From NCBI RefSeq assembly GCF_009882945.1, contig NZ_WTUY01000004.1:735341-799340 (forward strand): a stretch of 64,000 nt of DNA. The letters are read 5' to 3'. The stretch comes from Alcanivorax sp. DP30 (GTDB taxonomy: Bacteria > Pseudomonadota > Gammaproteobacteria > Pseudomonadales > Alcanivoracaceae). Below the pieces are notes generated by a model. That model was not told the origin of the DNA and did no database searches. It worked only from the letters and a program-made list of their open reading frames with translations. Of the stretch, positions 1 to 64,000 are shown in pieces. Each line of letters begins with the position of its first letter. Within the stretch, counting starts at the first letter, position 1. The translations under genes were made by a program, and so were the position numbers.

Positions 1-1
1 C

Positions 2-715
2 ACCAGCAAGGGCGAGACCCTGCTGGATACGCTGCGCAACCTGGAAGCCATGGCGGCGGACATGTTCGTGGTGCGTCACCAGGATTCCGGTGCGCCCTTC
101 TTCATCGCCAATGAAGTGACGCCCAATGTGGCGGTGATCAACGCCGGTGACGGGCGCCATGCCCACCCCACCCAGGCCATGCTCGACATGTACACCATCC
201 GCCACTACAAAGGCGGCTTCGAAGGCCTCAAGGTGGCCATCGTCGGTGACATCCTGCATTCGCGGGTGGCTCGTTCACAGGTCCATGCGCTCAACACCCT
301 GGGTGCCGAGGAAGTGCGCCTGATTGCCCCGAAAACCCTGTTGCCGGTGGATGCCGAAGTCCTTGGCGCTACCGTCTTTACCGACATGGCCCACGGCCTC
401 AAGGATGTGGATGTGGTGATCATGCTGCGCCTGCAGAAGGAGCGTATGGATTCCGCGTTACTGCCCAGCGAAGGCGAGTTCTTCCGCCTCTACGGTCTCA
501 ACAACGAGAAACTGCAATACGCCAAAGAGGACGCCATCGTGATGCACCCGGGCCCCATTAACCGCGGTGTGGAAATTGCCTCGGAAGTGGCCGATGGCCC
601 CCGCTCGGTGATCCTCAATCAGGTCACCTTCGGCATCGCCGTCCGCATGGCGGTCATGTCCATGGCCATCAGTGGCCAGGACAGCAGTCAGGCGGGAGGT
701 GCCCATGGCAGCTAA
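2..715 (+). CDS. pyrB: Aspartate carbamoyltransferase catalytic chain (5' end cut by window edge)
   Basis: Transfers carbamoyl from carbamoyl phosphate to aspartate, the committed step of pyrimidine synthesis in the cytoplasm. The frame is open from base 2, so the N-terminal ~95 residues of a ~334-residue family member, including the carbamoyl-phosphate loop, lie outside the window. Visible are the domain-linking [12 protein letters not shown] segment, the substrate-binding RLQKERM stretch and the C-terminal [11 protein letters not shown] motif. The last 11 bases overlap the start of the pyrC' gene, so the two are translationally coupled, as in Pseudomonas where PyrB and PyrC' form one dodecameric complex. 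Identification is firm. Confidence 0.95.
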
Positions 716-1985
716 GGCCAACATCCTGATTCGCAAAGGCCGAGTCATTGACCCGGCCTCCGGCCGTGACGATGTGGCGGATCTGCTGATTGAAAATGGC
801 AGACTGACCCGCATCGGCGCCAGCCTGGATGCCCCCGGCGCTGACATCATCGAAGCGGAAGGTCACTGGGTGCTGCCTGGTCTGGTGGATGCCTGTGTGC
901 ATCTGTCCCTGCCCGGTAGCGGTCGCACTGGCGATATCGCCAGCGAAACCCGTGCCGCTGCGGCGGGCGGGATTACCCATCTGGCCGCCCAGCCGGACTG
1001 TGGCCCGGTGGATTCCACGGCGGTGGTGCGGCTGATCCGCGAGCAGGCGGGTCAGGCGGGCTTTGCCCGTATCTTGCCTATCGCCGCCATGACCCAGGGG
1101 CTCAAGGGCGAACAGCTTGCCGAGATGGCCACCCTGGCGAAGGCCGGTTGTATCGCAGTGGGTAACGCCGGTGGCAAGGTGGCCGATGCGCTGGTGCTCA
1201 AGCGCTGCCTGGAGTACGCCGCTACCTTTGATCTGCCGGTCATGTTCCGGCCCCAGGATGCGGCCCTGAGTGCTGGCGGCTGTGCCCATGAAGGGCCGGT
1301 GGCCACGCGTCTCGGCCTGCCGGGTATCCCGGCGGTGGCGGAAAGTGTGGATCTGTCACGGGATCTGTTGCTGGTGGAAGCCACCGGGGTGCGCGCCCAC
1401 TTCCAGCAAATCTCCACGCGCCAGTCCCTGCGTCTGCTGCGTGCCGCAAAACAGCGTGGCCTGCCGGTGACGGCGGACGTGAGTATCCAGCACCTGCTGC
1501 TGGACGAGTCCGCGTTGGAAGGTTTCAACAGTCACTGCCATGTGATTCCGCCGCTACGCAGAGCGGAAGACCGCGAGGCACTGCTGGAGGCGGTGTCCGA
1601 CGGCACCATCGACGCTATCTGCTCCCAGCACACCCCCATCGGCTCCTCCAGCAAGGCGGCGCCCTTCCCCTCTACCAAACCGGGCATGGCCGGGGTGGAC
1701 ACCTTGCTGTCACTGGTGCTGGGGCTGGTGGAAGACGGCAAGCTGGCCCTGCCCCGTGCCCTGGATGCCATCACCGCCGCCCCGGCCCGTTGCCTGGGTA
1801 TCCAGGCCGGGCAACTGGAAACCGGCCGCCCGGCCAGTCTCTGTGTGCTGGATGTTGATGCGGAAAAGGACTACGGGGAACACTGGCTGTCTGCCGGCAG
1901 CAATTCCCCCTGGCGCCACAGCGTGCTCAAGGGCAGCGTCAAGTTGACCGTGTGCCAGGGCAAGGTGAGTTGGCTGACGGATTAA
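705..1985 (+). CDS. pyrC': Dihydroorotase-like PyrC' (probably catalytically inactive partner of PyrB)
   Basis: A 426-residue amidohydrolase-fold protein. I chose the ATG at 705 because GGGAGGT lies just upstream and because it overlaps the pyrB stop; a GTG at 672 is also in frame. The metal-binding DxHxH motif of active dihydroorotases is degraded: residues 62-66 read DACVH, so the first histidine is a cysteine. The catalytic-aspartate segment (normally TDHAPH) reads SQHTPI. Known Pseudomonas PyrC' proteins are inactive scaffolds needed for aspartate carbamoyltransferase assembly, and I infer the same role here. An active pyrC should exist elsewhere in the genome. Its TAA stop directly abuts an inverted repeat arm. 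Confidence 0.9.
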
Positions 1986-2150
1986 GCAATGAATAATTAA
2001 TAGTTAATAATGAATAACTCGCGGTAAGCGTTAGCGAGTCGTCAAACGCAAGAGGCCGCGCCCTTGTTATGGGCGCGGCCTCTTGCGTTTGAAAAACAGA
2101 CAGGGCGCATTCGCGCCGTTATTCATTATTAACTATTAATTATTCATTGC
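1986..2150. repeat. Heptad inverted element, AT-rich arms, between pyrC' and the DsbG-like gene
   Basis: Two perfectly complementary 33-bp arms (1986-2018 and 2118-2150) flank a ~100-bp core. Each arm reads in 7-bp steps (AATGAAT, AATTAAT, AGTTAAT, AATGAAT). The left arm begins at the base after the pyrC' stop, and the right arm contains the stop codon of the convergent DsbG-like gene (2144-2146), so the element fits stop to stop. The core carries the strong hairpin listed separately. Confidence 0.85.
2043..2091. terminator. Bidirectional hairpin terminator between convergent genes
   Basis: A perfect 21-bp stem (2043-2063 with 2071-2091) and 7-base loop, GC-rich in the middle and flanked by AAA and TTT at the stem base. 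It sits midway between convergent pyrC' and the DsbG-like gene, inside the core of the AT-rich inverted element. It probably terminates transcription from both sides. Confidence 0.7.
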
Positions 2151-2701
2151 AGTTGAAACACCGCCTCCCGCAAATCCTCGTCCCCCAACACCCCGGGTGC
2201 GACGCGCCATCGTCCCTCCGGGTCCTGGAAGACCAGGGTCGGGGTGGCGCCCAGGCCAAGGCCGATCATCAAGCCGGTGTTGTTGTGGATCTGGCTGCGT
2301 ACCGCGGCGGGAACCGGTTCCAGTGGGGGGATGCCGCCCTGCTTGAACTGGCTTTCATGGCGGGCCAGGGCGACGGCGGGGTTGATGGCTGCCAGTACCG
2401 CGGCGCCCTGGGTGAAGCTGCGTTTGGGATGGATCAGGCCGACGATGATGTGGCGCACCTGCAGGGTGTTGGCCGGGTCATTCACCATGGGCTGCATGCT
2501 TTGCCACAGCGTGGCGCAGTAGGGGCAGGCCATGTCGGTAAACACATAGGCCACTCGCTCCGGCTGCTGCGGCCCCTCGGCGACCCAGTGACTGGCTTCG
2601 AGTTTGGCCAGCAGGCTGTCCATGGTGGCCTCGCTGGCCTGGGTTGCCAACGGCAGCAGCAGACCCAGCAACGGGGCAAGCAACAGGGGCACAATCTTCA
2701 T
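2144..2701 (-). CDS. Periplasmic DsbG/DsbC-like thiol:disulfide protein
   Basis: A 185-residue secreted thioredoxin-fold protein. Residues 1-22 form a signal peptide ending near TQA. The redox motif CPYC is at residues 59-62 and the cis-proline segment GATPTLVF lies near the C-terminus. Length and the FTDMACPYC context fit a short DsbG-type protein lacking the usual dimerisation domain. Its start overlaps the upstream TlpA-like gene by 4 bases, so the pair is likely an operon in which the membrane protein supplies or removes electrons. The last codons and stop lie in an inverted repeat arm. The exact client proteins are unknown. Confidence 0.75.
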   Translation of the reverse strand: MKIVPLLLAPLLGLLLPLATQASEATMDSLLAKLEASHWVAEGPQQPERVAYVFTDMACPYCATLWQSMQPMVNDPANTLQVRHIIVGLIHPKRSFTQGAAVLAAINPAVALARHESQFKQGGIPPLEPVPAAVRSQIHNNTGLMIGLGLGATPTLVFQDPEGRWRVAPGVLGDEDLREAVFQLQ

Positions 2702-3516
2702 GGGGAGGCTCCGGGCAAGTGTGGCTGAACAAAATGATGCAGGCTGGCGGCAGACAAGGGACCAAAGTGGCGTGCCAGTTCGTTGCCTGCTGCGTCCACT
2801 AGCAAGGTGAGCGGCAGGCCGCTGCTACCGGCATGCTCGCTGAGGCTGGTGTGTGGGTCCAGCAACAGAAAATCAAACTGCAGGGCCTGTTCGAGGAGAT
2901 AGCGGCGCACCGACACGGATTGCTCGCCCTGGTTGGCGAGCACGATGCGCAGCTGCGGGTAATCGGTTTGGGCTGCCTGCAACACCGGCATTTCCCGGCG
3001 GCAGGGCGGACACCAACTGGCCCAGAGATTGATCAGCGTAAGCTGGCCGGCGCTGACCTGTTTCAGCGACACCGGCTCTCCCTGCAGGGTATACAGGGTG
3101 GTATCCGGTAGCGGTGTGACCGGATCACGCAGGGCCAGCAGTATCACCACTGTTGCTGCCGCGCTGGCAGCACCGGCGCCCAGCGCCACCAGCAATCCTG
3201 CCCGCTGTTGCGGGCTGCGCCATAGCAGCAGGGTCGCCACTGGCACCGCCAGGATGGCGCCGGGCCACCACCACCCGCCATCGCGGATATCCAGCATGGC
3301 CGCAAGGCCGGGATACTGCTCCTGATAGCGCCACAGAAAAGCCAGTCTGGCGCCGAGCAGGCCAGCCAGGACGATCAGCCACAGGGCTTTTTCATTCCCT
3401 GTCCGGTGACGCCGCTTTTGCCACCATTGAAAGCAGAATGCCGCGGTCAAGAAGGCGATCAAAATAACGAAGGCGGCAGCGGGCATGGCCAGGGGGCCGA
3501 TGATTACGGCGTCCAA
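2698..3516 (-). CDS. Membrane-anchored TlpA-family thiol reductase
   Basis: A 272-residue protein with about four predicted membrane helices (near 8-28, 43-62, 83-100 and 107-128) followed by a periplasmic thioredoxin-like domain with WCPPC at 168-172. The family reduces disulfides in the periplasm, for example during cytochrome c maturation or isomerase recycling. The apparent start is TTG at 3516, preceded by AAGGA; an ATG at residue 11 is an alternative. It overlaps the DsbG-like gene by 4 bases, which points to joint function. The N-terminal helices vaguely resemble the Lgt topology, but I see no Lgt catalytic signature. Confidence 0.75.
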   Translation of the reverse strand: MDAVIIGPLAMPAAAFVILIAFLTAAFCFQWWQKRRHRTGNEKALWLIVLAGLLGARLAFLWRYQEQYPGLAAMLDIRDGGWWWPGAILAVPVATLLLWRSPQQRAGLLVALGAGAASAAATVVILLALRDPVTPLPDTTLYTLQGEPVSLKQVSAGQLTLINLWASWCPPCRREMPVLQAAQTDYPQLRIVLANQGEQSVSVRRYLLEQALQFDFLLLDPHTSLSEHAGSSGLPLTLLVDAAGNELARHFGPLSAASLHHFVQPHLPGASP

Positions 3517-3545
3517 ACGGTTTCCTTGTCAATGAGAGGGTGGGG

Positions 3546-4058
3546 TCAGTCAAACCGTTCGAACATCTCTTTCACGGCCTTGTCGATATGGGCCTGGCGC
3601 CGTTCACTGCTCATTTCATCGTGCAGCCGGTCGCGGCTGGTGGCCTGCCACACCACATTGTTGCTGGCCGGGTCCACAAGCTGCACCACCAACTTGTATT
3701 CCTCGGTCATCTCGCCCTCCACCGGTGTACTGGCGCCCAGGGCCACATTATTGAAGCCGTAGCCAAAGCCGAACTGCATCACGTCACCATCATAGCGCTG
3801 CTCGCGCTTGAAGAAGTGGCGAACCTGGATGTCGGCCTGGTCTGCAGGCACGGATTTGATCCCCTGACTGGCAAGGGCGGTTTCCAGTGCCTTGCGGGCG
3901 CGCTGATCATCCAGGGCGCGGGGAGTGTCTTCATCCTGTTCGATAAAGGCGTAGGTCTGGTACTGGCTCGGCGTGACATTGTCCTGGCGGTCGATTACCA
4001 CCGGGCTGACGCAGGCGCTGAGGAGCAGAAGGGCAATGAACAGGGTCAGTGAACGCAT
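3546..4058 (-). CDS. DUF4136-type outer-membrane lipoprotein
   Basis: A 170-residue predicted lipoprotein with lipobox LLSAC at about residue 16, so it is exported and lipid-anchored. The body has the pattern of DUF4136 proteins: a TYAF segment, an ARKALETALASQG helix and the ending WQATSRDR...VKEMFERF. I chose the ATG at 4058 because GGAGAG lies just before it; an ATG four codons upstream would bury that ribosome site. It lies between the TlpA-like gene and a LysR regulator, all on the minus strand. Function of the family is unknown. Confidence 0.75.
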   Translation of the reverse strand: MRSLTLFIALLLLSACVSPVVIDRQDNVTPSQYQTYAFIEQDEDTPRALDDQRARKALETALASQGIKSVPADQADIQVRHFFKREQRYDGDVMQFGFGYGFNNVALGASTPVEGEMTEEYKLVVQLVDPASNNVVWQATSRDRLHDEMSSERRQAHIDKAVKEMFERFD

Positions 4059-4103
4059 GAATCTCTCCATTCAACGAGTCAGTCCAGTGTCAGGCACCTG
4101 TTG

Positions 4104-5006
4104 TCAGGAAACCGTGACGCCCGGACAGGGTTGGGCAACAGCCAGACGAATCTGTTCCCCAAGATAGCGCGCGGCCTGGCCGGCGTATTGTCCGTCGGCA
4201 TAGATCAGGTGCAGGTCCACAAAGCGCTCGAACCCCTCGGCAAGGGGCAACACCTTGAGTTCACCGGTCTCCAGGCTGGTGCCGATGTCCGATTCCGGCA
4301 TCCAGGCGAAGCCCAGACCGCGGCGGATGGCGGCATTGCGGGTGGAGGAGTGAGACACGGTCCAGCGCTGCTCGGCGCCCAGCCAGCCCGCATCGATGCG
4401 CCGGCTGCCGGAATCGCGAATCACAATCTGTCTGTGCTGGCGGAGATCCTCGTGGGTCAGGCTGTCTGCCTGGTTTAGCGGGTGATCGGCAGCGGCCACG
4501 GCCAGAAAGCGCACCCGCATCAAGGGTTCGCCAACGAAACCTGGGGGGATCCGCGCGTTGACGACCACATCGGCTTCCTTGCGCAGCAGCGCCTCATCGG
4601 TGCCGGAGAGCACCGTTTCGGTGTATTCGATCCGCGTCAGCGGGCTCTGTTGGGCAAAGGCATCCAGTGCGGTGAGCATACAGTGCTGCGGGAACAGCGC
4701 ATCGGCGGTGACGCGCACCAGTGGCTCCCATCCCTGGCTCAGCTGGATGGCGGTGCTTTCGATGCGCTCAGCCTCTTCCACCAGGATCTTTGCCTGACGA
4801 TAGAGCATTTGCCCGGTTTCCGTGAGTTTGGCCTTGCGGCCTTCCAGGGCAAAGGCGCGGATGCCCAGCTCGGTCTCGATTTTCTGTACCGCATAGCTGA
4901 TGGCGGACTGGCTTTTCTCCAGTGCTTCTGCGGCATTGGCATAGCCGCCCTCGTCCACCACGGCGATCAACGCCTGCCACTGATCCAGCGAAATTTTGGC
5001 TGACAT
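4104..5006 (-). CDS. LysR-family transcriptional regulator
   Basis: A 300-residue regulator with an N-terminal winged helix-turn-helix (residues ~5-64, including AAEALEKSQSAISYAVQKIE) and a C-terminal periplasmic-binding-protein-like effector domain. It is divergent from the azoreductase gene across a ~130-bp intergenic region, the usual LysR arrangement, so it most likely controls azoR and itself in response to a quinone, azo or other electrophilic compound. The ligand cannot be read from the sequence. Confidence 0.85.
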   Translation of the reverse strand: MSAKISLDQWQALIAVVDEGGYANAAEALEKSQSAISYAVQKIETELGIRAFALEGRKAKLTETGQMLYRQAKILVEEAERIESTAIQLSQGWEPLVRVTADALFPQHCMLTALDAFAQQSPLTRIEYTETVLSGTDEALLRKEADVVVNARIPPGFVGEPLMRVRFLAVAAADHPLNQADSLTHEDLRQHRQIVIRDSGSRRIDAGWLGAEQRWTVSHSSTRNAAIRRGLGFAWMPESDIGTSLETGELKVLPLAEGFERFVDLHLIYADGQYAGQAARYLGEQIRLAVAQPCPGVTVS

Positions 5007-5091
5007 ATCGAATTACCTGACCTAAACAAGCAAATTTACTCCGTTTTATATCGGTTAAACTGAAATCACAATAGCTCCATCAATTAAATAC

Positions 5092-5112
5092 CACTGACCA
5101 AGGTGGTCGGTG
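5092..5112. promoter_or_regulatory. Inverted repeat in azoR leader, candidate operator
   Basis: CACTGACCA and TGGTCGGTG form a 9-bp near-perfect dyad (8 of 9) with a 3-base spacer, 23 bases upstream of the azoR start and downstream of the LysR start. It could be a LysR-type or other operator, or an mRNA hairpin covering the region before the ribosome site. No experimental link exists. Confidence 0.35.
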
Positions 5113-5134
5113 AGCAAAAGATGGAGTGAGTGTG

Positions 5135-5728
5135 ATGAATATTCTGGTGATCAAGAGCAGCGTTTTCAGCGATGGCGGTAACTCCTCTGCCCTGGTGAAC
5201 GCAAAGGTCGAGGCACTCAAGGCCGCGCACCCTGAAGCACACATCGTGGAGCGGGATCTGGCCGCCAACCCCATTCCCCATCTGGACGGTGAGCGTGTCG
5301 GGGCCTTCTTTACGCCGTCGCAAGAGCGCACTGCGGAGCAGCAGCAGGTGGATGATTTCTCCATGGCGCTGATTGAAGAATTGAAGGCAGCGGATCAGGT
5401 GGTGGTGGGCCTGCCCATGTACAACTTTGGCATTCCCAGCCAGCTGAAAAGCTGGATTGACCACGTGGCTCGTGCCGGCATCACCTTCCGCTACACGGAA
5501 AATGGTCCCGAAGGCCTGCTGGCAGACAAGCCGGTCACAGTGCTCGCTGCCCGCGGAGGTTTGTACGCCGGCACCGACAACGACACGGTGACCCCGTACA
5601 TCAAACTCTTCTTTGGCTTTGTCGGCATTACCAGTGTGGATTTCGTGTTCGCCGAGGGGCTGAACATGGGAGACGACACCAAGGCAAAAGCCTTGGATGA
5701 AGCGAAGGCGGCAATAGAAAACAGTTAA
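5135..5728 (+). CDS. azoR: FMN-dependent NADH:azoreductase / quinone reductase
   Basis: A 197-residue flavodoxin-fold enzyme that reduces quinones and azo compounds with NADH using bound FMN. Family motifs are visible: N-terminal MNILVIKSSVFS phosphate loop, the PMYNFGIPSQLKSWIDHVAR segment and ARGGLYAG. Length matches the ~200-residue family. I start at the ATG at 5135 with GGAG 8 bases upstream, rather than the GTG at 5126. It is divergent from the LysR gene and is followed directly by a heptad repeat arm that overlaps its stop. Confidence 0.9.
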   Translation: MNILVIKSSVFSDGGNSSALVNAKVEALKAAHPEAHIVERDLAANPIPHLDGERVGAFFTPSQERTAEQQQVDDFSMALIEELKAADQVVVGLPMYNFGIPSQLKSWIDHVARAGITFRYTENGPEGLLADKPVTVLAARGGLYAGTDNDTVTPYIKLFFGFVGITSVDFVFAEGLNMGDDTKAKALDEAKAAIENS

Positions 5729-5863
5729 AAGTTGAAAGTTCAAAAGCGCGGGATAACCAAGCGTGATTTCTAAATCTTTGTGCCCGCGACGTTACCAGTA
5801 ATCGCGGGCAGGGCCTTGCGGAAACGACAGCCTGGCCCGCGTTAAAACGTTCAACGTTCAACG
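5723..5863. repeat. Heptad inverted element, AGTTNAA arms, azoR to yqjG
   Basis: Left arm 5723-5745 (units AGTTAAA, AGTTGAA, AGTTCAA) and right arm 5841-5863 (units CGTTGAA when read on the minus strand). The arms are imperfect partners (A versus C at the unit start). The core contains two GCCCGCG/CGCGGGC-type stems and the string TAATCGCGGGCA that recurs in the element at 12020. The left arm begins inside the azoR stop region. Confidence 0.75.
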
Positions 5864-5902
5864 CAACCTCGCTGAAGACCGGTACAAAGATCAGGAGACA
5901 TC

Positions 5903-6904
5903 ATGGGACTGTTGGTAGAAGGCAAATGGCAGGACAAGTGGTACGACACCAAGAGCACCGGTGGCCGCTTCAAGCGCTCTGAAAGCCAGTTTCGCAACTG
6001 GGTTACCACCGAGGGTGAGGCTGGTCCCAGTGGTGAAAGTGGCTTCGCGGCAGAAAGCGGCCGTTATCATCTGTATGTGTCCTATGCCTGCCCCTGGGCC
6101 CATCGCACCCTGATCGTACGAGCTCTGAAAGGGCTTGAGGATCATATTGGTGTGTCCGTGGTGCATCCGCACATGCTGGAAAAGGGTTGGGAATTGCGTG
6201 ATGACTTTGACGGTGCCAGCGGTGATGCGCTGTATGGATTCAGCAAACTGTATGAGCTGTATCTGAAAGCGGATGGAAACTATACCGGCCGCGTCACGGT
6301 GCCGGTGTTGTGGGACACCAAACGCGAAACCATCGTCAGCAATGAGTCTGCCGAGATCATCCGGATGCTGAATACCAGCTTTGATCATCTTGGTGCCACC
6401 CCCGGGAACTTTTATCCGCAAGCGTTGCAGGCTGACATCGATGCCATCAACGAGCCCGTGTACCACGACGTTAACAACGGTGTGTACAAGAGCGGCTTTG
6501 CCACCAGTCAGGAGGCTTATGATGACGCGGTAACCACGCTGTTTGATCGACTGGATGAACTGGAAGCGCGGCTTGGCGAGCAACGCTATCTGGTCGGCAA
6601 TACGTTGACGGAAGCGGATCTTCGCCTGTGGACCACCCTGGTGCGATTCGACCCGGTCTATGTCACTCACTTCAAGTGTGACCGCAACCGCATCAGCGAT
6701 TATCCGAACCTTCAGGGGTTCCTGAAAGACATTTACCAACTGCCCGGTGTGGCAGACACCGTGAACATGGCGCACATCCGTCATCACTATTTCTGCAGTC
6801 ACCCGACGGTGAATCCCCACGGGATTATTTCCACGGGTCCGCAGCTGGACTGGGATTCCCCTCATGGTCGTGAGCGGTTGGGGGAAAGAAAAATCAGCAG
6901 CTAG
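5903..6904 (+). CDS. yqjG: Glutathionyl-hydroquinone reductase (YqjG/PcpF family)
   Basis: A 333-residue Xi-class glutathione transferase that removes glutathione from glutathionyl-hydroquinones. The catalytic SYACPWAHRTLIVRALKG segment holds the nucleophilic cysteine (residue ~63), followed by SNESAEIIRMLN and the all-helical domain with RYLVGNTLTEADLRLW. Start ATG is preceded by AGGAGA. Together with azoR, pirin and the FMN reductase it forms a cluster of quinone and redox-stress functions, though separated by repeat elements. Assignment is firm at family level. Confidence 0.92.
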   Translation: MGLLVEGKWQDKWYDTKSTGGRFKRSESQFRNWVTTEGEAGPSGESGFAAESGRYHLYVSYACPWAHRTLIVRALKGLEDHIGVSVVHPHMLEKGWELRDDFDGASGDALYGFSKLYELYLKADGNYTGRVTVPVLWDTKRETIVSNESAEIIRMLNTSFDHLGATPGNFYPQALQADIDAINEPVYHDVNNGVYKSGFATSQEAYDDAVTTLFDRLDELEARLGEQRYLVGNTLTEADLRLWTTLVRFDPVYVTHFKCDRNRISDYPNLQGFLKDIYQLPGVADTVNMAHIRHHYFCSHPTVNPHGIISTGPQLDWDSPHGRERLGERKISS

Positions 6905-6978
6905 CGATGAGCTGCCAGCTGCGAGAAAAAGATTTTGATTTTAACTCGAAGCTAGTCGCTCGCAGCTCGTAGCTTCTT
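6895..6978. repeat. Heptad inverted element without core, yqjG to pirin
   Basis: Left arm 6895-6929 and right arm 6941-6978 consist of degenerate 7-bp units of the GAGCTGC/AAGCTAC type and are separated by only ~11 bases, so this copy lacks the ~100-bp core of the others. The left arm overlaps the yqjG stop and the right arm ends just before the pirin ribosome site (AGGAGG). Confidence 0.65.
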
Positions 6979-6993
6979 ACACAGGAGGTTCCC

Positions 6994-7854
6994 ATGGAAC
7001 GCACAATTCTCAATACAATTCGGGCCCTGGATACATCTGACGGTGCGGGCGTACGCCTCAAGCGCGCGCTGGGTTACAACCCGATGGTGCGCCTGGATCC
7101 GTTCCTGATGCTGGATGCGTTTTCCTCGGAAAACCCGGACGATTACATTGCCGGGTTCCCGGCCCATCCGCACCGCGGCTTTGAAACCGTTACCTATCTG
7201 GTGGAGGGCCACATGCGCCATCGCGATCACCTGGGCAATGAAGGCGACCTCAAGCAAGGCGGTGTGCAGTGGATGACTGCCGGCCGCGGCATCATTCATG
7301 AAGAAATGCCTCAGCAACAAGATGGCCTGCTGCGTGGTTTCCAGTTGTGGATCAATCTGCCGGCAGCAGAAAAAATGAAACCTGCCGGGTATCGGGATAT
7401 CGGCGACACCGAGATGCCGCGCCTGGATCTGGCCAGCGGTGGTCAGGTGAAAGCCATTGCGGGTGAAGTGACACTGGCAGGGCATGTGCTTACTGCACCG
7501 GTAAAAGGCGGCGCTACCGATCCGTTGTATCTGGATGTGGTGTTGCGTCCACAGGAAACGCTTGAGGTGCCCATCTCCCGTGGCTACGGCAGCATGCTGT
7601 ATGTGTTTGAAGGCGAACTGCAGGTGGCGGGTGAGACTGTACAGTGCGATCACCTGGCGACGCTCACCGATGGTGATGCCGTGACCGTGCAGGCCGGCAA
7701 GGACGGTGCCCGGTTATTGGTGCTGGCGGGCAAACCCCTGGGCGAACCCATTGCCCAGTATGGCCCCTTCGTGATGAACACTCAGGAGGAAATCAACCAG
7801 GCTTTGAGTGATTATCGTGAGGGTAACCTGACGGCAGAGCCGTCATTGCTGTAA
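6994..7854 (+). CDS. Pirin-family protein (quercetin 2,3-dioxygenase-like)
   Basis: A 286-residue bicupin. The N-terminal cupin has the pirin signature with metal ligands in FPAHPHRGFETVTYLVEG, HRDHLGN and the GIIHEEMP segment; the second cupin begins near residue 160. Some bacterial homologues (YhhW) show quercetinase activity while others act as cofactors, so the substrate here is open. Start ATG follows a strong AGGAGG. It ends at a bidirectional terminator shared with the convergent small membrane protein gene. Confidence 0.88.
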   Translation: MERTILNTIRALDTSDGAGVRLKRALGYNPMVRLDPFLMLDAFSSENPDDYIAGFPAHPHRGFETVTYLVEGHMRHRDHLGNEGDLKQGGVQWMTAGRGIIHEEMPQQQDGLLRGFQLWINLPAAEKMKPAGYRDIGDTEMPRLDLASGGQVKAIAGEVTLAGHVLTAPVKGGATDPLYLDVVLRPQETLEVPISRGYGSMLYVFEGELQVAGETVQCDHLATLTDGDAVTVQAGKDGARLLVLAGKPLGEPIAQYGPFVMNTQEEINQALSDYREGNLTAEPSLL

Positions 7855-7860
7855 CGCATG

Positions 7861-7888
7861 AAAAGCCCCGGCCTTGACCGGGGCTTTT
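7861..7888. terminator. Bidirectional rho-independent terminator
   Basis: An 11-bp stem AAAAGCCCCGG / CCGGGGCTTTT with a 6-base loop, followed on both strands by runs of T. It separates the convergent pirin and Pmp3-like genes and overlaps almost nothing else, a textbook bidirectional terminator. Confidence 0.9.
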
Positions 7889-7893
7889 CATTT

Positions 7894-8052
7894 TTAGCGG
7901 GAGGCAATTACCCAGACCGCATGCACAATGCCGGGCAGATAACCAAACAGGGTCAGCACGATGTTGATCCAGAAATGTTTGCCGATCCCCTCCTGGAGAA
8001 AGACACCCAGCGGCGGCAGCAGAATGGCGATAAGAATGCGAAGCAGATCCAT
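7894..8052 (-). CDS. yqaE: YqaE/Pmp3-family small membrane protein
   Basis: A 52-residue hydrophobic peptide. It starts MDLLRILIAILLPPLGVFLQ and ends with a second membrane segment, GYLPGIVHAVWVIASR, which is the Pmp3/YqaE signature of two helices joined by a short loop. In yeast and plants Pmp3 proteins influence membrane potential; bacterial members are often salt- or stress-induced. A GGGGA ribosome site precedes the ATG. It converges with pirin on a shared terminator. It is short, but its motif order and length match the family closely. Confidence 0.85.
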   Translation of the reverse strand: MDLLRILIAILLPPLGVFLQEGIGKHFWINIVLTLFGYLPGIVHAVWVIASR

Positions 8053-8276
8053 GGTGCGTTTCCCCTTGATTTATCTTGTCGTTGATATCGCTGTAATAAT
8101 GAAACGATATTTTTAATCCACCCCAGATAATCATGGATGGCGCTGGATGTCAGCTGTGATACGTAAAAAATGGCAAGGCCTTTGCAAAACATGATCATCA
8201 TTGAAGGTTTGCCGCAAGGCAGCCTGCGGTGGCAAGGTGGACGTCTGGCTTCAATCAAGACAACAGGAGATCACAC

Positions 8277-8822
8277 ATGCACGTATTGGCGTTTTCAGGA
8301 TCCCTCAGGCAGGCATCGTTCAACAGCGGGCTGATTCGTGCGGCGACAGAATTGGCCCCGGACGGGGTAACCGTTGAACGGGCCGATATATCTGCGGTCC
8401 CGCTCTACAACGGCGACCAGGATGGTGAAAGTAAACCCGCTGCGGTGGAGCAGTTGGCCCAACAGATCCGCAAGGCCGATGCCCTGTTGTTTGCCACCCC
8501 GGAGTACAACTACTCCATTCCAGGGGTGCTCAAGAATGCCATCGATTGGCTGTCGCGGGTGCCGGGCAGTATTTTTGCCGGCAAGCCGGCAGCCATTATG
8601 GGCGCGTCCATGGGTGGTATGGGCACCAGCCGCAGCCAGTATCATCTGCGTCAGGTGCTGGTTTATCTGGATGTGCATCCACTGAATAAACCCGAAGTGT
8701 TTGTCTCGGCAGCACATCAAAAATGTGATGAAAACGGCAACCTGACTGATGAGAAGACGCGGGAAATTATTGGCAAACAGCTTCAGGCCTTGAAGGACTG
8801 GCACGATACGTTGAAAGGATAA
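8277..8822 (+). CDS. NAD(P)H-dependent FMN/quinone reductase (ChrR-like flavodoxin fold)
   Basis: A 181-residue NADPH-dependent FMN reductase family protein. Visible motifs are GSLRQASFNSGLIRAA (FMN phosphate binding), TPEYNYSIPGVLKNAIDWLSR and the GASMGGMGTSRSQYHLRQ segment. Homologues reduce quinones, chromate or azo dyes with NAD(P)H. The ATG at 8277 has AGGAG upstream, so I prefer it to an earlier GTG. The ~220 bases upstream hold only short inverted repeats. The stop is followed after 7 bases by a GTCGGAC-type heptad arm. Confidence 0.85.
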   Translation: MHVLAFSGSLRQASFNSGLIRAATELAPDGVTVERADISAVPLYNGDQDGESKPAAVEQLAQQIRKADALLFATPEYNYSIPGVLKNAIDWLSRVPGSIFAGKPAAIMGASMGGMGTSRSQYHLRQVLVYLDVHPLNKPEVFVSAAHQKCDENGNLTDEKTREIIGKQLQALKDWHDTLKG

Positions 8823-8828
8823 AGGTAG

Positions 8829-8973
8829 GGTCGGACGCCTGACGTCGGAGGTCAGAGGCTAAAAACAAAAGACAAATGCCGAAAAACAAAGCCTCACGCT
8901 GAATGAGGTGCGCACCTTTCAGTGGGTCGAGGCCTGGGGTGGCGTCCGACTTCCGACGTCAGACGTCCGACCA
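8829..8973. repeat. Heptad inverted element, GTCNGAC arms, FMN reductase to LOG gene
   Basis: Left arm 8829-8858 and right arm ~8943-8973 are built from units such as GTCGGAC, GCCTGAC, GTCGGAG. The two arms differ at a few positions only. The core (about 85 bp) holds a smaller dyad around GCCTC/GAGGC. The element fills the space between two convergent stop codons. Confidence 0.75.
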
Positions 8974-8976
8974 TCA

Positions 8977-9561
8977 TCAAAGCTGCTCTTTACGCTCGAT
9001 CCAGATGTCTAGAAGCGGAGCGGGTTCGTTGAGGAAGCTGTCCAGCAGGGTTGCCGGGCTCTGATCAACCCGAAGTAGCTCCCGATGCGGTTGCCGCAAC
9101 AGTCCCTGATCCACAGAGTGATTCAGAAAATGGATCAGGTGATCGTAGTATCCATCAACATTGAGTAGCCCAATGGGCTTGTTATGAAACCCGAGCTGAC
9201 CCCAGGTCAGGATTTCAAACAACTCCTCCAGTGTGCCCATGCCGCCGGGCAAGGCAATGAAGCCGTCAGACTGATCCGCCATGGCTGCCTTGCGCTCATG
9301 CATGGAATCCACCACCTGCAATTCGGTGAGATGATCATTGCCGATTTCCCGCTGCATCAACGCCTGCGGCATGATGCCGATGACCTCGCCGCCGCGTTTC
9401 ATCACCGCGTTGGCCAGGGCGCCCATGATGCCCACACTGGCACCGCCATACACCAGTCCCAGTCCACGTTCGACCAGGGCGTCAGCCAGTGTTTCCGCCG
9501 CCGCAATATAGGCGTCGCCGTTGCCGGAACTGGAACCGCAATACACACAGATTTTTTTCAT
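8977..9561 (-). CDS. LOG-family nucleotide phosphoribohydrolase (TIGR00730)
   Basis: A 194-residue Rossmann-fold enzyme with the diagnostic PGGMGTLEELFEILTW motif and an N-terminal CVYCGSSSG loop. Family members cleave the N-glycosidic bond of cytokinin riboside monophosphates or other nucleoside monophosphates; in bacteria the AMP or cytokinin-AMP activity depends on the subgroup. The MHERKAAM segment completes the active site. It is convergent with the FMN reductase gene across a heptad element, and its upstream side carries a composite REP element. Confidence 0.9.
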   Translation of the reverse strand: MKKICVYCGSSSGNGDAYIAAAETLADALVERGLGLVYGGASVGIMGALANAVMKRGGEVIGIMPQALMQREIGNDHLTELQVVDSMHERKAAMADQSDGFIALPGGMGTLEELFEILTWGQLGFHNKPIGLLNVDGYYDHLIHFLNHSVDQGLLRQPHRELLRVDQSPATLLDSFLNEPAPLLDIWIERKEQL

Positions 9562-9582
9562 GGATTTCCTGTTTCCTTGGCC

Positions 9583-9795
9583 GTAGGAGCGTCGGTTATT
9601 CGCTTCGCTCTCCCTTCGGGCCGCCCTGCGGGCGTTCCTTCGCTGCGCTCGGTGGCGGCGCGATTTAAACCCAGGATCACCACAGAGGCCACAGAGAAAT
9701 GATGGTTTTTTTACTCAGTGAACTCAGTGTCCTCTGTGGTAAATGTGTCTTAACGGCGTCAGGTTATCGCGCCGCGAGCGACGCTCCTACGGCTG
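9583..9795. repeat. Composite REP plus 9-bp-period inverted element
   Basis: Outer ends are REP-like (left GTAGGAGCGTCGGTT with a partial stem, right GCGCCGCGAGCGACGCTCCTAC). Nested inside are arms with a 9-bp period (ACCACAGAG, GCCACAGAG; on the other side ACCACAGAG, GACACTGAG, TTCACTGAG). A second copy lies at 20265-20434. The element separates the LOG gene start from the phoR stop, a span with no other content. Confidence 0.75.
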
Positions 9796-9818
9796 GGGGT
9801 GGAGTGTGTTGTAGCCCA

Positions 9819-11129
9819 TCACCCCGCCACTGCCGTGGGCTTGCTTACCAGTCTTTCCGGCGGGAAGTGACAAATGAAAGTGCTCCCCTGCCCCAGCTGG
9901 CTTTTGATTTCCAGTTTGCCGTTGTGGCGGATCATCACGTGCTTGACGATGGCCAGGCCCAGGCCGGTACCGCCGGTCTGGGTGACGCGACTGTTGTCCG
10001 GGCGATAGAAGCGCTCAGTGAGGCGCGGAATATGGGCGGGGTCGATGCCAAGGCCGTTGTCATTGACGGACAAGTGCGCACCGCGTTCATCCTGCCACCA
10101 TTGAATCCGGATTTTGCCTTCCGCAGGGGTATATTTTACCGCATTGGTAATCAGGTTGCCGAAGGCACTTTCCAGTTCGGCGGGGTTGGCAACCAGCCGT
10201 GCATCTTCCGGCACATCCAGCTCAATCTGGTGGTGCTTGTCAGCGCTCATGGCCAGGGCATTCTCGCGCATGCGGTTGAGCATGCCATGCACGGCCACGG
10301 CTTGTTTGTCGTTATCGGCGTCGGTATTTTCCAGTCGAGACAGCAGCAACAGATCGGTGACCAGGGCTTCCATGCGGTTGGATTGACTTTCCATCTGGGT
10401 GAGTGCGCGGCGTAACCGGGCCTGCTCATCCGGTACGGTATCGAGCAAGGTTTCCAGATACCCCTTTAACACGGTGAGCGGAGTTTTCAGTTCGTGGCTG
10501 ACGTTGGCCACGAAGTCCTTGCGCATCTGTTCGAGATGGTGGATGCGGGTGACATCCCGCGCCATCAGCAACTGATCGCCCACCCCGAATTCCGTGACCC
10601 GAAATTGCAGAATCCGGTTGTCATCCATGGGCGAGGGAATTTCCAGCGCTTCGCGAAAGTCCCCGCCATGGAGATAGTCAGTAAAACCGGGGTGGCGAAT
10701 CAGGTTGGTCAGCGGCTGGCCAAGATCCTGGGCAGCGTTGAAGCCCATATAGCGTTCGGCAGCCAGGTTCCAGTATTCCAGATAGCCGTGCTGGTCTATG
10801 AGGATGACCACATCCTCCAGAGCGTTTACCGATTGCTGGGCACGGTGAATGATCCCCTGCAGGTTCTCCTGGGCGCGGCGCTCTTTCTGGAAAAGGTGCT
10901 CAAGGCGGGTGTAGAACTCTCCCCAGAGGCCGATGCTGTCCGGGGGTTCGGTGTGGTCATCGCGCACCAGCCAGCTGTACAGGGCGAAAAGCTGGCGGGT
11001 GCTCCAGATGATATAGCCGACCATGCCCGCGATGAGAGGCCAGATATGGCCGACGGAGATGGCCGCGATGGAGGCCAGGGCAAGCAGCCCGATAATTCGG
11101 TTAACTTCTTTGGCCAGACTGGCTTTCAT
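9819..11129 (-). CDS. phoR: Phosphate regulon sensor histidine kinase PhoR
   Basis: A 436-residue kinase: two N-terminal membrane helices (residues ~10-50), a PAS domain (~95-195), the dimerisation/phosphoacceptor helix with His212 in NVSHELKTPLTVLKGY, and a C-terminal ATPase domain with N, G1 (DNGLGIDPAHIP) and G2 (GTGLGLAIVKHV) boxes. Length and order match PhoR. It senses phosphate limitation through the Pst/PhoU system and phosphorylates PhoB. It lies 75 bp downstream of phoB on the same strand and shares its promoter with it. Confidence 0.95.
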   Translation of the reverse strand: MKASLAKEVNRIIGLLALASIAAISVGHIWPLIAGMVGYIIWSTRQLFALYSWLVRDDHTEPPDSIGLWGEFYTRLEHLFQKERRAQENLQGIIHRAQQSVNALEDVVILIDQHGYLEYWNLAAERYMGFNAAQDLGQPLTNLIRHPGFTDYLHGGDFREALEIPSPMDDNRILQFRVTEFGVGDQLLMARDVTRIHHLEQMRKDFVANVSHELKTPLTVLKGYLETLLDTVPDEQARLRRALTQMESQSNRMEALVTDLLLLSRLENTDADNDKQAVAVHGMLNRMRENALAMSADKHHQIELDVPEDARLVANPAELESAFGNLITNAVKYTPAEGKIRIQWWQDERGAHLSVNDNGLGIDPAHIPRLTERFYRPDNSRVTQTGGTGLGLAIVKHVMIRHNGKLEIKSQLGQGSTFICHFPPERLVSKPTAVAG

Positions 11130-11204
11130 GTCTGCGTCGCCCTTGCCAGGTCACGGGTGCGAATACTGCGTGCACCCTAGCACATTTTTTTCTTCAACGA
11201 CCCA

Positions 11205-11909
11205 CTAGGAGGCTTTGGCCGCCTTCACGGAAAAACGGTAGCCGGTGCCGCGGACCGTCTGGATAAAACGATCATAACCGAAGGGGGCCAAGGCTTTGCG
11301 AAGACGACGGATATGCACATCGATGGTCCGGTCTTCCACGTAGACATTGGCGCCCCATACCTGATCCAGCAGCTGGGTGCGGGAGTAGGCCCGTTCCTGA
11401 TGGCTCATGAAGAATTCCAGCAGGCGATACTCGGTGGGGCCCATGTCCACGGGTTCGTCGTTGGCGCTGATACGGTGGCTCACCGGATCCAGGCACAGTC
11501 CCTCCACTTCGATGGCCTTCTCTGCCGCCGCGCTGGAGGCGCGGCGTAGCACGGCCTTGATACGGGAGATCAATTCACGGGTGGAAAACGGCTTGGTGAT
11601 GTAGTCATCGGCACCCACATCCAGCCCTTGCACCTTGTTATCTTCCTCGCTCTTGGCGGTGAGCATGATGATGGGGATTTCATTGGTGGTCTCGTCGCGC
11701 TTGAGACGGCGGGCCAGCTCAATGCCTGTCACAGACGGCAGCATCCAGTCCAGCAATACCAGGTCCGGGCGCTCGTCCACAATGATTTCATGGCCACGTT
11801 GAGCGTTCTCGGCTTCGAGCACGTCAAAGTCGGCTAGTTCCAGGGCGACAGCCACCATTTCACGAATGGCGGGCTCGTCATCAACAATCAAGATCCGGTT
11901 ACGGGACAT
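11205..11909 (-). CDS. phoB: Phosphate regulon response regulator PhoB
   Basis: A 234-residue OmpR/PhoB-family regulator. The receiver domain has acidic residues in VDDEP, the phosphoacceptor Asp54 in LLDWMLP and the conserved Lys in [10 protein letters not shown]; the C-terminal winged helix ends with [17 protein letters not shown] and VRGTGYRFS. It activates phosphate-starvation genes by binding Pho boxes. A good Pho box lies upstream, which points to autoregulation of phoB-phoR. Identification is firm because phoR follows directly. Confidence 0.95.
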
Positions 11910-11965
11910 GGCTTCCTTCCTTCGCCTGTCATTCTAGGTATGGTGACCCATTAGATTGCTTTTTT

Positions 11966-11983
11966 ATGACATGTGTATGACAA
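11966..11983 (-). promoter_or_regulatory. Pho box upstream of phoB
   Basis: On the minus strand TTGTCATACACATGTCAT contains two TGTCAT half-sites spaced 11 bases apart, matching the PhoB consensus of two direct 7-mers with an AT-rich spacer. It lies about 57-74 bases before the phoB start and is followed by a T/A-rich stretch. This supports autoregulation of phoBR. Confidence 0.8.
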
Positions 11984-12019
11984 GTTCGGCGGAAATTGGA
12001 GGAAATGCAAGAGTAGTGA

Positions 12020-12216
12020 CAAGCTTCAAGCTGCAAGCTACAACGCGGATCGATTGAGTAGCCACCCGAAGACGCCGGGAGCCGCGTTTCCTGGTCAGAG
12101 TGGGTAAGCAATGGGCTGGACTTGAATTCGTCAGGTTTGATCAGCCATTAATCGCGGGCACGGCATGGCAGATCTTGAAACCCTGACCCGCGTTGTAGCT
12201 TGCAGCTTGAAGCTTG
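12020..12216. repeat. Heptad inverted element, AAGCTNC arms, phoB to ubiA
   Basis: Arms 12020-12047 and 12189-12216 are perfectly complementary over 28 bp and read in 7-bp units CAAGCTT, CAAGCTG, CAAGCTA. The ~140-bp core includes TAATCGCGGGCACGGC, also found in the cores at 5746 and 27641. With the Pho box it accounts for the ~310-bp gap between phoB and ubiA; no gene is visible there. Confidence 0.85.
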
Positions 12217-12220
12217 CTAC

Positions 12221-13093
12221 TTAGAAGTACTGGAAGAACAAGCCCACAAACACGCACGCCCCACTCCAGTGATTGTTCAGGAACGCATGGAAGCTGGGCC
12301 AGCGCTCCCGGTAGCGGATCAGGGTGTGCTGGTAAATAAAGGTCACGGACATGGCCGCGATGCCGGCATACCAGGGCCAGGTAAATTCCAGCCGTTGGCC
12401 GACCATGATCAGCGCCAACAATGTCAGCCCTTGCAGAATGCCGATCATCAGGCGGTCCGCATCGCCGAACAGGATGGCAGTGCTCTTGATGCCCATCTTC
12501 AGGTCATCTTCCCGGTCGCACATGGCGTATTCGGTGTCATAGGCTACCGTCCACACCAGGTTCGCCACATACAGCAGCCAGGCGATTTCCGGTACATGGC
12601 CGGCCTCGGCGGCAAAGGCCATGGGGATGGCCCAGCTGAAGGCAGCGCCGAGGAACAGCTGCGGCATGAAAGTGAAGCGCTTGGTGAAGGGGTAGAGCAC
12701 GGCCAGCCCCAGGCCGCCGAAGGACAGCCAGAAGGTCAGCTCGTTAAGGAACAACACCAGCACAAAGGCCATCAGACCCAGCCCGGCAAACAGGGCCAGG
12801 GCTTTTTTGCTGCTGATGGCACCGGTGGCCAGTGGCCGCCCCTTGGTGCGTTCCACTCCGCCGTCGAAATCCCGATCGGCGAAATCGTTAATCACACAGC
12901 CCGCCGCGCGCATGATCACCACGCCCAGGAAGAAGATCACGATGGTCTTCAGACTTGGCGTGCCCTCCCCGGCGATCCACACCGCCCACATCGTCGGCCA
13001 CAGCAGCAGCAGGGTGCCGATGGGCCGGTCCAGCCGCATTAGCTGGAGATAGGGCCACAGGGCGGGATAGCGGTGTTCAACGAAAGCAAACAT
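12221..13093 (-). CDS. ubiA: 4-hydroxybenzoate polyprenyltransferase
   Basis: A 290-residue integral membrane prenyltransferase of ubiquinone synthesis that attaches the polyprenyl tail to 4-hydroxybenzoate. Both aspartate-rich Mg-diphosphate motifs are present: NDFADRDFDGGVERTKGRPL (~residues 69-88) and YDTEYAMCDREDD (~183-195), with about eight membrane helices. It is followed on the same strand side by ubiC, whose product makes its aromatic substrate. The intervening 237 bp hold an inverted REP pair. The stop directly follows a heptad repeat arm. Confidence 0.95.
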   Translation of the reverse strand: MFAFVEHRYPALWPYLQLMRLDRPIGTLLLLWPTMWAVWIAGEGTPSLKTIVIFFLGVVIMRAAGCVINDFADRDFDGGVERTKGRPLATGAISSKKALALFAGLGLMAFVLVLFLNELTFWLSFGGLGLAVLYPFTKRFTFMPQLFLGAAFSWAIPMAFAAEAGHVPEIAWLLYVANLVWTVAYDTEYAMCDREDDLKMGIKSTAILFGDADRLMIGILQGLTLLALIMVGQRLEFTWPWYAGIAAMSVTFIYQHTLIRYRERWPSFHAFLNNHWSGACVFVGLFFQYF

Positions 13094-13167
13094 GGGACAT
13101 CCGGTTGTCAGTGCGGGATAAGTTTCTAGTCACAAGGAGCAAGTTGCAAGACGCGGATCAGGGCTTC

Positions 13168-13336
13168 CTGTAGGCGCAGCTCTTGAGGTGCGAATGGAGC
13201 GACAGTGAGCCCCCAAGGTGGAAGCGAGTAACGAATGTTGAAAACCAACCCATGGGTCCGCCAGGTTTTGATCTTTGATACTGGCTGCTCGTAACCCGGA
13301 ATTCCCCCTTTCGCACCTCAAGAGGTGCGCCTACAG
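13168..13336. repeat. Inverted REP pair between ubiC and ubiA
   Basis: Arms 13168-13194 and 13310-13336 are complementary over 27 bp with one mismatch. Each has the REP layout: a GTAG head followed by a short self-complementary stem (GCACCTCTTGAGGTGC in the right copy). The right arm supplies the TAG stop codon of ubiC (13331-13333). The ~115 bp between them show no gene. Confidence 0.75.
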
Positions 13337-13873
13337 GGACCCTGTAGAAGCGGTGTCATCTGACACCTTCTCCCACAACGCCGGCAGGAAGTATTCTGCC
13401 ACCAGCAACGGTGCGCCGCGTTTGATGAAGCGCGACTGCCTGCCCCAACACAGCGGATGACCGTGGCCGGGCGACGCCAGCCGGGCCCAGACCTGATCGC
13501 GTTGGCAGAGCGGGCGTTTGTAGAGTTCAAGCCCCAAGGAGCGGCTGCCCATGTGGCCCAGGGAGCGGTTGGCACCGCGCAGGCTACTCACTGGCAGGAT
13601 ACTGCGGGCGGCCACCACTGGAATGTCATCCAGCATCAGGGTCACTTCGCGAACCAGCGCCGCCTGTCTGATGGGCAAATCAAGTAGCCGCCGTTCGTCC
13701 AGGGTGGGCACGGCCATGGCATGGAAGCCGGGGACGACCTGAAAATGCCCATGACGCCTGAGACGCAGGGTCAGGGAATCCGGATCGGCCATCCAGTCGC
13801 GGATCAGCGGCGGCATCACCAGCTGGCCAAGCGGGCGCCAGTGGCTGTCAGGATGGAGGGCGGCAGGCAGCAT
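13331..13873 (-). CDS. ubiC: Chorismate pyruvate-lyase
   Basis: A 180-residue cytosolic enzyme that converts chorismate to 4-hydroxybenzoate and pyruvate for ubiquinone synthesis. Recognisable features are the VREVTLMLDDIPVVAARSILP strand pair with the substrate-binding arginine, the SLGHMGSRSLGLELYK segment and the C-terminal RQSRFIKRGAPLLVAEYFLP. Next to ubiA, as commonly seen. The C-terminus runs into a REP head, whose GTAG gives the stop; the last few residues (STGSL) therefore come from repeat DNA and may have replaced a native end. Confidence 0.92.
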   Translation of the reverse strand: MLPAALHPDSHWRPLGQLVMPPLIRDWMADPDSLTLRLRRHGHFQVVPGFHAMAVPTLDERRLLDLPIRQAALVREVTLMLDDIPVVAARSILPVSSLRGANRSLGHMGSRSLGLELYKRPLCQRDQVWARLASPGHGHPLCWGRQSRFIKRGAPLLVAEYFLPALWEKVSDDTASTGSL

Positions 13874-13974
13874 GAAGGTCTCGGCGGATCAACAAAACAG
13901 GGGCGGCAGGACTATGGCCCATGCCGGCACGCAGGGCAAGCCAGCAACCTGTGTATGCCCGCTGAGACCTAACA

Positions 13975-13992
13975 TGACAGCGCCCACTGTCA
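13975..13992. promoter_or_regulatory. Dyad TGACAG-N6-CTGTCA, candidate operator
   Basis: A perfect 6-bp dyad with a 6-base spacer in the 219-bp region between divergent ubiC and rubA. It has the size and symmetry of a TetR- or GntR-type operator and lies ~100 bases upstream of rubA. No promoter hexamers could be assigned with confidence. Confidence 0.35.
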
Positions 13993-14055
13993 TTGATTTT
14001 TGGGGCTGGCACCGATAGGTTAGGCACCCCCGAGAAACGCCCTGTATGCGCCAAT

Positions 14056-14071
14056 GTAAGTGGGCGCTTAC
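14056..14071. promoter_or_regulatory. Dyad in rubA leader
   Basis: GTAAG-TGGGCG-CTTAC, followed by TTTTATTT, 20 bases upstream of the rubA start. It may be an operator, or a weak leader hairpin with a T-run that could attenuate transcription into rubA. The stem is only 5 bp. Confidence 0.3.
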
Positions 14072-14092
14072 TTTTATTTGATGAGGTTCACC

Positions 14093-14257
14093 ATGAAGAA
14101 GTGGGAATGTGTAGTGTGCGGTTTCATCTATGACGAAGCCGAAGGTCTGCCGGAAGAAGGCATTGCCGCAGGTACCGCCTGGGATGACGTACCGGAAGAC
14201 TGGGTCTGCCCTGACTGCGGCGTCGGCAAGGAAGACTTTGAAATGGTGGAAATCTGA
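14093..14257 (+). CDS. rubA: Rubredoxin (alkane hydroxylase electron carrier)
   Basis: A 54-residue one-iron electron carrier. The two iron-ligand pairs are CVVCG (residues ~6-10) and CPDCG (~39-43), within the highly conserved [19 protein letters not shown] ending. This is the AlkG2-type rubredoxin that passes electrons from rubredoxin reductase to membrane alkane 1-monooxygenases or to P450s. The true ATG is at 14093, preceded by GAGG; an upstream in-frame start would add an unlikely leader. The reductase gene rubB follows after 119 bp. Confidence 0.95.
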
Positions 14258-14260
14258 GTC

Positions 14261-14307
14261 CGGACATTGCCCTGTCCGGAGTCTGCCCCGCACCGGATGC
14301 GGGGCCT
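14261..14307 (+). other. Two hairpins in the rubA-rubB intergenic space
   Basis: Stem 1 is TCCGGACA / TGTCCGGA (14261-14268 with 14275-14282). Stem 2 is GCCCCGCA / TGCGGGGC (14287-14294 with 14300-14307). Neither is followed by a T-run, so they are not clear terminators. They may stabilise the rubA message and set rubredoxin above reductase level. Confidence 0.45.
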
Positions 14308-14376
14308 CCACCGTGCGGTCTTGCATCGATCCTCACCCCCAGACCTGCCCATCCATAGCACCGTAAAGGAACACCC

Positions 14377-15525
14377 ATGAACCCAGTAGTCATCATCGGC
14401 ACCGGCCTGGCCGGCTTCAACACCGTCAAGGAATTCCGCAAGCTGGACAAGGAAACGCCCATCGTCATGCTGACCGCCGACGACGGACGCAATTATTCCA
14501 AGCCCATGCTGTCTGCCGGTTTTACCAAGGAAAAGACCGCTGATGACCTGTGCATGGCGACCCCGGAAAAAGTGGCCGAACAGTTCAATGTGGAAGTGCG
14601 CACGGGTATCCACGTAGCCGGAATCGACACTGACGCCAAGCGTGTGCTGCTGCCGGATGCGCATCTGGATTACAGCAAGCTGGTGTTGGCGCTGGGTGCC
14701 GACACCTGGACGCCGCCGCTGGAAGGCGATGCCGTGGGCAAGGTGTTTTCCGTCAACGACCTGATGGACTACGGTCGTTTCCGCGCGGCCCTGGAAGGCA
14801 AGAAGAAGGTGACCATTCTGGGTGGCGGCCTGATCGGCTGTGAGTTCGCCAACGATTTGTCCAACGGTGGTTTCGACGTGGAATTGGTAGAGCCCATGGG
14901 CCGCTGCTTGCCGTTGTTGCTGCCGGAAGCGGCCTCCGAAGCCGTGGGCCGTGGCCTGGCTGATCTGGGCGTGACATTCCACTTTGGCCCGCTGGCCAAG
15001 GCAGTGCACCATGGTGACGGCGACAAGCTGGTCACCGAATTGTCTGACGGCAGCAAGATCGAATCCGATGTGGTGTTGTCTGCCATCGGCCTGCGCCCGC
15101 GCATCAGCATGGCCCAGGAAGCCGGCCTGACCACCAACCGCGGTATCCTCACCGACAAGACATTGCGTACCAACGCCGAAGACGTCTATGCACTGGGTGA
15201 CTGCGCCGAAGTACAGGGGCATGTGCTGCCCTACGTGTTGCCCCTGATGGCTTCCGCCCGTGCCCTGGCCAAGACCCTGACCGGTGAGATCACGGAAGTC
15301 AGCTACGGTGTGATGCCGGTGACCATCAAGACGCCGGCCTGTCCGGTGGTGGTTTGTCCTGCTCCCCAGGACAGTGAAGGGGAATGGGAAATCGAGGCGG
15401 ATGGCAACACCGTCCAGGCCCTGTTCCGCGGCAAGGATGGTAACCTGCTGGGCTATGCCCTCACCGGGGATGCGGTGAAGGAAAAGATGAAGCTCAACAA
15501 GGAATTGCCGGCGGTAATGCCTTAG
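14377..15525 (+). CDS. rubB: Rubredoxin-NAD(+) reductase
   Basis: A 382-residue FAD flavoprotein that reduces rubredoxin with NADH. The N-terminal FAD-binding motif is VVIIGTGLAGFNTVKEFRK (residues ~4-22), the NADH-binding motif VTILGGGLIGCEFANDL (~145-161), and the second FAD motif is DVYALGDCAEV (~270-280). Length and the C-terminal ~70-residue domain match alkane-system reductases (AlkT/RubB). Co-located with rubA, so the two supply electrons to alkane hydroxylases encoded elsewhere. A heptad repeat arm starts right after its TAG stop. Confidence 0.95.
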   Translation: MNPVVIIGTGLAGFNTVKEFRKLDKETPIVMLTADDGRNYSKPMLSAGFTKEKTADDLCMATPEKVAEQFNVEVRTGIHVAGIDTDAKRVLLPDAHLDYSKLVLALGADTWTPPLEGDAVGKVFSVNDLMDYGRFRAALEGKKKVTILGGGLIGCEFANDLSNGGFDVELVEPMGRCLPLLLPEAASEAVGRGLADLGVTFHFGPLAKAVHHGDGDKLVTELSDGSKIESDVVLSAIGLRPRISMAQEAGLTTNRGILTDKTLRTNAEDVYALGDCAEVQGHVLPYVLPLMASARALAKTLTGEITEVSYGVMPVTIKTPACPVVVCPAPQDSEGEWEIEADGNTVQALFRGKDGNLLGYALTGDAVKEKMKLNKELPAVMP

Positions 15526-15530
15526 TCGCT

Positions 15531-15669
15531 ACTCGCTTCAAGCTGCGAGCTACGAGGCGCGTGATAGAAAGGGGGGGCAGAACGCCTTCCCCGCGCTTCG
15601 GGCAGCGGTAGCTGCGATTTTTAATTTGCATGGTCTGTGATCGTGTTGCAGCTTGTAGCTTGAGGCTCA
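15531..15669. repeat. Heptad inverted element, AAGCTNC/GAGCTNC arms, rubB to SCP2-like gene
   Basis: Left arm ~15531-15561 (units CTTCAAG, CTGCGAG, CTACGAG) and right arm ~15641-15669 (read in reverse: CTCAAG, CTACAAG, CTGCAAC). The arms diverge more than at 12020 or 22048. The core has GCAGCGGTAGCTGC-like small dyads but no gene. Confidence 0.65.
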
Positions 15670-15690
15670 TACCTTGAATAAGGACTTTCC

Positions 15691-16068
15691 ATGAAATTTG
15701 CTCTGGTTCTGCTGGTCCTCGGCTGGCGTTTGCGCTGGCTGGCATGGCGCAATGAAGGCTTTCGCAAGCAGCTGGAAAACCGCGACGTGGTAATGCAGTG
15801 GCGGACGTTTTCCGGCAAGCCGGCGCGCTGGTTTCATTTCACCCCCGGCAAGGTGGTGTCGAAAGGCGGCTTGAATCCGTCCCCCTCCGTTACCCTCAAT
15901 TTCAAGGATGCGAATTACGCCTTCGCCACCCTGAAAGAGGCCGGCAAGAACCAGATGGCCTTCATGGAAGGCATGCAGGCCGGCGACATCAAGATCGAGG
16001 GTGATCCTGGGCAGCTGATGTGGTTCATGACCCTGATGAAATTCATCATGCCCGGCGGAAAAAAATAA
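15691..16068 (+). CDS. Small SCP2-like sterol/lipid carrier domain protein
   Basis: A 125-residue protein with a hydrophobic N-terminal stretch (residues 1-14) and a body whose order, NPSPSVTLNFKDANYAFATL followed by MQAGDIKIEGDPGQLMWF, resembles the end of SCP2 sterol-carrier domains (strand, amphipathic helix, GDIKIEGD strand). Such domains bind fatty acyl or sterol lipids. It follows rubB on the same strand but across a heptad element. I am fairly sure of the fold and not of the ligand. Confidence 0.6.
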   Translation: MKFALVLLVLGWRLRWLAWRNEGFRKQLENRDVVMQWRTFSGKPARWFHFTPGKVVSKGGLNPSPSVTLNFKDANYAFATLKEAGKNQMAFMEGMQAGDIKIEGDPGQLMWFMTLMKFIMPGGKK

Positions 16069-16075
16069 CCCTTTT

Positions 16076-16160
16076 CGAGGTGCGAGAAGCGAGTTTCGAA
16101 AACCCGCCCTTCCATTCAGGTGGGTTTTGCCCTTCGCAACTCGAAACTTGTCACTCGCTC
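16076..16160. repeat. Heptad inverted element, GAGTTNC arms, with hairpin core
   Basis: Left arm 16076-16100 (GAGGTGC, GAGAAGC, GAGTTTC) and right arm 16133-16160 (read in reverse: GAGTGAC, AAGTTTC, GAGTTGC). The short core forms AACCCGCC / GGTGGGTT, a terminator-like hairpin just after the SCP2-like stop. Confidence 0.7.
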
Positions 16161-16225
16161 ACGCCTTGCCAATCCGCATAACCTGATCCACAGGAGTGCA
16201 CCGAGGAAGATCCGTTTTCCGGTGT

Positions 16226-16258
16226 TGCTTGTGGCCTCTGTGGTAAAAACGCCTTACC
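16226..16258. repeat. Solo arm of the 9-bp-period element
   Basis: TGGCCTCTGTGGTAAAAACG resembles the right half of the composite elements at 9583 and 20265 (CCTCTGTGGTAAATGTG), but no partner arm or REP flank is present here. Probably a decayed copy upstream of the lipoprotein gene. Confidence 0.5.
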
Positions 16259-16297
16259 CTGTCAGCATTCTTTCCCTTGCATAACGAAGGATTTCCC

Positions 16298-16939
16298 ATG
16301 CAGATGGTTCAACGTGCTTTTGTGTTCTGTGCGGTCCTGTTGCTGGCGGCCTGTGCCACCACCACAGAAACCCAATCAACCTGGCAGACCAAGACCGGCG
16401 AACCTCGCCCGGCGTTTGGACACATCTTCGTGATTGTTCTCTCCGAAAGCGCAGTAACCTCTGCCGCGGTGGAACAGCAGGTCAAGAAGAGTCTGGCCAA
16501 ACGCTCCGTAGAGGCTACCCTGGCCTCCGCCGAACTGGGCGGTGAAAGCCAGCAGGCAGAGCAATACCGTGCTCATGTTGAAGCGGCAGTGAAAGAGAGT
16601 GGTGCCGATGGTGTGATGGTGGTGAGTCTGCTGAAAGTGGAGGAGCGTGACGAATACGTGCCGCCCCAGGTGGACTACATGCCCATGACTTCCGCACCCA
16701 TGTATCTGGGTTACGGCCCCTACGTGGGCTACAGCTACAGTGCGGTCTACCAGCCTGGCTACTACCAGAACGCCACCGACTACTACCTGCAGACCCAGCT
16801 CTACAATGTGGCCAACAAGAAGCCGGTGTGGCAGGCACAGTCGCGGAGCATGAACCCCTATAGCCTGAATGCCGGTGCCGAAGGCTATGCCAAGAGCGTG
16901 GTCGGCCAGCTTGATCGCGACGGGGCGTTGAAACGCTAG
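16298..16939 (+). CDS. Predicted lipoprotein, function unknown
   Basis: A 213-residue protein with signal peptide and lipobox LLAAC near residue 19. The body pairs residues FGHIFVIVLSESAVTSAAVEQQ with later DGVMVVSLLKVEER and a tyrosine-rich loop (MYLGYGPYVGYSYSAVYQ), then LYNVANKKPVWQAQS. The last part resembles DUF4136 or GNA1162-type lipoproteins involved in envelope stress, but I cannot place it in a named family. The start at 16298 has AAGGA upstream. Confidence 0.6.
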   Translation: MQMVQRAFVFCAVLLLAACATTTETQSTWQTKTGEPRPAFGHIFVIVLSESAVTSAAVEQQVKKSLAKRSVEATLASAELGGESQQAEQYRAHVEAAVKESGADGVMVVSLLKVEERDEYVPPQVDYMPMTSAPMYLGYGPYVGYSYSAVYQPGYYQNATDYYLQTQLYNVANKKPVWQAQSRSMNPYSLNAGAEGYAKSVVGQLDRDGALKR

Positions 16940-17153
16940 GAATCAGATACACGCTTCAAGCGTCACGGCGGAACGGAAAATCGGCAGACCGTGAATCGAT
17001 CCGTGGTGTGATTTGTTTCACATTTTTGCCCGAGCGGTAGTCGGCGCCGGACGTGCGTAAGTTTGGACTATAGTGTTCCCTCCCCTGCGGGGTATGATGA
17101 AAAGACGCCGTTTTGCATGGAGCCAGGAAGGCTCACGGGGCGAGGGAACAGAG

Positions 17154-18215
17154 ATGCCAGTCATGAAAACGCTGCTGGAGCAGCTGCGCTTCACTGAAGC
17201 GGAAATCCGTGTTCGCAAGCGACTGCTGGATTTCAGCGATGAAGATGTGGATGCCCTGACTCAGTGCTCTACTCTGGTGGAGCAGCGTCTGGACAGCATT
17301 GTTGAAACCTTTTACGGCATCCAGACCAGCAATCCGGAAATCGCCGCCCTGATCGGTGATGCAGATACCCTCGACCGCCTCCAGTCTGCCCAGCGGCGCT
17401 ATATCCTCGATCTCTTTGCCGGCACCTATGACCTTGAGTACGCCAACAACCGGTTGCGCATTGGGCTGGTCCACAAGCGCATCGGTGTTGAGCCCAAGTA
17501 CTACCTGTCAGCGGTCTACCTGCTACAACGTCTTCTGGTGGAAAATCTCAATGATCTGGTGGGCCAGCATGATCTCTCCATGCGGGTGGTCAAGGCACTG
17601 GACAAGCTAATCTATTTTGACGTTACCCTGGTGTTTGAAACCTATATCCAGAGCATGCTCTCGGAAATCGAAGCGGTAAAAAACCGCACCGAAGATTATG
17701 CCCGCGCACTGGAAGAAACGGTGGCCATGCGCAATGGGGAGCTGCGTACCGATTCGCTCACCGGGCTCACTACCCGGCGTTTTCTCAATGAGGCCCTGCA
17801 ACGTACTCTCAAGGCCGCCCAACGCCGTGGCGAGCCGGTGTGTCTGATCTTCGTGGATGTGGATGATTTCAAAGAGCTCAATGATCAGCGCGGTCATACC
17901 TATGGCGATCAGGTGCTGCGTGAACTTGGCAAGGTGCTGCTGGACGCCGCCCGAGGAGAAGATACCTGTGTGCGCTATGGTGGCGATGAATTCTGTGTGG
18001 TGCTGGCGAACAGCACTGAGGATCAGGCATTAGGGAGTTACTGTCAGCGCATCAAGAGTTTGCTGGCGGAACGACTGCCCAACGTGAAAATCAGCCTGGG
18101 TGTGGTACAGACTGGCCCGGAAAATTTCGAAAATGCCGAAGTTCTTTTGCAGCATGCTGACCGTCGCATGTACAAGGAAAAAACGGTCAAAAAGAATGGG
18201 CTGGCAAAGCATTAA
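17154..18215 (+). CDS. Globin-coupled diguanylate cyclase (heme oxygen sensor)
   Basis: A 353-residue two-domain signalling protein. Residues ~1-155 are a sensor globin with the proximal-histidine segment IGLVHKRIGVEPKYYL (His107). After a helical linker, a GGDEF domain has the intact active site RYGGDEF (GGDEF at 276-280) and an inhibitory RxxD site (RGED, 267-270) five residues before it. It should make c-di-GMP under control of heme-bound O2 and be product-inhibited. Layout matches DosC/BpeGReg. I start at the ATG at 17154; a GTG 81 bases upstream is possible but less likely. Confidence 0.88.
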   Translation: MPVMKTLLEQLRFTEAEIRVRKRLLDFSDEDVDALTQCSTLVEQRLDSIVETFYGIQTSNPEIAALIGDADTLDRLQSAQRRYILDLFAGTYDLEYANNRLRIGLVHKRIGVEPKYYLSAVYLLQRLLVENLNDLVGQHDLSMRVVKALDKLIYFDVTLVFETYIQSMLSEIEAVKNRTEDYARALEETVAMRNGELRTDSLTGLTTRRFLNEALQRTLKAAQRRGEPVCLIFVDVDDFKELNDQRGHTYGDQVLRELGKVLLDAARGEDTCVRYGGDEFCVVLANSTEDQALGSYCQRIKSLLAERLPNVKISLGVVQTGPENFENAEVLLQHADRRMYKEKTVKKNGLAKH

Positions 18216-18332
18216 ACAGTGATGGGTAACGAGTTCTCAACGACAACACCCACTGAAGCGGCTTGCCGAAACAGGACGACGCCCGGTTGCCGGCAAGCTT
18301 CCATGAGAAACCGGTTAGCCTTGAATGCTCTC

Positions 18333-18893
18333 TCATGATGATGGTGATTTCGGCGCGACTTCAGCATCTGTTATTTTCGGAAAGAGCGTCAGCATTTCAT
18401 CTCCCGCCCCCTTGATCCAGAACTGATTTTTTTCAAATTTCTTGACGGTAAGCGGCAAGGGTTTGACGAGCGAAAATATTATCATGGCTACCATGCTGGC
18501 GATGGCAAGCCAAAGCGGGACAATGGATTCCAGTGCGGCGCAGGCGATCAGGAAAAGTATGATGCCCGCTCCGAAGCCAGCCAGTGTCCAGTTACGCATC
18601 CGTTTCTCTTTCGCATGCCTGGCACACAGGGAGTAAGACACCGCGGTGGTCTTGCGGGTAACCAGATAGACGATCAGTAGCACCAGAATATTTATCAAGA
18701 AGCACAGATACACCCATGGGGAAACCCAAAATAGTTTCTGGGTATAGCGTTTTGCCGGTGGCTCGCTGCATTTGAGGCAGCGTTCTGGCAGGGAGGTGTT
18801 CTTGGGCATTAGCAGAAAGCGATCGTTGACGTAAATGTTGGCCTGGGCCGGTTCCGGGTTCTGTGGTGCCTGGTAGGGATTGCCGAATTCCAT
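18333..18893 (-). CDS. Hypothetical membrane protein with Cys/His cluster
   Basis: A 186-residue protein with a soluble N-terminus (residues 1-55) that holds CLKC, two membrane helices around residues 58-78, a CARH motif near residue 90, then two further helices (~102-145). The CxxC plus CxxH arrangement could bind zinc. I do not recognise a functional family. It is transcribed separately, ahead of the MATE gene's end, from a TGCATAAAAATTATG-like AT-rich upstream region. Confidence 0.6.
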   Translation of the reverse strand: MEFGNPYQAPQNPEPAQANIYVNDRFLLMPKNTSLPERCLKCSEPPAKRYTQKLFWVSPWVYLCFLINILVLLIVYLVTRKTTAVSYSLCARHAKEKRMRNWTLAGFGAGIILFLIACAALESIVPLWLAIASMVAMIIFSLVKPLPLTVKKFEKNQFWIKGAGDEMLTLFPKITDAEVAPKSPSS

Positions 18894-18946
18894 ATCGATT
18901 CCTGTGTGGGCCTCTCTCCATTTTGAGAAAAATTATTGCATAAAAA

Positions 18947-20242
18947 TTATGGGCTTGCAGGGATTTGCATTCGGCGCCACAGCATCCAGCCCATACAGAT
19001 TCCCCGTGTTGCCATGAAACCGTTCATGGTTAGCCAAAGGCCATGGTTGTCCCAGCCCCGGGTCAGGGCCCAGATGAGAAAAAATCCTGCCACTGACACC
19101 AGCATGGTGTTACGCATGGCGGCGCCCCAGGTGGCGCCCACGAAGATGCCGTCCAGCCAGAAACCAGCGCTGGCAGTGAGCGGTAGCAACAACACCCAGG
19201 GCAGGTAGTGGATGGCGGTGTCGCGAATATCCGGCAGGTCGGTAAGCAGGCCGATCAGGGGAGCGCCGACGGTCGCAAACAGTGCCAGACCGAGTGCGGC
19301 ACAGCCCAGCGTCCAGCGACCGGTGGCGGCAATGGCCAGTCGCAATTCGGTATTGTTCTTGCGACCGTGAGCCTCGCCCACTAACGCCTCGGCGGCATTG
19401 GCGAAGCCATCCAGCAGGTTGCTGAGAATCAGCAGAAAGGTGATCAACACGGCGTTGGCGGCCAGCACGGCGTCACCCAGCCGGGCGCCCTGGGCGGTGA
19501 AGAAAAAGAAAGTGCTGAGCAGGGCCAGACTGCGAATAAAGATATCCCGGTTTACGCTCATCAGGGCGAGAATGGCGGGCAGTTGCCAGACCCGTTCCTG
19601 TTGACTGGGTGGGCGCAGGGCATGACGTAGCCAGAACAGGCCGCCAGCCAGGCCGATGTATTCCGCACAGGCACTGGCGGTGGCCACACCGCGCACATCC
19701 CAATGCCACACCTGCACCAGCAGCACATCCAGCAGGGCGTTACTGCTGTGCATCAGCAAGGTCATCTTCAGGGGCACCCGGGTGTTGTGGGTGCCGATGG
19801 CGAAACCGATCAGGGCAAAGTTGGCCAGCGCCGCCGGGGCGCCGAGAATGCGGATGTTGATGTAATCCCGCGCCAGCTCCTGCACCTCATTGCTGCCCCC
19901 CAGCAACCACAGGCCGGTGTCCCGCAACAGCGGTGACAGCAGTATCAGCGCCAGCCCCAGTCCGGCGGAGAGCAGCAGGCCCCGGAACAACACCACCCGG
20001 GTGTCTCGCGCCCCGCCCTTTGCCTGGGAGGCAAAGCCGGTGGTGCCCATGCGCAGGAAGTTGAACGAGAAGTACAGGAACATGAAAAAGTTGCCACCCA
20101 GCGCCACCGCCGCCAGATAACGGGGATGATCAAGGTGTCCCACCACCGCGGTATCCACCAGCCCCAGCAGCGGCGCGGTCAGATTCGACAGCAGCAACGG
20201 CCAGGCCAGCATCCAGATGCGTTGGTTAAGGGTCAGGTTCAT
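18947..20242 (-). CDS. MATE-family efflux transporter (DinF-like)
   Basis: A 431-residue transporter with about twelve membrane helices in two similar halves. The N-terminal segment LLLSNLTAPLLGLVDTAVVGHL is the MATE signature (PLLGLVDTAVVGH). DinF-type MATE proteins export cationic drugs or oxidised compounds with Na+ or H+. It has no obvious partner genes; a composite REP/9-bp element separates it from znuB on its upstream side. Confidence 0.88.
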   Translation of the reverse strand: MNLTLNQRIWMLAWPLLLSNLTAPLLGLVDTAVVGHLDHPRYLAAVALGGNFFMFLYFSFNFLRMGTTGFASQAKGGARDTRVVLFRGLLLSAGLGLALILLSPLLRDTGLWLLGGSNEVQELARDYINIRILGAPAALANFALIGFAIGTHNTRVPLKMTLLMHSSNALLDVLLVQVWHWDVRGVATASACAEYIGLAGGLFWLRHALRPPSQQERVWQLPAILALMSVNRDIFIRSLALLSTFFFFTAQGARLGDAVLAANAVLITFLLILSNLLDGFANAAEALVGEAHGRKNNTELRLAIAATGRWTLGCAALGLALFATVGAPLIGLLTDLPDIRDTAIHYLPWVLLLPLTASAGFWLDGIFVGATWGAAMRNTMLVSVAGFFLIWALTRGWDNHGLWLTMNGFMATRGICMGWMLWRRMQIPASP

Positions 20243-20264
20243 TCACACTCCGGGAAAATGCTCT

Positions 20265-20434
20265 GCTGTAGGTGCGTCGCTGGCGGCGCGATTCAGGCCC
20301 GGGATCAAAAGCATTTTCACCACAGAGGGCACAGAGTAACCCTCTTCATTTCCTCAGTGATCTCTGTGCCCTCTGTGGTAAATGTGCTTTAACGACGTTG
20401 GGCTATCGCGCCGCGAGCGACGCTCCTGCGGCAC
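20265..20434. repeat. Composite REP plus 9-bp-period inverted element (second copy)
   Basis: Outer REP-like arms (left GTAGGTGCGTCGCTGGCGGC, right GCCGCGAGCGACGCTCCTGC) enclose inner arms ACCACAGAG, GGCACAGAG / ACCACAGAG, GGCACAGAG, ATCACTGAG. The right half is nearly identical to that of the copy at 9583-9795. It fills the MATE-znuB gap. Confidence 0.75.
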
Positions 20435-20439
20435 GGTTT

Positions 20440-21222
20440 TTAGGCACTCCGCCGGAACAACGTCAGCACAAACAAGCCGCTGGCAGCGACGACAATGGAT
20501 GGCCCCACCGGGGTGTTGGCAAACCAGCTCACCGTCAGGCCCGCCAGCACCGAAAGTGTGCCGAACAGACTGGCAACCATGGCCATCTGCGCCGGGGTAT
20601 GGGTCAGGCGGCGGGCACTGGCGGCGGGGATCACCAGCAGGGAAGTGATCAACAATACCCCTACGGTGCGAATGGCGCCGGCAATCAGCAGGGCCAGCAA
20701 CAGCATCAGCAGCAGCCGGGTGCCCTGCACCGCTACCCCTTCCACCTGGGCCAGTTCCTCACTCACGGTAATGCTCAGCAGTGAGCGCCATTGCCACAGC
20801 ATCAGCAGCATAATCACCATGGCCCCGCTCCACAGGCCAACCACATCGCTCCAGCCCACCGCCAGCAAGTCACCAAACAGGTAGGCGAACAGATCCACCT
20901 GGATGCCGGTTTGCAGGCTGATGGCGATGACACCCAGGGCCAGAGTGGTGTGGGCGACAATGCCCAGCAGGGTGTCGCCGGCCAGTTGTCGCTGTCGCTG
21001 CAGGCCGGTGAGTGCCGCGGCCAGGCCCAGGCAGACGGCCACCACGGCCAGGTACAGGTTGATATCCAGCGCCAGCCCCAGGGCGGCACCCAACAAGGCG
21101 CCATGGGCCAGGGTATCGCCAAAGAAGGCCATACGGCGCCACACCACAAACGCGCCCATGGGGCCGGACACGATTGCCACGGCCAGGCCGGCGAGCAGCG
21201 GGGGGAGCAGCAGTTCAATCAT
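20440..21222 (-). CDS. znuB: Zinc ABC transporter, membrane permease
   Basis: A 260-residue ABC-3 family permease with about seven to eight helices. The motif [21 protein letters not shown] is characteristic, as is [19 protein letters not shown]. It forms the inner-membrane channel for Zn2+ import with ZnuC and ZnuA. The ATG at 21222 lies inside the end of znuC (8-base overlap), so the two are translationally coupled; a longer frame upstream is just znuC's His-rich tail read in another frame. Confidence 0.93.
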
Positions 21223-21985
21223 GGTTACAGGGGCCTTCGTGGTCGTGATGATGGGCGTTGCCGTGCAGATCATGGTCGTGGTCATGATCGTGGGTATACA
21301 GCGCCAGGTTCGGGGTGCCGGCAGCGGGGCCGAACAGCTCGTGGTAAGCCGGGTCGCGACTGACGGTTTCCGGACTGCCGGAGCAGCACACGTGGCGCTG
21401 CAGGCAGATCACCTCGTCGGTGGCGGCCATGACCAGATGCAGATCGTGGGAAATCAGCAGGATGGCACAGCCCAGTTGATCGCGGACATCCTTGAGCAGG
21501 CCATAAAGGGCATTCTGGCCGGCCACGTCCACGCCCTGGGCGGGTTCATCCAGCACCAGCAGGTCCGGCTTGCGCAGCAGGGCGCGGGCCAGCAGCACCC
21601 GTTGCATCTCGCCGCCGGACAATTGCTGAACGGCACGACGGCGCAAATGGGCCACACCGGCCCGTTCCAGCGCGGCGCGACGGGCAGAGGTGGGTCCCGT
21701 TGCCGCCAGCCACAGAAAACGATCCACGGTGAGCGGCAGGCTGTCATCCACCTGAATCTGCTGGGGCATATAACCGATGCGCAGGCCTTTGCGACGGGTG
21801 ACGGAACCGCTGTCGGTCTTCACCAGTCCCAGCACCACCCGGGCCAGGGTGCTTTTGCCGGCGCCGTTGGGTCCGATCAGGGTAGTGATGCGGCCCGGTG
21901 CCAGGGTCAGGCTCACATCGGCCAGCACCGAGGTGCCACCGAGAGTGACCGAGACGGCATCGACATTGACCAGTGGTTCCGACAT
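21215..21985 (-). CDS. znuC: Zinc ABC transporter, ATP-binding protein
   Basis: A 256-residue ABC ATPase with Walker [10 protein letters not shown], signature [13 protein letters not shown], Walker [13 protein letters not shown] and H-loop LISHDLH. The C-terminus is histidine- and aspartate-rich ([11 protein letters not shown]...), typical of zinc or nickel systems. I start at ATG 21985; the 42 codons upstream run into the inverted repeat and are unlikely to be coding. Divergent from znuA, with which it shares a ~217-bp regulatory region. Confidence 0.93.
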
Positions 21986-22047
21986 AACAAGGGGCCCGTA
22001 ATACAAAGGCGCAATGATATACTGCGCGGCTTTCGCCTGCACTGAAG

Positions 22048-22170
22048 GGCTAGCTGCAAGCTTCAAGCTACAAGCTACAAGGCGCGCCATAAGCCTTGCG
22101 GCGCGGCTCAAAGGTTTTCAGGTGGCAACGGGCCAGCTCGCGCCTTGTAGCTTGAAGCTTGCAGCTAGCC
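22048..22170. repeat. Heptad inverted element, AAGCTNC arms, between znuC and znuA
   Basis: Left arm 22048-22086 (39 bp) and right arm 22139-22170 (32 bp) are perfectly complementary except that the left has exactly one extra 7-bp unit (AAGCTAC). The ~50-bp core holds GCCTTGCGGCGCGGC. The element lies between divergent znu promoters. I see no convincing Zur box in the flanking bases. Confidence 0.85.
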
Positions 22171-22202
22171 CCGCCTTCGTCATTCAAGTAAGAGGGAATT
22201 CC

Positions 22203-23096
22203 ATGCGCCATTTCTGGCTGACAATCCTGCTAATGCTTTGCTCCCCCGCCTGGAGCCAGACCATTGTGGCCAGTGTGGAGCCGCTGGCGAAGCTGGTGCG
22301 CAGTCTCTATGGCCCGGAAGTGGAGGTGGTGACCCTGTTGCAGGCCAACCAGAATCCCCATCAGTTGGCGCTGTCGCCGCGGCAGGCGCTACAGGTGCAG
22401 CAGGCGGATCTGATGGTGTGGCTGGGGGCGGCGGTGGAAGCCCCGCTGGCCCCGCTGGTGGCCCGCCGCCACAAGGCGTCCGTGGCGTTACTGGGTCTGC
22501 ACGGCGTGGTGCGCCGGGAAGGTGGCCCCCATGGGCATGACGACCACGAGGAAAGCCACGGGAGCCACGAAAGTCACCATCATGATGCCGGTCAGGACGA
22601 TGCGTACCTGGATCCGCATCTGTGGTTGTCCGTGGACAACATGATCCTGTTGTCCGATGCGCTGGCAGCGGCCCTGCCGGCAGGGCTGGCGGACCAGCAA
22701 CCGGGACAATGGCAGGCCCGGGCGAAGGAAACCGTGGCGGGGCTGCACGCCCGTCTGGCGCCGCTGACGCAGGTCCCCTGGCTGACCTATCACCATCCCT
22801 GGGGCTATTTCACGGATCCGCTGGGGCTGGCAGAACCGGTGGTGGTCAGCCAGCAGCTGGACGCCGGGCCGGGCAGTCGACGCTTTGTGGCGCTGGCCGC
22901 GGAAATCCGCGAGCAGGGTGTGCAATGCATGATCCGCGAACCGGAAGCTCGCCTCGCCATGCTGAAGCGCTTGTGTGTGGATTGCCGCGAGGAGCCTCTG
23001 GACCCTCTTGGCCGTGACCAGCCATCACTGAACTATCTGGATTGGCTGGAGTACCTGGGGGATGGTTTCGAGAGGTGTTTGCAGGGCGATTCCTGA
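22203..23096 (+). CDS. znuA: Zinc ABC transporter, periplasmic binding protein
   Basis: A 297-residue cluster A-I metal-binding protein with signal peptide (residues 1-18, ending PAWS). Zn ligands are placed in ANQNPHQLALSPRQ (His ~59), the LDPHLWLS segment and TYHHPWGYF, and a His/Asp-rich loop (GHDDHEESHGSHESHHHDAG) precedes the second ligand, a ZnuA hallmark. It captures Zn2+ for ZnuBC. ATG 22203 with AGAGGGAATTCC upstream. Its relatively short C-terminal domain ends in RCLQGDS. Confidence 0.93.
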   Translation: MRHFWLTILLMLCSPAWSQTIVASVEPLAKLVRSLYGPEVEVVTLLQANQNPHQLALSPRQALQVQQADLMVWLGAAVEAPLAPLVARRHKASVALLGLHGVVRREGGPHGHDDHEESHGSHESHHHDAGQDDAYLDPHLWLSVDNMILLSDALAAALPAGLADQQPGQWQARAKETVAGLHARLAPLTQVPWLTYHHPWGYFTDPLGLAEPVVVSQQLDAGPGSRRFVALAAEIREQGVQCMIREPEARLAMLKRLCVDCREEPLDPLGRDQPSLNYLDWLEYLGDGFERCLQGDS

Positions 23097-23199
23097 GCAT
23101 ACCCACAAGGGCAGCGGCGCGCCGGTTATTCGCTTCGCTCGGTGGGGTGCGAACTGAGTGCAGCACGGCATTGGCCCGAGGGACCACGCTATCCGTATT

Positions 23200-23238
23200 G
23201 ACGATCGCGGCGTGCAGTATGCCGCGTCTCTCCTACAG
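23200..23238. repeat. REP sequence overlapping a gene stop
   Basis: Read on the minus strand, a GTAG head (GTAGGAGAGACGCGGC) is followed by GCACGCCGCG, a REP-like imperfect palindrome. The head gives the TAG stop of the gene at 23233. The rest of the 23097-23232 gap shows decayed repeat remnants (TTCGCTTCGCTCGG) and no gene. Confidence 0.55.
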
Positions 23239-23595
23239 ATCCCGCACAGGCATCAGCGTCGGTGGTGGTGCCGGTGGAGTGTCGTTCGGGGTGGGGATGA
23301 CCTGCACCGTGTCACGCTGGCGTTGCAGTAACTCCTGCTGCTCGTTTTCCAGATAGCGGGACTCCGAGCTCAGGGCATTGAGGCCCTGGCTTTCGTCAGT
23401 GGTATCCAGCTCGACCGGCGATTGCAGATACAGCGCTTCCAGCTCGTGGCTTTCCAGCGCCTGGCTGGGGCCTTTCTCACGGCTCTGTGGCGCCTTGTCA
23501 TCCGGGGGGGCACTGTCCGGCAATTGCTCATTGGCCAGCAACGAGACTGGTGCCAGAGAAGCCATTATCAGGGTGCGGAGCATGATGGTTTTCAT
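23233..23595 (-). CDS. Small secreted protein, function unknown
   Basis: A 120-residue protein with a probable signal peptide (MKTIMLRTLIMASLAPVSLLA) and a low-complexity body rich in Pro, Asp, Glu and Gln. A glutamine-rich helix (RYLENEQQELLQRQRD) near residues 80-95 may form a coiled coil, followed by a proline tail. No family recognised. The stop TAG lies in a REP head, so the C-terminus (PVRDL) may be altered by the insertion. It is a single gene with no obvious partners. Confidence 0.5.
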   Translation of the reverse strand: MKTIMLRTLIMASLAPVSLLANEQLPDSAPPDDKAPQSREKGPSQALESHELEALYLQSPVELDTTDESQGLNALSSESRYLENEQQELLQRQRDTVQVIPTPNDTPPAPPPTLMPVRDL

Positions 23596-23748
23596 ACCCC
23601 GATCATAGCCTGAGTACCCGGTGAGGGGAATTGTGTGCGGTCCCGGTTATGTCAAGGTGGGTCATTTCACCGATAACAGGCCCAGAGCCATTGAGGCCGG
23701 TTCGGAAACCGGTATGCTGGTGCGCTTGATTGGGAGAACTGGACCGAT

Positions 23749-24840
23749 ATGCCTCAACCCCTGGCAATAGCTCGCTGGGATTTATCCTGGCTACTGCACC
23801 GCGACTTGCGCGACGGTGCCTTTGCCTCGTTGGAGCGTGTCCTCGACGAAACCCAGCTGCGTGGCTTCAATGCCCTGCGTCTGGATCCCTGTCCACACCT
23901 GATCGCCACCCCGGAAAACGGCATCCATCTGGATCGCTGCGAGCTCATGCCCCCCGGTGAACGGGCCGTGGAAGTGAAGATCCGCAGCGCCCTTCAGCAC
24001 CTGATGCAGTCCACCCATGAACGCGGCATGAAGGTCTGGTTCAGCAGCCGCTTCGTGAACGACAGCCGGGCGCGACGCTCCTTTGTGCGGCGCCCGGAAG
24101 ATTTTGTCTCGGTGTGGAGCGATACCCTGTCGCTGGTGTCGGACTGGGGCTACCTCAATGATGTGGCCGGGCTCGATTTCTGCTACCAGTTCCCCTCCTT
24201 GCCGGCAGCTCACGGTGTGACCCGGCGGGTGTTCCAGCGTTCCCCGGAGCGGTCCCTGCCGTCTCACTGGTCGGAGCAGGCCAATCGTCGACTGGAAGAT
24301 TATCTGCTGGAAATTCCCCGCGCACTGCATGCCCTGTTCCCGTCCGTGCCGGTGGGGTTGAGTACCACGGTGGCACTGAGCGAACAGCTGCGTCAGCTGG
24401 ATACCAGCGAGTTGGATTTTCTGGATTTCAGCCTGTGGCTGGATGATGACCCCCGTTATCGGTTGGCCAGTGGTGAAGGCATGCCCATGTCGGGCCTGCT
24501 GAGTAGATTTGCCAGCCCGGTAAAACAGATTCTGCTGGATGCGGCGGGCAATCACTGGCAGCGCCGGCTGGAAGAACAACTCAACCGGCGCATGGCCTTT
24601 ACCCGCCTGCGGCGCATGCATCCGGTGATCAGTGAAGGGTTCGTCAACCAGCCCCGCGATCTGCGTCGCCTGCCCACCGGCTGGGCCGACCTCCATGAAA
24701 TGATGGTAGTTAACGCGCTCACCCAGGGCGTGGAAGCCCTCACCCCCAGCTCCCTGGCCTGCCCTGATTACCCCTGGTTATGGCAAGAGCAGGAATACCT
24801 GGCTCATCTTAATCACATGATTCTGGCGGGCAGTGGCTGA
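23749..24840 (+). CDS. Cellulase-like TIM-barrel protein, uncharacterised
   Basis: A 363-residue cytoplasmic protein without a signal peptide. It starts ARWDLSWLLHRDL and continues LDETQLRGFNALRLDPCPHLIA, then GMKVWFSSRF and SLACPDYPWLWQEQEYL. This order recalls 'cellulase-like' (beta/alpha)8 proteins related to glycoside hydrolases, but I cannot identify catalytic glutamates with confidence. It converges with the homoserine kinase gene, three bases apart. The substrate is unknown; an intracellular glycosidase acting on a storage or signalling sugar is one possibility. Confidence 0.5.
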   Translation: MPQPLAIARWDLSWLLHRDLRDGAFASLERVLDETQLRGFNALRLDPCPHLIATPENGIHLDRCELMPPGERAVEVKIRSALQHLMQSTHERGMKVWFSSRFVNDSRARRSFVRRPEDFVSVWSDTLSLVSDWGYLNDVAGLDFCYQFPSLPAAHGVTRRVFQRSPERSLPSHWSEQANRRLEDYLLEIPRALHALFPSVPVGLSTTVALSEQLRQLDTSELDFLDFSLWLDDDPRYRLASGEGMPMSGLLSRFASPVKQILLDAAGNHWQRRLEEQLNRRMAFTRLRRMHPVISEGFVNQPRDLRRLPTGWADLHEMMVVNALTQGVEALTPSSLACPDYPWLWQEQEYLAHLNHMILAGSG

Positions 24841-24843
24841 ACG

Positions 24844-25770
24844 TCAGGCGCCCGGCTCAAGCGCCTTCATCCGCCAGCGATAAATGCGCGCAAACTCGTC
24901 CGGGTCCTTGCTCCCCTGCCCTTCACTGTGATTGGCCACCGGGCCGGCCAGGCGGGATAGCCAGAAGCGGAGAGCGGCCACCGCCAGCGCCAGTTTGAGG
25001 CGGCCCGGGTCAAACAGGCCGCCGTGGCGCTGGTAGGTGCTGAGCAGGGCCTGTTCCCGTTCCGGGGCGGGCTTGCCACAGGGTTCCACGCACCAGTCAT
25101 TGAGGGTGACAGCCAGATCGTATTCCGGGTCATCCAGGCAGGCGTTGTAGAAATCCAGCAGGGCGCTGATGTGGCCGTCCTGCCACAGCAGGTTGTCGCG
25201 AAACAGGTCGCCATGGATCAGGGTGCGGCCAGTGGGGCTGGCCTGCCAGGCGTCGAGCAGGGCGCGGGCCGGTGCTTGTTGGTTGGCGGGCAGGTGGCTG
25301 AGATGTTTACTGAGCGTTGCCAATCGCTGGCGTTCATCCGGCAGCGGCAGCAGGCTGCCCGGGTCGCACTGGTGCAGCCGCGCCAGCAACGCGCCAACCT
25401 GCCCGCAACGGGCCTCGTCCACGGCAAAATCATGGTCGCCGGGCAGGCGCGGCATCAGCACTGCCGGCTTGTCCGCGACGGTGATCTGCCAGTGCCCCTG
25501 ATCATCAGCAAGGGGGCCGGGTACCGGTAACTGAGAGTCCCTGGCCAGCTCTGCCAGCAGGTGCAGGTAAGGCCGCACGGCATTACTGTCCAGGGTCTCG
25601 AACACCGTCAGCACCAGATCGGCAGGGGTGCCTTGACGGTCTTTCGCCTCGATCAGAAAGGTGCTGTTCTCGATGCCATGGCTGGCGCCATGGTAATGCA
25701 CCAGCGAATAGCCAAAAGGGGCCAGTATCCGGGTCATCTGGGGCGCGTCGAGCGGGGTGTAGACGGACAT
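24844..25770 (-). CDS. thrB: Homoserine kinase, type II (APH-fold)
   Basis: A 308-residue kinase of the aminoglycoside-phosphotransferase fold. The start MSVYTPLDAPQMTRILAPFG and GIENSTFLI match the Pseudomonas-type homoserine kinase, and the catalytic loop is HGDLFRDNLL with the metal-binding LLDFYNACLDD following. It phosphorylates homoserine in threonine synthesis. I use the ATG at 25770 (AGGAAA upstream) and not the longer frame. Another APH-type small-molecule kinase cannot be excluded, since the rest of the thr pathway is not nearby. Confidence 0.78.
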   Translation of the reverse strand: MSVYTPLDAPQMTRILAPFGYSLVHYHGASHGIENSTFLIEAKDRQGTPADLVLTVFETLDSNAVRPYLHLLAELARDSQLPVPGPLADDQGHWQITVADKPAVLMPRLPGDHDFAVDEARCGQVGALLARLHQCDPGSLLPLPDERQRLATLSKHLSHLPANQQAPARALLDAWQASPTGRTLIHGDLFRDNLLWQDGHISALLDFYNACLDDPEYDLAVTLNDWCVEPCGKPAPEREQALLSTYQRHGGLFDPGRLKLALAVAALRFWLSRLAGPVANHSEGQGSKDPDEFARIYRWRMKALEPGA

Positions 25771-25870
25771 GAATGATTTCCTGATTCGGCTGCAGGGCAA
25801 AGACTCTGCCTGCCGGCGATGGTATAACAGGCAGCCGTTACTCGAACAATAACAAAAAGGACGACCTTCC

Positions 25871-26491
25871 ATGCGTTACTGGATGCTTATCGGGTTGCTG
25901 TTCAGTCCTGCCCTGTGGGCCGCGGACCAAGCCGACGACACTCAAACTGCCCAGGTGGCCCACTTTCAGGATTCCCGCTACGGCTATGCCGCAGCCAACC
26001 TGATGCACCTCAATCTGGATTACGACAACTACGAACTCACTCCCTCTGGTCTGATGCTGCGCCTGGGCGGCATGGTGGACGAGAACTGGGGTGTGGAACT
26101 GCGGGTGGGGACCGGGCCCTCCGGCGACACCCGGCGTTCCGAAACCAGCCGCAACAAGGTGGATTACACCGTGGACCATGTGGGCGCCCTGCTGGCCACC
26201 GGCAAGTGGTCGTTCGATTCCCCCGTAGTGAAGCAGCATGTGGAAAGCTTTTTCGTGCAGGGCTTTGCCGGGGTGGCGGATGTGAAGGTCAAAACCGTGG
26301 CCCGTCGCTGCAATGCCCAGGGGTGTCGCAGTGGTGTCGATCGCAACGATGACACCAGCCTGGCCTTTGGTGCCGCCCTGGGTATGCGCACCGCCTACAA
26401 CATCGGCCTGAGCCTGCAGTACATGCAATATGTGGACAAGGAATACATCACCGTCAGTGGTATCGAAGGCGGTCTGGAGTGGTATTTCTGA
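25871..26491 (+). CDS. Outer-membrane beta-barrel protein (OmpA/OmpW-like)
   Basis: A 206-residue secreted protein with signal peptide (residues 1-17, ending LWA). Alternating hydrophobic strands with short turns and the terminal aromatic residue (GGLEWYF) are typical of eight-stranded outer-membrane barrels. An insert with a disulfide candidate (RRCNAQGCRS) lies around residue 145. The lack of an OmpW signature leaves the subfamily open. It is divergent from thrB. Confidence 0.65.
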   Translation: MRYWMLIGLLFSPALWAADQADDTQTAQVAHFQDSRYGYAAANLMHLNLDYDNYELTPSGLMLRLGGMVDENWGVELRVGTGPSGDTRRSETSRNKVDYTVDHVGALLATGKWSFDSPVVKQHVESFFVQGFAGVADVKVKTVARRCNAQGCRSGVDRNDDTSLAFGAALGMRTAYNIGLSLQYMQYVDKEYITVSGIEGGLEWYF

Positions 26492-26575
26492 TACACTCGC
26501 GCAGGTTCTGTTTCCGGTCTGCCGCTGTGATGGGGGCGGCCGATTGCCAGTGATATCACCCCCTAAGGAGTCCCG

Positions 26576-27604
26576 ATGAGCCCTGTTGCCCTGGAGCGCG
26601 CTGCGCTGAAGTCCCTGATGCTGCTGCCGCGGCCCGTTCTGTCCCGGCTGGCTGCCGGCATCGAGACCCGCGGCCGAGATCATCTGGACCCCCACGTGCG
26701 GTTTCTGCTTGCCCTCAGTGGTGCCAAGCCCACCCTGGACAGTGGCACGGTGGCCAAGGCGCGTCAGCTGTATGCCGACATGATCGAACTGATGGATGTG
26801 GCGGAGCGTCCGTTGCCCGTGGTGGTGGATCATCAGGTGCCGGTGGAGGGCGAGACTACAGTGCAGGTGCGTCGCTACCGTCCGGAAAATGCCCCGCGTC
26901 TGGCTCCGGCCATTCTGTTTTTCCATGGTGGCGGATTTACCGTGGGGGGCGTGGAAGAATACGACCGCCTGTGCCGCTACATAGCCGAGCGCACCAATGC
27001 GGTCGTACTGAGTGTGGATTATCGCCTCTCCCCGGAGCATCCGTCGCCCACCGGCGCCAACGATTGCCTGGCAGTGTGGCGCTGGCTGTTGGACAACACC
27101 GCAGGGCTTGGGCTCGATCCCGAGCGGCTGGCAGTGATGGGTGACAGCGCAGGCGGCAACCTCAGCGCTGTCGTGTCCCAGCAGGCAAAACTGGCCTGCC
27201 TGCCGGTACCGGCCCTGCAGGTGCTGGTTTACCCCACCACCGACGGGGAGCTGAAACATCCGTCGGTGCAAAGCCTCGGCCAGGGTTTCGGTCTCGATCT
27301 GCCGCTGCTTACCTGGTTCCGCAGCCACTTCATTCAGGATGAAGCCTTGGTGGAGGATTACCGGGTCTCCCCTCTGCGCAACCCGGACCTTGCCGGTCTG
27401 CCGCCCACCATCCTGATCACCGCCACCGACCCGCTCCGTGATGAAGGGCTGGAATACGGTGAAAAACTGCGTGACGCCGGTGTGGCGGTGACCAGCCTGG
27501 ATTACCCGGAACTGGTCCACGGGTTCCTCACCATGGGCGGCGTCATCCCCGCCGCTCGCAAGGCGGTAAACGCCATCTGCGACGCTACCGCCCAGCGGTT
27601 GTGA
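26576..27604 (+). CDS. Alpha/beta hydrolase, HSL family esterase
   Basis: A 342-residue esterase of the hormone-sensitive-lipase group. The oxyanion-hole motif HGGGF (residues ~119-123) and the nucleophile elbow GDSAGGN (~187-193) are present; the acid is likely in TDPLRDEG and the catalytic His in LVHGF. It lacks a signal peptide, so it is cytoplasmic. Such enzymes hydrolyse short-chain esters. A heptad repeat element begins a few bases after its stop. Confidence 0.85.
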   Translation: MSPVALERAALKSLMLLPRPVLSRLAAGIETRGRDHLDPHVRFLLALSGAKPTLDSGTVAKARQLYADMIELMDVAERPLPVVVDHQVPVEGETTVQVRRYRPENAPRLAPAILFFHGGGFTVGGVEEYDRLCRYIAERTNAVVLSVDYRLSPEHPSPTGANDCLAVWRWLLDNTAGLGLDPERLAVMGDSAGGNLSAVVSQQAKLACLPVPALQVLVYPTTDGELKHPSVQSLGQGFGLDLPLLTWFRSHFIQDEALVEDYRVSPLRNPDLAGLPPTILITATDPLRDEGLEYGEKLRDAGVAVTSLDYPELVHGFLTMGGVIPAARKAVNAICDATAQRL

Positions 27605-27612
27605 AGCAGCCA

Positions 27613-27758
27613 CAAGCTTCAAGCTTCAAGCTGCAACACGGGCAATACTCTCATCCGCTGACATGCCGTGCCCGCGAACCACAAAGGCGGTGCGCGGGCA
27701 CGGCGCTGGATTCATCCTGGAACTTTACTCGTGTTGCAGCTTGAAGCTTGCAGCTCGC
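27613..27758. repeat. Heptad inverted element, AAGCTNC arms, esterase to DUF815 gene
   Basis: Left arm 27613-27640 and right arm 27730-27758 share a 21-bp perfect match (units CAAGCTT, CAAGCTG ending CAACACG). The core contains a 12-bp stem GCCGTGCCCGCG / CGCGGGCACGGC. The element occupies the whole gap between two convergent stop codons. Confidence 0.8.
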
Positions 27759-27760
27759 TT

Positions 27761-28534
27761 TCAAAACCCCCCCACAAACTGATTATAAAACTGCCTCGCC
27801 GTGCGCCCGGAGCGCACGCCTTTTTCAATGGAAAAGCGGCGCGCCCGGATGTGCAGTTGCTGGCGGTCTTTTACCTCGCCGAACAGGTGGTCAACGATCT
27901 CGAAATACTGCGGTTCGCTGATCGGATAAAAACTCAGCCCCAGCCCGAAACGGTCTGCCAGAGAAATTTTTTCTTCCACCGCATCGCCATGGTGAAGCTC
28001 TCCGCCAATTACCCGGGACTCGGCGTTGTCCTTCATGTATTCGGGCAATAAATGGCGGCGGTTGCTGGTGGCATAGATGCGCACATTGTCCGGGGGCAAT
28101 TCCAGCGAGCCTTCCAGCACACTCTTGAGATGCTTGTACTGGTTTTCACCCTCCTCGAACGACAGGTCATCGCAATAAATAATGAACCGCTGGCGGCGCT
28201 CGCGAATGTCGTCGACGATCTCGGGCAGGTCGTGAAGATCATCCTTGTCCACCTCAATGACCCGCAGCCCCTTGCCGGCATATGCATTAAGCAGGGCTTT
28301 CACGATGGAGGATTTGCCGGTGCCACGGCTGCCCCACAGCAGCACATGGTTGCAGGGTTGCCCAGCCAGAAAGCGTTCGGTGTTCTGGATGATCTTCTGC
28401 TTCTGGGTGTCGATACCCAGCAGGTCTGCAAGCCGAACCGGATCCGGGTGCGGCACCGGTCGCAGTGTGCCGGTGCGTCCCCGCCAGATGGCAGCGGGCA
28501 GGGTGCGCCAGTCGATAGGTTGGGACGATGTCAT
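27761..28534 (-). CDS. DUF815 P-loop ATPase
   Basis: A 257-residue ATPase with Walker A GSRGTGKSS (residues ~65-73) and Walker B FIIYCDDLSFE (~117-127). Sensor 1 is YATSNRRHLLP and the arginine-rich C-terminus (RSGRTARQFYNQF) fits AAA+ proteins. DUF815 proteins are widespread in proteobacteria, but their role is not established. It is divergent from a small lipoprotein gene, and converges with the esterase gene. Confidence 0.85.
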   Translation of the reverse strand: MTSSQPIDWRTLPAAIWRGRTGTLRPVPHPDPVRLADLLGIDTQKQKIIQNTERFLAGQPCNHVLLWGSRGTGKSSIVKALLNAYAGKGLRVIEVDKDDLHDLPEIVDDIRERRQRFIIYCDDLSFEEGENQYKHLKSVLEGSLELPPDNVRIYATSNRRHLLPEYMKDNAESRVIGGELHHGDAVEEKISLADRFGLGLSFYPISEPQYFEIVDHLFGEVKDRQQLHIRARRFSIEKGVRSGRTARQFYNQFVGGF

Positions 28535-28664
28535 GAGGTCCTCGCGGCAAGGTATTTTCAGGAAGGGTAAATTTTAGAGAATTTCGTTCACACAGGCATG
28601 CGTTGGCGGTTCGCTTTGACTATGCTTGCAGCAGAACATACCTCACTGTTTCAGGAGAAACCGG

Positions 28665-28964
28665 ATGAAAGCTGCGTACCTGGCCCTGCCGGCACTGGCG
28701 CTGATGTTTGCTGGCTGCACCTACAAGTACGACACCGATTACCCCATGGGCCTGCCGGAAAGCACGCAAACCTGCCCGGAGGATCCGCCTGAGCAGTGCA
28801 CCCAGGATTATCGACCGGCCTTTGGTTATGACGAAGCGGGCGGCATTCTCGGTGAGTTCGGCAATGCCTGCATGGCCTGCGCCCAGGACGAGGTGATGTA
28901 CACCTCGCCGAAGCAAGAGGCCTCGCCGCGCCCGGCGGATGCCCCGGCTGATGCGGTCGAATAA
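28665..28964 (+). CDS. Small Cys-rich lipoprotein, function unknown
   Basis: A 99-residue lipoprotein with lipobox FAGC at about residue 16 after a short signal peptide. The mature part has four further cysteines (TCPEDPPEQC and CMAC), suggesting disulfides or metal binding. ATG 28665 is preceded by AGGAG. It is followed after 12 bases by the DUF2868 gene and may be cotranscribed with it. No family recognised. Confidence 0.6.
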   Translation: MKAAYLALPALALMFAGCTYKYDTDYPMGLPESTQTCPEDPPEQCTQDYRPAFGYDEAGGILGEFGNACMACAQDEVMYTSPKQEASPRPADAPADAVE

Positions 28965-28976
28965 GCGAGCCCCTCA

Positions 28977-30344
28977 TTGACGTCATCCCTGACCCGGCTG
29001 CTGGACTTTGATGACCAGTACCGTCGCGACAGTCAGCAGTCCCAGGCCTTTCTGCACCGTCGCGACCGGCGCTTTGCCCAGCAGCAGCAAACCCAACGCC
29101 GGCCACTGACCGTGCCCGCCTGGCTGGCTGAATTACATGCCCTCAATGATCAGCGCCAGGCCCATGGCCATGATTCACGCCTGCGCCGCTGGCGACAGGC
29201 CCGCTGGGTCTTTGCCGGTCTGGGGGCCGTACTGGGTGCCGCCTTCATGGCAGGCCTGCTGGTTTACGATGGCAGCCGCCAGATCAATGTGACCCTGGTG
29301 CTGGTGCTGGTGGGGTTGCAGCTGGCGCTGGCCTTGCTCACCAGCCTGCAGGCCTGGCTGGGCTGGCAGCCCTGGGGCAGTTTGCTGGGGCGTTCCGGGG
29401 AGCAGGGCGACCCCTTGCAGCCGCTACGCCCTGCCCTGTCCGCCCGCATTGCCCACACTGGCGGCCTGCTGTTTGCCCTCAGTGGCCTGCTCACCTTGCT
29501 GGTCATGGTGCTGGTGCAGGATCTGGCCTTCGGCTGGAGCACCACCCTGCAGGCCTCGGCGGACAGCTATCACCGGCTGGTCTCCACCATCGCCCTGCCC
29601 TGGCACACCCTGTGGCCGGATGCCGTACCCGGCGCCGAGCTGGTGGCCGCTTCCCAGTATTATCGTCTCACCGACAATGCCATGGCCGATCCGGCGTTAC
29701 TGGGCACCTGGTGGCCCTTCGTGCTGATGGCCTGGCTCACCTATGTGTTGCTGCCGAGACTGGTGTTTTTGCTGCTGGCGGCCCTGCAAGTGCGCTGGCA
29801 GGCGGCAAACGCGCTGCGCCAGCACCCGGGTTATCAGCCGTTGTTCTACCGGTTCGATACCCCCTGGGTAGAAACCCGTGGCGAGGAAGAAGCGCCGCGG
29901 GAACCGGCGCCGGTGCAGGTGAGTCTGATGCCGTTGCCAGAGACCGGTACGCTGATCCATTGGGCCGGTGCCGGCCAGCAGAGCGCCGGGCTGGTGCGCC
30001 GGCTGAGCCAGGCCCCGGCGCCGTTGCAGCTGCGGGCCGGCGGTAACAGCAGCCTGGAAGAGGACGCGGCCACCCTGCGTCAGGCGGGCGAGCAGCGCCA
30101 GCCAGTGATACTGGTGGCCCGTGGCTGGGAACCGCCCACCGCCGAGCTCAGCGACTTTATTTTTGACGCCCGTGAACAATGGCCCCCGGCCACCATGCTG
30201 GCGTTGGTGCCGCTGGCCGATGAACAGGGTGATCCGCTCGCCGATGCGGGGTTGCTGTCACAATGGCAGCGCTTTATTGAGCGCCAGAAAGACGCCAACC
30301 TGCTGCTGTGCGCACCCAAGGCGACCTGGGGCGGAAATCGCTGA
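28977..30344 (+). CDS. DUF2868 membrane protein
   Basis: A 455-residue protein with four membrane helices (near residues 78-96, 104-124, 160-182 and 240-270) and a soluble C-terminal half. The opening LLDFDDQYRRDSQ and the pairing with a DUF3482 GTPase identify the DUF2868 family. The start is TTG at 28977, the only plausible start in this frame. Family members are usually adjacent to the DUF3482 gene, which suggests a two-component membrane/GTPase assembly with an unknown task, possibly in envelope stress. Confidence 0.75.
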   Translation: MTSSLTRLLDFDDQYRRDSQQSQAFLHRRDRRFAQQQQTQRRPLTVPAWLAELHALNDQRQAHGHDSRLRRWRQARWVFAGLGAVLGAAFMAGLLVYDGSRQINVTLVLVLVGLQLALALLTSLQAWLGWQPWGSLLGRSGEQGDPLQPLRPALSARIAHTGGLLFALSGLLTLLVMVLVQDLAFGWSTTLQASADSYHRLVSTIALPWHTLWPDAVPGAELVAASQYYRLTDNAMADPALLGTWWPFVLMAWLTYVLLPRLVFLLLAALQVRWQAANALRQHPGYQPLFYRFDTPWVETRGEEEAPREPAPVQVSLMPLPETGTLIHWAGAGQQSAGLVRRLSQAPAPLQLRAGGNSSLEEDAATLRQAGEQRQPVILVARGWEPPTAELSDFIFDAREQWPPATMLALVPLADEQGDPLADAGLLSQWQRFIERQKDANLLLCAPKATWGGNR

Positions 30345-30385
30345 TTTCCGCCGTCACACATTGATAATGACAACGCGCTGAGACC

Positions 30386-31852
30386 ATGGACGATAACGGC
30401 AATACCGACATCATTGACGACCGGCAGAGCGACAGCGCCCTGCCCCGCTTTGCCGTGGTGGGCCATCCCAACAAGGGTAAATCCAGCGTGGTCGCGACCC
30501 TGGCGCAGAACGATTCCATTGCCATCGCCATGGAGCCGGGCACCACCCGTGATAGCCACCGTTATCCCATGAAGGTGGATGACGTGACCCTCTACGAGCT
30601 CATCGATACCCCTGGCTTTCAGCGCCCCCGCAAGGTGCTGGCCTGGCTGCAGGGCCACAGCCTGTCCGCGTCCGATCGCCCGGACACCGTGGCGGCCTTT
30701 GTCACCCAGCACCGAGACGATCCCCGTTATCACGATGAATGCGAGCTGCTGGGGCCTATCGTGGAAGGGGCCGGCATCATCTACGTGGTGGACGGTTCCG
30801 TGCCCTATAACCGCGAGCACGAAGCAGAAATGAACATTCTGCGCTGGACCGGCCGGCCCAGCCTGGCGCTGATCAACCAGATCGGCAGCGATGACTACAG
30901 TGCAGACTGGGAGGCGGCCCTGGGGCAGTACTTCCAGATCGTCCGCCGCTTTGATGCGGTGCGGGCGCCGTTCGAGAAACATCTGGAATTATTGCGTAGT
31001 TTCGGCGAACTGGCGCCTAACTGGCGCGAACCCCTTGATGCGGCCCTGGAGTACCTGCAGGCCCTCAAGTTCGGGCGTGACCATCAGGCCCTGGAGCATC
31101 TCGCCGATGCCCTGATCGAGATGCTGGGGCACCAGGAAACCAGCCGGCTGGGCGAATTTGAGGCTGCGGAGCCCTTGCAGCCCAAGCTGCGCCAGCGCTG
31201 GCAGGCCTGGCAGCGTGAGCGCGAACAGCGCCTGCGGCACAGCGTGGAAGACCTGTATCAGCATCGCCGTTTGCAACGGCAGGAGTCCGACCTGTGCCTG
31301 CCGGACGGGGATGACCTGTTCGGTGAACGCACCCGCCAGCTGTGGGGCATCAGCAAGAACCAGCTGGCCGCCGCCGGTTTCGGGGCTGGCGCCGTGGGCG
31401 GGGCCGGGCTGGATGCGGTGACTCTGGGGCATTCCCTGGGTACCGGTGCCCTGATCGGCGGGTTGCTGGGCGCGGCGGGCAGCTACTACTACAGCGACAA
31501 GCTCACCCGGGTGAAGCTGGGGCCACTCAGTGGCGGTTTTCGGGAGGCCACCTATGGTCCCCTCAAGGATCCCCAGTTCGGTTATGTGGTGCTGGGCCGG
31601 GCCTTGGTGCACTGGTATCAGATCAGCCAGCGTAACCACGCCGGCCGCGACGTGCTGGTGGTCACCGACAGCGATGGCCACTGGCTGGAAGAATTATCCC
31701 GCAGTGATCGCAATGGCCTGCAGAAATCCCTGCAGGCCCTGGCCCGTCGGCGTTTCGAGCCCAGCAAACGGCAGCGACTTATCGAGCAACTGGAGCTCGC
31801 CCAGCAGGCGTTTGCCCAGTGGCAGATGAAGCAGTTTTCAGAATCTGGCTAA
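30386..31852 (+). CDS. DUF3482 GTPase-like protein
   Basis: A 488-residue protein with an N-terminal Era/YihA-like GTPase domain: P-loop GHPNKGKSS (residues ~27-35), switch-region TTRDSHR and DTPGFQ. The canonical NKxD guanine motif is not visible; INQIGSDD occupies its place. The C-terminal DUF3482 part has a glycine-rich membrane-active segment (FGAGAVGGAGLDAVTLG, GTGALIGGLLGAAGS). It starts 41 bases after the DUF2868 gene, in one operon. Function unknown. Confidence 0.8.
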   Translation: MDDNGNTDIIDDRQSDSALPRFAVVGHPNKGKSSVVATLAQNDSIAIAMEPGTTRDSHRYPMKVDDVTLYELIDTPGFQRPRKVLAWLQGHSLSASDRPDTVAAFVTQHRDDPRYHDECELLGPIVEGAGIIYVVDGSVPYNREHEAEMNILRWTGRPSLALINQIGSDDYSADWEAALGQYFQIVRRFDAVRAPFEKHLELLRSFGELAPNWREPLDAALEYLQALKFGRDHQALEHLADALIEMLGHQETSRLGEFEAAEPLQPKLRQRWQAWQREREQRLRHSVEDLYQHRRLQRQESDLCLPDGDDLFGERTRQLWGISKNQLAAAGFGAGAVGGAGLDAVTLGHSLGTGALIGGLLGAAGSYYYSDKLTRVKLGPLSGGFREATYGPLKDPQFGYVVLGRALVHWYQISQRNHAGRDVLVVTDSDGHWLEELSRSDRNGLQKSLQALARRRFEPSKRQRLIEQLELAQQAFAQWQMKQFSESG

Positions 31853-32001
31853 TGCAATTTGGGTCACAGATTTCGCGCGAACCCTGTCACATGTACAAAA
31901 ATTGCACGCCGCTCAGCCTGTAAAAATGGCCTGGCAGCGGTTTGTGAAGGCTGTTCGGAGTTGTTGCTGGCATGGTGAACTCGAGAAAACGAGGACACCC
32001 C

Positions 32002-32727
32002 ATGCTGCCCGAAGAAATCAAACTCAGACTGGCTTCCTTTTCCCGCCCCGCCTGGCGTCCCCAGGCCGGACCGGCGGTGCCTGGTGCCATGTCCAAGTTC
32101 GGTGGCTTGCCGTTACTGAAACCGGATGAATCCTGGCCCTGCTGCGGCCATTGTCATCAGCCCATGCAGCTGTTCCTGCAGCTGGAATCCCGGGACTTGC
32201 CCCGTACCATGCGCTCTCCGTTCGGAGATGGCGTGCTGCAGGTGTTTTACTGCACCAATGGCGAAGAAGACTGCGAAGTACTGGGTCAGTCCCATCTGCC
32301 CTTCTCGGATGCTGCGCTGGTACGGGTGATACCCCGGGAGCAGGCCAACGGTTTTGATGCCTTGCCGGTGCGACAGCCGGATGCCTTGCCGGAGCGTTCC
32401 CTCACTGGCTGGATCCCCCTTGCCGATTATCCGGATTGCAAGGAAACCGCCGCCATCAACGATGAGGATCGTGACGGCACCCTCGCCCTGCTCCACGCCC
32501 ACCGTCCGGCCCCGCGCCCCGGTGACAAGCTCATGGGTTGGCCTCACTGGACGGCCGGTGTCGAGTATCCCACCTGCCCCTGTTGTCAGGAGCCCATGCA
32601 GTTCCTGCTACAGCTGGATTCCATGGACACCCTGCCGTTCCGCTTCGGCCACTACGGCTGCGCCCACATCTTCCAGTGCGATACCCATCGCGACATCATG
32701 ACCCTGACCTGGCAAAGCCGACCATAG
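32002..32727 (+). CDS. DUF1963/YwqG-like Cys-rich protein
   Basis: A 241-residue cytoplasmic protein with two similar halves. SKFGGLPLLKP followed by WPCCGHCHQPMQLFLQL is a DUF1963-type segment, and the pattern recurs in the second half as CPCCQEPMQFLLQLDS. The CxxC pairs suggest a structural zinc. I choose ATG 32002 with GAGGA upstream. Family function is unknown. Confidence 0.65.
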   Translation: MLPEEIKLRLASFSRPAWRPQAGPAVPGAMSKFGGLPLLKPDESWPCCGHCHQPMQLFLQLESRDLPRTMRSPFGDGVLQVFYCTNGEEDCEVLGQSHLPFSDAALVRVIPREQANGFDALPVRQPDALPERSLTGWIPLADYPDCKETAAINDEDRDGTLALLHAHRPAPRPGDKLMGWPHWTAGVEYPTCPCCQEPMQFLLQLDSMDTLPFRFGHYGCAHIFQCDTHRDIMTLTWQSRP

Positions 32728-32880
32728 AAAGAGGCGCTCCTGCAAAAACCTCTCGCGCCGCCGATGACGCCCCAATGTTCACGAAGTCGCTGTAGGAGTT
32801 CCCTTCCAGGGGACGAACCGTGCGCAGCACGGCATCGCCCGTAGGGCGGTCAGGTGGCATTTTGCGCGGCAGCGTTCCTA
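32728..32880. repeat. Decayed REP cluster between DUF1963-like gene and mmsR
   Basis: At least two REP-type units are visible: GTAGGAGTTCCCTTCCAGG at ~32791 on the plus strand, and on the minus strand GTAGGAACGCTGCCGCGC ending at 32880, which supplies the TAG stop of mmsR. Between them is GTGCGCAGCACGGC. No gene seen in this 150-bp stretch. Confidence 0.6.
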
Positions 32881-33786
32881 CTGCCCCCGCTCCTGCCGAT
32901 AACGCTGCGGCGATACCCCCATCACCTTCTTGAATAACCGGGAAAAATAATAGGGGTCGTCATAGCCCAGCCGGGCGGCGATCTGCACCACGGTATCCTC
33001 GGTAATATCCAGCAGATAACAGGCATGGCTCACCTTGATACGCTGAAAGGCCTGCATGGGTGTCTGTCCGGTCTGCCGTTTGTACTCCCGAATAAAGTGA
33101 TAACGCGACAGGTCGCTGGTAGCCTCCGCCAGCTCATCCAGTGACAGCCGCCGGTGCAGCGCGGTCTGCAGATAGCCGTTCACCCGGTTCACATCCAAGG
33201 TGGCGTGGCGCACATCATGTTGATGGCGCATCAGCGCCGCAAAAGCCAGCAGGCTGCGCAACAGATTGGCGGCATACACCAGATGCTCCGGCTGTACCCG
33301 GGTGGCAGCGGCCAGCAGGGCCTGAAACTCCTCTGCCAGCCGCGAATGCACCCCCACGCGGACAATTCGCCCATCGGCGCGCCCGGCAATTTCGTCAAAA
33401 AACCGCGGCACCTCATGGCCACCAAGATGCACCCAGTAAATGCTCCAGGGGAGCTGGCTGTCAGCCTGATAACGGTGGGCGAGGGCGGCGGGCAGCAGCA
33501 CCAGATCGCCACCCGCCACCCCATGGGTTTGGCCGTCCACCTGCAATTTCCCTCGCCCGCTGACACAGTAGATGAGCAGATAATCCGCCAGGTTGTCGCG
33601 CACCATACGGTGTCCGCGGGCCTGGGGGTAGAAGCCGACACCGTGAGGCATGCAGCCTTCACAAAGGGGGTGGCCGGCAATGCTGTCCAGCACGGCAGGG
33701 GGAATGACCGTGCGCTGGCCGGTGGCCGGTAGTGGCCAGCTGGAGGGTTCGGCCGGGGCATGCGCGGTGGGCAAGTGCTTATCCAT
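32878..33786 (-). CDS. mmsR: AraC-family activator of valine catabolism
   Basis: A 302-residue AraC/XylS regulator: N-terminal cupin-like effector domain (residues ~40-150) and a C-terminal double helix-turn-helix (~200-300) with RLGYDDPYYFSRLFKKVMGVSPQRYR. It is divergent from mmsA, the same arrangement as mmsR-mmsAB of Pseudomonas aeruginosa, so I infer that it activates the mms genes in response to valine or 3-hydroxyisobutyrate. ATG 33786 is used; a TTG three codons upstream is possible. Its stop lies in a REP head. Confidence 0.8.
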   Translation of the reverse strand: MDKHLPTAHAPAEPSSWPLPATGQRTVIPPAVLDSIAGHPLCEGCMPHGVGFYPQARGHRMVRDNLADYLLIYCVSGRGKLQVDGQTHGVAGGDLVLLPAALAHRYQADSQLPWSIYWVHLGGHEVPRFFDEIAGRADGRIVRVGVHSRLAEEFQALLAAATRVQPEHLVYAANLLRSLLAFAALMRHQHDVRHATLDVNRVNGYLQTALHRRLSLDELAEATSDLSRYHFIREYKRQTGQTPMQAFQRIKVSHACYLLDITEDTVVQIAARLGYDDPYYFSRLFKKVMGVSPQRYRQERGQ

Positions 33787-33901
33787 ATACAGCAATATAA
33801 TCTATTAAACGGCAAAAGACGCTATCTGCCTGAGCCTGTCCCTGTGCTACAACAGGGGCATACCGATAATGTGTACCCCTAAACCTGTTCCGGAGAGCCC
33901 C

Positions 33902-35398
33902 ATGAGCCGTCGCCTGCCCCTGCTGATTAACGGTGAATTTGTCGCCAGTACCACTGACCAGTGGATCCCGGTGACTAATCCCGCCACCCAGGAAATTCTC
34001 TGTGAAGCACCGGCGGCCACAGCTGATGAAATGGAGCAGGCCATCGCCGCCGGCAAGGCCGCCTTTGAAAGCTGGAAGGAAGTGCCGGTGTCCGAGCGCG
34101 CCCGCCTGATGCTGCGCTACCAGGCGTTGCTGAAAGAACACCAGGAAGAGATCGCCGAGATCCTAAGCCAGGAGACCGGCAAGACCTTCGAGGATGCCAA
34201 GGGCGACGTGTGGCGCGGTATCGAAGTGGCAGAGCAGGCCGCCAATATCGCCTCCCTGATGATGGGCGAAACCGTGGAGAATGTGGCACGCAGCATCGAC
34301 ACCCATTCCTGGACACAGCCCCTGGGCGTGTGTGCCGGTATTACCCCGTTCAACTTTCCGGCCATGATTCCCCTGTGGATGTTCCCGCTGGCCATCGCCG
34401 CCGGCAATACCTTTGTACTCAAGCCCTCCGAGCAGGACCCCATGACCCCCAACCGTCTGGTGGAACTGTTCCTGGAAGCGGGTGCGCCTCCCGGCGTGCT
34501 GCAGCTGGTCCACGGTGGCAAGGAACAGGTGGATACCCTGCTCACGCATCCAGACATCAAGGCGGTCTCCTTCGTGGGCTCCGTGCCGGTGGGGCAGCAC
34601 GTTTATCGCACCGCCACCGATCACATGAAGCGCGCCCAGTGTTTTGCCGGTGCCAAGAACCACATGGTGATCATGCCGGATGCCAACAAGGATCAGGTGA
34701 TCAACAGTCTGGTTGGCGCGTCCTGTGGTGCTGCCGGCCAGCGCTGCATGGCCATCAGCGTGGCGGTGTTCGTGGGCGATTCAAAAGCATGGATCGATGA
34801 ACTGAAAGACGAATTCGCCAAGATTCGCCCCGGCGCCTGGAATGATCCGCAAGCTGCCTACGGCCCGCAGATCAGCCCCCAGGCCAAACAGCGTGTGCTG
34901 ACCCTGATCAAACAGGGCAAGGAAGAGGGCGCCACCTGTTTGCTGGATGGCTCTGACTGCACCGTGGACGGTCTGCCCGATGGCAACTGGGTCGGCCCGA
35001 CGCTGTTCTCTGATGTGACACCGGAGATGTCCATCTACAAGGAAGAAATCTTTGGTCCGGTGTTGTGCTGCGTCACCGTGGATTCTTTGGAAGATGCATT
35101 GCGGCTGGTGAACAACAGCCCCTATGGCAACGGCACTTCCATCTTCACCGCCAGCGGCGCGGCGGCGCGCAAATATCAGCACGAAGTGGAAGTGGGGCAG
35201 GTGGGTATCAATGTGCCGATTCCGGTGCCGCTGCCGTTCTTCAGCTTCACCGGCTGGAAAGGCTCGTTCTACGGCGATCAGCATGCCTACGGCAAACAGG
35301 CGGTGCGTTTCTACACCGAAACCAAGACCGTCACCAGCCGCTGGTTTGAAGACGACATCCCGGCCAGCGGTCCGAACATGAGTATTCACCTGAAATAA
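33902..35398 (+). CDS. mmsA: CoA-acylating methylmalonate-semialdehyde dehydrogenase
   Basis: A 498-residue aldehyde dehydrogenase that oxidises (methyl)malonate semialdehyde to propionyl- or acetyl-CoA with NAD+ and CoA. The catalytic cysteine lies in the diagnostic [16 protein letters not shown] (Cys ~282), with [12 protein letters not shown] for NAD binding and the C-terminal [22 protein letters not shown] 33902 has GGAGAG upstream. It opens the valine catabolic gene set with an acyl-CoA dehydrogenase and mmsB downstream on the same strand. Confidence 0.95.
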
Positions 35399-35465
35399 CT
35401 GCGGGCGGAAATTCTTGGGGGAAATGTCTGTAAGGGCATTTCCCTTTTAGAGGCGGATGCATTTC

Positions 35466-35530
35466 CGTAGGAGCGTCGCTTGCGGCGCGATAATGAACGC
35501 GGGTATCGCGCCGCAAGCGACGCTCCTACG
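35466..35530. repeat. Inverted REP pair (REPIN) between mmsA and acyl-CoA dehydrogenase
   Basis: A perfect 27-bp inverted repeat (35466-35492 with 35504-35530) around an 11-base spacer. Each arm starts with a GTAG head (CGTAGGAGCGTCGCT) followed by a GC-rich palindrome, the known architecture of paired REPs mobilised by RAYT transposases. It lies within the presumed mms operon. Confidence 0.85.
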
Positions 35531-35573
35531 GCGAAAATGGTAAGTGAATACACGATCTTGAAGGGATCAAACC

Positions 35574-36725
35574 GTGGACTTTTCTTTTACTGAAGAACAG
35601 ATCGCCTTTCGCGAAACGGCACGACAGTTTTCTGAAAAAGAACTGGCGCCGTTTGCTGCCGAATGGGATGCAAAAAGTATTTTCCCCAAAGATGCCATCC
35701 GCAAGGCCGGTGAACTGGGTTTCTGTTCTCTGTACTGCGATGAAGAGCACGGTGGCATGGGGTTGTCACGGCTGGATGCGGCGCTGATCTTCGAGCAGCT
35801 GTCGCAGGGCTGCACTTCCACGACGGCGTTCATCACCATTCACAACATGGCCACCTGGATGCTCACCCGTTTCGGCAACGATGCCACGCGAGCGCGTTGG
35901 GCGGATGATCTATTGGGTGGAAAAAAACTGGCGTCGTACTGCCTGACAGAACCCAATGCCGGTTCCGATGCGGCGTCATTGTCCACCACCGCCAAAAAAG
36001 ACGGCGACAGCTATGTGCTCAACGGTGCCAAGGCATTTATCTCCGGCGCCGGTGATACCGATGTGCTGGTACTGATGGCGCGCACGGGCGGGCAGGGCGC
36101 CGGTGGAATTTCCTGCTTTGCCGTGCCTGCGAACACCCCGGGTGTTTCCTACGGCCGGAACGAAGACAAGATGGGTTGGAAAAGTCAGCCCACCCGCGCG
36201 GTGATCATGGAGGATGCGCGCATCCCTGCCGAATGCCTGATGGGTGAAGAAGGGCAGGGCTTCAAGATCGCTATGGCAGGATTGGATGGAGGGCGCATCA
36301 ATATTGCCAGCTGCTCCCTGGGGGTCGCCCAGGCCGCTTTAAAACAGGCACAGCAATACGTGCAGGAACGTAAACAGTTTGGTCAGGCCATCAGCGATTT
36401 CCAGACCGTGCAATTCACCCTGGCCGACATGGCCACCGAACTGATCGCGGCGCAGCAGATGGTGCGACTGGCCGCCTGGAAACTGGATCAGAATCACGGC
36501 GACAAGAGCATGCTCTGCGCCATGGCCAAGCGGATGGCGACGGATCTGTGTTTCAACGTCTGTAACCAGGCGCTGCAACTCCATGGTGGCTATGGCTACA
36601 TTCGCGAGTATCCCTTGGAGCGTTACCTGCGTGATGCGCGGGTACACCAGATTCTTGAAGGCACCAACGAAATCATGCGCGTAATCATCGCGCGCAATGT
36701 GCTCAAGGATTTGTCGTTTTTGTAA
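35574..36725 (+). CDS. Acyl-CoA dehydrogenase (isobutyryl-CoA dehydrogenase of valine breakdown)
   Basis: A 383-residue FAD enzyme. Signatures are CLTEPNAGSDAASLSTTA (residues ~120-137), the central beta domain, and QALQLHGGYGYIREYPLERYLRDARV with the catalytic glutamate in LEGTNEIMRVIIAR. Start is GTG with GAAGGGA upstream. Placement between mmsA and mmsB indicates the isobutyryl-CoA to methacrylyl-CoA step, by context rather than by substrate residues. The overall family call is certain. Confidence 0.88.
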   Translation: MDFSFTEEQIAFRETARQFSEKELAPFAAEWDAKSIFPKDAIRKAGELGFCSLYCDEEHGGMGLSRLDAALIFEQLSQGCTSTTAFITIHNMATWMLTRFGNDATRARWADDLLGGKKLASYCLTEPNAGSDAASLSTTAKKDGDSYVLNGAKAFISGAGDTDVLVLMARTGGQGAGGISCFAVPANTPGVSYGRNEDKMGWKSQPTRAVIMEDARIPAECLMGEEGQGFKIAMAGLDGGRINIASCSLGVAQAALKQAQQYVQERKQFGQAISDFQTVQFTLADMATELIAAQQMVRLAAWKLDQNHGDKSMLCAMAKRMATDLCFNVCNQALQLHGGYGYIREYPLERYLRDARVHQILEGTNEIMRVIIARNVLKDLSFL

Positions 36726-36732
36726 AGAAAAA

Positions 36733-36815
36733 GTCGGACGTCGAAGGTCGGACGTCGAACGACAAGGAAATCCAGAATGGGTTTAGCGTCTGACTTCCGA
36801 CGTCAGACATCCGAC
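36733..36815. repeat. Heptad inverted element, GTCNGAC arms, acyl-CoA dehydrogenase to mmsB
   Basis: Left arm 36733-36761 (GTCGGAC, GTCGAAG, GTCGGAC, GTCGAAC) and right arm 36785-36815 (read in reverse: GTCGGAT, GTCTGAC, GTCGGAA, GTCAGAC). The short core is ~23 bp. It begins 7 bases after the acyl-CoA dehydrogenase stop. Confidence 0.75.
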
Positions 36816-36870
36816 CCGTCTCTAAACGCACAACAATATCCGCTCGGGAAAGCGGCATGGAGAGACAATC

Positions 36871-37764
36871 ATGAAAATCGGATTCTTCGGTGTCGGTCAC
36901 ATGGGTGGCCCCATGGCCGCCAATCTGGTCAAGGCCGGTCATGAGGTAACGGCATTTGATCTGGTGCCCGCCTTGTTGGCGGCCGCAGTGAATGATGGCG
37001 TCAAGGCTGCCGAGAGTGCCGCTGAAGCGGTGCAGGGGGCGGACGTGATCGTGAGCATGCTGCCATCGGCGGGGGCGGTGCGTGGCCTGTACCTTGGCGA
37101 CAGTGGCGTCCTGCAACACATCGATAAAAGCGCCCTGATTATCGACTGCTCCACCATCGATGCGGATACCGCCCGGGATGTGGCCGGTATCGCGAAAGAG
37201 CAGGGCAGGGAGATGATCGATGCGCCGGTGTCCGGTGGTGTCGGCGGTGCCAAGGCCGGCACGCTAACCTTTATCTGTGGCGGTGAAGAAGGCGCCATCG
37301 AACGCGCCCGCCCGGTGCTGGAATGCATGGGCGCCCAGGTTTTCCGCGCCGGCGACAACGGCGCAGGCCAGCTGGCAAAGATCTGCAACAACATGCTGCT
37401 GGCCATTCACATGATCGGCACCGCCGAAGCGCTGCAAATGGGCGCGGATCATGGTCTGGATCCGGCCGTCCTCTCCGAGATCATGAAAGCCAGCTCTGGC
37501 GATAACTGGTCCCTGGACAAGTACAACCCCTGGCCAGGCGTCATGGAAAACGTGCCGTCGTCAAAAGATTATGAGGGTGGCTTCGCCGTAAAACTCATGA
37601 ACAAGGATCTGGGTCTGGCCCTGCAGGCTGCGCTCAGCACCCAGTCCGCCACCCCCATGGGCAACCTGGCCAAATCCCTGTATGCCGCGCATGGCAACCA
37701 TGGCTATTCGGACAAGGATTTTTCCAGTATCCAGCGCTTCTTCCGCCACAAAGAAAGCAATTAA
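36871..37764 (+). CDS. mmsB: 3-hydroxyisobutyrate dehydrogenase
   Basis: A 297-residue NAD-dependent beta-hydroxyacid dehydrogenase converting 3-hydroxyisobutyrate to methylmalonate semialdehyde, the substrate of MmsA. The Rossmann motif is GFFGVGHMGGPMAANLVKAGH (residues ~4-24), the substrate-binding MIDAPVSGGVGGAKAGTL and the catalytic Lys segment GAGQLAKICNNM follow. It completes the mms gene set. A solo AT-rich heptad arm begins at its stop. Confidence 0.95.
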   Translation: MKIGFFGVGHMGGPMAANLVKAGHEVTAFDLVPALLAAAVNDGVKAAESAAEAVQGADVIVSMLPSAGAVRGLYLGDSGVLQHIDKSALIIDCSTIDADTARDVAGIAKEQGREMIDAPVSGGVGGAKAGTLTFICGGEEGAIERARPVLECMGAQVFRAGDNGAGQLAKICNNMLLAIHMIGTAEALQMGADHGLDPAVLSEIMKASSGDNWSLDKYNPWPGVMENVPSSKDYEGGFAVKLMNKDLGLALQAALSTQSATPMGNLAKSLYAAHGNHGYSDKDFSSIQRFFRHKESN

Positions 37765-37765
37765 T

Positions 37766-37792
37766 AATGAAAAATTAATAGTTAATAACGAA
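37766..37792. repeat. Solo AT-rich heptad arm after mmsB
   Basis: AATGAAAAATTAATAGTTAA-type sequence, closely matching one arm of the element at 1986-2150, starts right after the mmsB stop. No complementary second arm is visible before the convergent gene's stop at 37858, so this copy is truncated or half-size. Confidence 0.6.
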
Positions 37793-37857
37793 AGCAAAAG
37801 GCTGCGCACATGACGGTCAGGTGTATGGCGAACAATTAACCTCTGATGTGATAAGGG

Positions 37858-38295
37858 TTACTGATAGAGCTTTTCAAAAGTCGCGGCGCTGAAACCATTC
37901 ATGCGCTTTTTGCCAACCAGAATAATGGGCACTCCCTTCCCGTTCAGCTTCTCAAAGCCGGCTTTTCCTGCCTGGCTGGTTTCAACATCGTATTCGGTAA
38001 AGTCAATGTTGTTGGCTTCAAAATAACGCCTTGCCTTTGTGCACACACCACACCAGCTGGCGGAGTACATGACAACTCGATGGCGTTTATCAGAGGAGGG
38101 GAGATCAACAGAGAGGCTGTCGTAGGTGACGCTTTCGAAGGTGTTGATTTTGAGCTTCAAACTCTCCGAAGCATGCGCTTCGGAAGGGGAGTCAGAAAAG
38201 TGAACATTGCCCTGATCGTCTACCCACCGGTAAATGCCGGATGACCACGCAACGGCACACAGGCAAAGCATTAACAGCGAAAGCAGAGCCTTCAT
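37858..38295 (-). CDS. Secreted DUF4124-glutaredoxin-like protein
   Basis: A 145-residue protein with a signal peptide (to about residue 19, SSG), a DUF4124 segment (IYRWVDDQGNVHFSDSPSE, residues ~21-39) and a C-terminal glutaredoxin-like domain with the redox motif CGVC in YSASWCGVCTKARRYF. Fusion of DUF4124 with glutaredoxin is known in gammaproteobacteria; the role is probably periplasmic thiol chemistry. ATG 38295 has AAGGAAC upstream. Two tiny frames precede it on the same strand (see findings). Confidence 0.75.
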   Translation of the reverse strand: MKALLSLLMLCLCAVAWSSGIYRWVDDQGNVHFSDSPSEAHASESLKLKINTFESVTYDSLSVDLPSSDKRHRVVMYSASWCGVCTKARRYFEANNIDFTEYDVETSQAGKAGFEKLNGKGVPIILVGKKRMNGFSAATFEKLYQ

Positions 38296-38405
38296 GGTTG
38301 TTCCTTCTGATTTTCCAGTCGGCAGGGCGGGCCATGCCATTGATCTCGGTTGCGATATTGTTTCACGTATCCAGCAATCACCGCAGCGTACCCTTTCAAT
38401 TTCAT
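38292..38405 (-). CDS. Possible 37-residue ORF overlapping the glutaredoxin-like start
   Basis: Starts MKLKGYAAVIAGYVKQYRNR and stops at a TGA that shares ATGA with the start of the glutaredoxin-like gene. AGGG precedes its ATG. It has no family I recognise. Translational coupling to the downstream gene is the main argument; it may be chance. Confidence 0.25.
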   Translation of the reverse strand: MKLKGYAAVIAGYVKQYRNRDQWHGPPCRLENQKEQP

Positions 38406-38412
38406 TGCCCTG

Positions 38413-38559
38413 TCAGGATGGGGGAGACCACATCTCAAAAAAGCTGTTTATCCTGGCCTTGTGCGAGTTGATGGTGTCGTAAATGGCTTCAACCATGTCA
38501 CCGATCTGTTTATCACACTCGCAGCCCGAAGGGCGATTGCATGGTAGTAAGACATACAT
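38413..38559 (-). CDS. Possible 48-residue ORF beside the attC-like site
   Basis: Starts MYVLLPCNRPSGCECDKQIG and ends FFEMWSPPS. GGAAG sits only 2 bases before the ATG, too close for a good ribosome site. It begins 10 bases beyond the attC-like site and could be the 5' part of a neighbouring cassette gene or noise. No family recognised. Confidence 0.22.
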   Translation of the reverse strand: MYVLLPCNRPSGCECDKQIGDMVEAIYDTINSHKARINSFFEMWSPPS

Positions 38560-38568
38560 TCTTCCACA

Positions 38569-38640
38569 CGCTAACGCCCGCATTTGCGGCTGGTTTGGAG
38601 CGCAGCGGAAAGCCAGTCCGACAACATGCGCTTGTTAGCC
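38569..38640 (-). other. attC-like integron recombination site
   Basis: Read on the minus strand: GGCTAACAAGCGCAT at the start and ATGCGGGCGTTAGC at the end, enclosing an inner imperfect stem (GGACTGGCTTTCC with CCAAACCAGCC). This is the architecture of an attC site (R''-L''...L'-R' with AAC/GTT core triplets), 72 bp long. It starts inside the stop codon of the AT-rich gene, as gene-cassette attC sites usually do. No integrase gene is in the window. Confidence 0.62.
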
Positions 38641-39240
38641 ATTGACCTCTACTATGGGTAAAAACCTAGAGCTCGCTATACCAACACCACTTTGATATTT
38701 ATACGTTTTATAATCTATAGGACATTGCTTTAGATTTTCTGTTTCTAGGTATTGACGAACTCTATCCAAAACTGATGCATCAGTATCTTTTTCACTGGCA
38801 TTAGCCCCTAAGCCTGTAAACTCAGCTTCGCACTCTATTTCAAAGGGCACGCGTTCTGAGTACTCTTCGTCCCAATGAATATCACAAAGACCTTTCCAGT
38901 CTAGCTTAAATTTATTTCCCTTTCTTTGACCAATTACCAAGCGAGACTCGTAAATATTCTCATGTTCAAAAACGTAGAAATTGCCTTTTGGTTCTTTCCA
39001 CTCGTGGGTAGTATTCTCAAGCCCATGCCAATTTCTAATTGGTAGAATGAGTTCTTCAAGAGATGCACCTGGCTCCCAGCAATAATCATCAAACTCTTGC
39101 TCTTTTGCAGTTACGCTTACAGACCAAAAGAATTCGTGATCGAACTCTGAACCATATTTTTCAAACCAATATGGATCTTGGATAGACACAGATATCTTTG
39201 CTTTATAGATATCAAATTTACGGTCTCTAATTTTAAACAT
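38635..39240 (-). CDS. AT-rich hypothetical protein, probable integron cassette gene
   Basis: A 201-residue protein, starting MFKIRDRKFDIYKAKISVSI; a TTG four codons upstream is an alternative start. It is rich in Glu, Lys, Tyr and Trp with no signal peptide or membrane segment and no family I recognise. Its base composition is far more AT-rich than all neighbours. Its TAA stop is the first triplet of the attC-like core (GGCTAAC). Composition and position both indicate horizontal arrival as a mobile cassette. Function unknown. Confidence 0.7.
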   Translation of the reverse strand: MFKIRDRKFDIYKAKISVSIQDPYWFEKYGSEFDHEFFWSVSVTAKEQEFDDYCWEPGASLEELILPIRNWHGLENTTHEWKEPKGNFYVFEHENIYESRLVIGQRKGNKFKLDWKGLCDIHWDEEYSERVPFEIECEAEFTGLGANASEKDTDASVLDRVRQYLETENLKQCPIDYKTYKYQSGVGIASSRFLPIVEVNG

Positions 39241-39302
39241 TCGGTATCTCAATGTTTGTGTGGCTAGCAGCGTATTAATTAGAACGTTCCGTATAACCCG
39301 GT

Positions 39303-39404
39303 TCTATATAACTCCGGAACCGCAGTTGCTCCCCGTCCGATAAAATCCTGCCATATCAACAAGCTATGACGTAATGGCAAATTTCCTACACGGAGTTATA
39401 TAGA
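39303..39404. repeat. 102-bp inverted-repeat structure upstream of the AT-rich gene
   Basis: Perfect 14-bp ends (TCTATATAACTCCG and CGGAGTTATATAGA) with an inner dyad TGCCAT...ATGGCA. It lies in the otherwise empty ~310-bp stretch 39253-39564. It could be a miniature transposable element or a very degenerate attC (AAC/GTT core triplets are present) marking the other cassette boundary. Another ATAACTCC copy sits at ~39413. Confidence 0.5.
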
Positions 39405-39522
39405 CGCCTCCTGATAACTCCTGGCGGGCATTTCCGCATTCGATGACAGCAAAGTGCTTGATTATAAAGAGAATTGCAAAAGGAGAGGGTGGCAGGAGGA
39501 GGGGTTTCCGTTGAAAACAGAA

Positions 39523-39543
39523 AAGCCCGCACAGGGCGGGCTT
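39523..39543 (-). terminator. Terminator of the desaturase gene
   Basis: An 8-bp stem AAGCCCGC / GCGGGCTT with a 5-base loop. On the minus strand it is followed by TTCTGTTTTC, 20 bases after the desaturase stop. A standard rho-independent terminator. Confidence 0.8.
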
Positions 39544-39564
39544 CTGTTGGTGAGCGTTTGCTGA

Positions 39565-40635
39565 TCAGACGGCTTGCGGTTTGTCGTGCATGCGGTTGGC
39601 GCGGCGGAAGGTGCCCAGGTCGTTGAAGCGCACGCCGTTTTCCTTCAGCACCACATGGGCACGCTTGGCGGTCATCTGGCGAACATAGAAGGGATCGCGA
39701 ACCACGAAGTGGTGGATGGCGTGGGTGCTGCCGAAGTTGAAGCAGAACGCCTGCAGGGGCCACAGCCACCAGACATTGAGCACCTGGCACTGTTCGGTGA
39801 TTTTGCCGGGTTCGTTGTCGCCGTAGTAATGCATGTTGGACGAGATGAAGTGCAGGCAGAAGGTGCGCAGCATGTTGGGGGCGATCAGTACCACCACCAG
39901 CGGGGTGATCCAGGTGAACTGGGCGGTGACCACTTCCGGCCACGGGATGCTGATGCCGGCCACCCAGGCGGCGCCGTTGAGCAGGTGGTAGAGCACGAAG
40001 AAGTGCCAGATGGCGTGGACGATAACGCCCAACGGGTTGTAGCTCACCAGCCCGATCAGACGGAAGTTGCGAATGTCCTTGCGGGTGATGACGCCACGGC
40101 GGTAGAGCTTCACCGGTTCGGTCAGGTATTTCACCGCACGCAGATAGACGGCCAGCATATTGTCGCCCACCATGATCAGACGCTTGAGGCCCCATTTTTC
40201 GCCGTTGGTGATACCGCGCTCTTCCAGATCAGTTTCGCTGCCGGAGTGCTTGTGGTGATGGAAGTGCAGGTGACGGCGCACCCAGGGGTTGATGGTGGTG
40301 GGACGCCACAGGTACACGCCGAGCATCATCAGGTGATGGACCAGCTTGTTGTTCTTGAAGTACATCCAGTGAATCAGGTCGTGCTCCAGCTCATGCAGCA
40401 GGGAGGTCCAGAAGGCGGTGAGCAGGATTACCGCCCAGCCAGGCATGATGCCTTGCAGGTAGAGCACGGCGTTGAGGGTGCAGCCGGCAATAGCTATGGC
40501 AAAAATGCCGAAGCCGATGGCGTTCTGGTGCTTGAGCCAGCCGTGGCGTTGCCGTATATCATCACTGATGGCGATGATGTCGCGTTGAATCTTTTTATCT
40601 GTTGCGGACTTGCCGCGAGCAGGTGCTGTAGCCAT
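39565..40635 (-). CDS. Membrane fatty acid desaturase
   Basis: A 356-residue membrane di-iron enzyme. Three histidine clusters are present: HELEHDLIH (residues ~86-94), HLHFHHHKH (~122-130) and HAIHHF in GSTHAIHHFVV near residue 308, with four hydrophobic segments between. Family members introduce double bonds into acyl chains. The ATG at 40635 has GGAG upstream, and a long in-frame extension beyond it is non-coding. It is divergent from an AraC-type regulator, probably its controller, which could tie membrane fluidity to fatty acid or alkane supply. Confidence 0.85.
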   Translation of the reverse strand: MATAPARGKSATDKKIQRDIIAISDDIRQRHGWLKHQNAIGFGIFAIAIAGCTLNAVLYLQGIMPGWAVILLTAFWTSLLHELEHDLIHWMYFKNNKLVHHLMMLGVYLWRPTTINPWVRRHLHFHHHKHSGSETDLEERGITNGEKWGLKRLIMVGDNMLAVYLRAVKYLTEPVKLYRRGVITRKDIRNFRLIGLVSYNPLGVIVHAIWHFFVLYHLLNGAAWVAGISIPWPEVVTAQFTWITPLVVVLIAPNMLRTFCLHFISSNMHYYGDNEPGKITEQCQVLNVWWLWPLQAFCFNFGSTHAIHHFVVRDPFYVRQMTAKRAHVVLKENGVRFNDLGTFRRANRMHDKPQAV

Positions 40636-40727
40636 GGGAAATCTCCATTTCTCGATGGCAGTCACTGTAGGCGGGGCCGGCAAGGAAAACTCGGCTTTGC
40701 CCGCCAACCGTTTGACCGGGGACGCCA

Positions 40728-41720
40728 ATGTCAGAAAAAAAACAGGCGACAGCGCTGTTGATGGGGCCGCTTTTGCATTTGCTGCATGAGCGCGGCCTGG
40801 ATGGTGAGGCGATTTTGCGCCGTAATGGCCTGGATCCGCAGATGGTGCAGGACCCGGAGGCAAAGCTGGACGCGGCGGTATCCACGGCCTTGCTGGACGA
40901 TTGCCTGCAGGAGCTGGGCGATCCGGGCATGGCCATCGAAGTGGCTCGCCACGCGGAATACAGCACCTTCGGGGCACTGGGACTGGCGGTGGCGGCGGGC
41001 GGCGACCTGTATAGCGTACTTAACCGCATTACCCGGTTTCACCGGCTGATCAGTGATCTGGTGGTCACCGAGCTGGTGGCCGATGACGACAGTGTGGCCC
41101 TGCGCTTTACGTCCAATACGGATCATCAACCCCACCCCCAGGCCATTGCCTTTGTGATGGCCACCATCGTGCGCCTGCTGCGTATTCGTATTCACCGTGA
41201 TCACAACCCGGTGGCGGTCTCGGTGCCGGAATGGGTGGAAGAGGGATTGAAGCAGGCCCTGGCCCGTTATTGTCGCTGTGAAGTGGTGGTGGCGGAGCAT
41301 TACAGCCTGGCGTTTGACAAGCGCAATGCCCAAAAAATGCTGGCGGCCAGCGATATCCAGTTGGCGGCTATGCTGGATGCCACGCTGACCCAGCGGCTGG
41401 CCGATGCCGAGCCGGCCTCGCTGGCCAGCCGGTTAACCCTGTGGATCGAGCAGCGCCTGCCGGACGGGGAGCCGGCGCAATCGGAGGCGGCGGAGGAATG
41501 CTGCATGAGCACCCGCAGCCTGCAGCGGCGCTTGAGTGATGAGGGCTTGAGCTGGAAACAGCTGCTGGAAGACACCCGCAAGACGTTGGTGGAACGACAC
41601 CTGCGCACACCGGGGATGACGGTGACGCAGATGGCGTTCCTGTTGGGTTTTTCTGAAGTGAGCGCGTTTTCGCGGGCCTTCAAGAAATGGTACGGGGTGT
41701 CGCCCAGTCAATTCCGGTAG
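40728..41720 (+). CDS. AraC-family regulator (Arabinose_bd-like N-terminal domain)
   Basis: A 330-residue regulator with the long helical N-terminal domain seen in OruR/ArgR-type and fatty-acid-responsive AraC proteins (residues ~10-200) and a C-terminal HTH_18 with CCMSTRSLQRRLSDEGLSWK and MAFLLGFSEVSAFSRAFKKW. It is divergent from the desaturase gene with ~92 bp between, so it likely activates that gene and may sense a fatty acid derivative. The effector is not evident. Confidence 0.82.
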   Translation: MSEKKQATALLMGPLLHLLHERGLDGEAILRRNGLDPQMVQDPEAKLDAAVSTALLDDCLQELGDPGMAIEVARHAEYSTFGALGLAVAAGGDLYSVLNRITRFHRLISDLVVTELVADDDSVALRFTSNTDHQPHPQAIAFVMATIVRLLRIRIHRDHNPVAVSVPEWVEEGLKQALARYCRCEVVVAEHYSLAFDKRNAQKMLAASDIQLAAMLDATLTQRLADAEPASLASRLTLWIEQRLPDGEPAQSEAAEECCMSTRSLQRRLSDEGLSWKQLLEDTRKTLVERHLRTPGMTVTQMAFLLGFSEVSAFSRAFKKWYGVSPSQFR

Positions 41721-41737
41721 GCGGTACCGGGCAAGAC

Positions 41738-42670
41738 TCAGCTTGCCGCACCACCCTGCTGCACATGCTGTTCTGAAAAATCCCAAAGCCGTTTGGCCAC
41801 TGCTGGGTTGGCGGCTTCTTTGGAGCGACGAGCCGGGCGGCAGTGAGAGAAATAACCGCCGGCAATGTCTTCACTGTTGTCGTGGGTGGCACACATGACA
41901 CTGGTGGCGGCCCCCTGATTCGGCGTTTTGGTAAACGGGCTGGCAACCTTGAAGGCCAGCTGGGTGAGCCAGGAGCCATTGCCGAAACCGGTTGTTACCA
42001 GCGCACCGGGGTGGACGGCGCAGGCAGTGAGCCCCTTGGCGCCATAGCGCTGTTGCAGCTCCAGTGCCATCAGGGCGTTGCAGAGTTTGGCTTGCCCATA
42101 GGCATTGAAGGCGGTGACGGCGCCTTGTTTTCTGGAAACCAGCAGGTTGTCGAAGTCGAGCTTGAACGGGTATTTGTGCGACTCACTGGATACCACGACG
42201 ACTCGCGGTGCGGGCGCAAGAAGAAGGGTGTCGAGCAACTCCCTGCAGAGCAGGAAGTGACCGAGATGACAGACTGCCACGGTTCTTTCGATGCCTTCTT
42301 CCGTGAGGAGGTATTGCATCGACATGGAGCCTGCGTTGCAGATCAGGATATCCAGCTGCGGAATATCTTCGCGCTCTCGAATGCCGTGGGCACAGGCGCG
42401 CACACTGGCCGGTGATGCCAGATCCAGTAGTGCCAGCTCCACCTTGGCATGGGGATGGGCAAGGCGAATTCTGGACAGGGCCTGTTCGCCAAGTTCCGGG
42501 TTGCGACACGCAAGAATTACCTGGGCACCGGCGGCCGCCAGGGCGCGGGCCGTTTCAAAACCGATGCCACCATTCGCGCCGGTCACCAGCGCGATTTTGC
42601 CAGTCAGGTCCTTGCCTTCCAGAACCTGATCAGCCGTGCTGTTGCGATTGAACGTCCAATGGCCTTTCAT
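41738..42670 (-). CDS. Short-chain dehydrogenase (retinol dehydrogenase/WWOX-like)
   Basis: A 310-residue classical SDR. The cofactor motif is TGANGGIGFETARAL (residues ~30-44), CNAG (~111-114), and the catalytic pair YGQAK (Tyr ~191) with the serine in VVVSSESHKY. The long C-terminus is typical of retinol/lipid dehydrogenases. Its start overlaps the amidase stop region by 4 bases, so the two form an operon. The substrate is unknown, perhaps a long-chain alcohol or aldehyde. Confidence 0.82.
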   Translation of the reverse strand: MKGHWTFNRNSTADQVLEGKDLTGKIALVTGANGGIGFETARALAAAGAQVILACRNPELGEQALSRIRLAHPHAKVELALLDLASPASVRACAHGIREREDIPQLDILICNAGSMSMQYLLTEEGIERTVAVCHLGHFLLCRELLDTLLLAPAPRVVVVSSESHKYPFKLDFDNLLVSRKQGAVTAFNAYGQAKLCNALMALELQQRYGAKGLTACAVHPGALVTTGFGNGSWLTQLAFKVASPFTKTPNQGAATSVMCATHDNSEDIAGGYFSHCRPARRSKEAANPAVAKRLWDFSEQHVQQGGAAS

Positions 42671-44142
42671 TTTTGCCCTCCGTTTCTTTTGTCTGAGTGA
42701 GCAGGGTGGTGGTCTTGTCTTTGGTCCAGACGCGCAAACGGCTGCGCCTCTTCCAGTTCAAAGGCCAGCTCCAGCAGGGTGCGTTCGTCGCCGTGACGTC
42801 CATTTAGCTGTACGCCAATAGGCAGGCCGGTGAGTGTCTGACCCAGAGGCAGGGAGAGGCCGGGGCTGCCGGCGGCGTTGTTGGCCGGGGTGAAGCTGGT
42901 GTAGCGCAGTAGTCGCTCAAGGTGGGTATCGAAATCCACCTCGGGACCCAGATAACCCAGTTCCGGTGTGGTGTGCGCCAGCACCGGGGTGAGCACCACA
43001 TCATATTGATTAAACACCTCTGCATAGTGAGCCTGGCTTTTTTTCAGCTGGCGCAGCATGCCCGGGGTTTTCAGAAAACGTTGCCGATAGTAACGGGCAA
43101 GCCCCAGGGTCAGTGGATCCAGTTGCTGGCTGTCAAAGCCCTGGGAGAAAAGTGCGTTGCCAAATTTACTGACAAAGAAGGCGAGCATGGCCCAATAGAG
43201 AAGAAAGTCGTCCACGAAGCGCTGGGGCAGGTTGATGTGGGCAATATCCACATGGTGGCCCATGTCACTGAGTTTTTTTGCGGTATTTTCCACGGCCAGA
43301 CGAGTCTGCGGGCAAGTGCTCTCACCGGTGATGGAGTCCACCATCAGGCCAATGCGCAAACGTTTGCGGCTCGGCCCACGAATCTCGCCCAGTGGTGGAA
43401 GCTTGGGGTTGCGATAGTATTTTTCGGCTTCCATGAAGAAGTTGGCGGTATCTCGCACCGTGCGGGTGAGGACACCATCACTGACGATGTTAACAGGCAG
43501 ACCCTTGGCGGCTTCCTGGGTGACAAGTCGGCCGCGGGTGGATTTCAGGCCGACCAGCCCGCAGACCGCCGCAGGGATACGAATAGAGCCGCCGCCGTCA
43601 TTGCCGTGGGCGATGGGGATAGCCCCGGCAGCCACCAGGGCGGCACTGCCTCCGGAGGAACCGCCGGCGGAATGATCCAGGTGCCAGGGATTGCGAGTGG
43701 CGGGCGTATGGGCCATTTCCGTGGAAGCAGTAAACCCAAAGGCGGGCAGGGTGCTCTTGCCCAACAAGTTGAAGCCCTGGGCAAGGTACTGTTTGGCCAG
43801 TGCGCTGGTTTTTTTCATGGGTTTGCTGCCCAAAGCCGCACTGCCGTGACAGGTGGCCAGACCACGCAGGTCGATGTTGTCCTTGATCAGGCTGGGGACG
43901 CCAGCGAAAAATCCGTTGAAGGTCTTGTGCTCGGCACGATGGCGGGCTTCCTGAAAGGTGTTGAGCACCAGCCCACTCAGGTCACCGGCGGCGTTGAGCC
44001 GCGCAATGGCGGCTTCGGTGACTTCTGCAGACGTGATTTCTCCTTGCCGCAAGCGCTGGCCAAGTTCAGTGGCATCACTGGTGCCGAGGGCGTCGTCGCT
44101 GTAAACATGCAGGCGCGATCGAAGAGGGGTATGGGTTGTCAT
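42667..44142 (-). CDS. Amidase-signature family amidohydrolase
   Basis: A 491-residue amidase. The Ser-cisSer-Lys triad is visible: Lys in PSLIKDNIDL (~residue 88), cis-Ser and nucleophile Ser in HSAGGSSGGSAALVAAG (~155-171) with GNDGGGSIRIPAAVCGL following. Similar proteins include 6-aminohexanoate cyclic-dimer hydrolases and fatty-acid amide hydrolases. It is cotranscribed with the SDR, suggesting breakdown of an amide and oxidation or reduction of the product. The natural amide is not identifiable. Confidence 0.85.
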   Translation of the reverse strand: MTTHTPLRSRLHVYSDDALGTSDATELGQRLRQGEITSAEVTEAAIARLNAAGDLSGLVLNTFQEARHRAEHKTFNGFFAGVPSLIKDNIDLRGLATCHGSAALGSKPMKKTSALAKQYLAQGFNLLGKSTLPAFGFTASTEMAHTPATRNPWHLDHSAGGSSGGSAALVAAGAIPIAHGNDGGGSIRIPAAVCGLVGLKSTRGRLVTQEAAKGLPVNIVSDGVLTRTVRDTANFFMEAEKYYRNPKLPPLGEIRGPSRKRLRIGLMVDSITGESTCPQTRLAVENTAKKLSDMGHHVDIAHINLPQRFVDDFLLYWAMLAFFVSKFGNALFSQGFDSQQLDPLTLGLARYYRQRFLKTPGMLRQLKKSQAHYAEVFNQYDVVLTPVLAHTTPELGYLGPEVDFDTHLERLLRYTSFTPANNAAGSPGLSLPLGQTLTGLPIGVQLNGRHGDERTLLELAFELEEAQPFARLDQRQDHHPAHSDKRNGGQK

Positions 44143-44214
44143 TATTAAAGGTCTCGTTGCGCACGTTATTTGGCACGAGTGTACCTATTTGTTCGGGTTC
44201 GAATAGGCCAATCG

Positions 44215-45045
44215 TCAGTTGCGTGCGCGTTCAACCCGTTTGTGCTGCGCCAGTAAAAGCCGGGCCAGATCGGTGAGTTCGGCAATGCTGCCGACTACCG
44301 CATCCGGGCGGTGGGGGTGCTTGATGGTGTCGGGGAAAATCTTGTCCAGCCAGTTCTGGTCCCAGCCGGCACCGTTGTAGAAGATGGAGGTGATGTTGGC
44401 TTCCTTGGCGGCGATCACGTCGGTGGTGCTGTCTCCGAGATACCAGCAGTTACGGCTGGGACGTTGGCCCAGTGCCTCAAGTGCTTTCAGCAACATGTCC
44501 GGTGCCGGTTTGCGTCTGCCCACATCGCTCCCGCAGACCACCACATCGAACAGGTCTTCCCAGCCGGTGCCGTCCACCAGTGCCAGTTCGTGTTCGAGAA
44601 AATCCCGTTTTCGGTTGGAAATCAGGCCGGTTTTGATGCCGAGGGCACGGAGGTGTTCCAGTTGTTCGCGAATTCCGTCTTCCATGGGGAAGACATCCTC
44701 CACGTATTTTTTGTAGGCGTTGTCGAAAGCCTGATGGGCGCGGGCCTTGGCATCCTGATCACTGCCAAACAGCACTTCGAAAATATCGGTACGGGAAATC
44801 TTGCGTTGGGCCACGATCTTGGGGTGAAGACGGTTATGGTCCTTCACGTAGATCAGCAGTTTTGCATCTTCAATGGTCTTGGAATCGTCCGGGTCGAGCA
44901 GGTTATCCCACAGTTCCAGTTCCCTGAGGCGAGGCAGCACATCATCCACGGCGTGATACATGGCGTCGTGGGTGTCCACCAGGGTGGCATGCCAGTCCAG
45001 CAGGATGGTTTCAGGATGGGCTTCGGGCAGTTGCAGTATGCTCAT
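44215..45045 (-). CDS. HAD-family hydrolase
   Basis: A 276-residue haloacid-dehalogenase-fold protein. Motif I is LLDWHATLVDT (the usual DxDGT reads D-W-H), motif II is GLISNRKRD, the conserved lysine is in GRRKPAPDM, and motif III is YLGDSTTDVIAAKEA. It thus looks like a phosphoglycolate-phosphatase-type cap C1 enzyme with the second aspartate replaced by histidine, which would alter proton transfer. ATG 45045 is used; longer frames overlap the porin's upstream region. Substrate unknown. Confidence 0.82.
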   Translation of the reverse strand: MSILQLPEAHPETILLDWHATLVDTHDAMYHAVDDVLPRLRELELWDNLLDPDDSKTIEDAKLLIYVKDHNRLHPKIVAQRKISRTDIFEVLFGSDQDAKARAHQAFDNAYKKYVEDVFPMEDGIREQLEHLRALGIKTGLISNRKRDFLEHELALVDGTGWEDLFDVVVCGSDVGRRKPAPDMLLKALEALGQRPSRNCWYLGDSTTDVIAAKEANITSIFYNGAGWDQNWLDKIFPDTIKHPHRPDAVVGSIAELTDLARLLLAQHKRVERARN

Positions 45046-45285
45046 TGACGAATTCCTGGTGCCAAACGTTGATAGAAACCCATAGTGATTACAGTGTGAG
45101 GCTGTCGTCAAAAATGTCCCGTGATGTGTTGTCATTTTTTGGACGCAATTGCGCACCGCTATGGTGACTATCATTCAAATCTATGTTCATATCAGGCTTG
45201 GAACAGATGCAACACTTTAGTGCCACTGCTGCTGATTCCGTGCCAGGGAGAGGCGGCTGACCAAGAACAACCAGGGATGAACATC

Positions 45286-46455
45286 ATGGGCAAGACTTTT
45301 CCTCTCAAGGGCCTCGGCGCAGCTATGCTGGTGGCACCTCTCGCGTGTTTGGCAGCAGATTCCGATTCCTCCTTTGAAGTCTATGGCTTCGGGATGGTGG
45401 ATTATGTACAAGGCTTTGATCGTGTTACTCCCGAATGGGAAGACACCCTGCGTCCGGGCCGAATTCCCTATAATCAGGATGCTGTGGGCAGTGATGGCCA
45501 AGCGGTACTCAGTGTGCGTCAGAGTCGCCTTGGTGTGAATGCCAGCACCATGGCTGGAGACAGCCCACTGACCACCAAATTCGAATTCGACATGTTTGGA
45601 GTCGGTGCCGACGAAGGCCAGACGACGATTCGTTTGCGCCATGCCTACGGGGAATGGAAATCCATTCTTGCCGGTCAGACCAACAGTGTGTTCATGGATG
45701 GCTCCGTGTTCCCCAACACCATTGATTACTGGGGGCCTTCCGGCATGGTGTTCCTGCGTAATCCGCAGATTCGATGGACGCCAATCCAGGGTGAGTCCTC
45801 GTTTGCTGTGGCCATCGAAAATCCCGGCAGCGGGGTGGACAGTGGCAATGACCCCAACGCTACCTCCGGTGATGACGAGTACCCGGATCTGACCGCGCAC
45901 TTCCGCCAGGAAAGCGACTGGGGTCATTTCCAGGTCGCCGGCATCCTGCGTCAGGTGGGTTATGACACACCCGGTGGGCTGGACGGTGAGCCGGATGACA
46001 GTGAGTTGGGCTGGGGTGTAAACCTGACAGGCACCATCAACATGTTTGAGAAAGACCGCCTTATTCTCGGCGTGGTTCACGGTGAGGGTATTTCCAACTA
46101 CATGAATGATGGCGGTGTCGACATGGCACCCGATGGTGATGCGGCCGATCCGGACTACAAGGTAGTGCCGCTTACCGGTTTAGTCGCTTATTACGATCAT
46201 TACTGGAACGACCAATACAGTTCTTCCATCGGATACAGCTCCACGGAAATCGATAACATGGATTTTCAGACGGCAGACGCCTTTGAGAAGGGCGAATATG
46301 CCTCTGTGAACTTGCTGCACACCCCTAACGACAAAGTGCTGATGGGCGTGGAATACCTGTATGGCAAGCGTACGGCGAATGATGGCACTACGGGCTTCGA
46401 TCGTCGCGTCCAGTTCAGTGTCAAATACAGCTTCTCCAGCGGAAACCTGTTGTAA
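45286..46455 (+). CDS. DcaP-like outer-membrane porin
   Basis: A 389-residue outer-membrane protein with a signal peptide (ending CLAA) and alternating amphipathic strands throughout. Segments SVRQSRLGVNAS, LRHAYGEWKSILAGQTNSVFMDGSVFPNTIDYWGP and GYSSTEIDNMDF match DcaP-type trimeric porins, which transport dicarboxylates or aromatic acids. The ATG at 45286 has AGGG upstream at good spacing. A glutaminase gene follows after 35 bases, suggesting a shared role in amino acid uptake and use. Confidence 0.75.
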   Translation: MGKTFPLKGLGAAMLVAPLACLAADSDSSFEVYGFGMVDYVQGFDRVTPEWEDTLRPGRIPYNQDAVGSDGQAVLSVRQSRLGVNASTMAGDSPLTTKFEFDMFGVGADEGQTTIRLRHAYGEWKSILAGQTNSVFMDGSVFPNTIDYWGPSGMVFLRNPQIRWTPIQGESSFAVAIENPGSGVDSGNDPNATSGDDEYPDLTAHFRQESDWGHFQVAGILRQVGYDTPGGLDGEPDDSELGWGVNLTGTINMFEKDRLILGVVHGEGISNYMNDGGVDMAPDGDAADPDYKVVPLTGLVAYYDHYWNDQYSSSIGYSSTEIDNMDFQTADAFEKGEYASVNLLHTPNDKVLMGVEYLYGKRTANDGTTGFDRRVQFSVKYSFSSGNLL

Positions 46456-46490
46456 GCAAACGAAAGAATGACTCAGAGGGAGCATGAGCA

Positions 46491-47552
46491 ATGCAATATA
46501 CACATAAATTTTTCAGCCTGATGTTTGCAGGCATGCTGGCCATGGCCAGTGCCAGCTGCTCGGCTGAATCCGACGCAACTGCTGCCACCGGTCCGGTGGA
46601 CAGCAAACTGACTGAAAAGAACATCAACGCCGAATTGAAGAAGGCCTATGACAAGTACAAGGGCCTGAAAGAAGGTGCCAACGCGGATTACATCCCGGCG
46701 CTGGACAAGGTGGATTCCAACATCTTCGGTATCGTACTGGTGACCGTGGACGGCAAGGTCTACAGCGTGGGCGATATTGATTCCCAGGTCTCCATTCAGT
46801 CCATCTCCAAAGTCTTCACCATGGCCAAGGTGACTGAAGAGAAAGGCATTGATGCGCTGCCCAAGAACGTGGGTGTGGATGCCACCGGACAGGTGTTCAA
46901 CTCCATCTACGCCATCGAGCAGAACCAGGGCCACGAGATGAACCCGCTGGTGAATGCCGGTGCCATCACCACTACCAGCATGGTGTCAGGCAAGAGCTAC
47001 AACGAGATCTGGAACAAGATCCTCGGTTACTACAGCGACTTTGCCGGTCGCGAGCTGACAGTGCTGGAAGATATTTACAAGTCTGAAGCCGCCACCAACC
47101 AGCGTAACCAGGCTATCGCCCACCTGATGTATGCCTATGGCCACATCGAGGGAGATCCGCTGCAAGCCACCGACATCTATACCCGTCAGTGTTCTGTCGG
47201 TGTGAATGCCAAGGATCTGGGCATGATGGCGGCGACTCTGGCCAATGCCGGTACCAACCCGGTGACGGGCAAGCAGCTGGTGAAGCCGGAAGACATGCCG
47301 GAGATCCTGGCGGTGATGGCCACCGCTGGCCTGTATGATGATGCCGGTAAGTGGCTGTACAAGACCGGCCTGCCTGCCAAGAGTGGTGTTGGCGGTGGTA
47401 TCATTGCCGTTTCCCCGGGCAAGTTCGGTATTGCGGCGATTTCCCCGCCGCTGGATGCGGCCGGTAACAGCGTGCGCGCCCAGAAAGCCATTGCCGATAT
47501 CTCCGCCGCGCTGGGTGGTAATCCCTACGAGACTCAACCCTACGGTAAGTAA
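46491..47552 (+). CDS. glsA: Exported glutaminase
   Basis: A 353-residue serine-type glutaminase (glutamine to glutamate plus ammonia), beta-lactamase-like fold. The catalytic SxxK is SISK in VSIQSISKVFTMAK; MNPLVNAGAI and GVGGGIIAVSPGKFGIA are family signatures. Unusually it starts with a clear signal peptide (MFAGMLAMASASCS), with Cys after ASAS, so it acts in the periplasm or outside. Typical bacterial GlsA lack this leader. AGAGGGAG precedes the ATG. The porin upstream and DUF481 protein downstream may form one unit. Confidence 0.9.
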   Translation: MQYTHKFFSLMFAGMLAMASASCSAESDATAATGPVDSKLTEKNINAELKKAYDKYKGLKEGANADYIPALDKVDSNIFGIVLVTVDGKVYSVGDIDSQVSIQSISKVFTMAKVTEEKGIDALPKNVGVDATGQVFNSIYAIEQNQGHEMNPLVNAGAITTTSMVSGKSYNEIWNKILGYYSDFAGRELTVLEDIYKSEAATNQRNQAIAHLMYAYGHIEGDPLQATDIYTRQCSVGVNAKDLGMMAATLANAGTNPVTGKQLVKPEDMPEILAVMATAGLYDDAGKWLYKTGLPAKSGVGGGIIAVSPGKFGIAAISPPLDAAGNSVRAQKAIADISAALGGNPYETQPYGK

Positions 47553-47569
47553 TGACTGATGTCGTCTCT

Positions 47570-47655
47570 GCCGGACCGGCACTGCCGGTTCCGGCCTCAA
47601 TGCCCTGCTACAAGACAGGCATGATGAAAAAGGCAGCCTTTCTGGCTGCCTCTTT
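47570..47655 (+). other. Two hairpins spanning the glsA-DUF481 junction
   Basis: Hairpin 1 is GCCGGACCGGCA / TGCCGGTTCCGGC (47570-47595). Hairpin 2 is AGGCAGCC / GGCTGCCT with a 5-base loop and a following CTTTCGTT (47627-47655); it lies within the signal-peptide codons of the DUF481 gene. The second has terminator shape. Either may lower expression of the DUF481 gene relative to glsA. Confidence 0.4.
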
Positions 47656-48721
47656 CGTTGTGGCTGCGATGCCTGTTTGTGCATACGCCGAACAGACCTT
47701 TGATAGCGCCGCCAAACCCCCGGAAACCTGGACGCCACCCCTGTTCGACGTGCAGCAGTGGGACTGGATTCAGGTGGATACCGGTGAGTGGGTAAAGGGG
47801 CGCCTCAAGGTATTGCATGATGAGTCCGTAGAGATCGACAGTGATCATTTCGACCTGATTTCCATCGACTGGGAAGACATTGCCTATATCCGCACCGGAC
47901 GTGTCATGTCGGTATTGCTTGAAGGTGGCGAGGTGGTGCTCGGTCGGCTGACAACGGTCAATGGCAGGCTGCTGGTGGGTGGCGAGGAAGTCACCTTCGA
48001 GGAGGTGGTTGGCATTGCCAGTGCTTCCCCTCGTGAGTTTGATCTCTGGTCTGCCGATGTGTCCGTGGGTTTGAATTTTCGCAGCGGTAACGTGGAGCAA
48101 AAGGACCTGAATACCAAGATGGTTCTGAAGCGTCGCACAGTGAAGAACAACACACGGATGAGCTATACCGGGAATTATTCCGAGTCTTCATCGGAGCAAA
48201 TAGCCAACAATCATACCGCTGAAGCGTCGCACGATTACCGGATCAGTAAGCGCTGGTTTTTTCGGCCAGTGCAGGCCCAGTATTATCGCGATCCCTTCCA
48301 GAACCGGGCGGCAGAGTGGACGCTAGGATTTGGAGGCGGCTATCAGATTTTTGATACCCCGAAACTGGACTGGAGCATTGCAGCGGGGCCGGGTTACCAG
48401 CGAACCGAGTATGTGGACGTGGCACCCGGAGAAGATAGAACCGTTTCGACACCGGCGTTTCTGATTGGCAGCTTTTATGACAGCGAAATCACCGAGAATA
48501 TCGATTTTATTGCCGAGTACCAGGTAACCCTTACGGAGCCCAAGGGCGGGCGAGCCAAACATGATTTTTACATGGCACTGGATGTGGATCTGACCAGTCG
48601 CCTGGATCTCCGTCTTGCGGGCACCTGGAAACGCATCGAAACTCCGCAGCCGGATAGTGATGGCATTACCCCAGAGAAGGATGACTTTACCGCAACCCTG
48701 GGCTTGTCGCTGGAAATCTGA
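47621..48721 (+). CDS. DUF481 outer-membrane protein
   Basis: A 366-residue protein with signal peptide (MMKKAAFLAASFVVAAMPVCAYA) followed by a domain of ~100 residues, then DVSVGLNFRSGNVEQKDLNTKMVLKRRT, the start of the DUF481 beta-barrel (YdiY-like). The C-terminal DFTATLGLSLEI ends with a hydrophobic strand. A frame start at 47552 exists, but the signal peptide begins at 47621, so I use that ATG. It is 69 bp after glsA. Function of DUF481 proteins is unknown; some are acid-inducible. Confidence 0.75.
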   Translation: MMKKAAFLAASFVVAAMPVCAYAEQTFDSAAKPPETWTPPLFDVQQWDWIQVDTGEWVKGRLKVLHDESVEIDSDHFDLISIDWEDIAYIRTGRVMSVLLEGGEVVLGRLTTVNGRLLVGGEEVTFEEVVGIASASPREFDLWSADVSVGLNFRSGNVEQKDLNTKMVLKRRTVKNNTRMSYTGNYSESSSEQIANNHTAEASHDYRISKRWFFRPVQAQYYRDPFQNRAAEWTLGFGGGYQIFDTPKLDWSIAAGPGYQRTEYVDVAPGEDRTVSTPAFLIGSFYDSEITENIDFIAEYQVTLTEPKGGRAKHDFYMALDVDLTSRLDLRLAGTWKRIETPQPDSDGITPEKDDFTATLGLSLEI

Positions 48722-49038
48722 ACCCCCCGCTTCGACTATCCGGTCTTGCGCTCTTTCCTGCAGAAGTCCGGTTTGTCCAGAAGAATGGACGGCAGAAGTG
48801 TGCACCTCGGTCATTCGCTCAGGCAATCTGATCGCCGGCAAACCGGAAACGCGCCTCTTTGTTTAACGCATCAACGTGGGCAGGTACTAGCTTTTTGGCT
48901 AAGCAAATCTGGATTGGCTTTAGGCTGGAAAGATAGAATTCTTGAAAAAAACGTTACCCCAGTCGCTTTCGCTAGAATGGGAAATGTGACGGATCTATGC
49001 TCAGTATAGATCTCAGGCGCCATTCAGGAGGCGTTGTC
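48722..49038. other. 317-bp gap upstream of the secreted hydrolase
   Basis: No gene is visible. The only structure is a dyad GATCTAT / ATAGATC (48992-48998 with 49006-49012), 27 bases before the start of the next gene, which may be an operator or leader hairpin. An AT-rich stretch around 48940 could hold a promoter; hexamers cannot be assigned. Confidence 0.4.
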
Positions 49039-50697
49039 ATGAAGCGTTTAAGGACGCTGCTGACGGGGTGTTTTCCGATTTTTTTGACTGTTATCGCGAG
49101 TGGCCCCGTCCTGGCAGCAATGGATTTCCAGGTGCGAATACTCGCTGTCGGAGAGGGCAATGTGGTGCCTCCCGGTGAGCCCTTTCCGATTCGCTATGTG
49201 GTAACCGCCAATAGTTATTCCAGTCACTATTACTATGTTGATGGTGTACTCAGGAAAACCCGCAGCAACAGCAGTACGGGTTCACAGGCGGGAGAATTCT
49301 CGGTGACTTACCCCGGCGGATTTTCCGACGGTGACAGGAAAACGATTGCCATTTGTCTGCAGCATGATGGTGATCTGGTCTGCGATGAGATCAGTATTCG
49401 TGCCGGTCAGGTATTGCAACTGGATCAGGCGGTGGAAGTGCACACCGTCGGTATCAACAATCATGTGCCTGCTGGCCAGCCCTTCGACATTTCCTATGAC
49501 GTGTTAAAGCCCGGCAGCTCAAGTCATTACTACTATGTGGATGGGAGTCTGGCTGCTACGCAAAGCAAGGGCAGCAATGATGGTGGGGAGTTTTCCATTA
49601 CCTACCCCTGGGGGCTGGCGGTGGGTGAGAGTACCCATGTGAGGATTTGTGTGGACACAGCTGCAGAGCAGGCCTGTGGTGAGAAGCTGATTACGGGTGG
49701 CCCTGCGCCTGCAGGTGCCGACGCGCCGGCTGCCTTTGATGCAGATGTGATGAATGATCACTTTGTGACGTATGGAAGCTGTAACCCGGTTTGCGGTTAT
49801 TACGAAAATATTTATTACGGCGACAGCTCGGTGAGCTGGTTGCCAATTGTGGGGCCGGATAGTGAGCCCAATGGGCTGCGAATCGACGTGTATTACCCCA
49901 CCCAGGATGGCAGGGTGCATAGCGGTAGTGAAACCAACACTCTGGTGATCTATGCCCATTCGGCAAACCATACCAAGGAAACCATGCTGGGTCCCAAAAA
50001 GGGAACTTTGGCATCGTATCTTGATATCGAAGGTGGAGGGGCTGGCGGCGTTACGGTAGCGGCACTGGATTTTCGACATCCCGCGAAGGATATTGATGAA
50101 AACGGTTATCCTGTTTCAAAGGATGACATGAGCCATGCCATCCAGTTCTTTCGCTATTATGCGGATGTCTTCAAGATCAATCCTGATGATATTTTTATTA
50201 CTGGTTCGTCGCTGGGTGCCGGTGCAGGTATCCATGCTGCAGTGAAGGAGATTGCCAATCCTGATGATCCCTCACCGGTACGTCGGGTTTCCTCTCGCGT
50301 TCGAGGGGCATTCCTTGCCACAGGGCAAAGCTCCTTTTCTCCACAATGGTTTCGACGTAATTTTCTGGAAGAGGAAGTCTGGCCTTATTACCAGCCTGAT
50401 TTCTATGATGACGAGGAGCGTTCCATCTACGGTCACGCGGTGGCGGACGTAGATGAAAATTCGCCGATCCTTGAGCTTGGCTATGAAGCTGATTTCATTG
50501 ATCACAAGGTCACGGCCAGCGAAAAAAGCAACAAGGAGGTCGATCTGACTCACTTGCCGAATTACGGTCTGACCATACTGAACCAATACAAGCTACACGG
50601 TATTGATGACCGGATCATGGTGCGGGAAAGCTATGGTGGGTCTTTCGGGGGAGATTCTACCCGGTTCATCATGCGGAACCGTATATCGGGGGACTGA
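49039..50697 (+). CDS. Secreted alpha/beta hydrolase with tandem ~100-residue N-terminal repeats
   Basis: A 552-residue exported protein with signal peptide (residues 1-27, ending VLAA). Two successive repeats follow, exactly 100 residues apart: SHYYYVDG occurs at 62-69 and 162-169, each preceded by PxGxPFxIxY and followed by GEFSVTYP or GEFSITYP and a Cys pair. These look like Ig-like substrate-binding or adhesion domains. The C-terminal half is an alpha/beta hydrolase with nucleophile elbow GSSLGAG (Ser391). ATG 49039 has AGGAG upstream. The substrate is unknown; an extracellular ester or polymer is likely. Confidence 0.75.
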   Translation: MKRLRTLLTGCFPIFLTVIASGPVLAAMDFQVRILAVGEGNVVPPGEPFPIRYVVTANSYSSHYYYVDGVLRKTRSNSSTGSQAGEFSVTYPGGFSDGDRKTIAICLQHDGDLVCDEISIRAGQVLQLDQAVEVHTVGINNHVPAGQPFDISYDVLKPGSSSHYYYVDGSLAATQSKGSNDGGEFSITYPWGLAVGESTHVRICVDTAAEQACGEKLITGGPAPAGADAPAAFDADVMNDHFVTYGSCNPVCGYYENIYYGDSSVSWLPIVGPDSEPNGLRIDVYYPTQDGRVHSGSETNTLVIYAHSANHTKETMLGPKKGTLASYLDIEGGGAGGVTVAALDFRHPAKDIDENGYPVSKDDMSHAIQFFRYYADVFKINPDDIFITGSSLGAGAGIHAAVKEIANPDDPSPVRRVSSRVRGAFLATGQSSFSPQWFRRNFLEEEVWPYYQPDFYDDEERSIYGHAVADVDENSPILELGYEADFIDHKVTASEKSNKEVDLTHLPNYGLTILNQYKLHGIDDRIMVRESYGGSFGGDSTRFIMRNRISGD

Positions 50698-50706
50698 AAT
50701 AGCAAT

Positions 50707-50805
50707 GAGTGGCGAGTTACGAGTTACGAAAATCAAAACCTGCATGGGGATAAATGTTCTCCGCTCTTGAATTTCGCAACTCGCAACTCGTGACTCGTAA
50801 CTCGC
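50707..50805. repeat. Heptad inverted element, GAGTTNC arms, hydrolase to peroxiredoxin
   Basis: Left arm 50707-50734 (units GGCGAGT, TACGAGT, TACGAAA) and right arm 50769-50805 (reverse: GAGTTAC, GAGTCAC, GAGTTGC, GAGTTGC, GAAA). The core is short (~34 bp) and without a clear stem. This is the rightmost heptad element found in the window. Confidence 0.75.
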
Positions 50806-50835
50806 TTCTTTGGATTTTCAGACGTCAGGCAATAA

Positions 50836-51309
50836 TTACAACTGCGCCAGCACCGTCTCGGCGCTGCTCTTGTCCACGCCTTTATCATCAACGCCGATGT
50901 ATTCCACCACGCCATCGTTAACGATCATGGCAAAACGTTTGCTGCGTGGGCCCATGCCGAAGCCGCTGGCATCCAGTTCCAGGCCCAGTGCTCGGGTGAA
51001 GTCCGCATTGCCATCGGCCAGCATGGTGATGTGCTCGGCATTCTGGTCTTTTTGCCAGGCATCCATCACAAAGGCATCGTTCACCGCCATGCAGGCAATG
51101 GCATCTACCTTTTCAAGCAAGGCATCGGCATTGACCACAAAGCCGGGCATGTGGGTGTTTGAGCAGCCGGGAGTAAAGGCGCCGGGTACTGCAAACAAGA
51201 CAACCTTGCGGCCTTTGAAAAAGGCGCCGGTATCCAGATCTTCCGGGCCATTGTCTCCATTGGTCTTGATGGTAACGGCGGGTAGGGTGTCGCCTTGGGA
51301 AATGCTCAT
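50836..51309 (-). CDS. Peroxiredoxin, Prx5 type
   Basis: A 157-residue thiol peroxidase. The peroxidatic-cysteine motif VPGAFTPGCSNTHMPGF (residues ~41-57) is diagnostic of Prx5/AhpE-like enzymes, which reduce H2O2 and alkyl hydroperoxides using glutathione, glutaredoxin or thioredoxin. GFGMGPRSKRFAMIV is the other family signature. The Cys at ~73 may be resolving. It is divergent from the glycosyltransferase cluster across ~258 bases with no other gene. Confidence 0.9.
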   Translation of the reverse strand: MSISQGDTLPAVTIKTNGDNGPEDLDTGAFFKGRKVVLFAVPGAFTPGCSNTHMPGFVVNADALLEKVDAIACMAVNDAFVMDAWQKDQNAEHITMLADGNADFTRALGLELDASGFGMGPRSKRFAMIVNDGVVEYIGVDDKGVDKSSAETVLAQL

Positions 51310-51567
51310 GGTGGCTCCTTCAGAATCGCTGAAAAAATAACGCGTGGACTCACACTGTGGGGGTCTTGGTTGTCGAGTTCAAGTAAACCATGACACAGGT
51401 GAAGACAGGAAAAATCCAGGTGTCGGTGTCTCCACGGTTTTCTCATTTTTGCTTTCGGGCAGCGCTGCGGGGGCGTGCTTTGCCAGTGGATCGGCTATTG
51501 CCTCTTGCCTGCGCTGACGGGAAACGCCACTCTGTGGCGGGATTGATGATTGGGGGCGGGGGTGTAA

Positions 51568-52740
51568 ATGGCGAGAATTCTGTTCTGCTGGGAAATGGGC
51601 GAGGGCATGGGGCACGTGGTGCCGGTGCGCAAGATGCTTGAGGGACTTGTGCGGCAGGGCCATGAACTGGTCGTCGCTGCCGTGGAGGTGCATACCGCCC
51701 GGCGTGTACTTGGGCCGCTCTGCAAGGCCATTGTTCAGGCCCCCAGCCCGGTGGATAAACGCTATCCGCTGGGGAGACAGGCAGAAGGTTTTGCCGATCT
51801 GTTGTCGCTTAATGGCTTTGCGGATGAGGCCAGTTTGCAGGGACGCCATCATGCCTGGTGTCAGCTGGCCGGTTTGTTCAAGCCGGATCTGCTGATTACC
51901 GAGCACAGCCCCGGCGCCCTGTTGATGGCCAGGGCTCTGAGTATACCTGCCGTGCATGTGGGCACCGGCTTTACCTTGCCCCCTGAACAGTCGCCCATAT
52001 GCTTTCCCGGCTTCAAGGCTGGCGAAAACGGGCAGCGTGAAAAGCAATTTCTGACCATCTTCAACAAGCTGATCCAGGCATCCGGGGGGCAACCGTTAGG
52101 GCAGTTGTCTGATCTGTTCAACGCAGTGGCGGGGCGGTACCTGCTCACCTTCGAAGAGCTGGATCACCTTGGCCCCCGTGAAGGGGTTCCCTACATGGGT
52201 GTGGAGGTGCCTGTGGATGGTGAGGGGCCACTGTGGCCGGAGGCGGGTCGCCATCAACTGTTTGCCTACCTGAAGCCGTTTGCCGCTCTTGAGGGTTTTC
52301 TGACTGCGGTAAATGCCATGGGCCTATCTCTGTTGATGGTCCCGGACCGGATTGACCCTGCTATCCTGCGTCGTCATCAGAGTTCCAATATCCGCATCGT
52401 CACTGAACGGCAGAGCATGCAGGCGGTGATCGAACAGTCGGACCTGATCATCTCCAATGGCAACCACGGCACTGCGGCGGCGGCTCTGCTTGGCGGCGTT
52501 CCCATGCTGTCTTTCCCGCTCCACCAGGAGCAGGAAACCTGTGCCCGCCGTGTGGCAGGTTCCAGTCTTGGCGCCACGTTGCCGGTCAAGGACGGCAAGG
52601 TCATCCCGTCCCTGCTGGAGACCATGCTGGGGAATAACGCCATGCAGGCAGCCTGCAGCAAAACAGCGGCACGTTATCAGGGCTTTGATTATCAGGACAG
52701 CATTACCCGGATGGTGCAGGAAATCGGAGTCATGCTGTGA
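51568..52740 (+). CDS. GT1-like glycosyltransferase A
   Basis: A 390-residue GT-B glycosyltransferase. The N-terminal CWEMGEGMGHVVPVRKMLEGL is the acceptor-domain signature, and the donor domain has SNGNHGTAAAALLGGVPMLSFPLHQEQETCARRV, the NDP-sugar-binding region typical of family GT1 and MurG-like enzymes. No membrane anchor. Its stop overlaps the GMC oxidoreductase start (4 bases), so both are coupled. It is distantly related to the GT at 58068 (shared WE-G-GMGH-P-R). Acceptor and sugar are unknown. Confidence 0.82.
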   Translation: MARILFCWEMGEGMGHVVPVRKMLEGLVRQGHELVVAAVEVHTARRVLGPLCKAIVQAPSPVDKRYPLGRQAEGFADLLSLNGFADEASLQGRHHAWCQLAGLFKPDLLITEHSPGALLMARALSIPAVHVGTGFTLPPEQSPICFPGFKAGENGQREKQFLTIFNKLIQASGGQPLGQLSDLFNAVAGRYLLTFEELDHLGPREGVPYMGVEVPVDGEGPLWPEAGRHQLFAYLKPFAALEGFLTAVNAMGLSLLMVPDRIDPAILRRHQSSNIRIVTERQSMQAVIEQSDLIISNGNHGTAAAALLGGVPMLSFPLHQEQETCARRVAGSSLGATLPVKDGKVIPSLLETMLGNNAMQAACSKTAARYQGFDYQDSITRMVQEIGVML

Positions 52741-54206
52741 ACCGCCGGCAGTTTCTTCGTGATTTTGGGTTGAGCTTGTCGTTGTCTCCAGTAGCATTGC
52801 TGTCAGGGTGCCAGAGCAAGCTTTCAGCGGAGTTCGTCATCGTGGGCTCCGGGCCGGCCGGTATTGCCCTGGCTGACCGCCTTGCCCAGGCTGGAAAGCA
52901 GGTGTTGGTGCTGGAAGGGGGCGGGCTAAAACCCGACAGAACGCAGCAGGAAATGCACGCCGTGGAGCCCGGCCGCTGGGGCCTGGCCTATAACTTTGGT
53001 TGGGCGACCCAGCGTCTGTTGGGTGGCACCACCAACCTGTGGCAGAGCCATTCCCCGCGTCCCCTGGAGCAGGAACTGCATTCCGCCAGCCTGCGTGGCG
53101 TGGGCAAGGACTGGCCCTTTTCACTGGCGAGCCTGACACCCTGGTTGCAATCGGCTGAGCAATGGCTCCATGTGCGGCCGTCCGAGCCGGCCATGAATCC
53201 GAGCTTGCCCGTCAATCCGTTCATTGCCAGCAGCGAAGGGCTTCGCAAGCGGTTGGCGGAAGCGGGCTATCAGCACCTCGAAGCCGGTGCCTACGGCATG
53301 GTTCACCATGAAGGCATGGATGCATTGAGATTACTGGAAGACGGGGAAATTGACCGCGTAGCCGGCTTGAGAACGGTGGCACTGAAAGATCACACCACGG
53401 TCCGCCGTATCCGCATGAGCGGCGGGCGTGCCGTGGCGCTGGAATGTGCTGACCGACAAGGCAAACCGCTGGAGGTGGAGGCGGGCACAGTGATTCTCTG
53501 TGGTGGCGGTGTACAGACCCCCCGGCTGTTATGGAACAGTGCCAGCAGCAATGGCGGGGTGGCACCGGGCAATCACAGCGACTGGCTGGGTGCCGGGTTT
53601 ATGGAGCATCCCGGACAACAGATTTATGGACGACGGGAGAAGGCGTTGTTGCCGCAAGGGGCACAGGAAACCCATGTGCATGTCCGTGACATGCTCCATG
53701 ACCCGGCCTGTGACGGCATCCGGGGTACGCTATTCCACGTGGGCCTCAAACCCGGGCCGCAGGGCTCGGAGTTCACCATGGTCGAGGTCTTGTTTGAGCA
53801 GGAACCCGATAAACAAAACCGTATTCTTCCTGGCCAGAAGACCGATGCCCTGGGTGACCCCCTGCCACGGGTTGATTATCGCCTCACACCGGAAGACCGG
53901 CGCACCATCAAGGTCGGCAGCGATCTGCAACGCCAGCTTGCTGAAGCAGTGGGAAGTATCGACAGACAAACTCCGCTGCGGCCCGGGTCTCACCATTTGA
54001 TGGGGGCGACACGTCTTTCACGGGATCCCCGCGACGGAGTGGTGGATGCCAACCTCAAAGTCTGGGGTACTGAAAATCTGTATGTAGCCGGCAGCAGTGT
54101 CTTTCCCAGCGGAATGACCGTGCCGCCAACCCTGATTCTTACGGCGTTGAGTCAACGCTTGGCGGCGCTACTTTTGGAGCAGAAGAAGAACGAATTAAGT
54201 TCATAA
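52737..54206 (+). CDS. Tat-exported, lipid-anchored GMC oxidoreductase
   Basis: A 489-residue flavoprotein. It starts with a twin-arginine leader (NRRQFLRDF) followed by LLSGC at ~residue 25, a Tat lipoprotein signal, so the folded FAD enzyme is exported and anchored. FAD binding is EFVIVGSGPAGIALADRL (~residues 31-48). The C-terminal GMC_oxred_C region includes SHHLMGATRLS (catalytic His pair region) and NLYVAGSSVFPSGMTVPPTL. GMC enzymes oxidise alcohols or sugars. GTG start overlaps the GT stop. The substrate may be an envelope glycoconjugate made by the neighbouring GTs. Confidence 0.82.
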   Translation: MNRRQFLRDFGLSLSLSPVALLSGCQSKLSAEFVIVGSGPAGIALADRLAQAGKQVLVLEGGGLKPDRTQQEMHAVEPGRWGLAYNFGWATQRLLGGTTNLWQSHSPRPLEQELHSASLRGVGKDWPFSLASLTPWLQSAEQWLHVRPSEPAMNPSLPVNPFIASSEGLRKRLAEAGYQHLEAGAYGMVHHEGMDALRLLEDGEIDRVAGLRTVALKDHTTVRRIRMSGGRAVALECADRQGKPLEVEAGTVILCGGGVQTPRLLWNSASSNGGVAPGNHSDWLGAGFMEHPGQQIYGRREKALLPQGAQETHVHVRDMLHDPACDGIRGTLFHVGLKPGPQGSEFTMVEVLFEQEPDKQNRILPGQKTDALGDPLPRVDYRLTPEDRRTIKVGSDLQRQLAEAVGSIDRQTPLRPGSHHLMGATRLSRDPRDGVVDANLKVWGTENLYVAGSSVFPSGMTVPPTLILTALSQRLAALLLEQKKNELSS

Positions 54207-54320
54207 AACATTTTCTGAGAACTATTTCACATTGTTGAAAAAGTAACCTAATATCATCAGCAATTGTAAAAAAATGGCCAAGAGTTAACGGCCAGAATCT
54301 GGGGTTAATGGGGGAAAATC

Positions 54321-55550
54321 ATGTCTTTATTCAGTCGACAGCCACTGGCTGCCGCCGTGCGTGCGTCTGTGCTTGGCGGTGTCGCCATCATTGCCAGCCC
54401 TTCATACGCTGGTTTCACCGAAGTGACAGAAAATAATCCGTTCGATGCCATTACATCTGGCACGGTAATGCCGTCCCTGACGCTGCAGGATTTCGATGAT
54501 GATGGTGATCTGGAAGCGGTTGTCTTTCATGCCAGTGATGAGGATGTGTCGCCGTTTGATGGCCACGATATCAGCTTCTATGAGAATACCGGCTCTGCAC
54601 AAAGTGCCGAATTTACCCAGATCCCGGACTCTTATGCTCCTGGTTACGGTGGCGGCGATACCTTCGAGGAAAACCCTTTTGCCAGTAGCTGGTCCTATGC
54701 GTCCTACGGTCACCCGGTAGCCTCCGGGGATCTGGACGGTGATGGTGACGCAGATTTTATTGGCGGTTCCAACACCTCTAGCGTGGAAATGTGGTTTGGG
54801 GTCACGACGACAGATGCCTATGGCGAAGCCGCCAGCCTGGCCGACGGCTACCACAACGGCACCTATTACTGGTCTGAGAGTCCCTATTACGGCCAGGGCC
54901 TGGTGCCTTATCTGGACGCATACGGTGGCTATGCCTCCGCGGTGCCTTTGGATATTGATGGCGATGACGACATGGATCTTGTCGTCATGGATAACCAGTT
55001 TGTCCGTGTTTATCAGAATAATGGCCTTATCGAAGGCGTGGTTCAGCTCAATGAGCTCACCGGTAGCACTAACCCCTTTTATGCTGGCGCTTCCAATAGC
55101 GTCCATATGGGCATCCCGGGAAATATTCCAGCCGTGAATCACTCGGCACACTACGGCGCCCCGCTGGCTGCTGGCGATGTGGACAATGACGGGGATATGG
55201 ATGTGATTATGGGGGTCCGTAACGGTCCCGGTGACATGCTGTTGTTCGTGAATACCGGCACCGCGGGCATGGCGGTGTTTGAGCAACAGTCCGATGCCTC
55301 TCTGGATGTATCCACCGACATTTTTGCTGCTCCGGTGATGGCCGACATCGATAACGATAACGATGATGATCTTGTTGTCGCCGAGCAGCAGGCCAGTGGC
55401 ACTGCGTCTTATCGGTTGTTCCTGAACGATGGCGCGAGTGCTGTGGCGGACGACAACAACACAGGTAACAGTAGCAGTTCTTCAGGTGGTGCCATGGGGG
55501 GGCTGCTTGCCGGCCTGTCTCTGTTGCTGCTGCGCCGTCGCCGGCGTTAA
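54321..55550 (+). CDS. FG-GAP/VCBS repeat surface protein 1 with GlyGly-CTERM
   Basis: A 409-residue exported protein. After a signal peptide (to ~28) come five Ca-binding DxDxDGD-type loops (DFDDDGDLE, DLDGDGDAD, DIDGDDDMD, DVDNDGDMD, DIDNDNDDD), the FG-GAP/VCBS pattern of integrin-like propellers. The C-terminus is a GlyGly-CTERM tail: a Ser run with GG, hydrophobic helix and RRRRR. Such tails are processed by rhombosortase and the protein is displayed or released via type II secretion. Preceded by GGGGAAAATC. Its paralogue follows 64 bp downstream. Confidence 0.85.
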   Translation: MSLFSRQPLAAAVRASVLGGVAIIASPSYAGFTEVTENNPFDAITSGTVMPSLTLQDFDDDGDLEAVVFHASDEDVSPFDGHDISFYENTGSAQSAEFTQIPDSYAPGYGGGDTFEENPFASSWSYASYGHPVASGDLDGDGDADFIGGSNTSSVEMWFGVTTTDAYGEAASLADGYHNGTYYWSESPYYGQGLVPYLDAYGGYASAVPLDIDGDDDMDLVVMDNQFVRVYQNNGLIEGVVQLNELTGSTNPFYAGASNSVHMGIPGNIPAVNHSAHYGAPLAAGDVDNDGDMDVIMGVRNGPGDMLLFVNTGTAGMAVFEQQSDASLDVSTDIFAAPVMADIDNDNDDDLVVAEQQASGTASYRLFLNDGASAVADDNNTGNSSSSSGGAMGGLLAGLSLLLLRRRRR

Positions 55551-55556
55551 CACTAT

Positions 55557-55583
55557 AAAGCCCGACAGGTAGTCGGGCTTTTA
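55557..55583 (+). terminator. Terminator between the two FG-GAP genes
   Basis: A 10-bp stem AAAGCCCGAC / GTCGGGCTTT with a 5-base loop, followed by TATTTAT. It separates the two paralogues, so the second probably needs read-through or its own promoter. Confidence 0.8.
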
Positions 55584-55614
55584 TTTATCGGATACATAAA
55601 AAAAGGGGAAAATC

Positions 55615-56835
55615 ATGAAATCATTCAAGCGTCGCCATCTTGTTGTGGCGATTGCCGCTTCCGTCGGCTTCACCGGGGTCGCTCACGGCGCCTTTGAAGA
55701 AATCACTGAAAACAATCCGTTTGCAGCCATCACTTCCAAGGGAGAAAACCCGTCCCTGGTGATGATGGATCTGGATAATGATGGCGACAAGGATGCACTG
55801 CTGTTTCACATCTACGAGCAGAATGATTCCTATCCGTATAACTACGGTGGTATCAGTGTCTGGGAAAATGTGGGTAGTGCCACGGCGCCGGAGTTCTCTA
55901 ATGTGCCAGACCTCTATGGCGGTGCTCAGTATGCGGGCCAGGAAATTGCGGTAAGCCCGTTCGAAAATGATTACGATAGCTACTACGGCCACCCGGTTTC
56001 TGCAGCAGATCTGGATGATGATGGCGACCTGGACTTCTTTGGTGGACAGGATTGTGCCTATAACAACTTGCAGCTTTCCTATTCAGAAGTGGAAAGCGAT
56101 GAGGGCGGCGTTGTTACCGGGCTGACCCAGTACCAATACAATAACGAAGGATATGGCTCAAACCCCTTCTACCAAAACAGCCTGGCACCTTCTGCGGCCT
56201 ACTCTGGTTGTGGCGATGCCGCCTTTGCAGCCGGAGACCTGGATAACGATACCGATATCGATATCGTCAGTGTGGACTCTAACGTACTGCGCGTTTTCAA
56301 AAATGATGGTGAAGATAGTAATGGCGCCTTCATTTTCAATGAGCTGGTTGGTGCTTCCAATCCGTTGATGGAAGCCAGCGCGTTGACGTCTGCGTATTAC
56401 GGTGCGCCTGCAGTCTTGCACGATGTGGATGCCGACGGAGACCTGGATCTGGTGATGGGCACCGTGTCTGCCGCGCCGCTGCGTCTGTTCATTAATGAGG
56501 GTACCGCGTCCACAGCGGACTTTGCCGAAGTGGAAGACACCACCGGCAGCATTGATGTGGAATCCTCCGGTTGGGCGGCACCGACCTTTGCGGACATGGA
56601 CGGTGACGGCAAGGATGACCTGATTGTCGTGGAGCTGGCGGCTGCAGCCCCCATGACGGGCGAAGCTGTGTCCAAAGGACCTGCGCCAACCACGCAGACC
56701 ATTCGTTATTTCCGCAACACCACTGTGGACAACAGTGCCGAGGAGCAAGGTTCCTCCTCTTCCAGCGGTGGTTCACTGGGTATCGCGGCTGTGTTGATGG
56801 GCATGCTGTTCGGGCTGCGTCGTCGCCGTCGCTAA
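55615..56835 (+). CDS. FG-GAP/VCBS repeat surface protein 2 with GlyGly-CTERM
   Basis: A 406-residue paralogue of the preceding protein with the same layout: signal peptide, a shared start of the mature part (FEEITENNPFAAITS versus FTEVTENNPFDAITS), five Ca-binding loops (DLDNDGDKD, DLDDDGDLD, DLDNDTDID, DVDADGDLD, DMDGDGKDD) and a GlyGly-CTERM tail (SSSSGG, hydrophobic helix, RRRRR). The two diverge strongly between the loops, so the duplication is old or fast-evolving. The same GGGGAAAATCATG leader precedes both genes. Confidence 0.85.
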   Translation: MKSFKRRHLVVAIAASVGFTGVAHGAFEEITENNPFAAITSKGENPSLVMMDLDNDGDKDALLFHIYEQNDSYPYNYGGISVWENVGSATAPEFSNVPDLYGGAQYAGQEIAVSPFENDYDSYYGHPVSAADLDDDGDLDFFGGQDCAYNNLQLSYSEVESDEGGVVTGLTQYQYNNEGYGSNPFYQNSLAPSAAYSGCGDAAFAAGDLDNDTDIDIVSVDSNVLRVFKNDGEDSNGAFIFNELVGASNPLMEASALTSAYYGAPAVLHDVDADGDLDLVMGTVSAAPLRLFINEGTASTADFAEVEDTTGSIDVESSGWAAPTFADMDGDGKDDLIVVELAAAAPMTGEAVSKGPAPTTQTIRYFRNTTVDNSAEEQGSSSSSGGSLGIAAVLMGMLFGLRRRRR

Positions 56836-56855
56836 GCCTGCTCGCGTGATAAAGA

Positions 56856-56888
56856 AGCGTCCGGGTTTTGCCCGGGCGCTTTTTTTTC
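56856..56888 (+). terminator. Terminator after the second FG-GAP gene
   Basis: Stem AGCGTCCGGG / CCCGGGCGCT (one G-T wobble) with a TTTTG loop, followed by eight T. A strong rho-independent terminator that closes the FG-GAP pair. The next gene starts 43 bases later. Confidence 0.88.
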
Positions 56889-56930
56889 GTCTCAGGCATG
56901 ATGAAGCAAACAGCAAAGAGTGGTGAGTCC

Positions 56931-58064
56931 ATGTCCCGTATTGCTATTTGTGGCACCGGTTTTATCGGTACTGGCCTTGCGCTTGCGCTGGAGCAGCACC
57001 CACGCCTGACGGTCAGCCAGGTGTTCACCCGTCGTTCGCTGGACCAGGTGGCGCATCCGTTGCCTGCTGCGCTGACCAATGACCGCGATGCCCTGTTGTC
57101 TGACTGCGACCTGCTGGTGGAATGCAGTGGTGATGTGCTGCTGGCCACGGAGATGGTCGTTTCTGCCCATGCGCGTGGCATCCCCGTTGTCACCATGAAC
57201 TCGGAGTTTCATGTCACCGTCGGTAGTGCCTTTGTGGAGACGGGTTATCTCACCGAAGCGGAAGGAGATCAGCCTGGCAGTCTGGCGGCGCTGAATGAAA
57301 AAGTGACGGCCATGGGATTCAAGCCGGTTGTATTTGGCAATATCAAGGGCTTCCTGAACCCGACGCCCAATCCGGACGACATGGCTTTCTGGGCAGAAAA
57401 ACAGGGTATCAGCCTGCCCCAGGTTACGGCTTTTACCGATGGCACCAAGATCCAGATTGAACAGGCGCTGGTGGCCAATGGCCTTGGGGGGACGCTGCTG
57501 TGTCCGGGGATGCAGGGACCGACATCTGCCGATCTGGAAGCGGCTGCCAGGCAACTGGCTGCTGAGGCCGAAGCGATCGGCGACGTGCCAGTGAGTGACT
57601 ATGTGCTCAATGCGGGCGGGCCGGCGGGCGTCTTTATCGTGGCTCGTCATGACGACGCCCAGCAACGGTTCCTCAAGTACCTGAAACTGGGTGAAGGGCC
57701 TTACTATTTTCTTCTGCAGCCATTCCATCTCTGTCACCTGGAAATGGTGGGTACGATCGAAGCAGTACTCGATGGTAGAGCTCCATTGCTGACCAATGGC
57801 CGTTCTCCCACGGTGGGGGTGTGTGCCATTGCCAAGACGGACCTGGGGCCGGGAGACAGGATCGAGCGGGCGCTAGGCAGTTTCCAGTTCCGGGGAGAAG
57901 CCATGGCCTTTGAAGCGCACCGGGAGTATGCGCCCATCGGACTGATGCAGGATTGCCAGGTGGTGGGTACCATTCAGGCCGGGCAGCGAGTTCGCTGGGA
58001 TCAGGTGGAATTACCGGATTCCCTGGCTCTGCGCTGTTTCAGAAACTTGCTGGAAGAGAGCTAA
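56931..58064 (+). CDS. NAD(P)-binding dehydrogenase with C-terminal SAF-like domain
   Basis: A 377-residue protein with an N-terminal Rossmann motif (IAICGTGFIGTGLALAL, residues ~4-20), a homoserine-dehydrogenase-like middle (CDLLVECSGDVLLATEMVV, GNIKGFLNP) and a C-terminal SAF-like domain (KTDLGPGDRIERALGSFQFRGE). Related proteins are often called 'SAF-domain oxidoreductases'; some act on sugar acids or branched sugars. It starts after the terminator and ends 3 bases before the second GT, so the two are a unit. The exact reaction is not evident. Confidence 0.65.
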   Translation: MSRIAICGTGFIGTGLALALEQHPRLTVSQVFTRRSLDQVAHPLPAALTNDRDALLSDCDLLVECSGDVLLATEMVVSAHARGIPVVTMNSEFHVTVGSAFVETGYLTEAEGDQPGSLAALNEKVTAMGFKPVVFGNIKGFLNPTPNPDDMAFWAEKQGISLPQVTAFTDGTKIQIEQALVANGLGGTLLCPGMQGPTSADLEAAARQLAAEAEAIGDVPVSDYVLNAGGPAGVFIVARHDDAQQRFLKYLKLGEGPYYFLLQPFHLCHLEMVGTIEAVLDGRAPLLTNGRSPTVGVCAIAKTDLGPGDRIERALGSFQFRGEAMAFEAHREYAPIGLMQDCQVVGTIQAGQRVRWDQVELPDSLALRCFRNLLEES

Positions 58065-58067
58065 GGC

Positions 58068-59252
58068 ATGGCGCATCTGGTAGTAGGCTGGGAGCTGGGT
58101 CATGGCATGGGACATATCATGCCACTACGCATGCTGGCTGAAGTCCTGCTGGAAAAAAAGCACCGCCTGACCTTCATCGTTCGTGATGTGGCGGTTGCCA
58201 GGCGTGCCCTTGAAGGGCTCGATGTTGCCTGGCTGCAAACGCCCAAGGTGACCTATCGACCCTGGGAGTTGACCCGGACGGACTGTTATTCGCAGTTGCT
58301 GGGCAACGTGGGGTTCCGTGATGCGGAGAAGCTGGCGTCCACGGTGAACGGTTGGTGTGGGTTGCTGGAGGCGTTGAATCCGGACGCGGCCTTGCTGGAA
58401 TTCGCACCGTCGGCAATGATCGCCTGCTATCTGCTGGATATTCCCTTTGCCCTTCAGGGCAATGGCTTTTTCTGTCCGCCGGTTGAGGGAAAAAATTTTG
58501 GCACCATGAAGGAAAAAATGCCGGCAGCGCAAAGAGAGCGCGAAGATCTCATGCTGTTGGAGAGCATTAATCATGTCATCGGAAATCGCCGCCCGTCACT
58601 TCAGAGTGTGGCTGATCTTTACCGACTCTCGCGACATTCCGTATTGACCAGTTTTGCCGAGTTGGATCATTTTTGTCGCGAAAACAGTGACGGATTCCGC
58701 GGGGTCTGGGTGCCCTCAGTGCCCGTCGCCCCCAAATGGCCAAAGGCAACAGGGAAGCGGGTGTTTGCTTATCTGAATGGTCGGCCCGGTGTCGACAGGG
58801 TGCTGGCCATGTTAAGCAAGACCGGGCTTCCTACCCTGATTTATTGCCCGGAAGTACAAGGCAAGTTTCGGGCGCCTTTCGAGAACGCGCATTGCCAGTT
58901 TCTGGATGGGCTGGTGGATATTCGCAAGCTGGCGCAGCAATCCGATCTTGGGGTTTTCCACGGCAACCATTCTTCCACTGCCATCTTCATGCTGGCGGGA
59001 ACGCCGACCATGCAGATCCCGTTGTACATGGAGCAATTGATGTTTGCCCGTCGGGTAAAGGCTCTGGGTGCGGGGGAAATTGCCACCCTGGATCAGCCTC
59101 AGCGAATTGCAGCTGGCCTGAATGCCCTCTTGACTCGACCGGAGTATAAAGAGAACGCGTTACGTTTTTCGGAGCGCTATGGTGATTATGATCAGCAAGC
59201 CTCCATCCGGCAGGCAGCGGGTGAAATGGAAAAGGCATTGAACCTTCCCTGA
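58068..59252 (+). CDS. GT1-like glycosyltransferase B
   Basis: A 394-residue GT-B glycosyltransferase resembling the enzyme at 51568. The N-terminus is GWELGHGMGHIMPLRMLAEV and the donor-site region FHGNHSSTAIFMLAGTPTMQIPLYMEQLMFARRV. Both GTs share the unusual WE-x-GxGMGH start, indicating common descent. It follows the SAF-domain dehydrogenase immediately (AAGG before the ATG). It may attach or extend a sugar made or modified by that dehydrogenase, an inference from context only. Confidence 0.82.
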   Translation: MAHLVVGWELGHGMGHIMPLRMLAEVLLEKKHRLTFIVRDVAVARRALEGLDVAWLQTPKVTYRPWELTRTDCYSQLLGNVGFRDAEKLASTVNGWCGLLEALNPDAALLEFAPSAMIACYLLDIPFALQGNGFFCPPVEGKNFGTMKEKMPAAQREREDLMLLESINHVIGNRRPSLQSVADLYRLSRHSVLTSFAELDHFCRENSDGFRGVWVPSVPVAPKWPKATGKRVFAYLNGRPGVDRVLAMLSKTGLPTLIYCPEVQGKFRAPFENAHCQFLDGLVDIRKLAQQSDLGVFHGNHSSTAIFMLAGTPTMQIPLYMEQLMFARRVKALGAGEIATLDQPQRIAAGLNALLTRPEYKENALRFSERYGDYDQQASIRQAAGEMEKALNLP

Positions 59253-59317
59253 TAACTTCCTCGCTGTGTTACTGGTCGGATAAGCTTGTCGGGACTGGAA
59301 ATCCAACGGAGGACAGC

Positions 59318-59983
59318 ATGAGCAAAACAATCGTTATTACCGGGGCGAACCGGGGCATTGGTCTTGCCATGGCAGGCATCTGGAAGGCCCGCGGAGACCG
59401 GGTGATCGCCACCTGTCGTGAACCGTCCGCGGCGCTTGCTAAGCTGGGTGTGGATGTCATTGATGGCATTGATGTGAGCCGGGAAGACGGTGTGATCAAT
59501 CTGCAGAGCGGATTGGGCGATACATCAGTGGATGTGCTCTTCAACAATGCGGGCATCATGCTCAGCGAAACGGTGGAGCATATGAACTATGACCAGATTC
59601 GTGACCAGTTCGAAGTGAATACCCTGGGGCCCCTGCGCGTCACCCTGGGTTTGCTGGATAATCTCCATGCCGGCAGCAAGGTTGGCCTGATGACATCGCG
59701 GATGGGTTCCATTGCGGACAATACCTCCGGGGGCAAGTATGGTTACCGGATCAGCAAGGCAGGACTTAATGCGGCGGGCAAATCCCTGGCGCATGACCTG
59801 AAACCGAAAGGCATTGCGGTGGCGATTCTTCACCCGGGCTGGGTGCAGACGGACATGACTGGCCACAGCGGCAACCTGACCACGGAACAGGCTGCGGCGA
59901 ATCTGATTGAGCGCATGGATGCGCTCAATCTGGATAACACTGGTACCTTTTGGCACAGCGATGGTTCGGTCCTGCCCTGGTAG
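59318..59983 (+). CDS. Short-chain dehydrogenase
   Basis: A 221-residue SDR. Cofactor motif TGANRGIGLAMAGIW (~residues 7-21), FNNAGIML (~75-82), and the catalytic YRISKAGLN (Tyr ~143, Lys ~147). Short for the family and of the 'SDR a' (C-factor/CsgA-like) type. It is 65 bases after the second GT with its own ATG and GGAGG. It converges with the tpm gene. Whether it belongs to the surface cluster is unclear. Confidence 0.82.
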   Translation: MSKTIVITGANRGIGLAMAGIWKARGDRVIATCREPSAALAKLGVDVIDGIDVSREDGVINLQSGLGDTSVDVLFNNAGIMLSETVEHMNYDQIRDQFEVNTLGPLRVTLGLLDNLHAGSKVGLMTSRMGSIADNTSGGKYGYRISKAGLNAAGKSLAHDLKPKGIAVAILHPGWVQTDMTGHSGNLTTEQAAANLIERMDALNLDNTGTFWHSDGSVLPW

Positions 59984-60003
59984 CCCCGAATGCCGGCTCC
60001 GCT

Positions 60004-60657
60004 TTAACGGGCGGTCAGCAGGCTGCATTGTTCATACAGTGCGGTGAGGCCACGTTCCGCAAAGCGCGGCTCGTGGCAAATGATGTTTTTTTCGCTTAAT
60101 CGTTCGATGAGATAAGTCTCGTCATACAGCGAAGAGACCAACTGCGGGTCTACCGAGAAGGGTGGGCCTTCCATTTGTGGTTGATCATAGCTGAGTGTAA
60201 TGAGCAGCTGCGGGGAGCGCTGGGTCAGCGTTACCAGATGCCGGGCATAGCGTTGCCGCAGGGTATCGGGCAGCGCAATCAGCGCCGCGCGATCATAAAT
60301 CGCATCCACCTTGCCCAGGGTGGCGATGTCCAGCGCGAAAATATCGCCCTGGAATACGCTGAAATTACCGTGCTGATAGTATTTACCCGCAGTCCACTCG
60401 TGCACCTCGGGCTGTACTCCCCGCTGTTCAAACAGGGCAATAACGGCCTTTTCCGATAACTCTACGCCCACCACGGTCAGACCTTGCTCAAGCAGGTACC
60501 CCAAGTCCAGACTCTTGCCACACAGGGGGACAAAAATTCGTTGCCCAGGCGCAAGAGACAGGGCTGGCAGGAAGCGTTTCAGCAAGGGGTGTACCTGGTT
60601 CAGATGAAAGCCGATTTCCCCTTTGTCCCACTTATCCTGCCAGAACCCTTCATCCAT
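60004..60657 (-). CDS. tpm: Thiopurine S-methyltransferase
   Basis: A 217-residue SAM-dependent methyltransferase. Hallmarks are the start FWQDKWDKGEIGFHLNQVHPLL, IFVPLCGKSLDLGYLLEQG (SAM site, ~residues 41-59), VGVELSEKAV and IYDRAALIALP. Bacterial TPMT methylates thiols and also selenium and tellurium compounds, producing volatile forms. It lies 19 bases downstream of the VIT/VWA gene on the same strand, with no evident functional link. Confidence 0.92.
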   Translation of the reverse strand: MDEGFWQDKWDKGEIGFHLNQVHPLLKRFLPALSLAPGQRIFVPLCGKSLDLGYLLEQGLTVVGVELSEKAVIALFEQRGVQPEVHEWTAGKYYQHGNFSVFQGDIFALDIATLGKVDAIYDRAALIALPDTLRQRYARHLVTLTQRSPQLLITLSYDQPQMEGPPFSVDPQLVSSLYDETYLIERLSEKNIICHEPRFAERGLTALYEQCSLLTAR

Positions 60658-60676
60658 CCTGCTATCTCCTGTTGTC

Positions 60677-62725
60677 TTATGATCGACGACGTCGCTGACC
60701 CGCCACCAAGAGTATCAGGAAGGGCAGCAGTGCGCCGAGGCTGAATGCGCCGCCACCACCGCCACCGCTGAAAGATGGACGCGAAGAGGTGTACATGGGC
60801 TGTGCATTATCTACACGGTTGCTGGTGGGCGGGACGCTTTGCCGTTGTGCCTGTGCCAGCTTTTCCAGTTCACGACGCTTGGCGTTGCGACGATCAATCC
60901 CGTATTGGGCAAACATCTCATCGCGCAGTACCACCATGGAGGTGTAGTTGGTGACCAGCCCGTATTCGATGCCCAGATCCACAATCCCGTTTTGCAGGTC
61001 TTTTTCTTCACCGAAGTTATCGATCTCCCGTTGCATCTGCTGGATGGTCGCGTAGGCCCACAGGCGCTCCAGCTCGGGGTTTGCCCCGCCCTGTTTGGGG
61101 AAATCAAAACCAGTGCGATAGGTTTTGTCTTCGCCGCCCACATTGGCTTTAAACGTGACGTTTGCCGGGCCATCGCCCCAGTAGTGCCCCATGAGGATGA
61201 TCTGACGCCCGTGATAGACGGTGCCGATTCGTTGCGGTTGCAGGTCTGCGGTGCGCACGCCATCAATATCAATGTGCACGTCGTTCATCGCCTGATGCGT
61301 CAGTTTGCTGGTGGCGGTGAGAATCTGGCCGACGATGTCGTCGCTGTTCGAGACACTGATGGCGAAGCCATTACTGGCATCGGTCATGGCGGTGAGCAGT
61401 GGCCGGTTGGCGCTGTTGCCCATGACAAAGGTGAACAAACGGACGTCATGTTTTTCCAGTAATTCGAGAAAATCTTTTTGCCGGGTTTTCCCCACATTGG
61501 CGACACCGTCCGTGACCAGCACAATGCCGGTAGGGCGGTCCGCATCCAGGGGGTTCAGGGCCAGACTGAGTCCGCCAAACAGGTTGGTGCCGCCACGGGT
61601 TTGCAGCCGGGAAAGTTTGCCAGTGTAACGCTGCACGGATTCCGGGGTGGCGGTGACAAAACCGGAAGTCATCTCCTCGGCGCGATCATCAAACAGCACG
61701 ATGCGAAAACGATCCTCGGGGCGCATTTTGCCCAGCGCTTTACTGACACCATCGGCCAGTGTGGCCAGTTTGCCTTGCATGGAGCCGGAAATATCCAGCA
61801 CAAAGATCCAGTCGCTGCCATTGCTGATTGGCGGCAAGTCGTCGCCGGGGGTGAGTGTCATCATGAAGGTACCGCGGTCCTTGCCGGGTGCCTTGTAGGC
61901 AACCAGATCCACAGCACCAGGCAAGCCTGCCTTGTGACGCCAGTACACCACGATATCCTGATCGAGCCGGAAGGCAGGTGGGGCGGCATTATTCTGCGGC
62001 TGGCCTTCCTGATGGGCCACGGATCGGTTGTCTATTTTGACGGTCCATTTTTGCGGGCCGCTCTGGGTAACCAAGGCCTGGGGATGAGCGGGGAGTCGTA
62101 CGGCATCGACGGGATAACTGCTGCGCAGGTTCATCGTGAAGGTGAAATGTTCTTTGACTGCTTCGTTGGCAGTCCAGAACGAGAGTGTTTGTTCATCCAC
62201 GCCGCCTTCTTCCAGAGGGTAGACGTACCGCCCGATGCTGGTATCGATAAATGCCGGCTGCAGGTAAACCAGCTTTACGCGGGTGTTCTGCCCTGCGCGT
62301 ACCGGGCTGACGAATACGTCGAAGGCTTTATAACTGTCTTTCTCGGTGAGCCCGGCGTCGCGCCCTGCGGCCTTTTCCTGTTGGTAAACCTCGCGAGCCT
62401 TTTGCTTCTCCAGCACTTCGCCCGTCACGGGTTTGCCATCTATCCAGACAGTGAATTCGGCGACGGTGCCTTTTTCCGGAACCGGAAAGCGGTAGTAAGC
62501 CTCCAGATCCTGATCGTTGGGGTTATGGAAAACCTGTTCCACTTCCGTGATGGCGTAACCGTCTTCCACATCCACGGTGACATGTTGTTCGCGAATCTGT
62601 AGCGCGGGGAATGTGGTGTTGACCGGTTGCATCAGGCCTGCGGCATGCAGGCTTTGCGAAAGCGTGAGCGTCAGCAGTAACGATAGCCCTGCCAGGAGAT
62701 GTCCGAGTCGATGTGGTAAGGCCAT
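60677..62725 (-). CDS. VIT/VWA surface protein with GlyGly-CTERM tail (marine sortase-target type)
   Basis: A 682-residue exported protein: signal peptide (to about residue 28), VIT domain (~40-165), then a von Willebrand factor A domain with an intact MIDAS (DISGS, Asp311) for metal-dependent ligand binding. The C-terminus has a glycine run (GGGGGG), hydrophobic helix and RRRRS, a GlyGly-CTERM-like tail. The layout matches 'marine proteobacterial sortase target' proteins of the VIT-VWA class. ATG 62725 has AGGGAG upstream. No sortase or rhombosortase gene is in the window. Likely displayed on the cell surface. Confidence 0.82.
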   Translation of the reverse strand: MALPHRLGHLLAGLSLLLTLTLSQSLHAAGLMQPVNTTFPALQIREQHVTVDVEDGYAITEVEQVFHNPNDQDLEAYYRFPVPEKGTVAEFTVWIDGKPVTGEVLEKQKAREVYQQEKAAGRDAGLTEKDSYKAFDVFVSPVRAGQNTRVKLVYLQPAFIDTSIGRYVYPLEEGGVDEQTLSFWTANEAVKEHFTFTMNLRSSYPVDAVRLPAHPQALVTQSGPQKWTVKIDNRSVAHQEGQPQNNAAPPAFRLDQDIVVYWRHKAGLPGAVDLVAYKAPGKDRGTFMMTLTPGDDLPPISNGSDWIFVLDISGSMQGKLATLADGVSKALGKMRPEDRFRIVLFDDRAEEMTSGFVTATPESVQRYTGKLSRLQTRGGTNLFGGLSLALNPLDADRPTGIVLVTDGVANVGKTRQKDFLELLEKHDVRLFTFVMGNSANRPLLTAMTDASNGFAISVSNSDDIVGQILTATSKLTHQAMNDVHIDIDGVRTADLQPQRIGTVYHGRQIILMGHYWGDGPANVTFKANVGGEDKTYRTGFDFPKQGGANPELERLWAYATIQQMQREIDNFGEEKDLQNGIVDLGIEYGLVTNYTSMVVLRDEMFAQYGIDRRNAKRRELEKLAQAQRQSVPPTSNRVDNAQPMYTSSRPSFSGGGGGGAFSLGALLPFLILLVAGQRRRRS

Positions 62726-62908
62726 GGTCTGGCTCCCTGTTGTTGTCATCAAGCCTGTTATAGGCGGGAGCCGGCATTTTGTTAAACGATGTTCATTAAC
62801 AGGATTTTACCCAGGGTGTTCAATAGAAATTGTTACATCGCCAGAAAGGGAAAAATCACATCAACGCAACTGCTGCGCATCAGGCGAGATGCTGTCACGA
62901 CACCAGAG

Positions 62909-63406
62909 TTATGTTGTCTGGCGAAGTTGCTTTGCAGTGTCTGTAATCAACATGGCGAAATCCGGTTTGGCGACCACGGCCAGTACCAGAGTGAAGATGC
63001 CATTTAGCAACGCCAGCTCGGCATCGGCCTGCATCAGACTAAGTGCAATGATGATCACCGAAACGAAGTCCAGCGCACCCAGCAGCATGAACATGCTGGC
63101 CTGGGTTTTGGCCGCGGCCTGCTGATCCATATCCTCACTCACTGTATGGCTCTGCAGGGGGCGTCCGGCAATGGCGGAAGGAGACAGGACAAGGTTTCGC
63201 AGCGGGCGGGCAATCACCAACATCAAGCCCATGGCTCCCATGGCGACCATACGCAGGGTGTCGGCGGGCAGGAGTTCAGCAGGTGCTTTGAAGTTACCAA
63301 ACCAGACCAGCAGGCTGATGGCGATACCGATCATCAAGGGTGCAGATAAGACGGTGAACCAGAGAAGGGTCATGCGTTGCGCATGGCTGTTCACAGTGTT
63401 GCTCAT
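62909..63406 (-). CDS. Hypothetical four-helix membrane protein
   Basis: A 165-residue protein with hydrophobic segments near residues 15-37, 46-70, 98-120 and 128-148. The start ATG 63406 has AAGGAAT upstream. No family recognised and no conserved catalytic motif seen. It is divergent from the MpaB-like gene and lies ~180 bp upstream of the VIT/VWA gene on the same strand. It could be a small transport or stress-response membrane protein. Confidence 0.6.
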   Translation of the reverse strand: MSNTVNSHAQRMTLLWFTVLSAPLMIGIAISLLVWFGNFKAPAELLPADTLRMVAMGAMGLMLVIARPLRNLVLSPSAIAGRPLQSHTVSEDMDQQAAAKTQASMFMLLGALDFVSVIIIALSLMQADAELALLNGIFTLVLAVVAKPDFAMLITDTAKQLRQTT

Positions 63407-63598
63407 GAGGATTCCTTTCTTTTTGTAATGCGGGGACGGTAGCAGGTCACCGGTGGATAAAAAAGTGCATTCTGTTTCTGTCATAGAAGGACATTATGCC
63501 CGCGATATCCTTGCCAGCGCGCAGCCTCACGGACAAGGTATGGCAATTAGAACTTGTCAGTTTTTATTTGCCCAGTCATGGGCAGAAAGGAGAGAACC

Positions 63599-64000
63599 AT
63601 GACCGCCATGTTGCAGGAGCTGCCGCTGGATCCCGCCCGGCTTAACCGTGTGGGTGACCCCAATCGTCCGGGCGTCAAGAAAGTGCGGAGACTGTTCAGG
63701 TGGATACTGGGTTCTGATCCCCAGCCAACGGAAGGGCAGATGAAGGTGATCCGTGAATCCATCCTTTCCGGTGATCCCCTGGCTGATGCCGTGGTCGCCA
63801 TGTATGGCCAACTGCCTGCCGGGCAGGGTCGCAAGATGTTGGACCAGGCGCTGGAGCATGGCATCAACAGTGTCGAGGCGCCGCCGGAAGAGCTGGTTGA
63901 CTTGTTTCGGCAGGTCGATCATGAGCCTATCTGGCTGGATCGTGACCTGATCCGTCTGGGTTGCGAAGTGTCCTATCGGGTGGGTATCTCCGGGGAGCTG
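63599..64000 (+). CDS. MpaB-like oxygenase (DUF2236), 3' end cut by window edge
   Basis: 134 residues visible from ATG 63599 (AAAGGAGAG upstream), open to the window end. The N-terminal RRLFRWILGSDPQPTEGQ, then DPLADAVVAMYGQLPAGQGRK and EPIWLDRDLIRLGCEVSYR match the start of DUF2236/MpaB-family proteins, heme or metal oxygenases that include latex-clearing protein relatives. The catalytic histidines would lie further downstream. Known members are 300-400 residues, so about a third is present. Confidence 0.7.
   Translation, partial: MTAMLQELPLDPARLNRVGDPNRPGVKKVRRLFRWILGSDPQPTEGQMKVIRESILSGDPLADAVVAMYGQLPAGQGRKMLDQALEHGINSVEAPPEELVDLFRQVDHEPIWLDRDLIRLGCEVSYRVGISGEL

Follow-up and report, generated by a model that had tools for sequence, protein, structure and literature searches.

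In the 23S rRNA IVS of Coxiella and Leptospira, as in the full-length elements described below, an S23 ORF lies in a short element with terminal inverted repeats; the available portion of PMC4990558 terms the IVS with an S23p ORF a selfish element, discusses its mobility as a hypothesis, states that the S23 protein is a homopentamer and prints 7-mers ahead of the Coxiella S23 ORF, with no general statement on repeats. These IVS interrupt 23S rRNA genes, and RNase III cuts them out, whereas the elements that we describe, from a window of 64,000 nucleotides of Alcanivorax sp. DP30 (the whole stretch of DNA analysed; C22:735341-799340 of genome G000), sit between protein genes and are short, without an ORF, present in many copies and bounded by 7-mer arms at both ends. 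Because they are located between ORFs and no Rfam match at gathering score occurs in the window, we do not class them as 23S rRNA IVS.

Two other described repeat families have 7-mer units. The GGGAATC repeats of Xanthomonas are, like the present elements, mostly intergenic and nearer the upstream gene, mostly comprise four units and form inverted pairs, 70 in one genome and 75 in a second, according to PMC4692102; that paper reads them as G-quadruplex repeats, unlike the S23-linked reading given here, and we found no link to S23 in its passages on the repeats and neither the term "four helix bundle" nor "23S" in its main text. The TAACTGA repeats of Beggiatoaceae and cyanobacteria are likewise tandem 7-mers in many intergenic copies, but, as far as the available text of PMC4679880 goes, they are direct, have one fixed unit and lie mostly just upstream of start codons, unlike the elements of the window. 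Heptameric SSR or STRR (direct repeats of a fixed unit) were ruled out, since the arms here are paired and inverted and the unit varies by element and species.

REPIN/RAYT systems and MITEs resemble the present elements in being short and inverted and in having a related gene at another genomic site. The window elements have inverted ends, as classical MITEs do, but their arms consist of tandem 7-mers whose unit is specific to a lineage, and the protein related to them is not among the known transposases. We found no paper that draws a general link between S23 and 7-mer arms, although the inverted pairs of Xanthomonas and the 7-mers ahead of the Coxiella S23 ORF have been published.

Paired 7-mer elements in the window

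The window holds eleven paired elements and one solo arm, all 12 at the places described by a sequence-only reading of this DNA (Table 1). A period scan found 13 arms with a score of at least 10 at period 7 (11 arms at a score of at least 11), against none in a first-order shuffle of the window, and at the same threshold of 10 it found 0-2 arms for periods 5 and 8-13, one for period 4, four for period 6 and four for period 14, which is 2 x 7. The statement that every arm reads in exact 7-bp steps was too strong, as seven of the 12 elements (E1, E2, E4, E5, E8, E9 and E12) have at least one arm at the threshold, and the five marked in Table 1 fall below it. The inverted pairing was recovered by an independent search of the window, with the matches listed for E1, E5 and E8. 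Arms within an element are far more alike than arms of different elements (median score 15.5 versus 5), as had been claimed, but the arm's own partner is the strict best match in only seven of 11 cases (E4 ties; E6, E7 and E10 fail), because elements of the same unit resemble one another.

Table 1. Inverted 7-mer elements of the window (coordinates in the window).
Element	Type	Span	Strand	Unit	Arms	Remarks
E1	paired element	1986-2150		TAATNAA (TAATGAA/TAGTTAA)	1986-2018 + 2118-2150	33/33 complementary
E2	paired element	5720-5869		AGTTNAA	about 5720-5747 + 5840-5869	
E3	paired element	6893-6975		(G/T)AGCTNN	about 6893-6925 + 6942-6975	degenerate arms; below period-scan threshold
E4	paired element	8829-8972		GTCNGAC	8829-8859 + 8942-8972	87%
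E5	paired element	12015-12221		AAGCTNC	12015-12051 + 12185-12221	37 nt at 92%
E6	paired element	15522-15672		AAGCTNC/GAGCTNC mixture	about 15522-15556 + 15640-15672	degenerate arms; below period-scan threshold
E7	paired element	16072-16160		GAGTTNC	about 16072-16103 + 16127-16160	below period-scan threshold
E8	paired element	22047-22171		AAGCTNC	22047-22074 + 22144-22171	28/28 complementary
E9	paired element	27608-27758		AAGCTNC	27608-27645 + 27725-27758	about 90%; between convergent ORFs
E10	paired element	36733-36816		GTCNGAC	about 36733-36764 + 36784-36816	TRF period 14; below period-scan threshold
E11	solo arm	37766-37796	+	TAATNAA/TTAATAR		directly 3' of stop codon at 37764; below period-scan threshold
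E12	paired element	50702-50806		GAGTTNC	about 50702-50732 + 50772-50806	

Several arms abut or overlap gene ends: the left arm of E1 begins where ORF 672-1985 ends, and its right arm shares bases with the stop of ORF 2144-2701, which is convergent; the ORF that ends at 5728 has its stop codon within the left arm of E2; and the right arm of E5 extends up to the stop codon with which the minus-strand ORF 12221-13093 ends. Strong arms are not restricted to the window: 18 of 20 other stretches of G000 have them (14 of the 20 were picked because they contain a CAAGCT 7-mer match), and so do 15 of 16 congeners in their syntenic regions.

The existence of a family of paired inverted 7-mer elements with several unit "alphabets" is supported. 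Both arms of an element are mostly of one type. The suggested homogenisation of paired arms is at most a conjecture, and there is one chimaeric element, at the E11 slot of G012, with a left arm of type TAATNAA and a right arm of type CAGTNAA (by eye). The impression that paired inverted heptads were new was half right, inverted GGGAATC pairs having been published for Xanthomonas (PMC4692102, main text). The S23 gene family lies outside the window and could not have been visible to the sequence-only reading.

S23 genes lie between 7-mer arms

Genes of the S23 family (23S-rRNA-IVP or four-helix-bundle, PF05635, TIGR02436) turned up in Gammaproteobacteria, Bacteroidota and further phyla. Of the 104 loci scanned, 46 are from Alcanivorax and the others from further Gammaproteobacteria and a number of phyla; 101 were examined for arms. 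A second, gene-oriented pass with a lower threshold finds at least one 7-mer arm at 89 of the 101 (41 in Alcanivorax, 25 in the class, 23 elsewhere) and both arms at 59; the 12 loci with no arm count against reading S23 genes as parts of such elements, as does the presence of both arms in only 59. At a score of at least 9, in an analysis from which 10 of 89 loci were dropped as too short, arms lie on both sides in 17/29 loci of the genus, 13/23 of other gammaproteobacterial genomes and 14/27 of a further genome set, and on at least one side in 26/29, 21/23 and 20/27, respectively. For every other period between 4 and 13, no S23 locus has an arm on each side. Shifting the geometry along the S23 loci yields no two-sided case at this score (one side in 2-6/50 and 0-2/29), nor at the lower threshold (one side in 3-9/78). 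Among the 28 RAYT loci of the genus, none has a period-7 arm on either side at a score of at least 9, and at a score of at least 8 two have an arm on one side and none has both.

The arms of S23 loci are found shortly before the S23 start and after the S23 stop, and they are inverted, with a median score of 17 within a locus versus 4 between loci; at loci outside Alcanivorax the arm score is 4 in direct orientation and 5 when shuffled. In Xanthomonas both arms are present at all 19 S23 loci, of type GGGA(A/T)T at 13 and GGGAC at six.

For each of the units AAGCTNC, GAGCTNN, GAGTTNC, AGTTNAA, GTCNGAC and TAATNAA, at least one genome of the genus has an S23 gene flanked by it. None of the four PF05635 matches of G000 (C22:898371, C20:840508, C20:844600 and C23:81124) is in the window, so its elements can only be S23-less relatives, and most likely they represent non-autonomous forms, lacking the gene, within a family of S23 elements. 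A subterminal sequence is common to S23 elements and S23-less long-array elements: all eight long CAAGCTA arrays with at least six units and a readable flank run into an A(A/G)GTTCC motif, which was picked after seeing examples, and two of the eight are S23 elements. Genomically, random stretches carry 12 arms per 400 kb in S23-positive versus one per 381 kb in S23-negative genomes (p=0.002), a contrast that is weak when counted by genome (5/11 versus 1/10, p=0.09). The sole genome of 17 without a PF05635 match, G001, has a broken S23 at the S23 slot and no arm with a score of at least 11 in 91 kb. The presence of the same kind of arms at dispersed elements and at S23 genes suggests a new class of mobile DNA recognised by S23.

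Arm polarity and length

The purine-rich strand of the arms is the gene strand in 80 of the 89 S23 loci, and AG is invariant in 53 of the 89, a raw count without a chance control. The modal arm length is 30 nt (25/155 arms), with 29-32 nt in 55/155, a mode matching five in-phase copies of a dinucleotide and fitting a family with pentameric structures, the PDB relatives 2gsc and 2rld having five chains each. Among 167 arms shorter than 45 nt, in-phase AG/GG occurs 0, 1, 2, 3, 4, 5 and 6 times in 6, 14, 11, 38, 48, 41 and 9 arms, respectively, so that three or four per arm are no rarer than five, and some arrays run on for much longer. The DGR accessory protein Avd is a pentameric nucleic-acid-binding partner of reverse transcriptase. 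S23 matches it weakly (NF033474, E=0.0038, far below cut-off), and Avd is possibly a distant sequence relative; no reverse transcriptase was noticed within the elements.

Coupling of unit to S23 allele and turnover at slots

The distance between 7-mers drops as S23 identity rises (Mantel rho -0.33, 0/999 permutations), also without Alcanivorax and a Pseudomonas-like set (rho -0.20, 0/999, n=38) and, more weakly, when each Alcanivorax allele is represented once and the Pseudomonas-like set is left out (rho -0.13, 15/999); co-inheritance of arms and gene as a single unit would also yield part of this coupling. The unit follows the S23 sequence between genera too. At one chromosomal slot, 13 genomes hold five S23 alleles with five units (AAGCTNC, GAGCTNN, GAGTTNC, AAGTTNC and AGTTNAA), and units of these alleles recur in several short elements of the window. 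The five units are one or two letters apart, which bears out most of an earlier proposal of a common skeleton; GTCNGAC belongs to a separate S23 clade and therefore does not simply vary that heptad.

Element types differ at orthologous slots of sister species, and one empty slot was read, in G002. We recognised no target-site duplication, which species divergence would mask at that slot, and found no transposase partner among the two families searched. The E5-slot unit equals that of the slot S23 allele in three of 10 genomes with both classed, and the E1-slot unit agrees with that of the resident clade-B S23 exactly in two and nearly in one of 12 (by eye). G014 has 390 CAAGCTNCAAGCTNCAAG matches, yet none of its three S23 is of AAGCTNC type, and in G000 we found no S23 of AGTTNAA, AGCTNN or GAGTTNC type although the window has such elements. 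This failure of the resident S23 to predict which type of short element a genome carries counts against an S23-based origin, which has to call on earlier S23 alleles or on donors.

A proposed mechanism and its alternatives

We consider it probable that the window elements are S23-less forms, that S23 acts in trans as reader of their arms and that movement is aided by the host. The full-length form would consist of an inverted 7-mer arm, an S23 gene (product of about 105-140 aa) and a second inverted arm, in roughly 430-600 bp. S23 would act in trans by binding to the arms, and each S23 lineage would read its own 7-mer, such that a change of allele would be accompanied by a change of 7-mer. Structurally, we favour a ring, in which each subunit of an S23 pentamer might hold one dinucleotide, often AG, recurring every 7 nt, a full site of five contacts then spanning 4 x 7 + 2 = 30 nt. 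TRAP, the trp RNA-binding attenuation protein, is a ring of 11 subunits, each on one of regularly spaced triplets, and serves here as an analogy with no sequence relation claimed, the proposed S23 ring having five subunits with about two nucleotides each. To our knowledge S23 has no strand-cutting activity, and for movement itself the element would therefore depend on the host: S23 bound to arms that are single-stranded (RNA or DNA) or folded into hairpins may let host enzymes copy or insert the element, and a site right behind stop codons would do the host least harm. Only tentatively do we extend this to S23 proteins in general as ring-shaped readers, one subunit per 7-mer and with specificity rewritten by allele, which with their arms might form a new transposase-less mobile class underlying the 23S rRNA IVS, the Xanthomonas heptamers and the window elements.

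Positionally, 43 of 52 elements have an end within -20 to +15 nt of a stop codon, and the arms of E1 enclose a perfect terminator-like hairpin (2042-2092), as would suit host-selected 3' hairpins (terminator or mRNA-stabilising stems) whose 7-mers are a by-product of slippage and palindrome correction (template switching between arms), with no dedicated protein. The matching of arms within elements and the long perfect arrays, which hint at active slippage, agree with such an origin; it leaves unexplained, however, why arms surround S23 genes in several phyla but not RAYT genes, as well as the polarity relative to S23, the unit-S23 coupling and the empty and re-typed slots, and we judge it unlikely. 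Alternatively, the 7-mers could be autoregulatory S23 sites only, on DNA or mRNA, with the short elements as a regulon or sponge and not mobile derivatives. Arms near the S23 start and stop, their nearly fixed polarity and the variable repeat copy number upstream of the Coxiella S23 ORF (PMC4990558, available portion) speak for operators, but arms lie at both ends, the short elements sit behind stop codons with only 6/58 in divergent-gene intervals, the dispersed copies have further subterminal sequence in common with S23 elements, and slots vary among species, which makes a purely regulatory role distinctly improbable.

That S23 has no known catalysis and that the resident gene does not predict the short-element type would also be expected if S23 genes were passengers, integrating into or surviving in 7-mer islands made by another agent. 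Yet the S23-positive genomes sampled from other families have few arms elsewhere (the 12 in 400 kb) while arms flank S23, and the tracking of S23 sequence by the unit, between genera and at the five-allele slot, renders this very unlikely. Finally, REP/BIME-type repeats moved by RAYT (Y1) transposases can be all but dismissed: Y1/RAYT genes occur in 16/17 genomes, and by eye the E4 slot contains a RAYT-like gene in G003 and in G016 (in G016 a below-cut-off match, C10:13799-14089), but the copy in that slot has a different palindrome at its flanks, and we met no cognate RAYT gene flanked by the same repeats among the 28 loci.

Implications

For the S23 proteins, which the available text of PMC4990558 describes as without known function, the regular association with arms gives the family a testable one, and the link could account for scattered reports of heptameric repeats. 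The coupling of allele and 7-mer, with five alleles and five units among 13 genomes at one slot, is a natural specificity code to crack, and spread of these elements without a known strand-cutting enzyme would be a new mechanism.

Most S23 genes lie between inverted 7-mer arms

Inverted arms of tandem 7-mers mark elements that carry an S23 gene, and this association is a real and general phenomenon. Two gene families were tested as the agent in the source genome and its 16 congeners: the S23 family (PF05635, 23S_rRNA_IVP; TIGR02436, 'four helix bundle protein') and the Y1 transposases of the RAYT type (PF01797). PF05635 had 46 matches in 16 of the 17 genomes, and most of these genes are flanked by 7-mer arms on both sides. 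Among other Gammaproteobacteria, S23 was found in 57 of 274 genomes, and most of the 29 loci examined lie likewise between such arms; in Xanthomonas it occurs in 18 of 20 genomes, with all 19 loci carrying an inverted pair of arms roughly four units long. A further set (35 listed loci) is biased towards pattern-bearing genomes, because these were picked through one exact CAAGCT 7-mer pattern whose matches include chance ones: 24 of the 35 genomes chosen among the pattern matches listed held S23, 30 loci were examined, and those with 7-mer arms came from Bacteroidota, Pseudomonas, one Omnitrophota and one Gemmataceae genome.

At an arm score of at least 9 (10 of 89 S23 loci dropped as too short; L332 duplicates L257), period-7 arms flanked 44 of 79 S23 loci on both sides and 67 of 79 on at least one, versus no arm on either side at any of 28 RAYT loci (two of the 30 loci were too short to use; Fisher p = 1.5e-8 and 1e-16). 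Other periods from 4 to 13 gave no S23 locus with arms on both sides and at most two per set with one, and positions shifted by 800–1200 bases gave none on both sides and 2–6 of 50 or 0–2 of 29 on one. When the loci were re-analysed in gene orientation, without duplicates and at a lower threshold, at least one arm was found at 89 of 101 S23 loci (41 Alcanivorax, 25 class, 23 other) and both at 59 (32, 13 and 14, respectively), with controls of 2/28 (one side) and 0/28 (both) for RAYT and of 3–9 of 78 (one side) and none (both) for shifted positions. REP/RAYT is thus rejected as the agent, since Y1/RAYT genes are common (16 of 17 genomes) but not flanked by 7-mers.

Away from listed S23 genes, strong period-7 arms numbered 12 in 400 kb of 11 S23-positive genomes versus 1 in 381 kb of 10 S23-negative genomes (rate p = 0.002), or, counted by genome, 5/11 versus 1/10 (p = 0.09). 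Arm density is 17 per 100 kb in the window and 0 to 62 in the congeners, a dense state that is unusual among S23-positive genomes.

The window elements

The sequence-only reading had named twelve places with tandem 7-mers, and reading the sequence bore out all twelve, eleven of them as inverted pairs whose arms stand about 16 to 133 bases apart. In a scan for fixed-lag self-similarity, 13 arms of the window scored at least 10 at period 7, versus 0–4 at other periods and none at period 7 after shuffling. The accompanying claim of stepping in exact 7-bp units stood in part: in seven of the twelve elements one arm or both clear the scan threshold, and in the rest the stepping is visible but degenerate. 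A chance origin of the arms was rejected on the basis of shuffled sequence, other periods and shifted positions; a role of the TAATNAA unit as stop codons in all frames was rejected by eye, as units such as AAGCTNC have none. An Rfam search of the window returned no match at gathering score.

The window also holds other palindromic intergenic repeats (see table), several of the type CGTAGGAGCG...GGCGGCGCGAT, beside which a companion repeat, ACCACAGAGG(CC)ACAGAG, occurs; similar palindromes stand in heptad slots of sister species (E3 slot, G011 and G016).

A mechanical search of the window and 40 syntenic stretches from 16 congeners found 71 paired elements, 58 of them with a called gene on each side (convergent in 27, codirectional in 25 and divergent in 6), 10 within a mechanically called ORF and 3 unplaced. 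Where a gene reads into the element, 43 of 52 have an end −20 to +15 nt from the stop codon (median 2; in convergent gaps, the nearer of the two ends), and between codirectional genes the median distance is −1 nt from the stop codon and 20 nt from the following start. The elements thus tend to fill the space from stop codon to next start.

Turnover at orthologous slots

Gene order is mostly conserved within the genus, so that the same intergenic slot is comparable across as many as 17 genomes. Under a fixed classification without a null model (slots E1–E11; E12 left out), eight of the ten slots E1–E10 hold paired elements of at least two types, or seven if the three E1 variants are counted as one. 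Some species have no element in a given slot. At E1 the arm type changes and a similar inner terminator (GAGGCCGCG...) is retained in several species; at E9 of G005, by eye, a GAGTTNC element sits between AGCT-type arms. The arms of one element can differ in type, as in the chimaeric element seen by eye in the E11 slot of G012. No target-site duplication was recognised at the orthologous slots, which are too diverged. The E4 slot of two congeners holds, by eye, a small gene for a RAYT-like transposase, bordered by a GTGCAGTTCGCC palindrome, at the place of the window's GTCNGAC element; the G016 copy is a below-cut-off PF01797 match.

Slots, loci and repeats with their 7-mer units
Feature	Location	Unit or type	Genomes and remarks
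Window	G000:C22:735341-799340		genome of 3.62 Mb
Five-allele S23 slot		AAGCTNC	G000, G002, G015, G016
Five-allele S23 slot		GAGCTNN	G005, G008, G010
Five-allele S23 slot		GAGTTNC	G006, G007, G013, G014
Five-allele S23 slot		AAGTTNC	G003
Five-allele S23 slot		AGTTNAA	G012
Broken S23 gene, five-allele slot	G001:C1:1041400-1042100 (L418)	degenerate AGTTNAA-like arms	two remnants, aligning with residues 1-51 and 80-118 of the protein of G012
E1 slot		TAATNAA, CAGTNAA, TAATTGA	
E2 slot		GTCNGAC, AAGTTNC, AGTTNAA	window's own E2 unclassed by the rule
E3 and E7 slots		one type each by the same rule	
E4 slot		GTCNGAC, GAGTTNC	
E5 slot		AAGCTNC, TAGCTNN, AGTTNAA, AAGTTNC, ACGCNNC	
E6 slot		AAGCTNC, AAGTTNC, ACGCNNC	
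E8 slot		AAGCTNC, AGTTNAA	
E9 slot		AAGCTNC, GAGTTNC, GAGCTNN, AGTTNAA	
E10 slot		GTCNGAC, ACGCNNC	
E11 slot			read only in the window and in two further genomes
Chimaeric element	E11 slot	TAATNAA left arm, CAGTNAA right arm	G012
RAYT-like gene	E4 slot (L080, L083)		G003, G016
S23 gene pair	L041 4400-4970, 8500-9050	AAGCTNC-type	G000, about 4 kb apart
S23 gene pair	C5	two different units	G003, 3.9 kb apart
Long perfect array	L057 3310-3380	GGCGTCA	G000, 10 units
Long perfect array	L057 8514-8554	AAACTCG	G000, about 6 units
Long perfect array	L051 2633-2662	TTTGGGC	G000, 4 units
Other palindromic repeats	window 35465-35531, 20264-20433, 9586-9790, 13162-13342		

Coupling of the unit to the S23 protein

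The unit of the arms varies with the protein between them. Median 7-mer distance falls from 0.48–0.50 at S23 identities below 45% to 0.37 at 50–60%, 0.22 at 70–80% and 0.03–0.06 above 80% (Mantel rho −0.33, reached by 0 of 999 permutations). The coupling persists with within-Alcanivorax pairs excluded, and also without Alcanivorax and a ten-locus Pseudomonas-like set (n = 38, rho −0.20, 0/999); it weakens when each Alcanivorax allele is represented once and the Pseudomonas-like set is left out (n = 51, rho −0.13, 15/999).

One Alcanivorax slot, read without G011, holds S23 in 13 genomes, in five allelic forms that each carry a different unit; of the five units, AAGCTNC, GAGCTNN, GAGTTNC and AGTTNAA also occur in the window. 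Two further S23 lineages account for GTCNGAC and for the TAATNAA/CAGTNAA/TAATTGA group. At this slot the flanks stand about 63 nt apart in G009 versus about 650, G004 holds other DNA with no recognisable S23, and the S23 gene of G001 is broken. That genome is nearly without 7-mers (2 exact matches versus 5 to 390 in the other 16), with no arm of score at least 11 in 91 kb.

In a search for specificity residues among alleles C, D, E, F and G, no alignment column followed the A/G letter of the unit; six (49, 52, 69, 71, 73 and 80, numbered from 0) followed its C/T letter, which may simply be the protein tree and is therefore no proof. Inside a single element, the coupling of arm and gene can be explained by common descent alone. 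Recognition of the units by S23 is nevertheless likely, because the units have spread outside S23 elements and not because of the coupling alone.

S23-less copies

The source genome carries long, near-perfect CAAGCTA arrays, 13 of at least four units in the stretches read, nine of them of at least six. All eight arrays of at least six units with a readable flank run on into an A(A/G)GTTCC motif, chosen after examples were seen, two of these being S23 elements themselves; none of four four-unit arrays does so. One motif-bearing, S23-less copy is matched dozens of times across the genus, and its slot is empty in G002 (about 40 nt between flanks versus about 430). The motif and this empty slot are the best evidence that S23-less elements derive, as we infer, from S23 elements and have spread. 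The resident S23 mostly fails to predict the type of short elements in the same genome (3 of 10 at E5; two exact and one near of 12 at E1), which means that the short elements must go back to earlier S23 alleles or to donors. Contigs C15, C16 and C18 of the source genome end inside long CAAGCTA arrays, and some arrays run into N stretches; the assembly therefore does not fix true copy numbers.

Arm anatomy

The two arms of an S23 locus are inverted copies, with a median local score of 17 within loci versus 4 between loci; at 33 non-Alcanivorax loci the score is 4 in direct orientation and 5 when shuffled, and the partner arm is the best of all at 17 of the 33. Of 89 loci, 80 have arms rich in purines on the gene strand, and 53 keep the dinucleotide AG unchanged from unit to unit (a count without chance control). 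Arm length peaks at 30 nt (25 arms of 155; 29–32 nt in 55), that is, four periods plus two, or five in-phase dinucleotides. Two S23 relatives with solved structures, 2gsc and 2rld, contain five chains in each entry, and the Xanthomonas protein is termed a homopentamer (PMC4990558, in the part covered). The five-chain structures together with the 30-nt arm therefore suggest that each subunit of a putative S23 ring would contact one 7-mer. The fit is imperfect: arms with three or four in-phase AG/GG are as common as those with five, some arrays go well beyond that length, and the 36 Xanthomonas arms are 25 to 31 nt long, with 27 commonest (14), so that their fifth contact is often unresolved by the length measure.

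Relation to known repeats

In Coxiella, the S23p ORF of the 23S rRNA intervening sequence is preceded by tandem heptameric repeats (PMC4990558, part of the text), and in Xanthomonas, GGGAATC 7-mers, mostly of four units, form 70 and 75 inverted pairs, nearer the upstream gene, in an account that, in the part covered, draws no link with S23 (PMC4692102). TAACTGA repeats are also on record (PMC4679880, in part). Among open PMC papers, none was recognised as drawing a general connection between S23 and 7-mer arms. Since every known family tested fell short in a defining feature, we set the elements apart as a category of their own; should 23S rRNA intervening sequences count as the known kind, the elements would be a variant of those.

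The window elements are most likely short, S23-less forms of S23 elements. The present result unites the Coxiella S23p heptamers (PMC4990558) and the Xanthomonas GGGAATC 7-mers (PMC4692102), as far as the covered parts of those accounts go. As the best-supported mechanism we propose that rings of S23 would recognise the 7-mer arms and that S23 would drive the spread of the elements.
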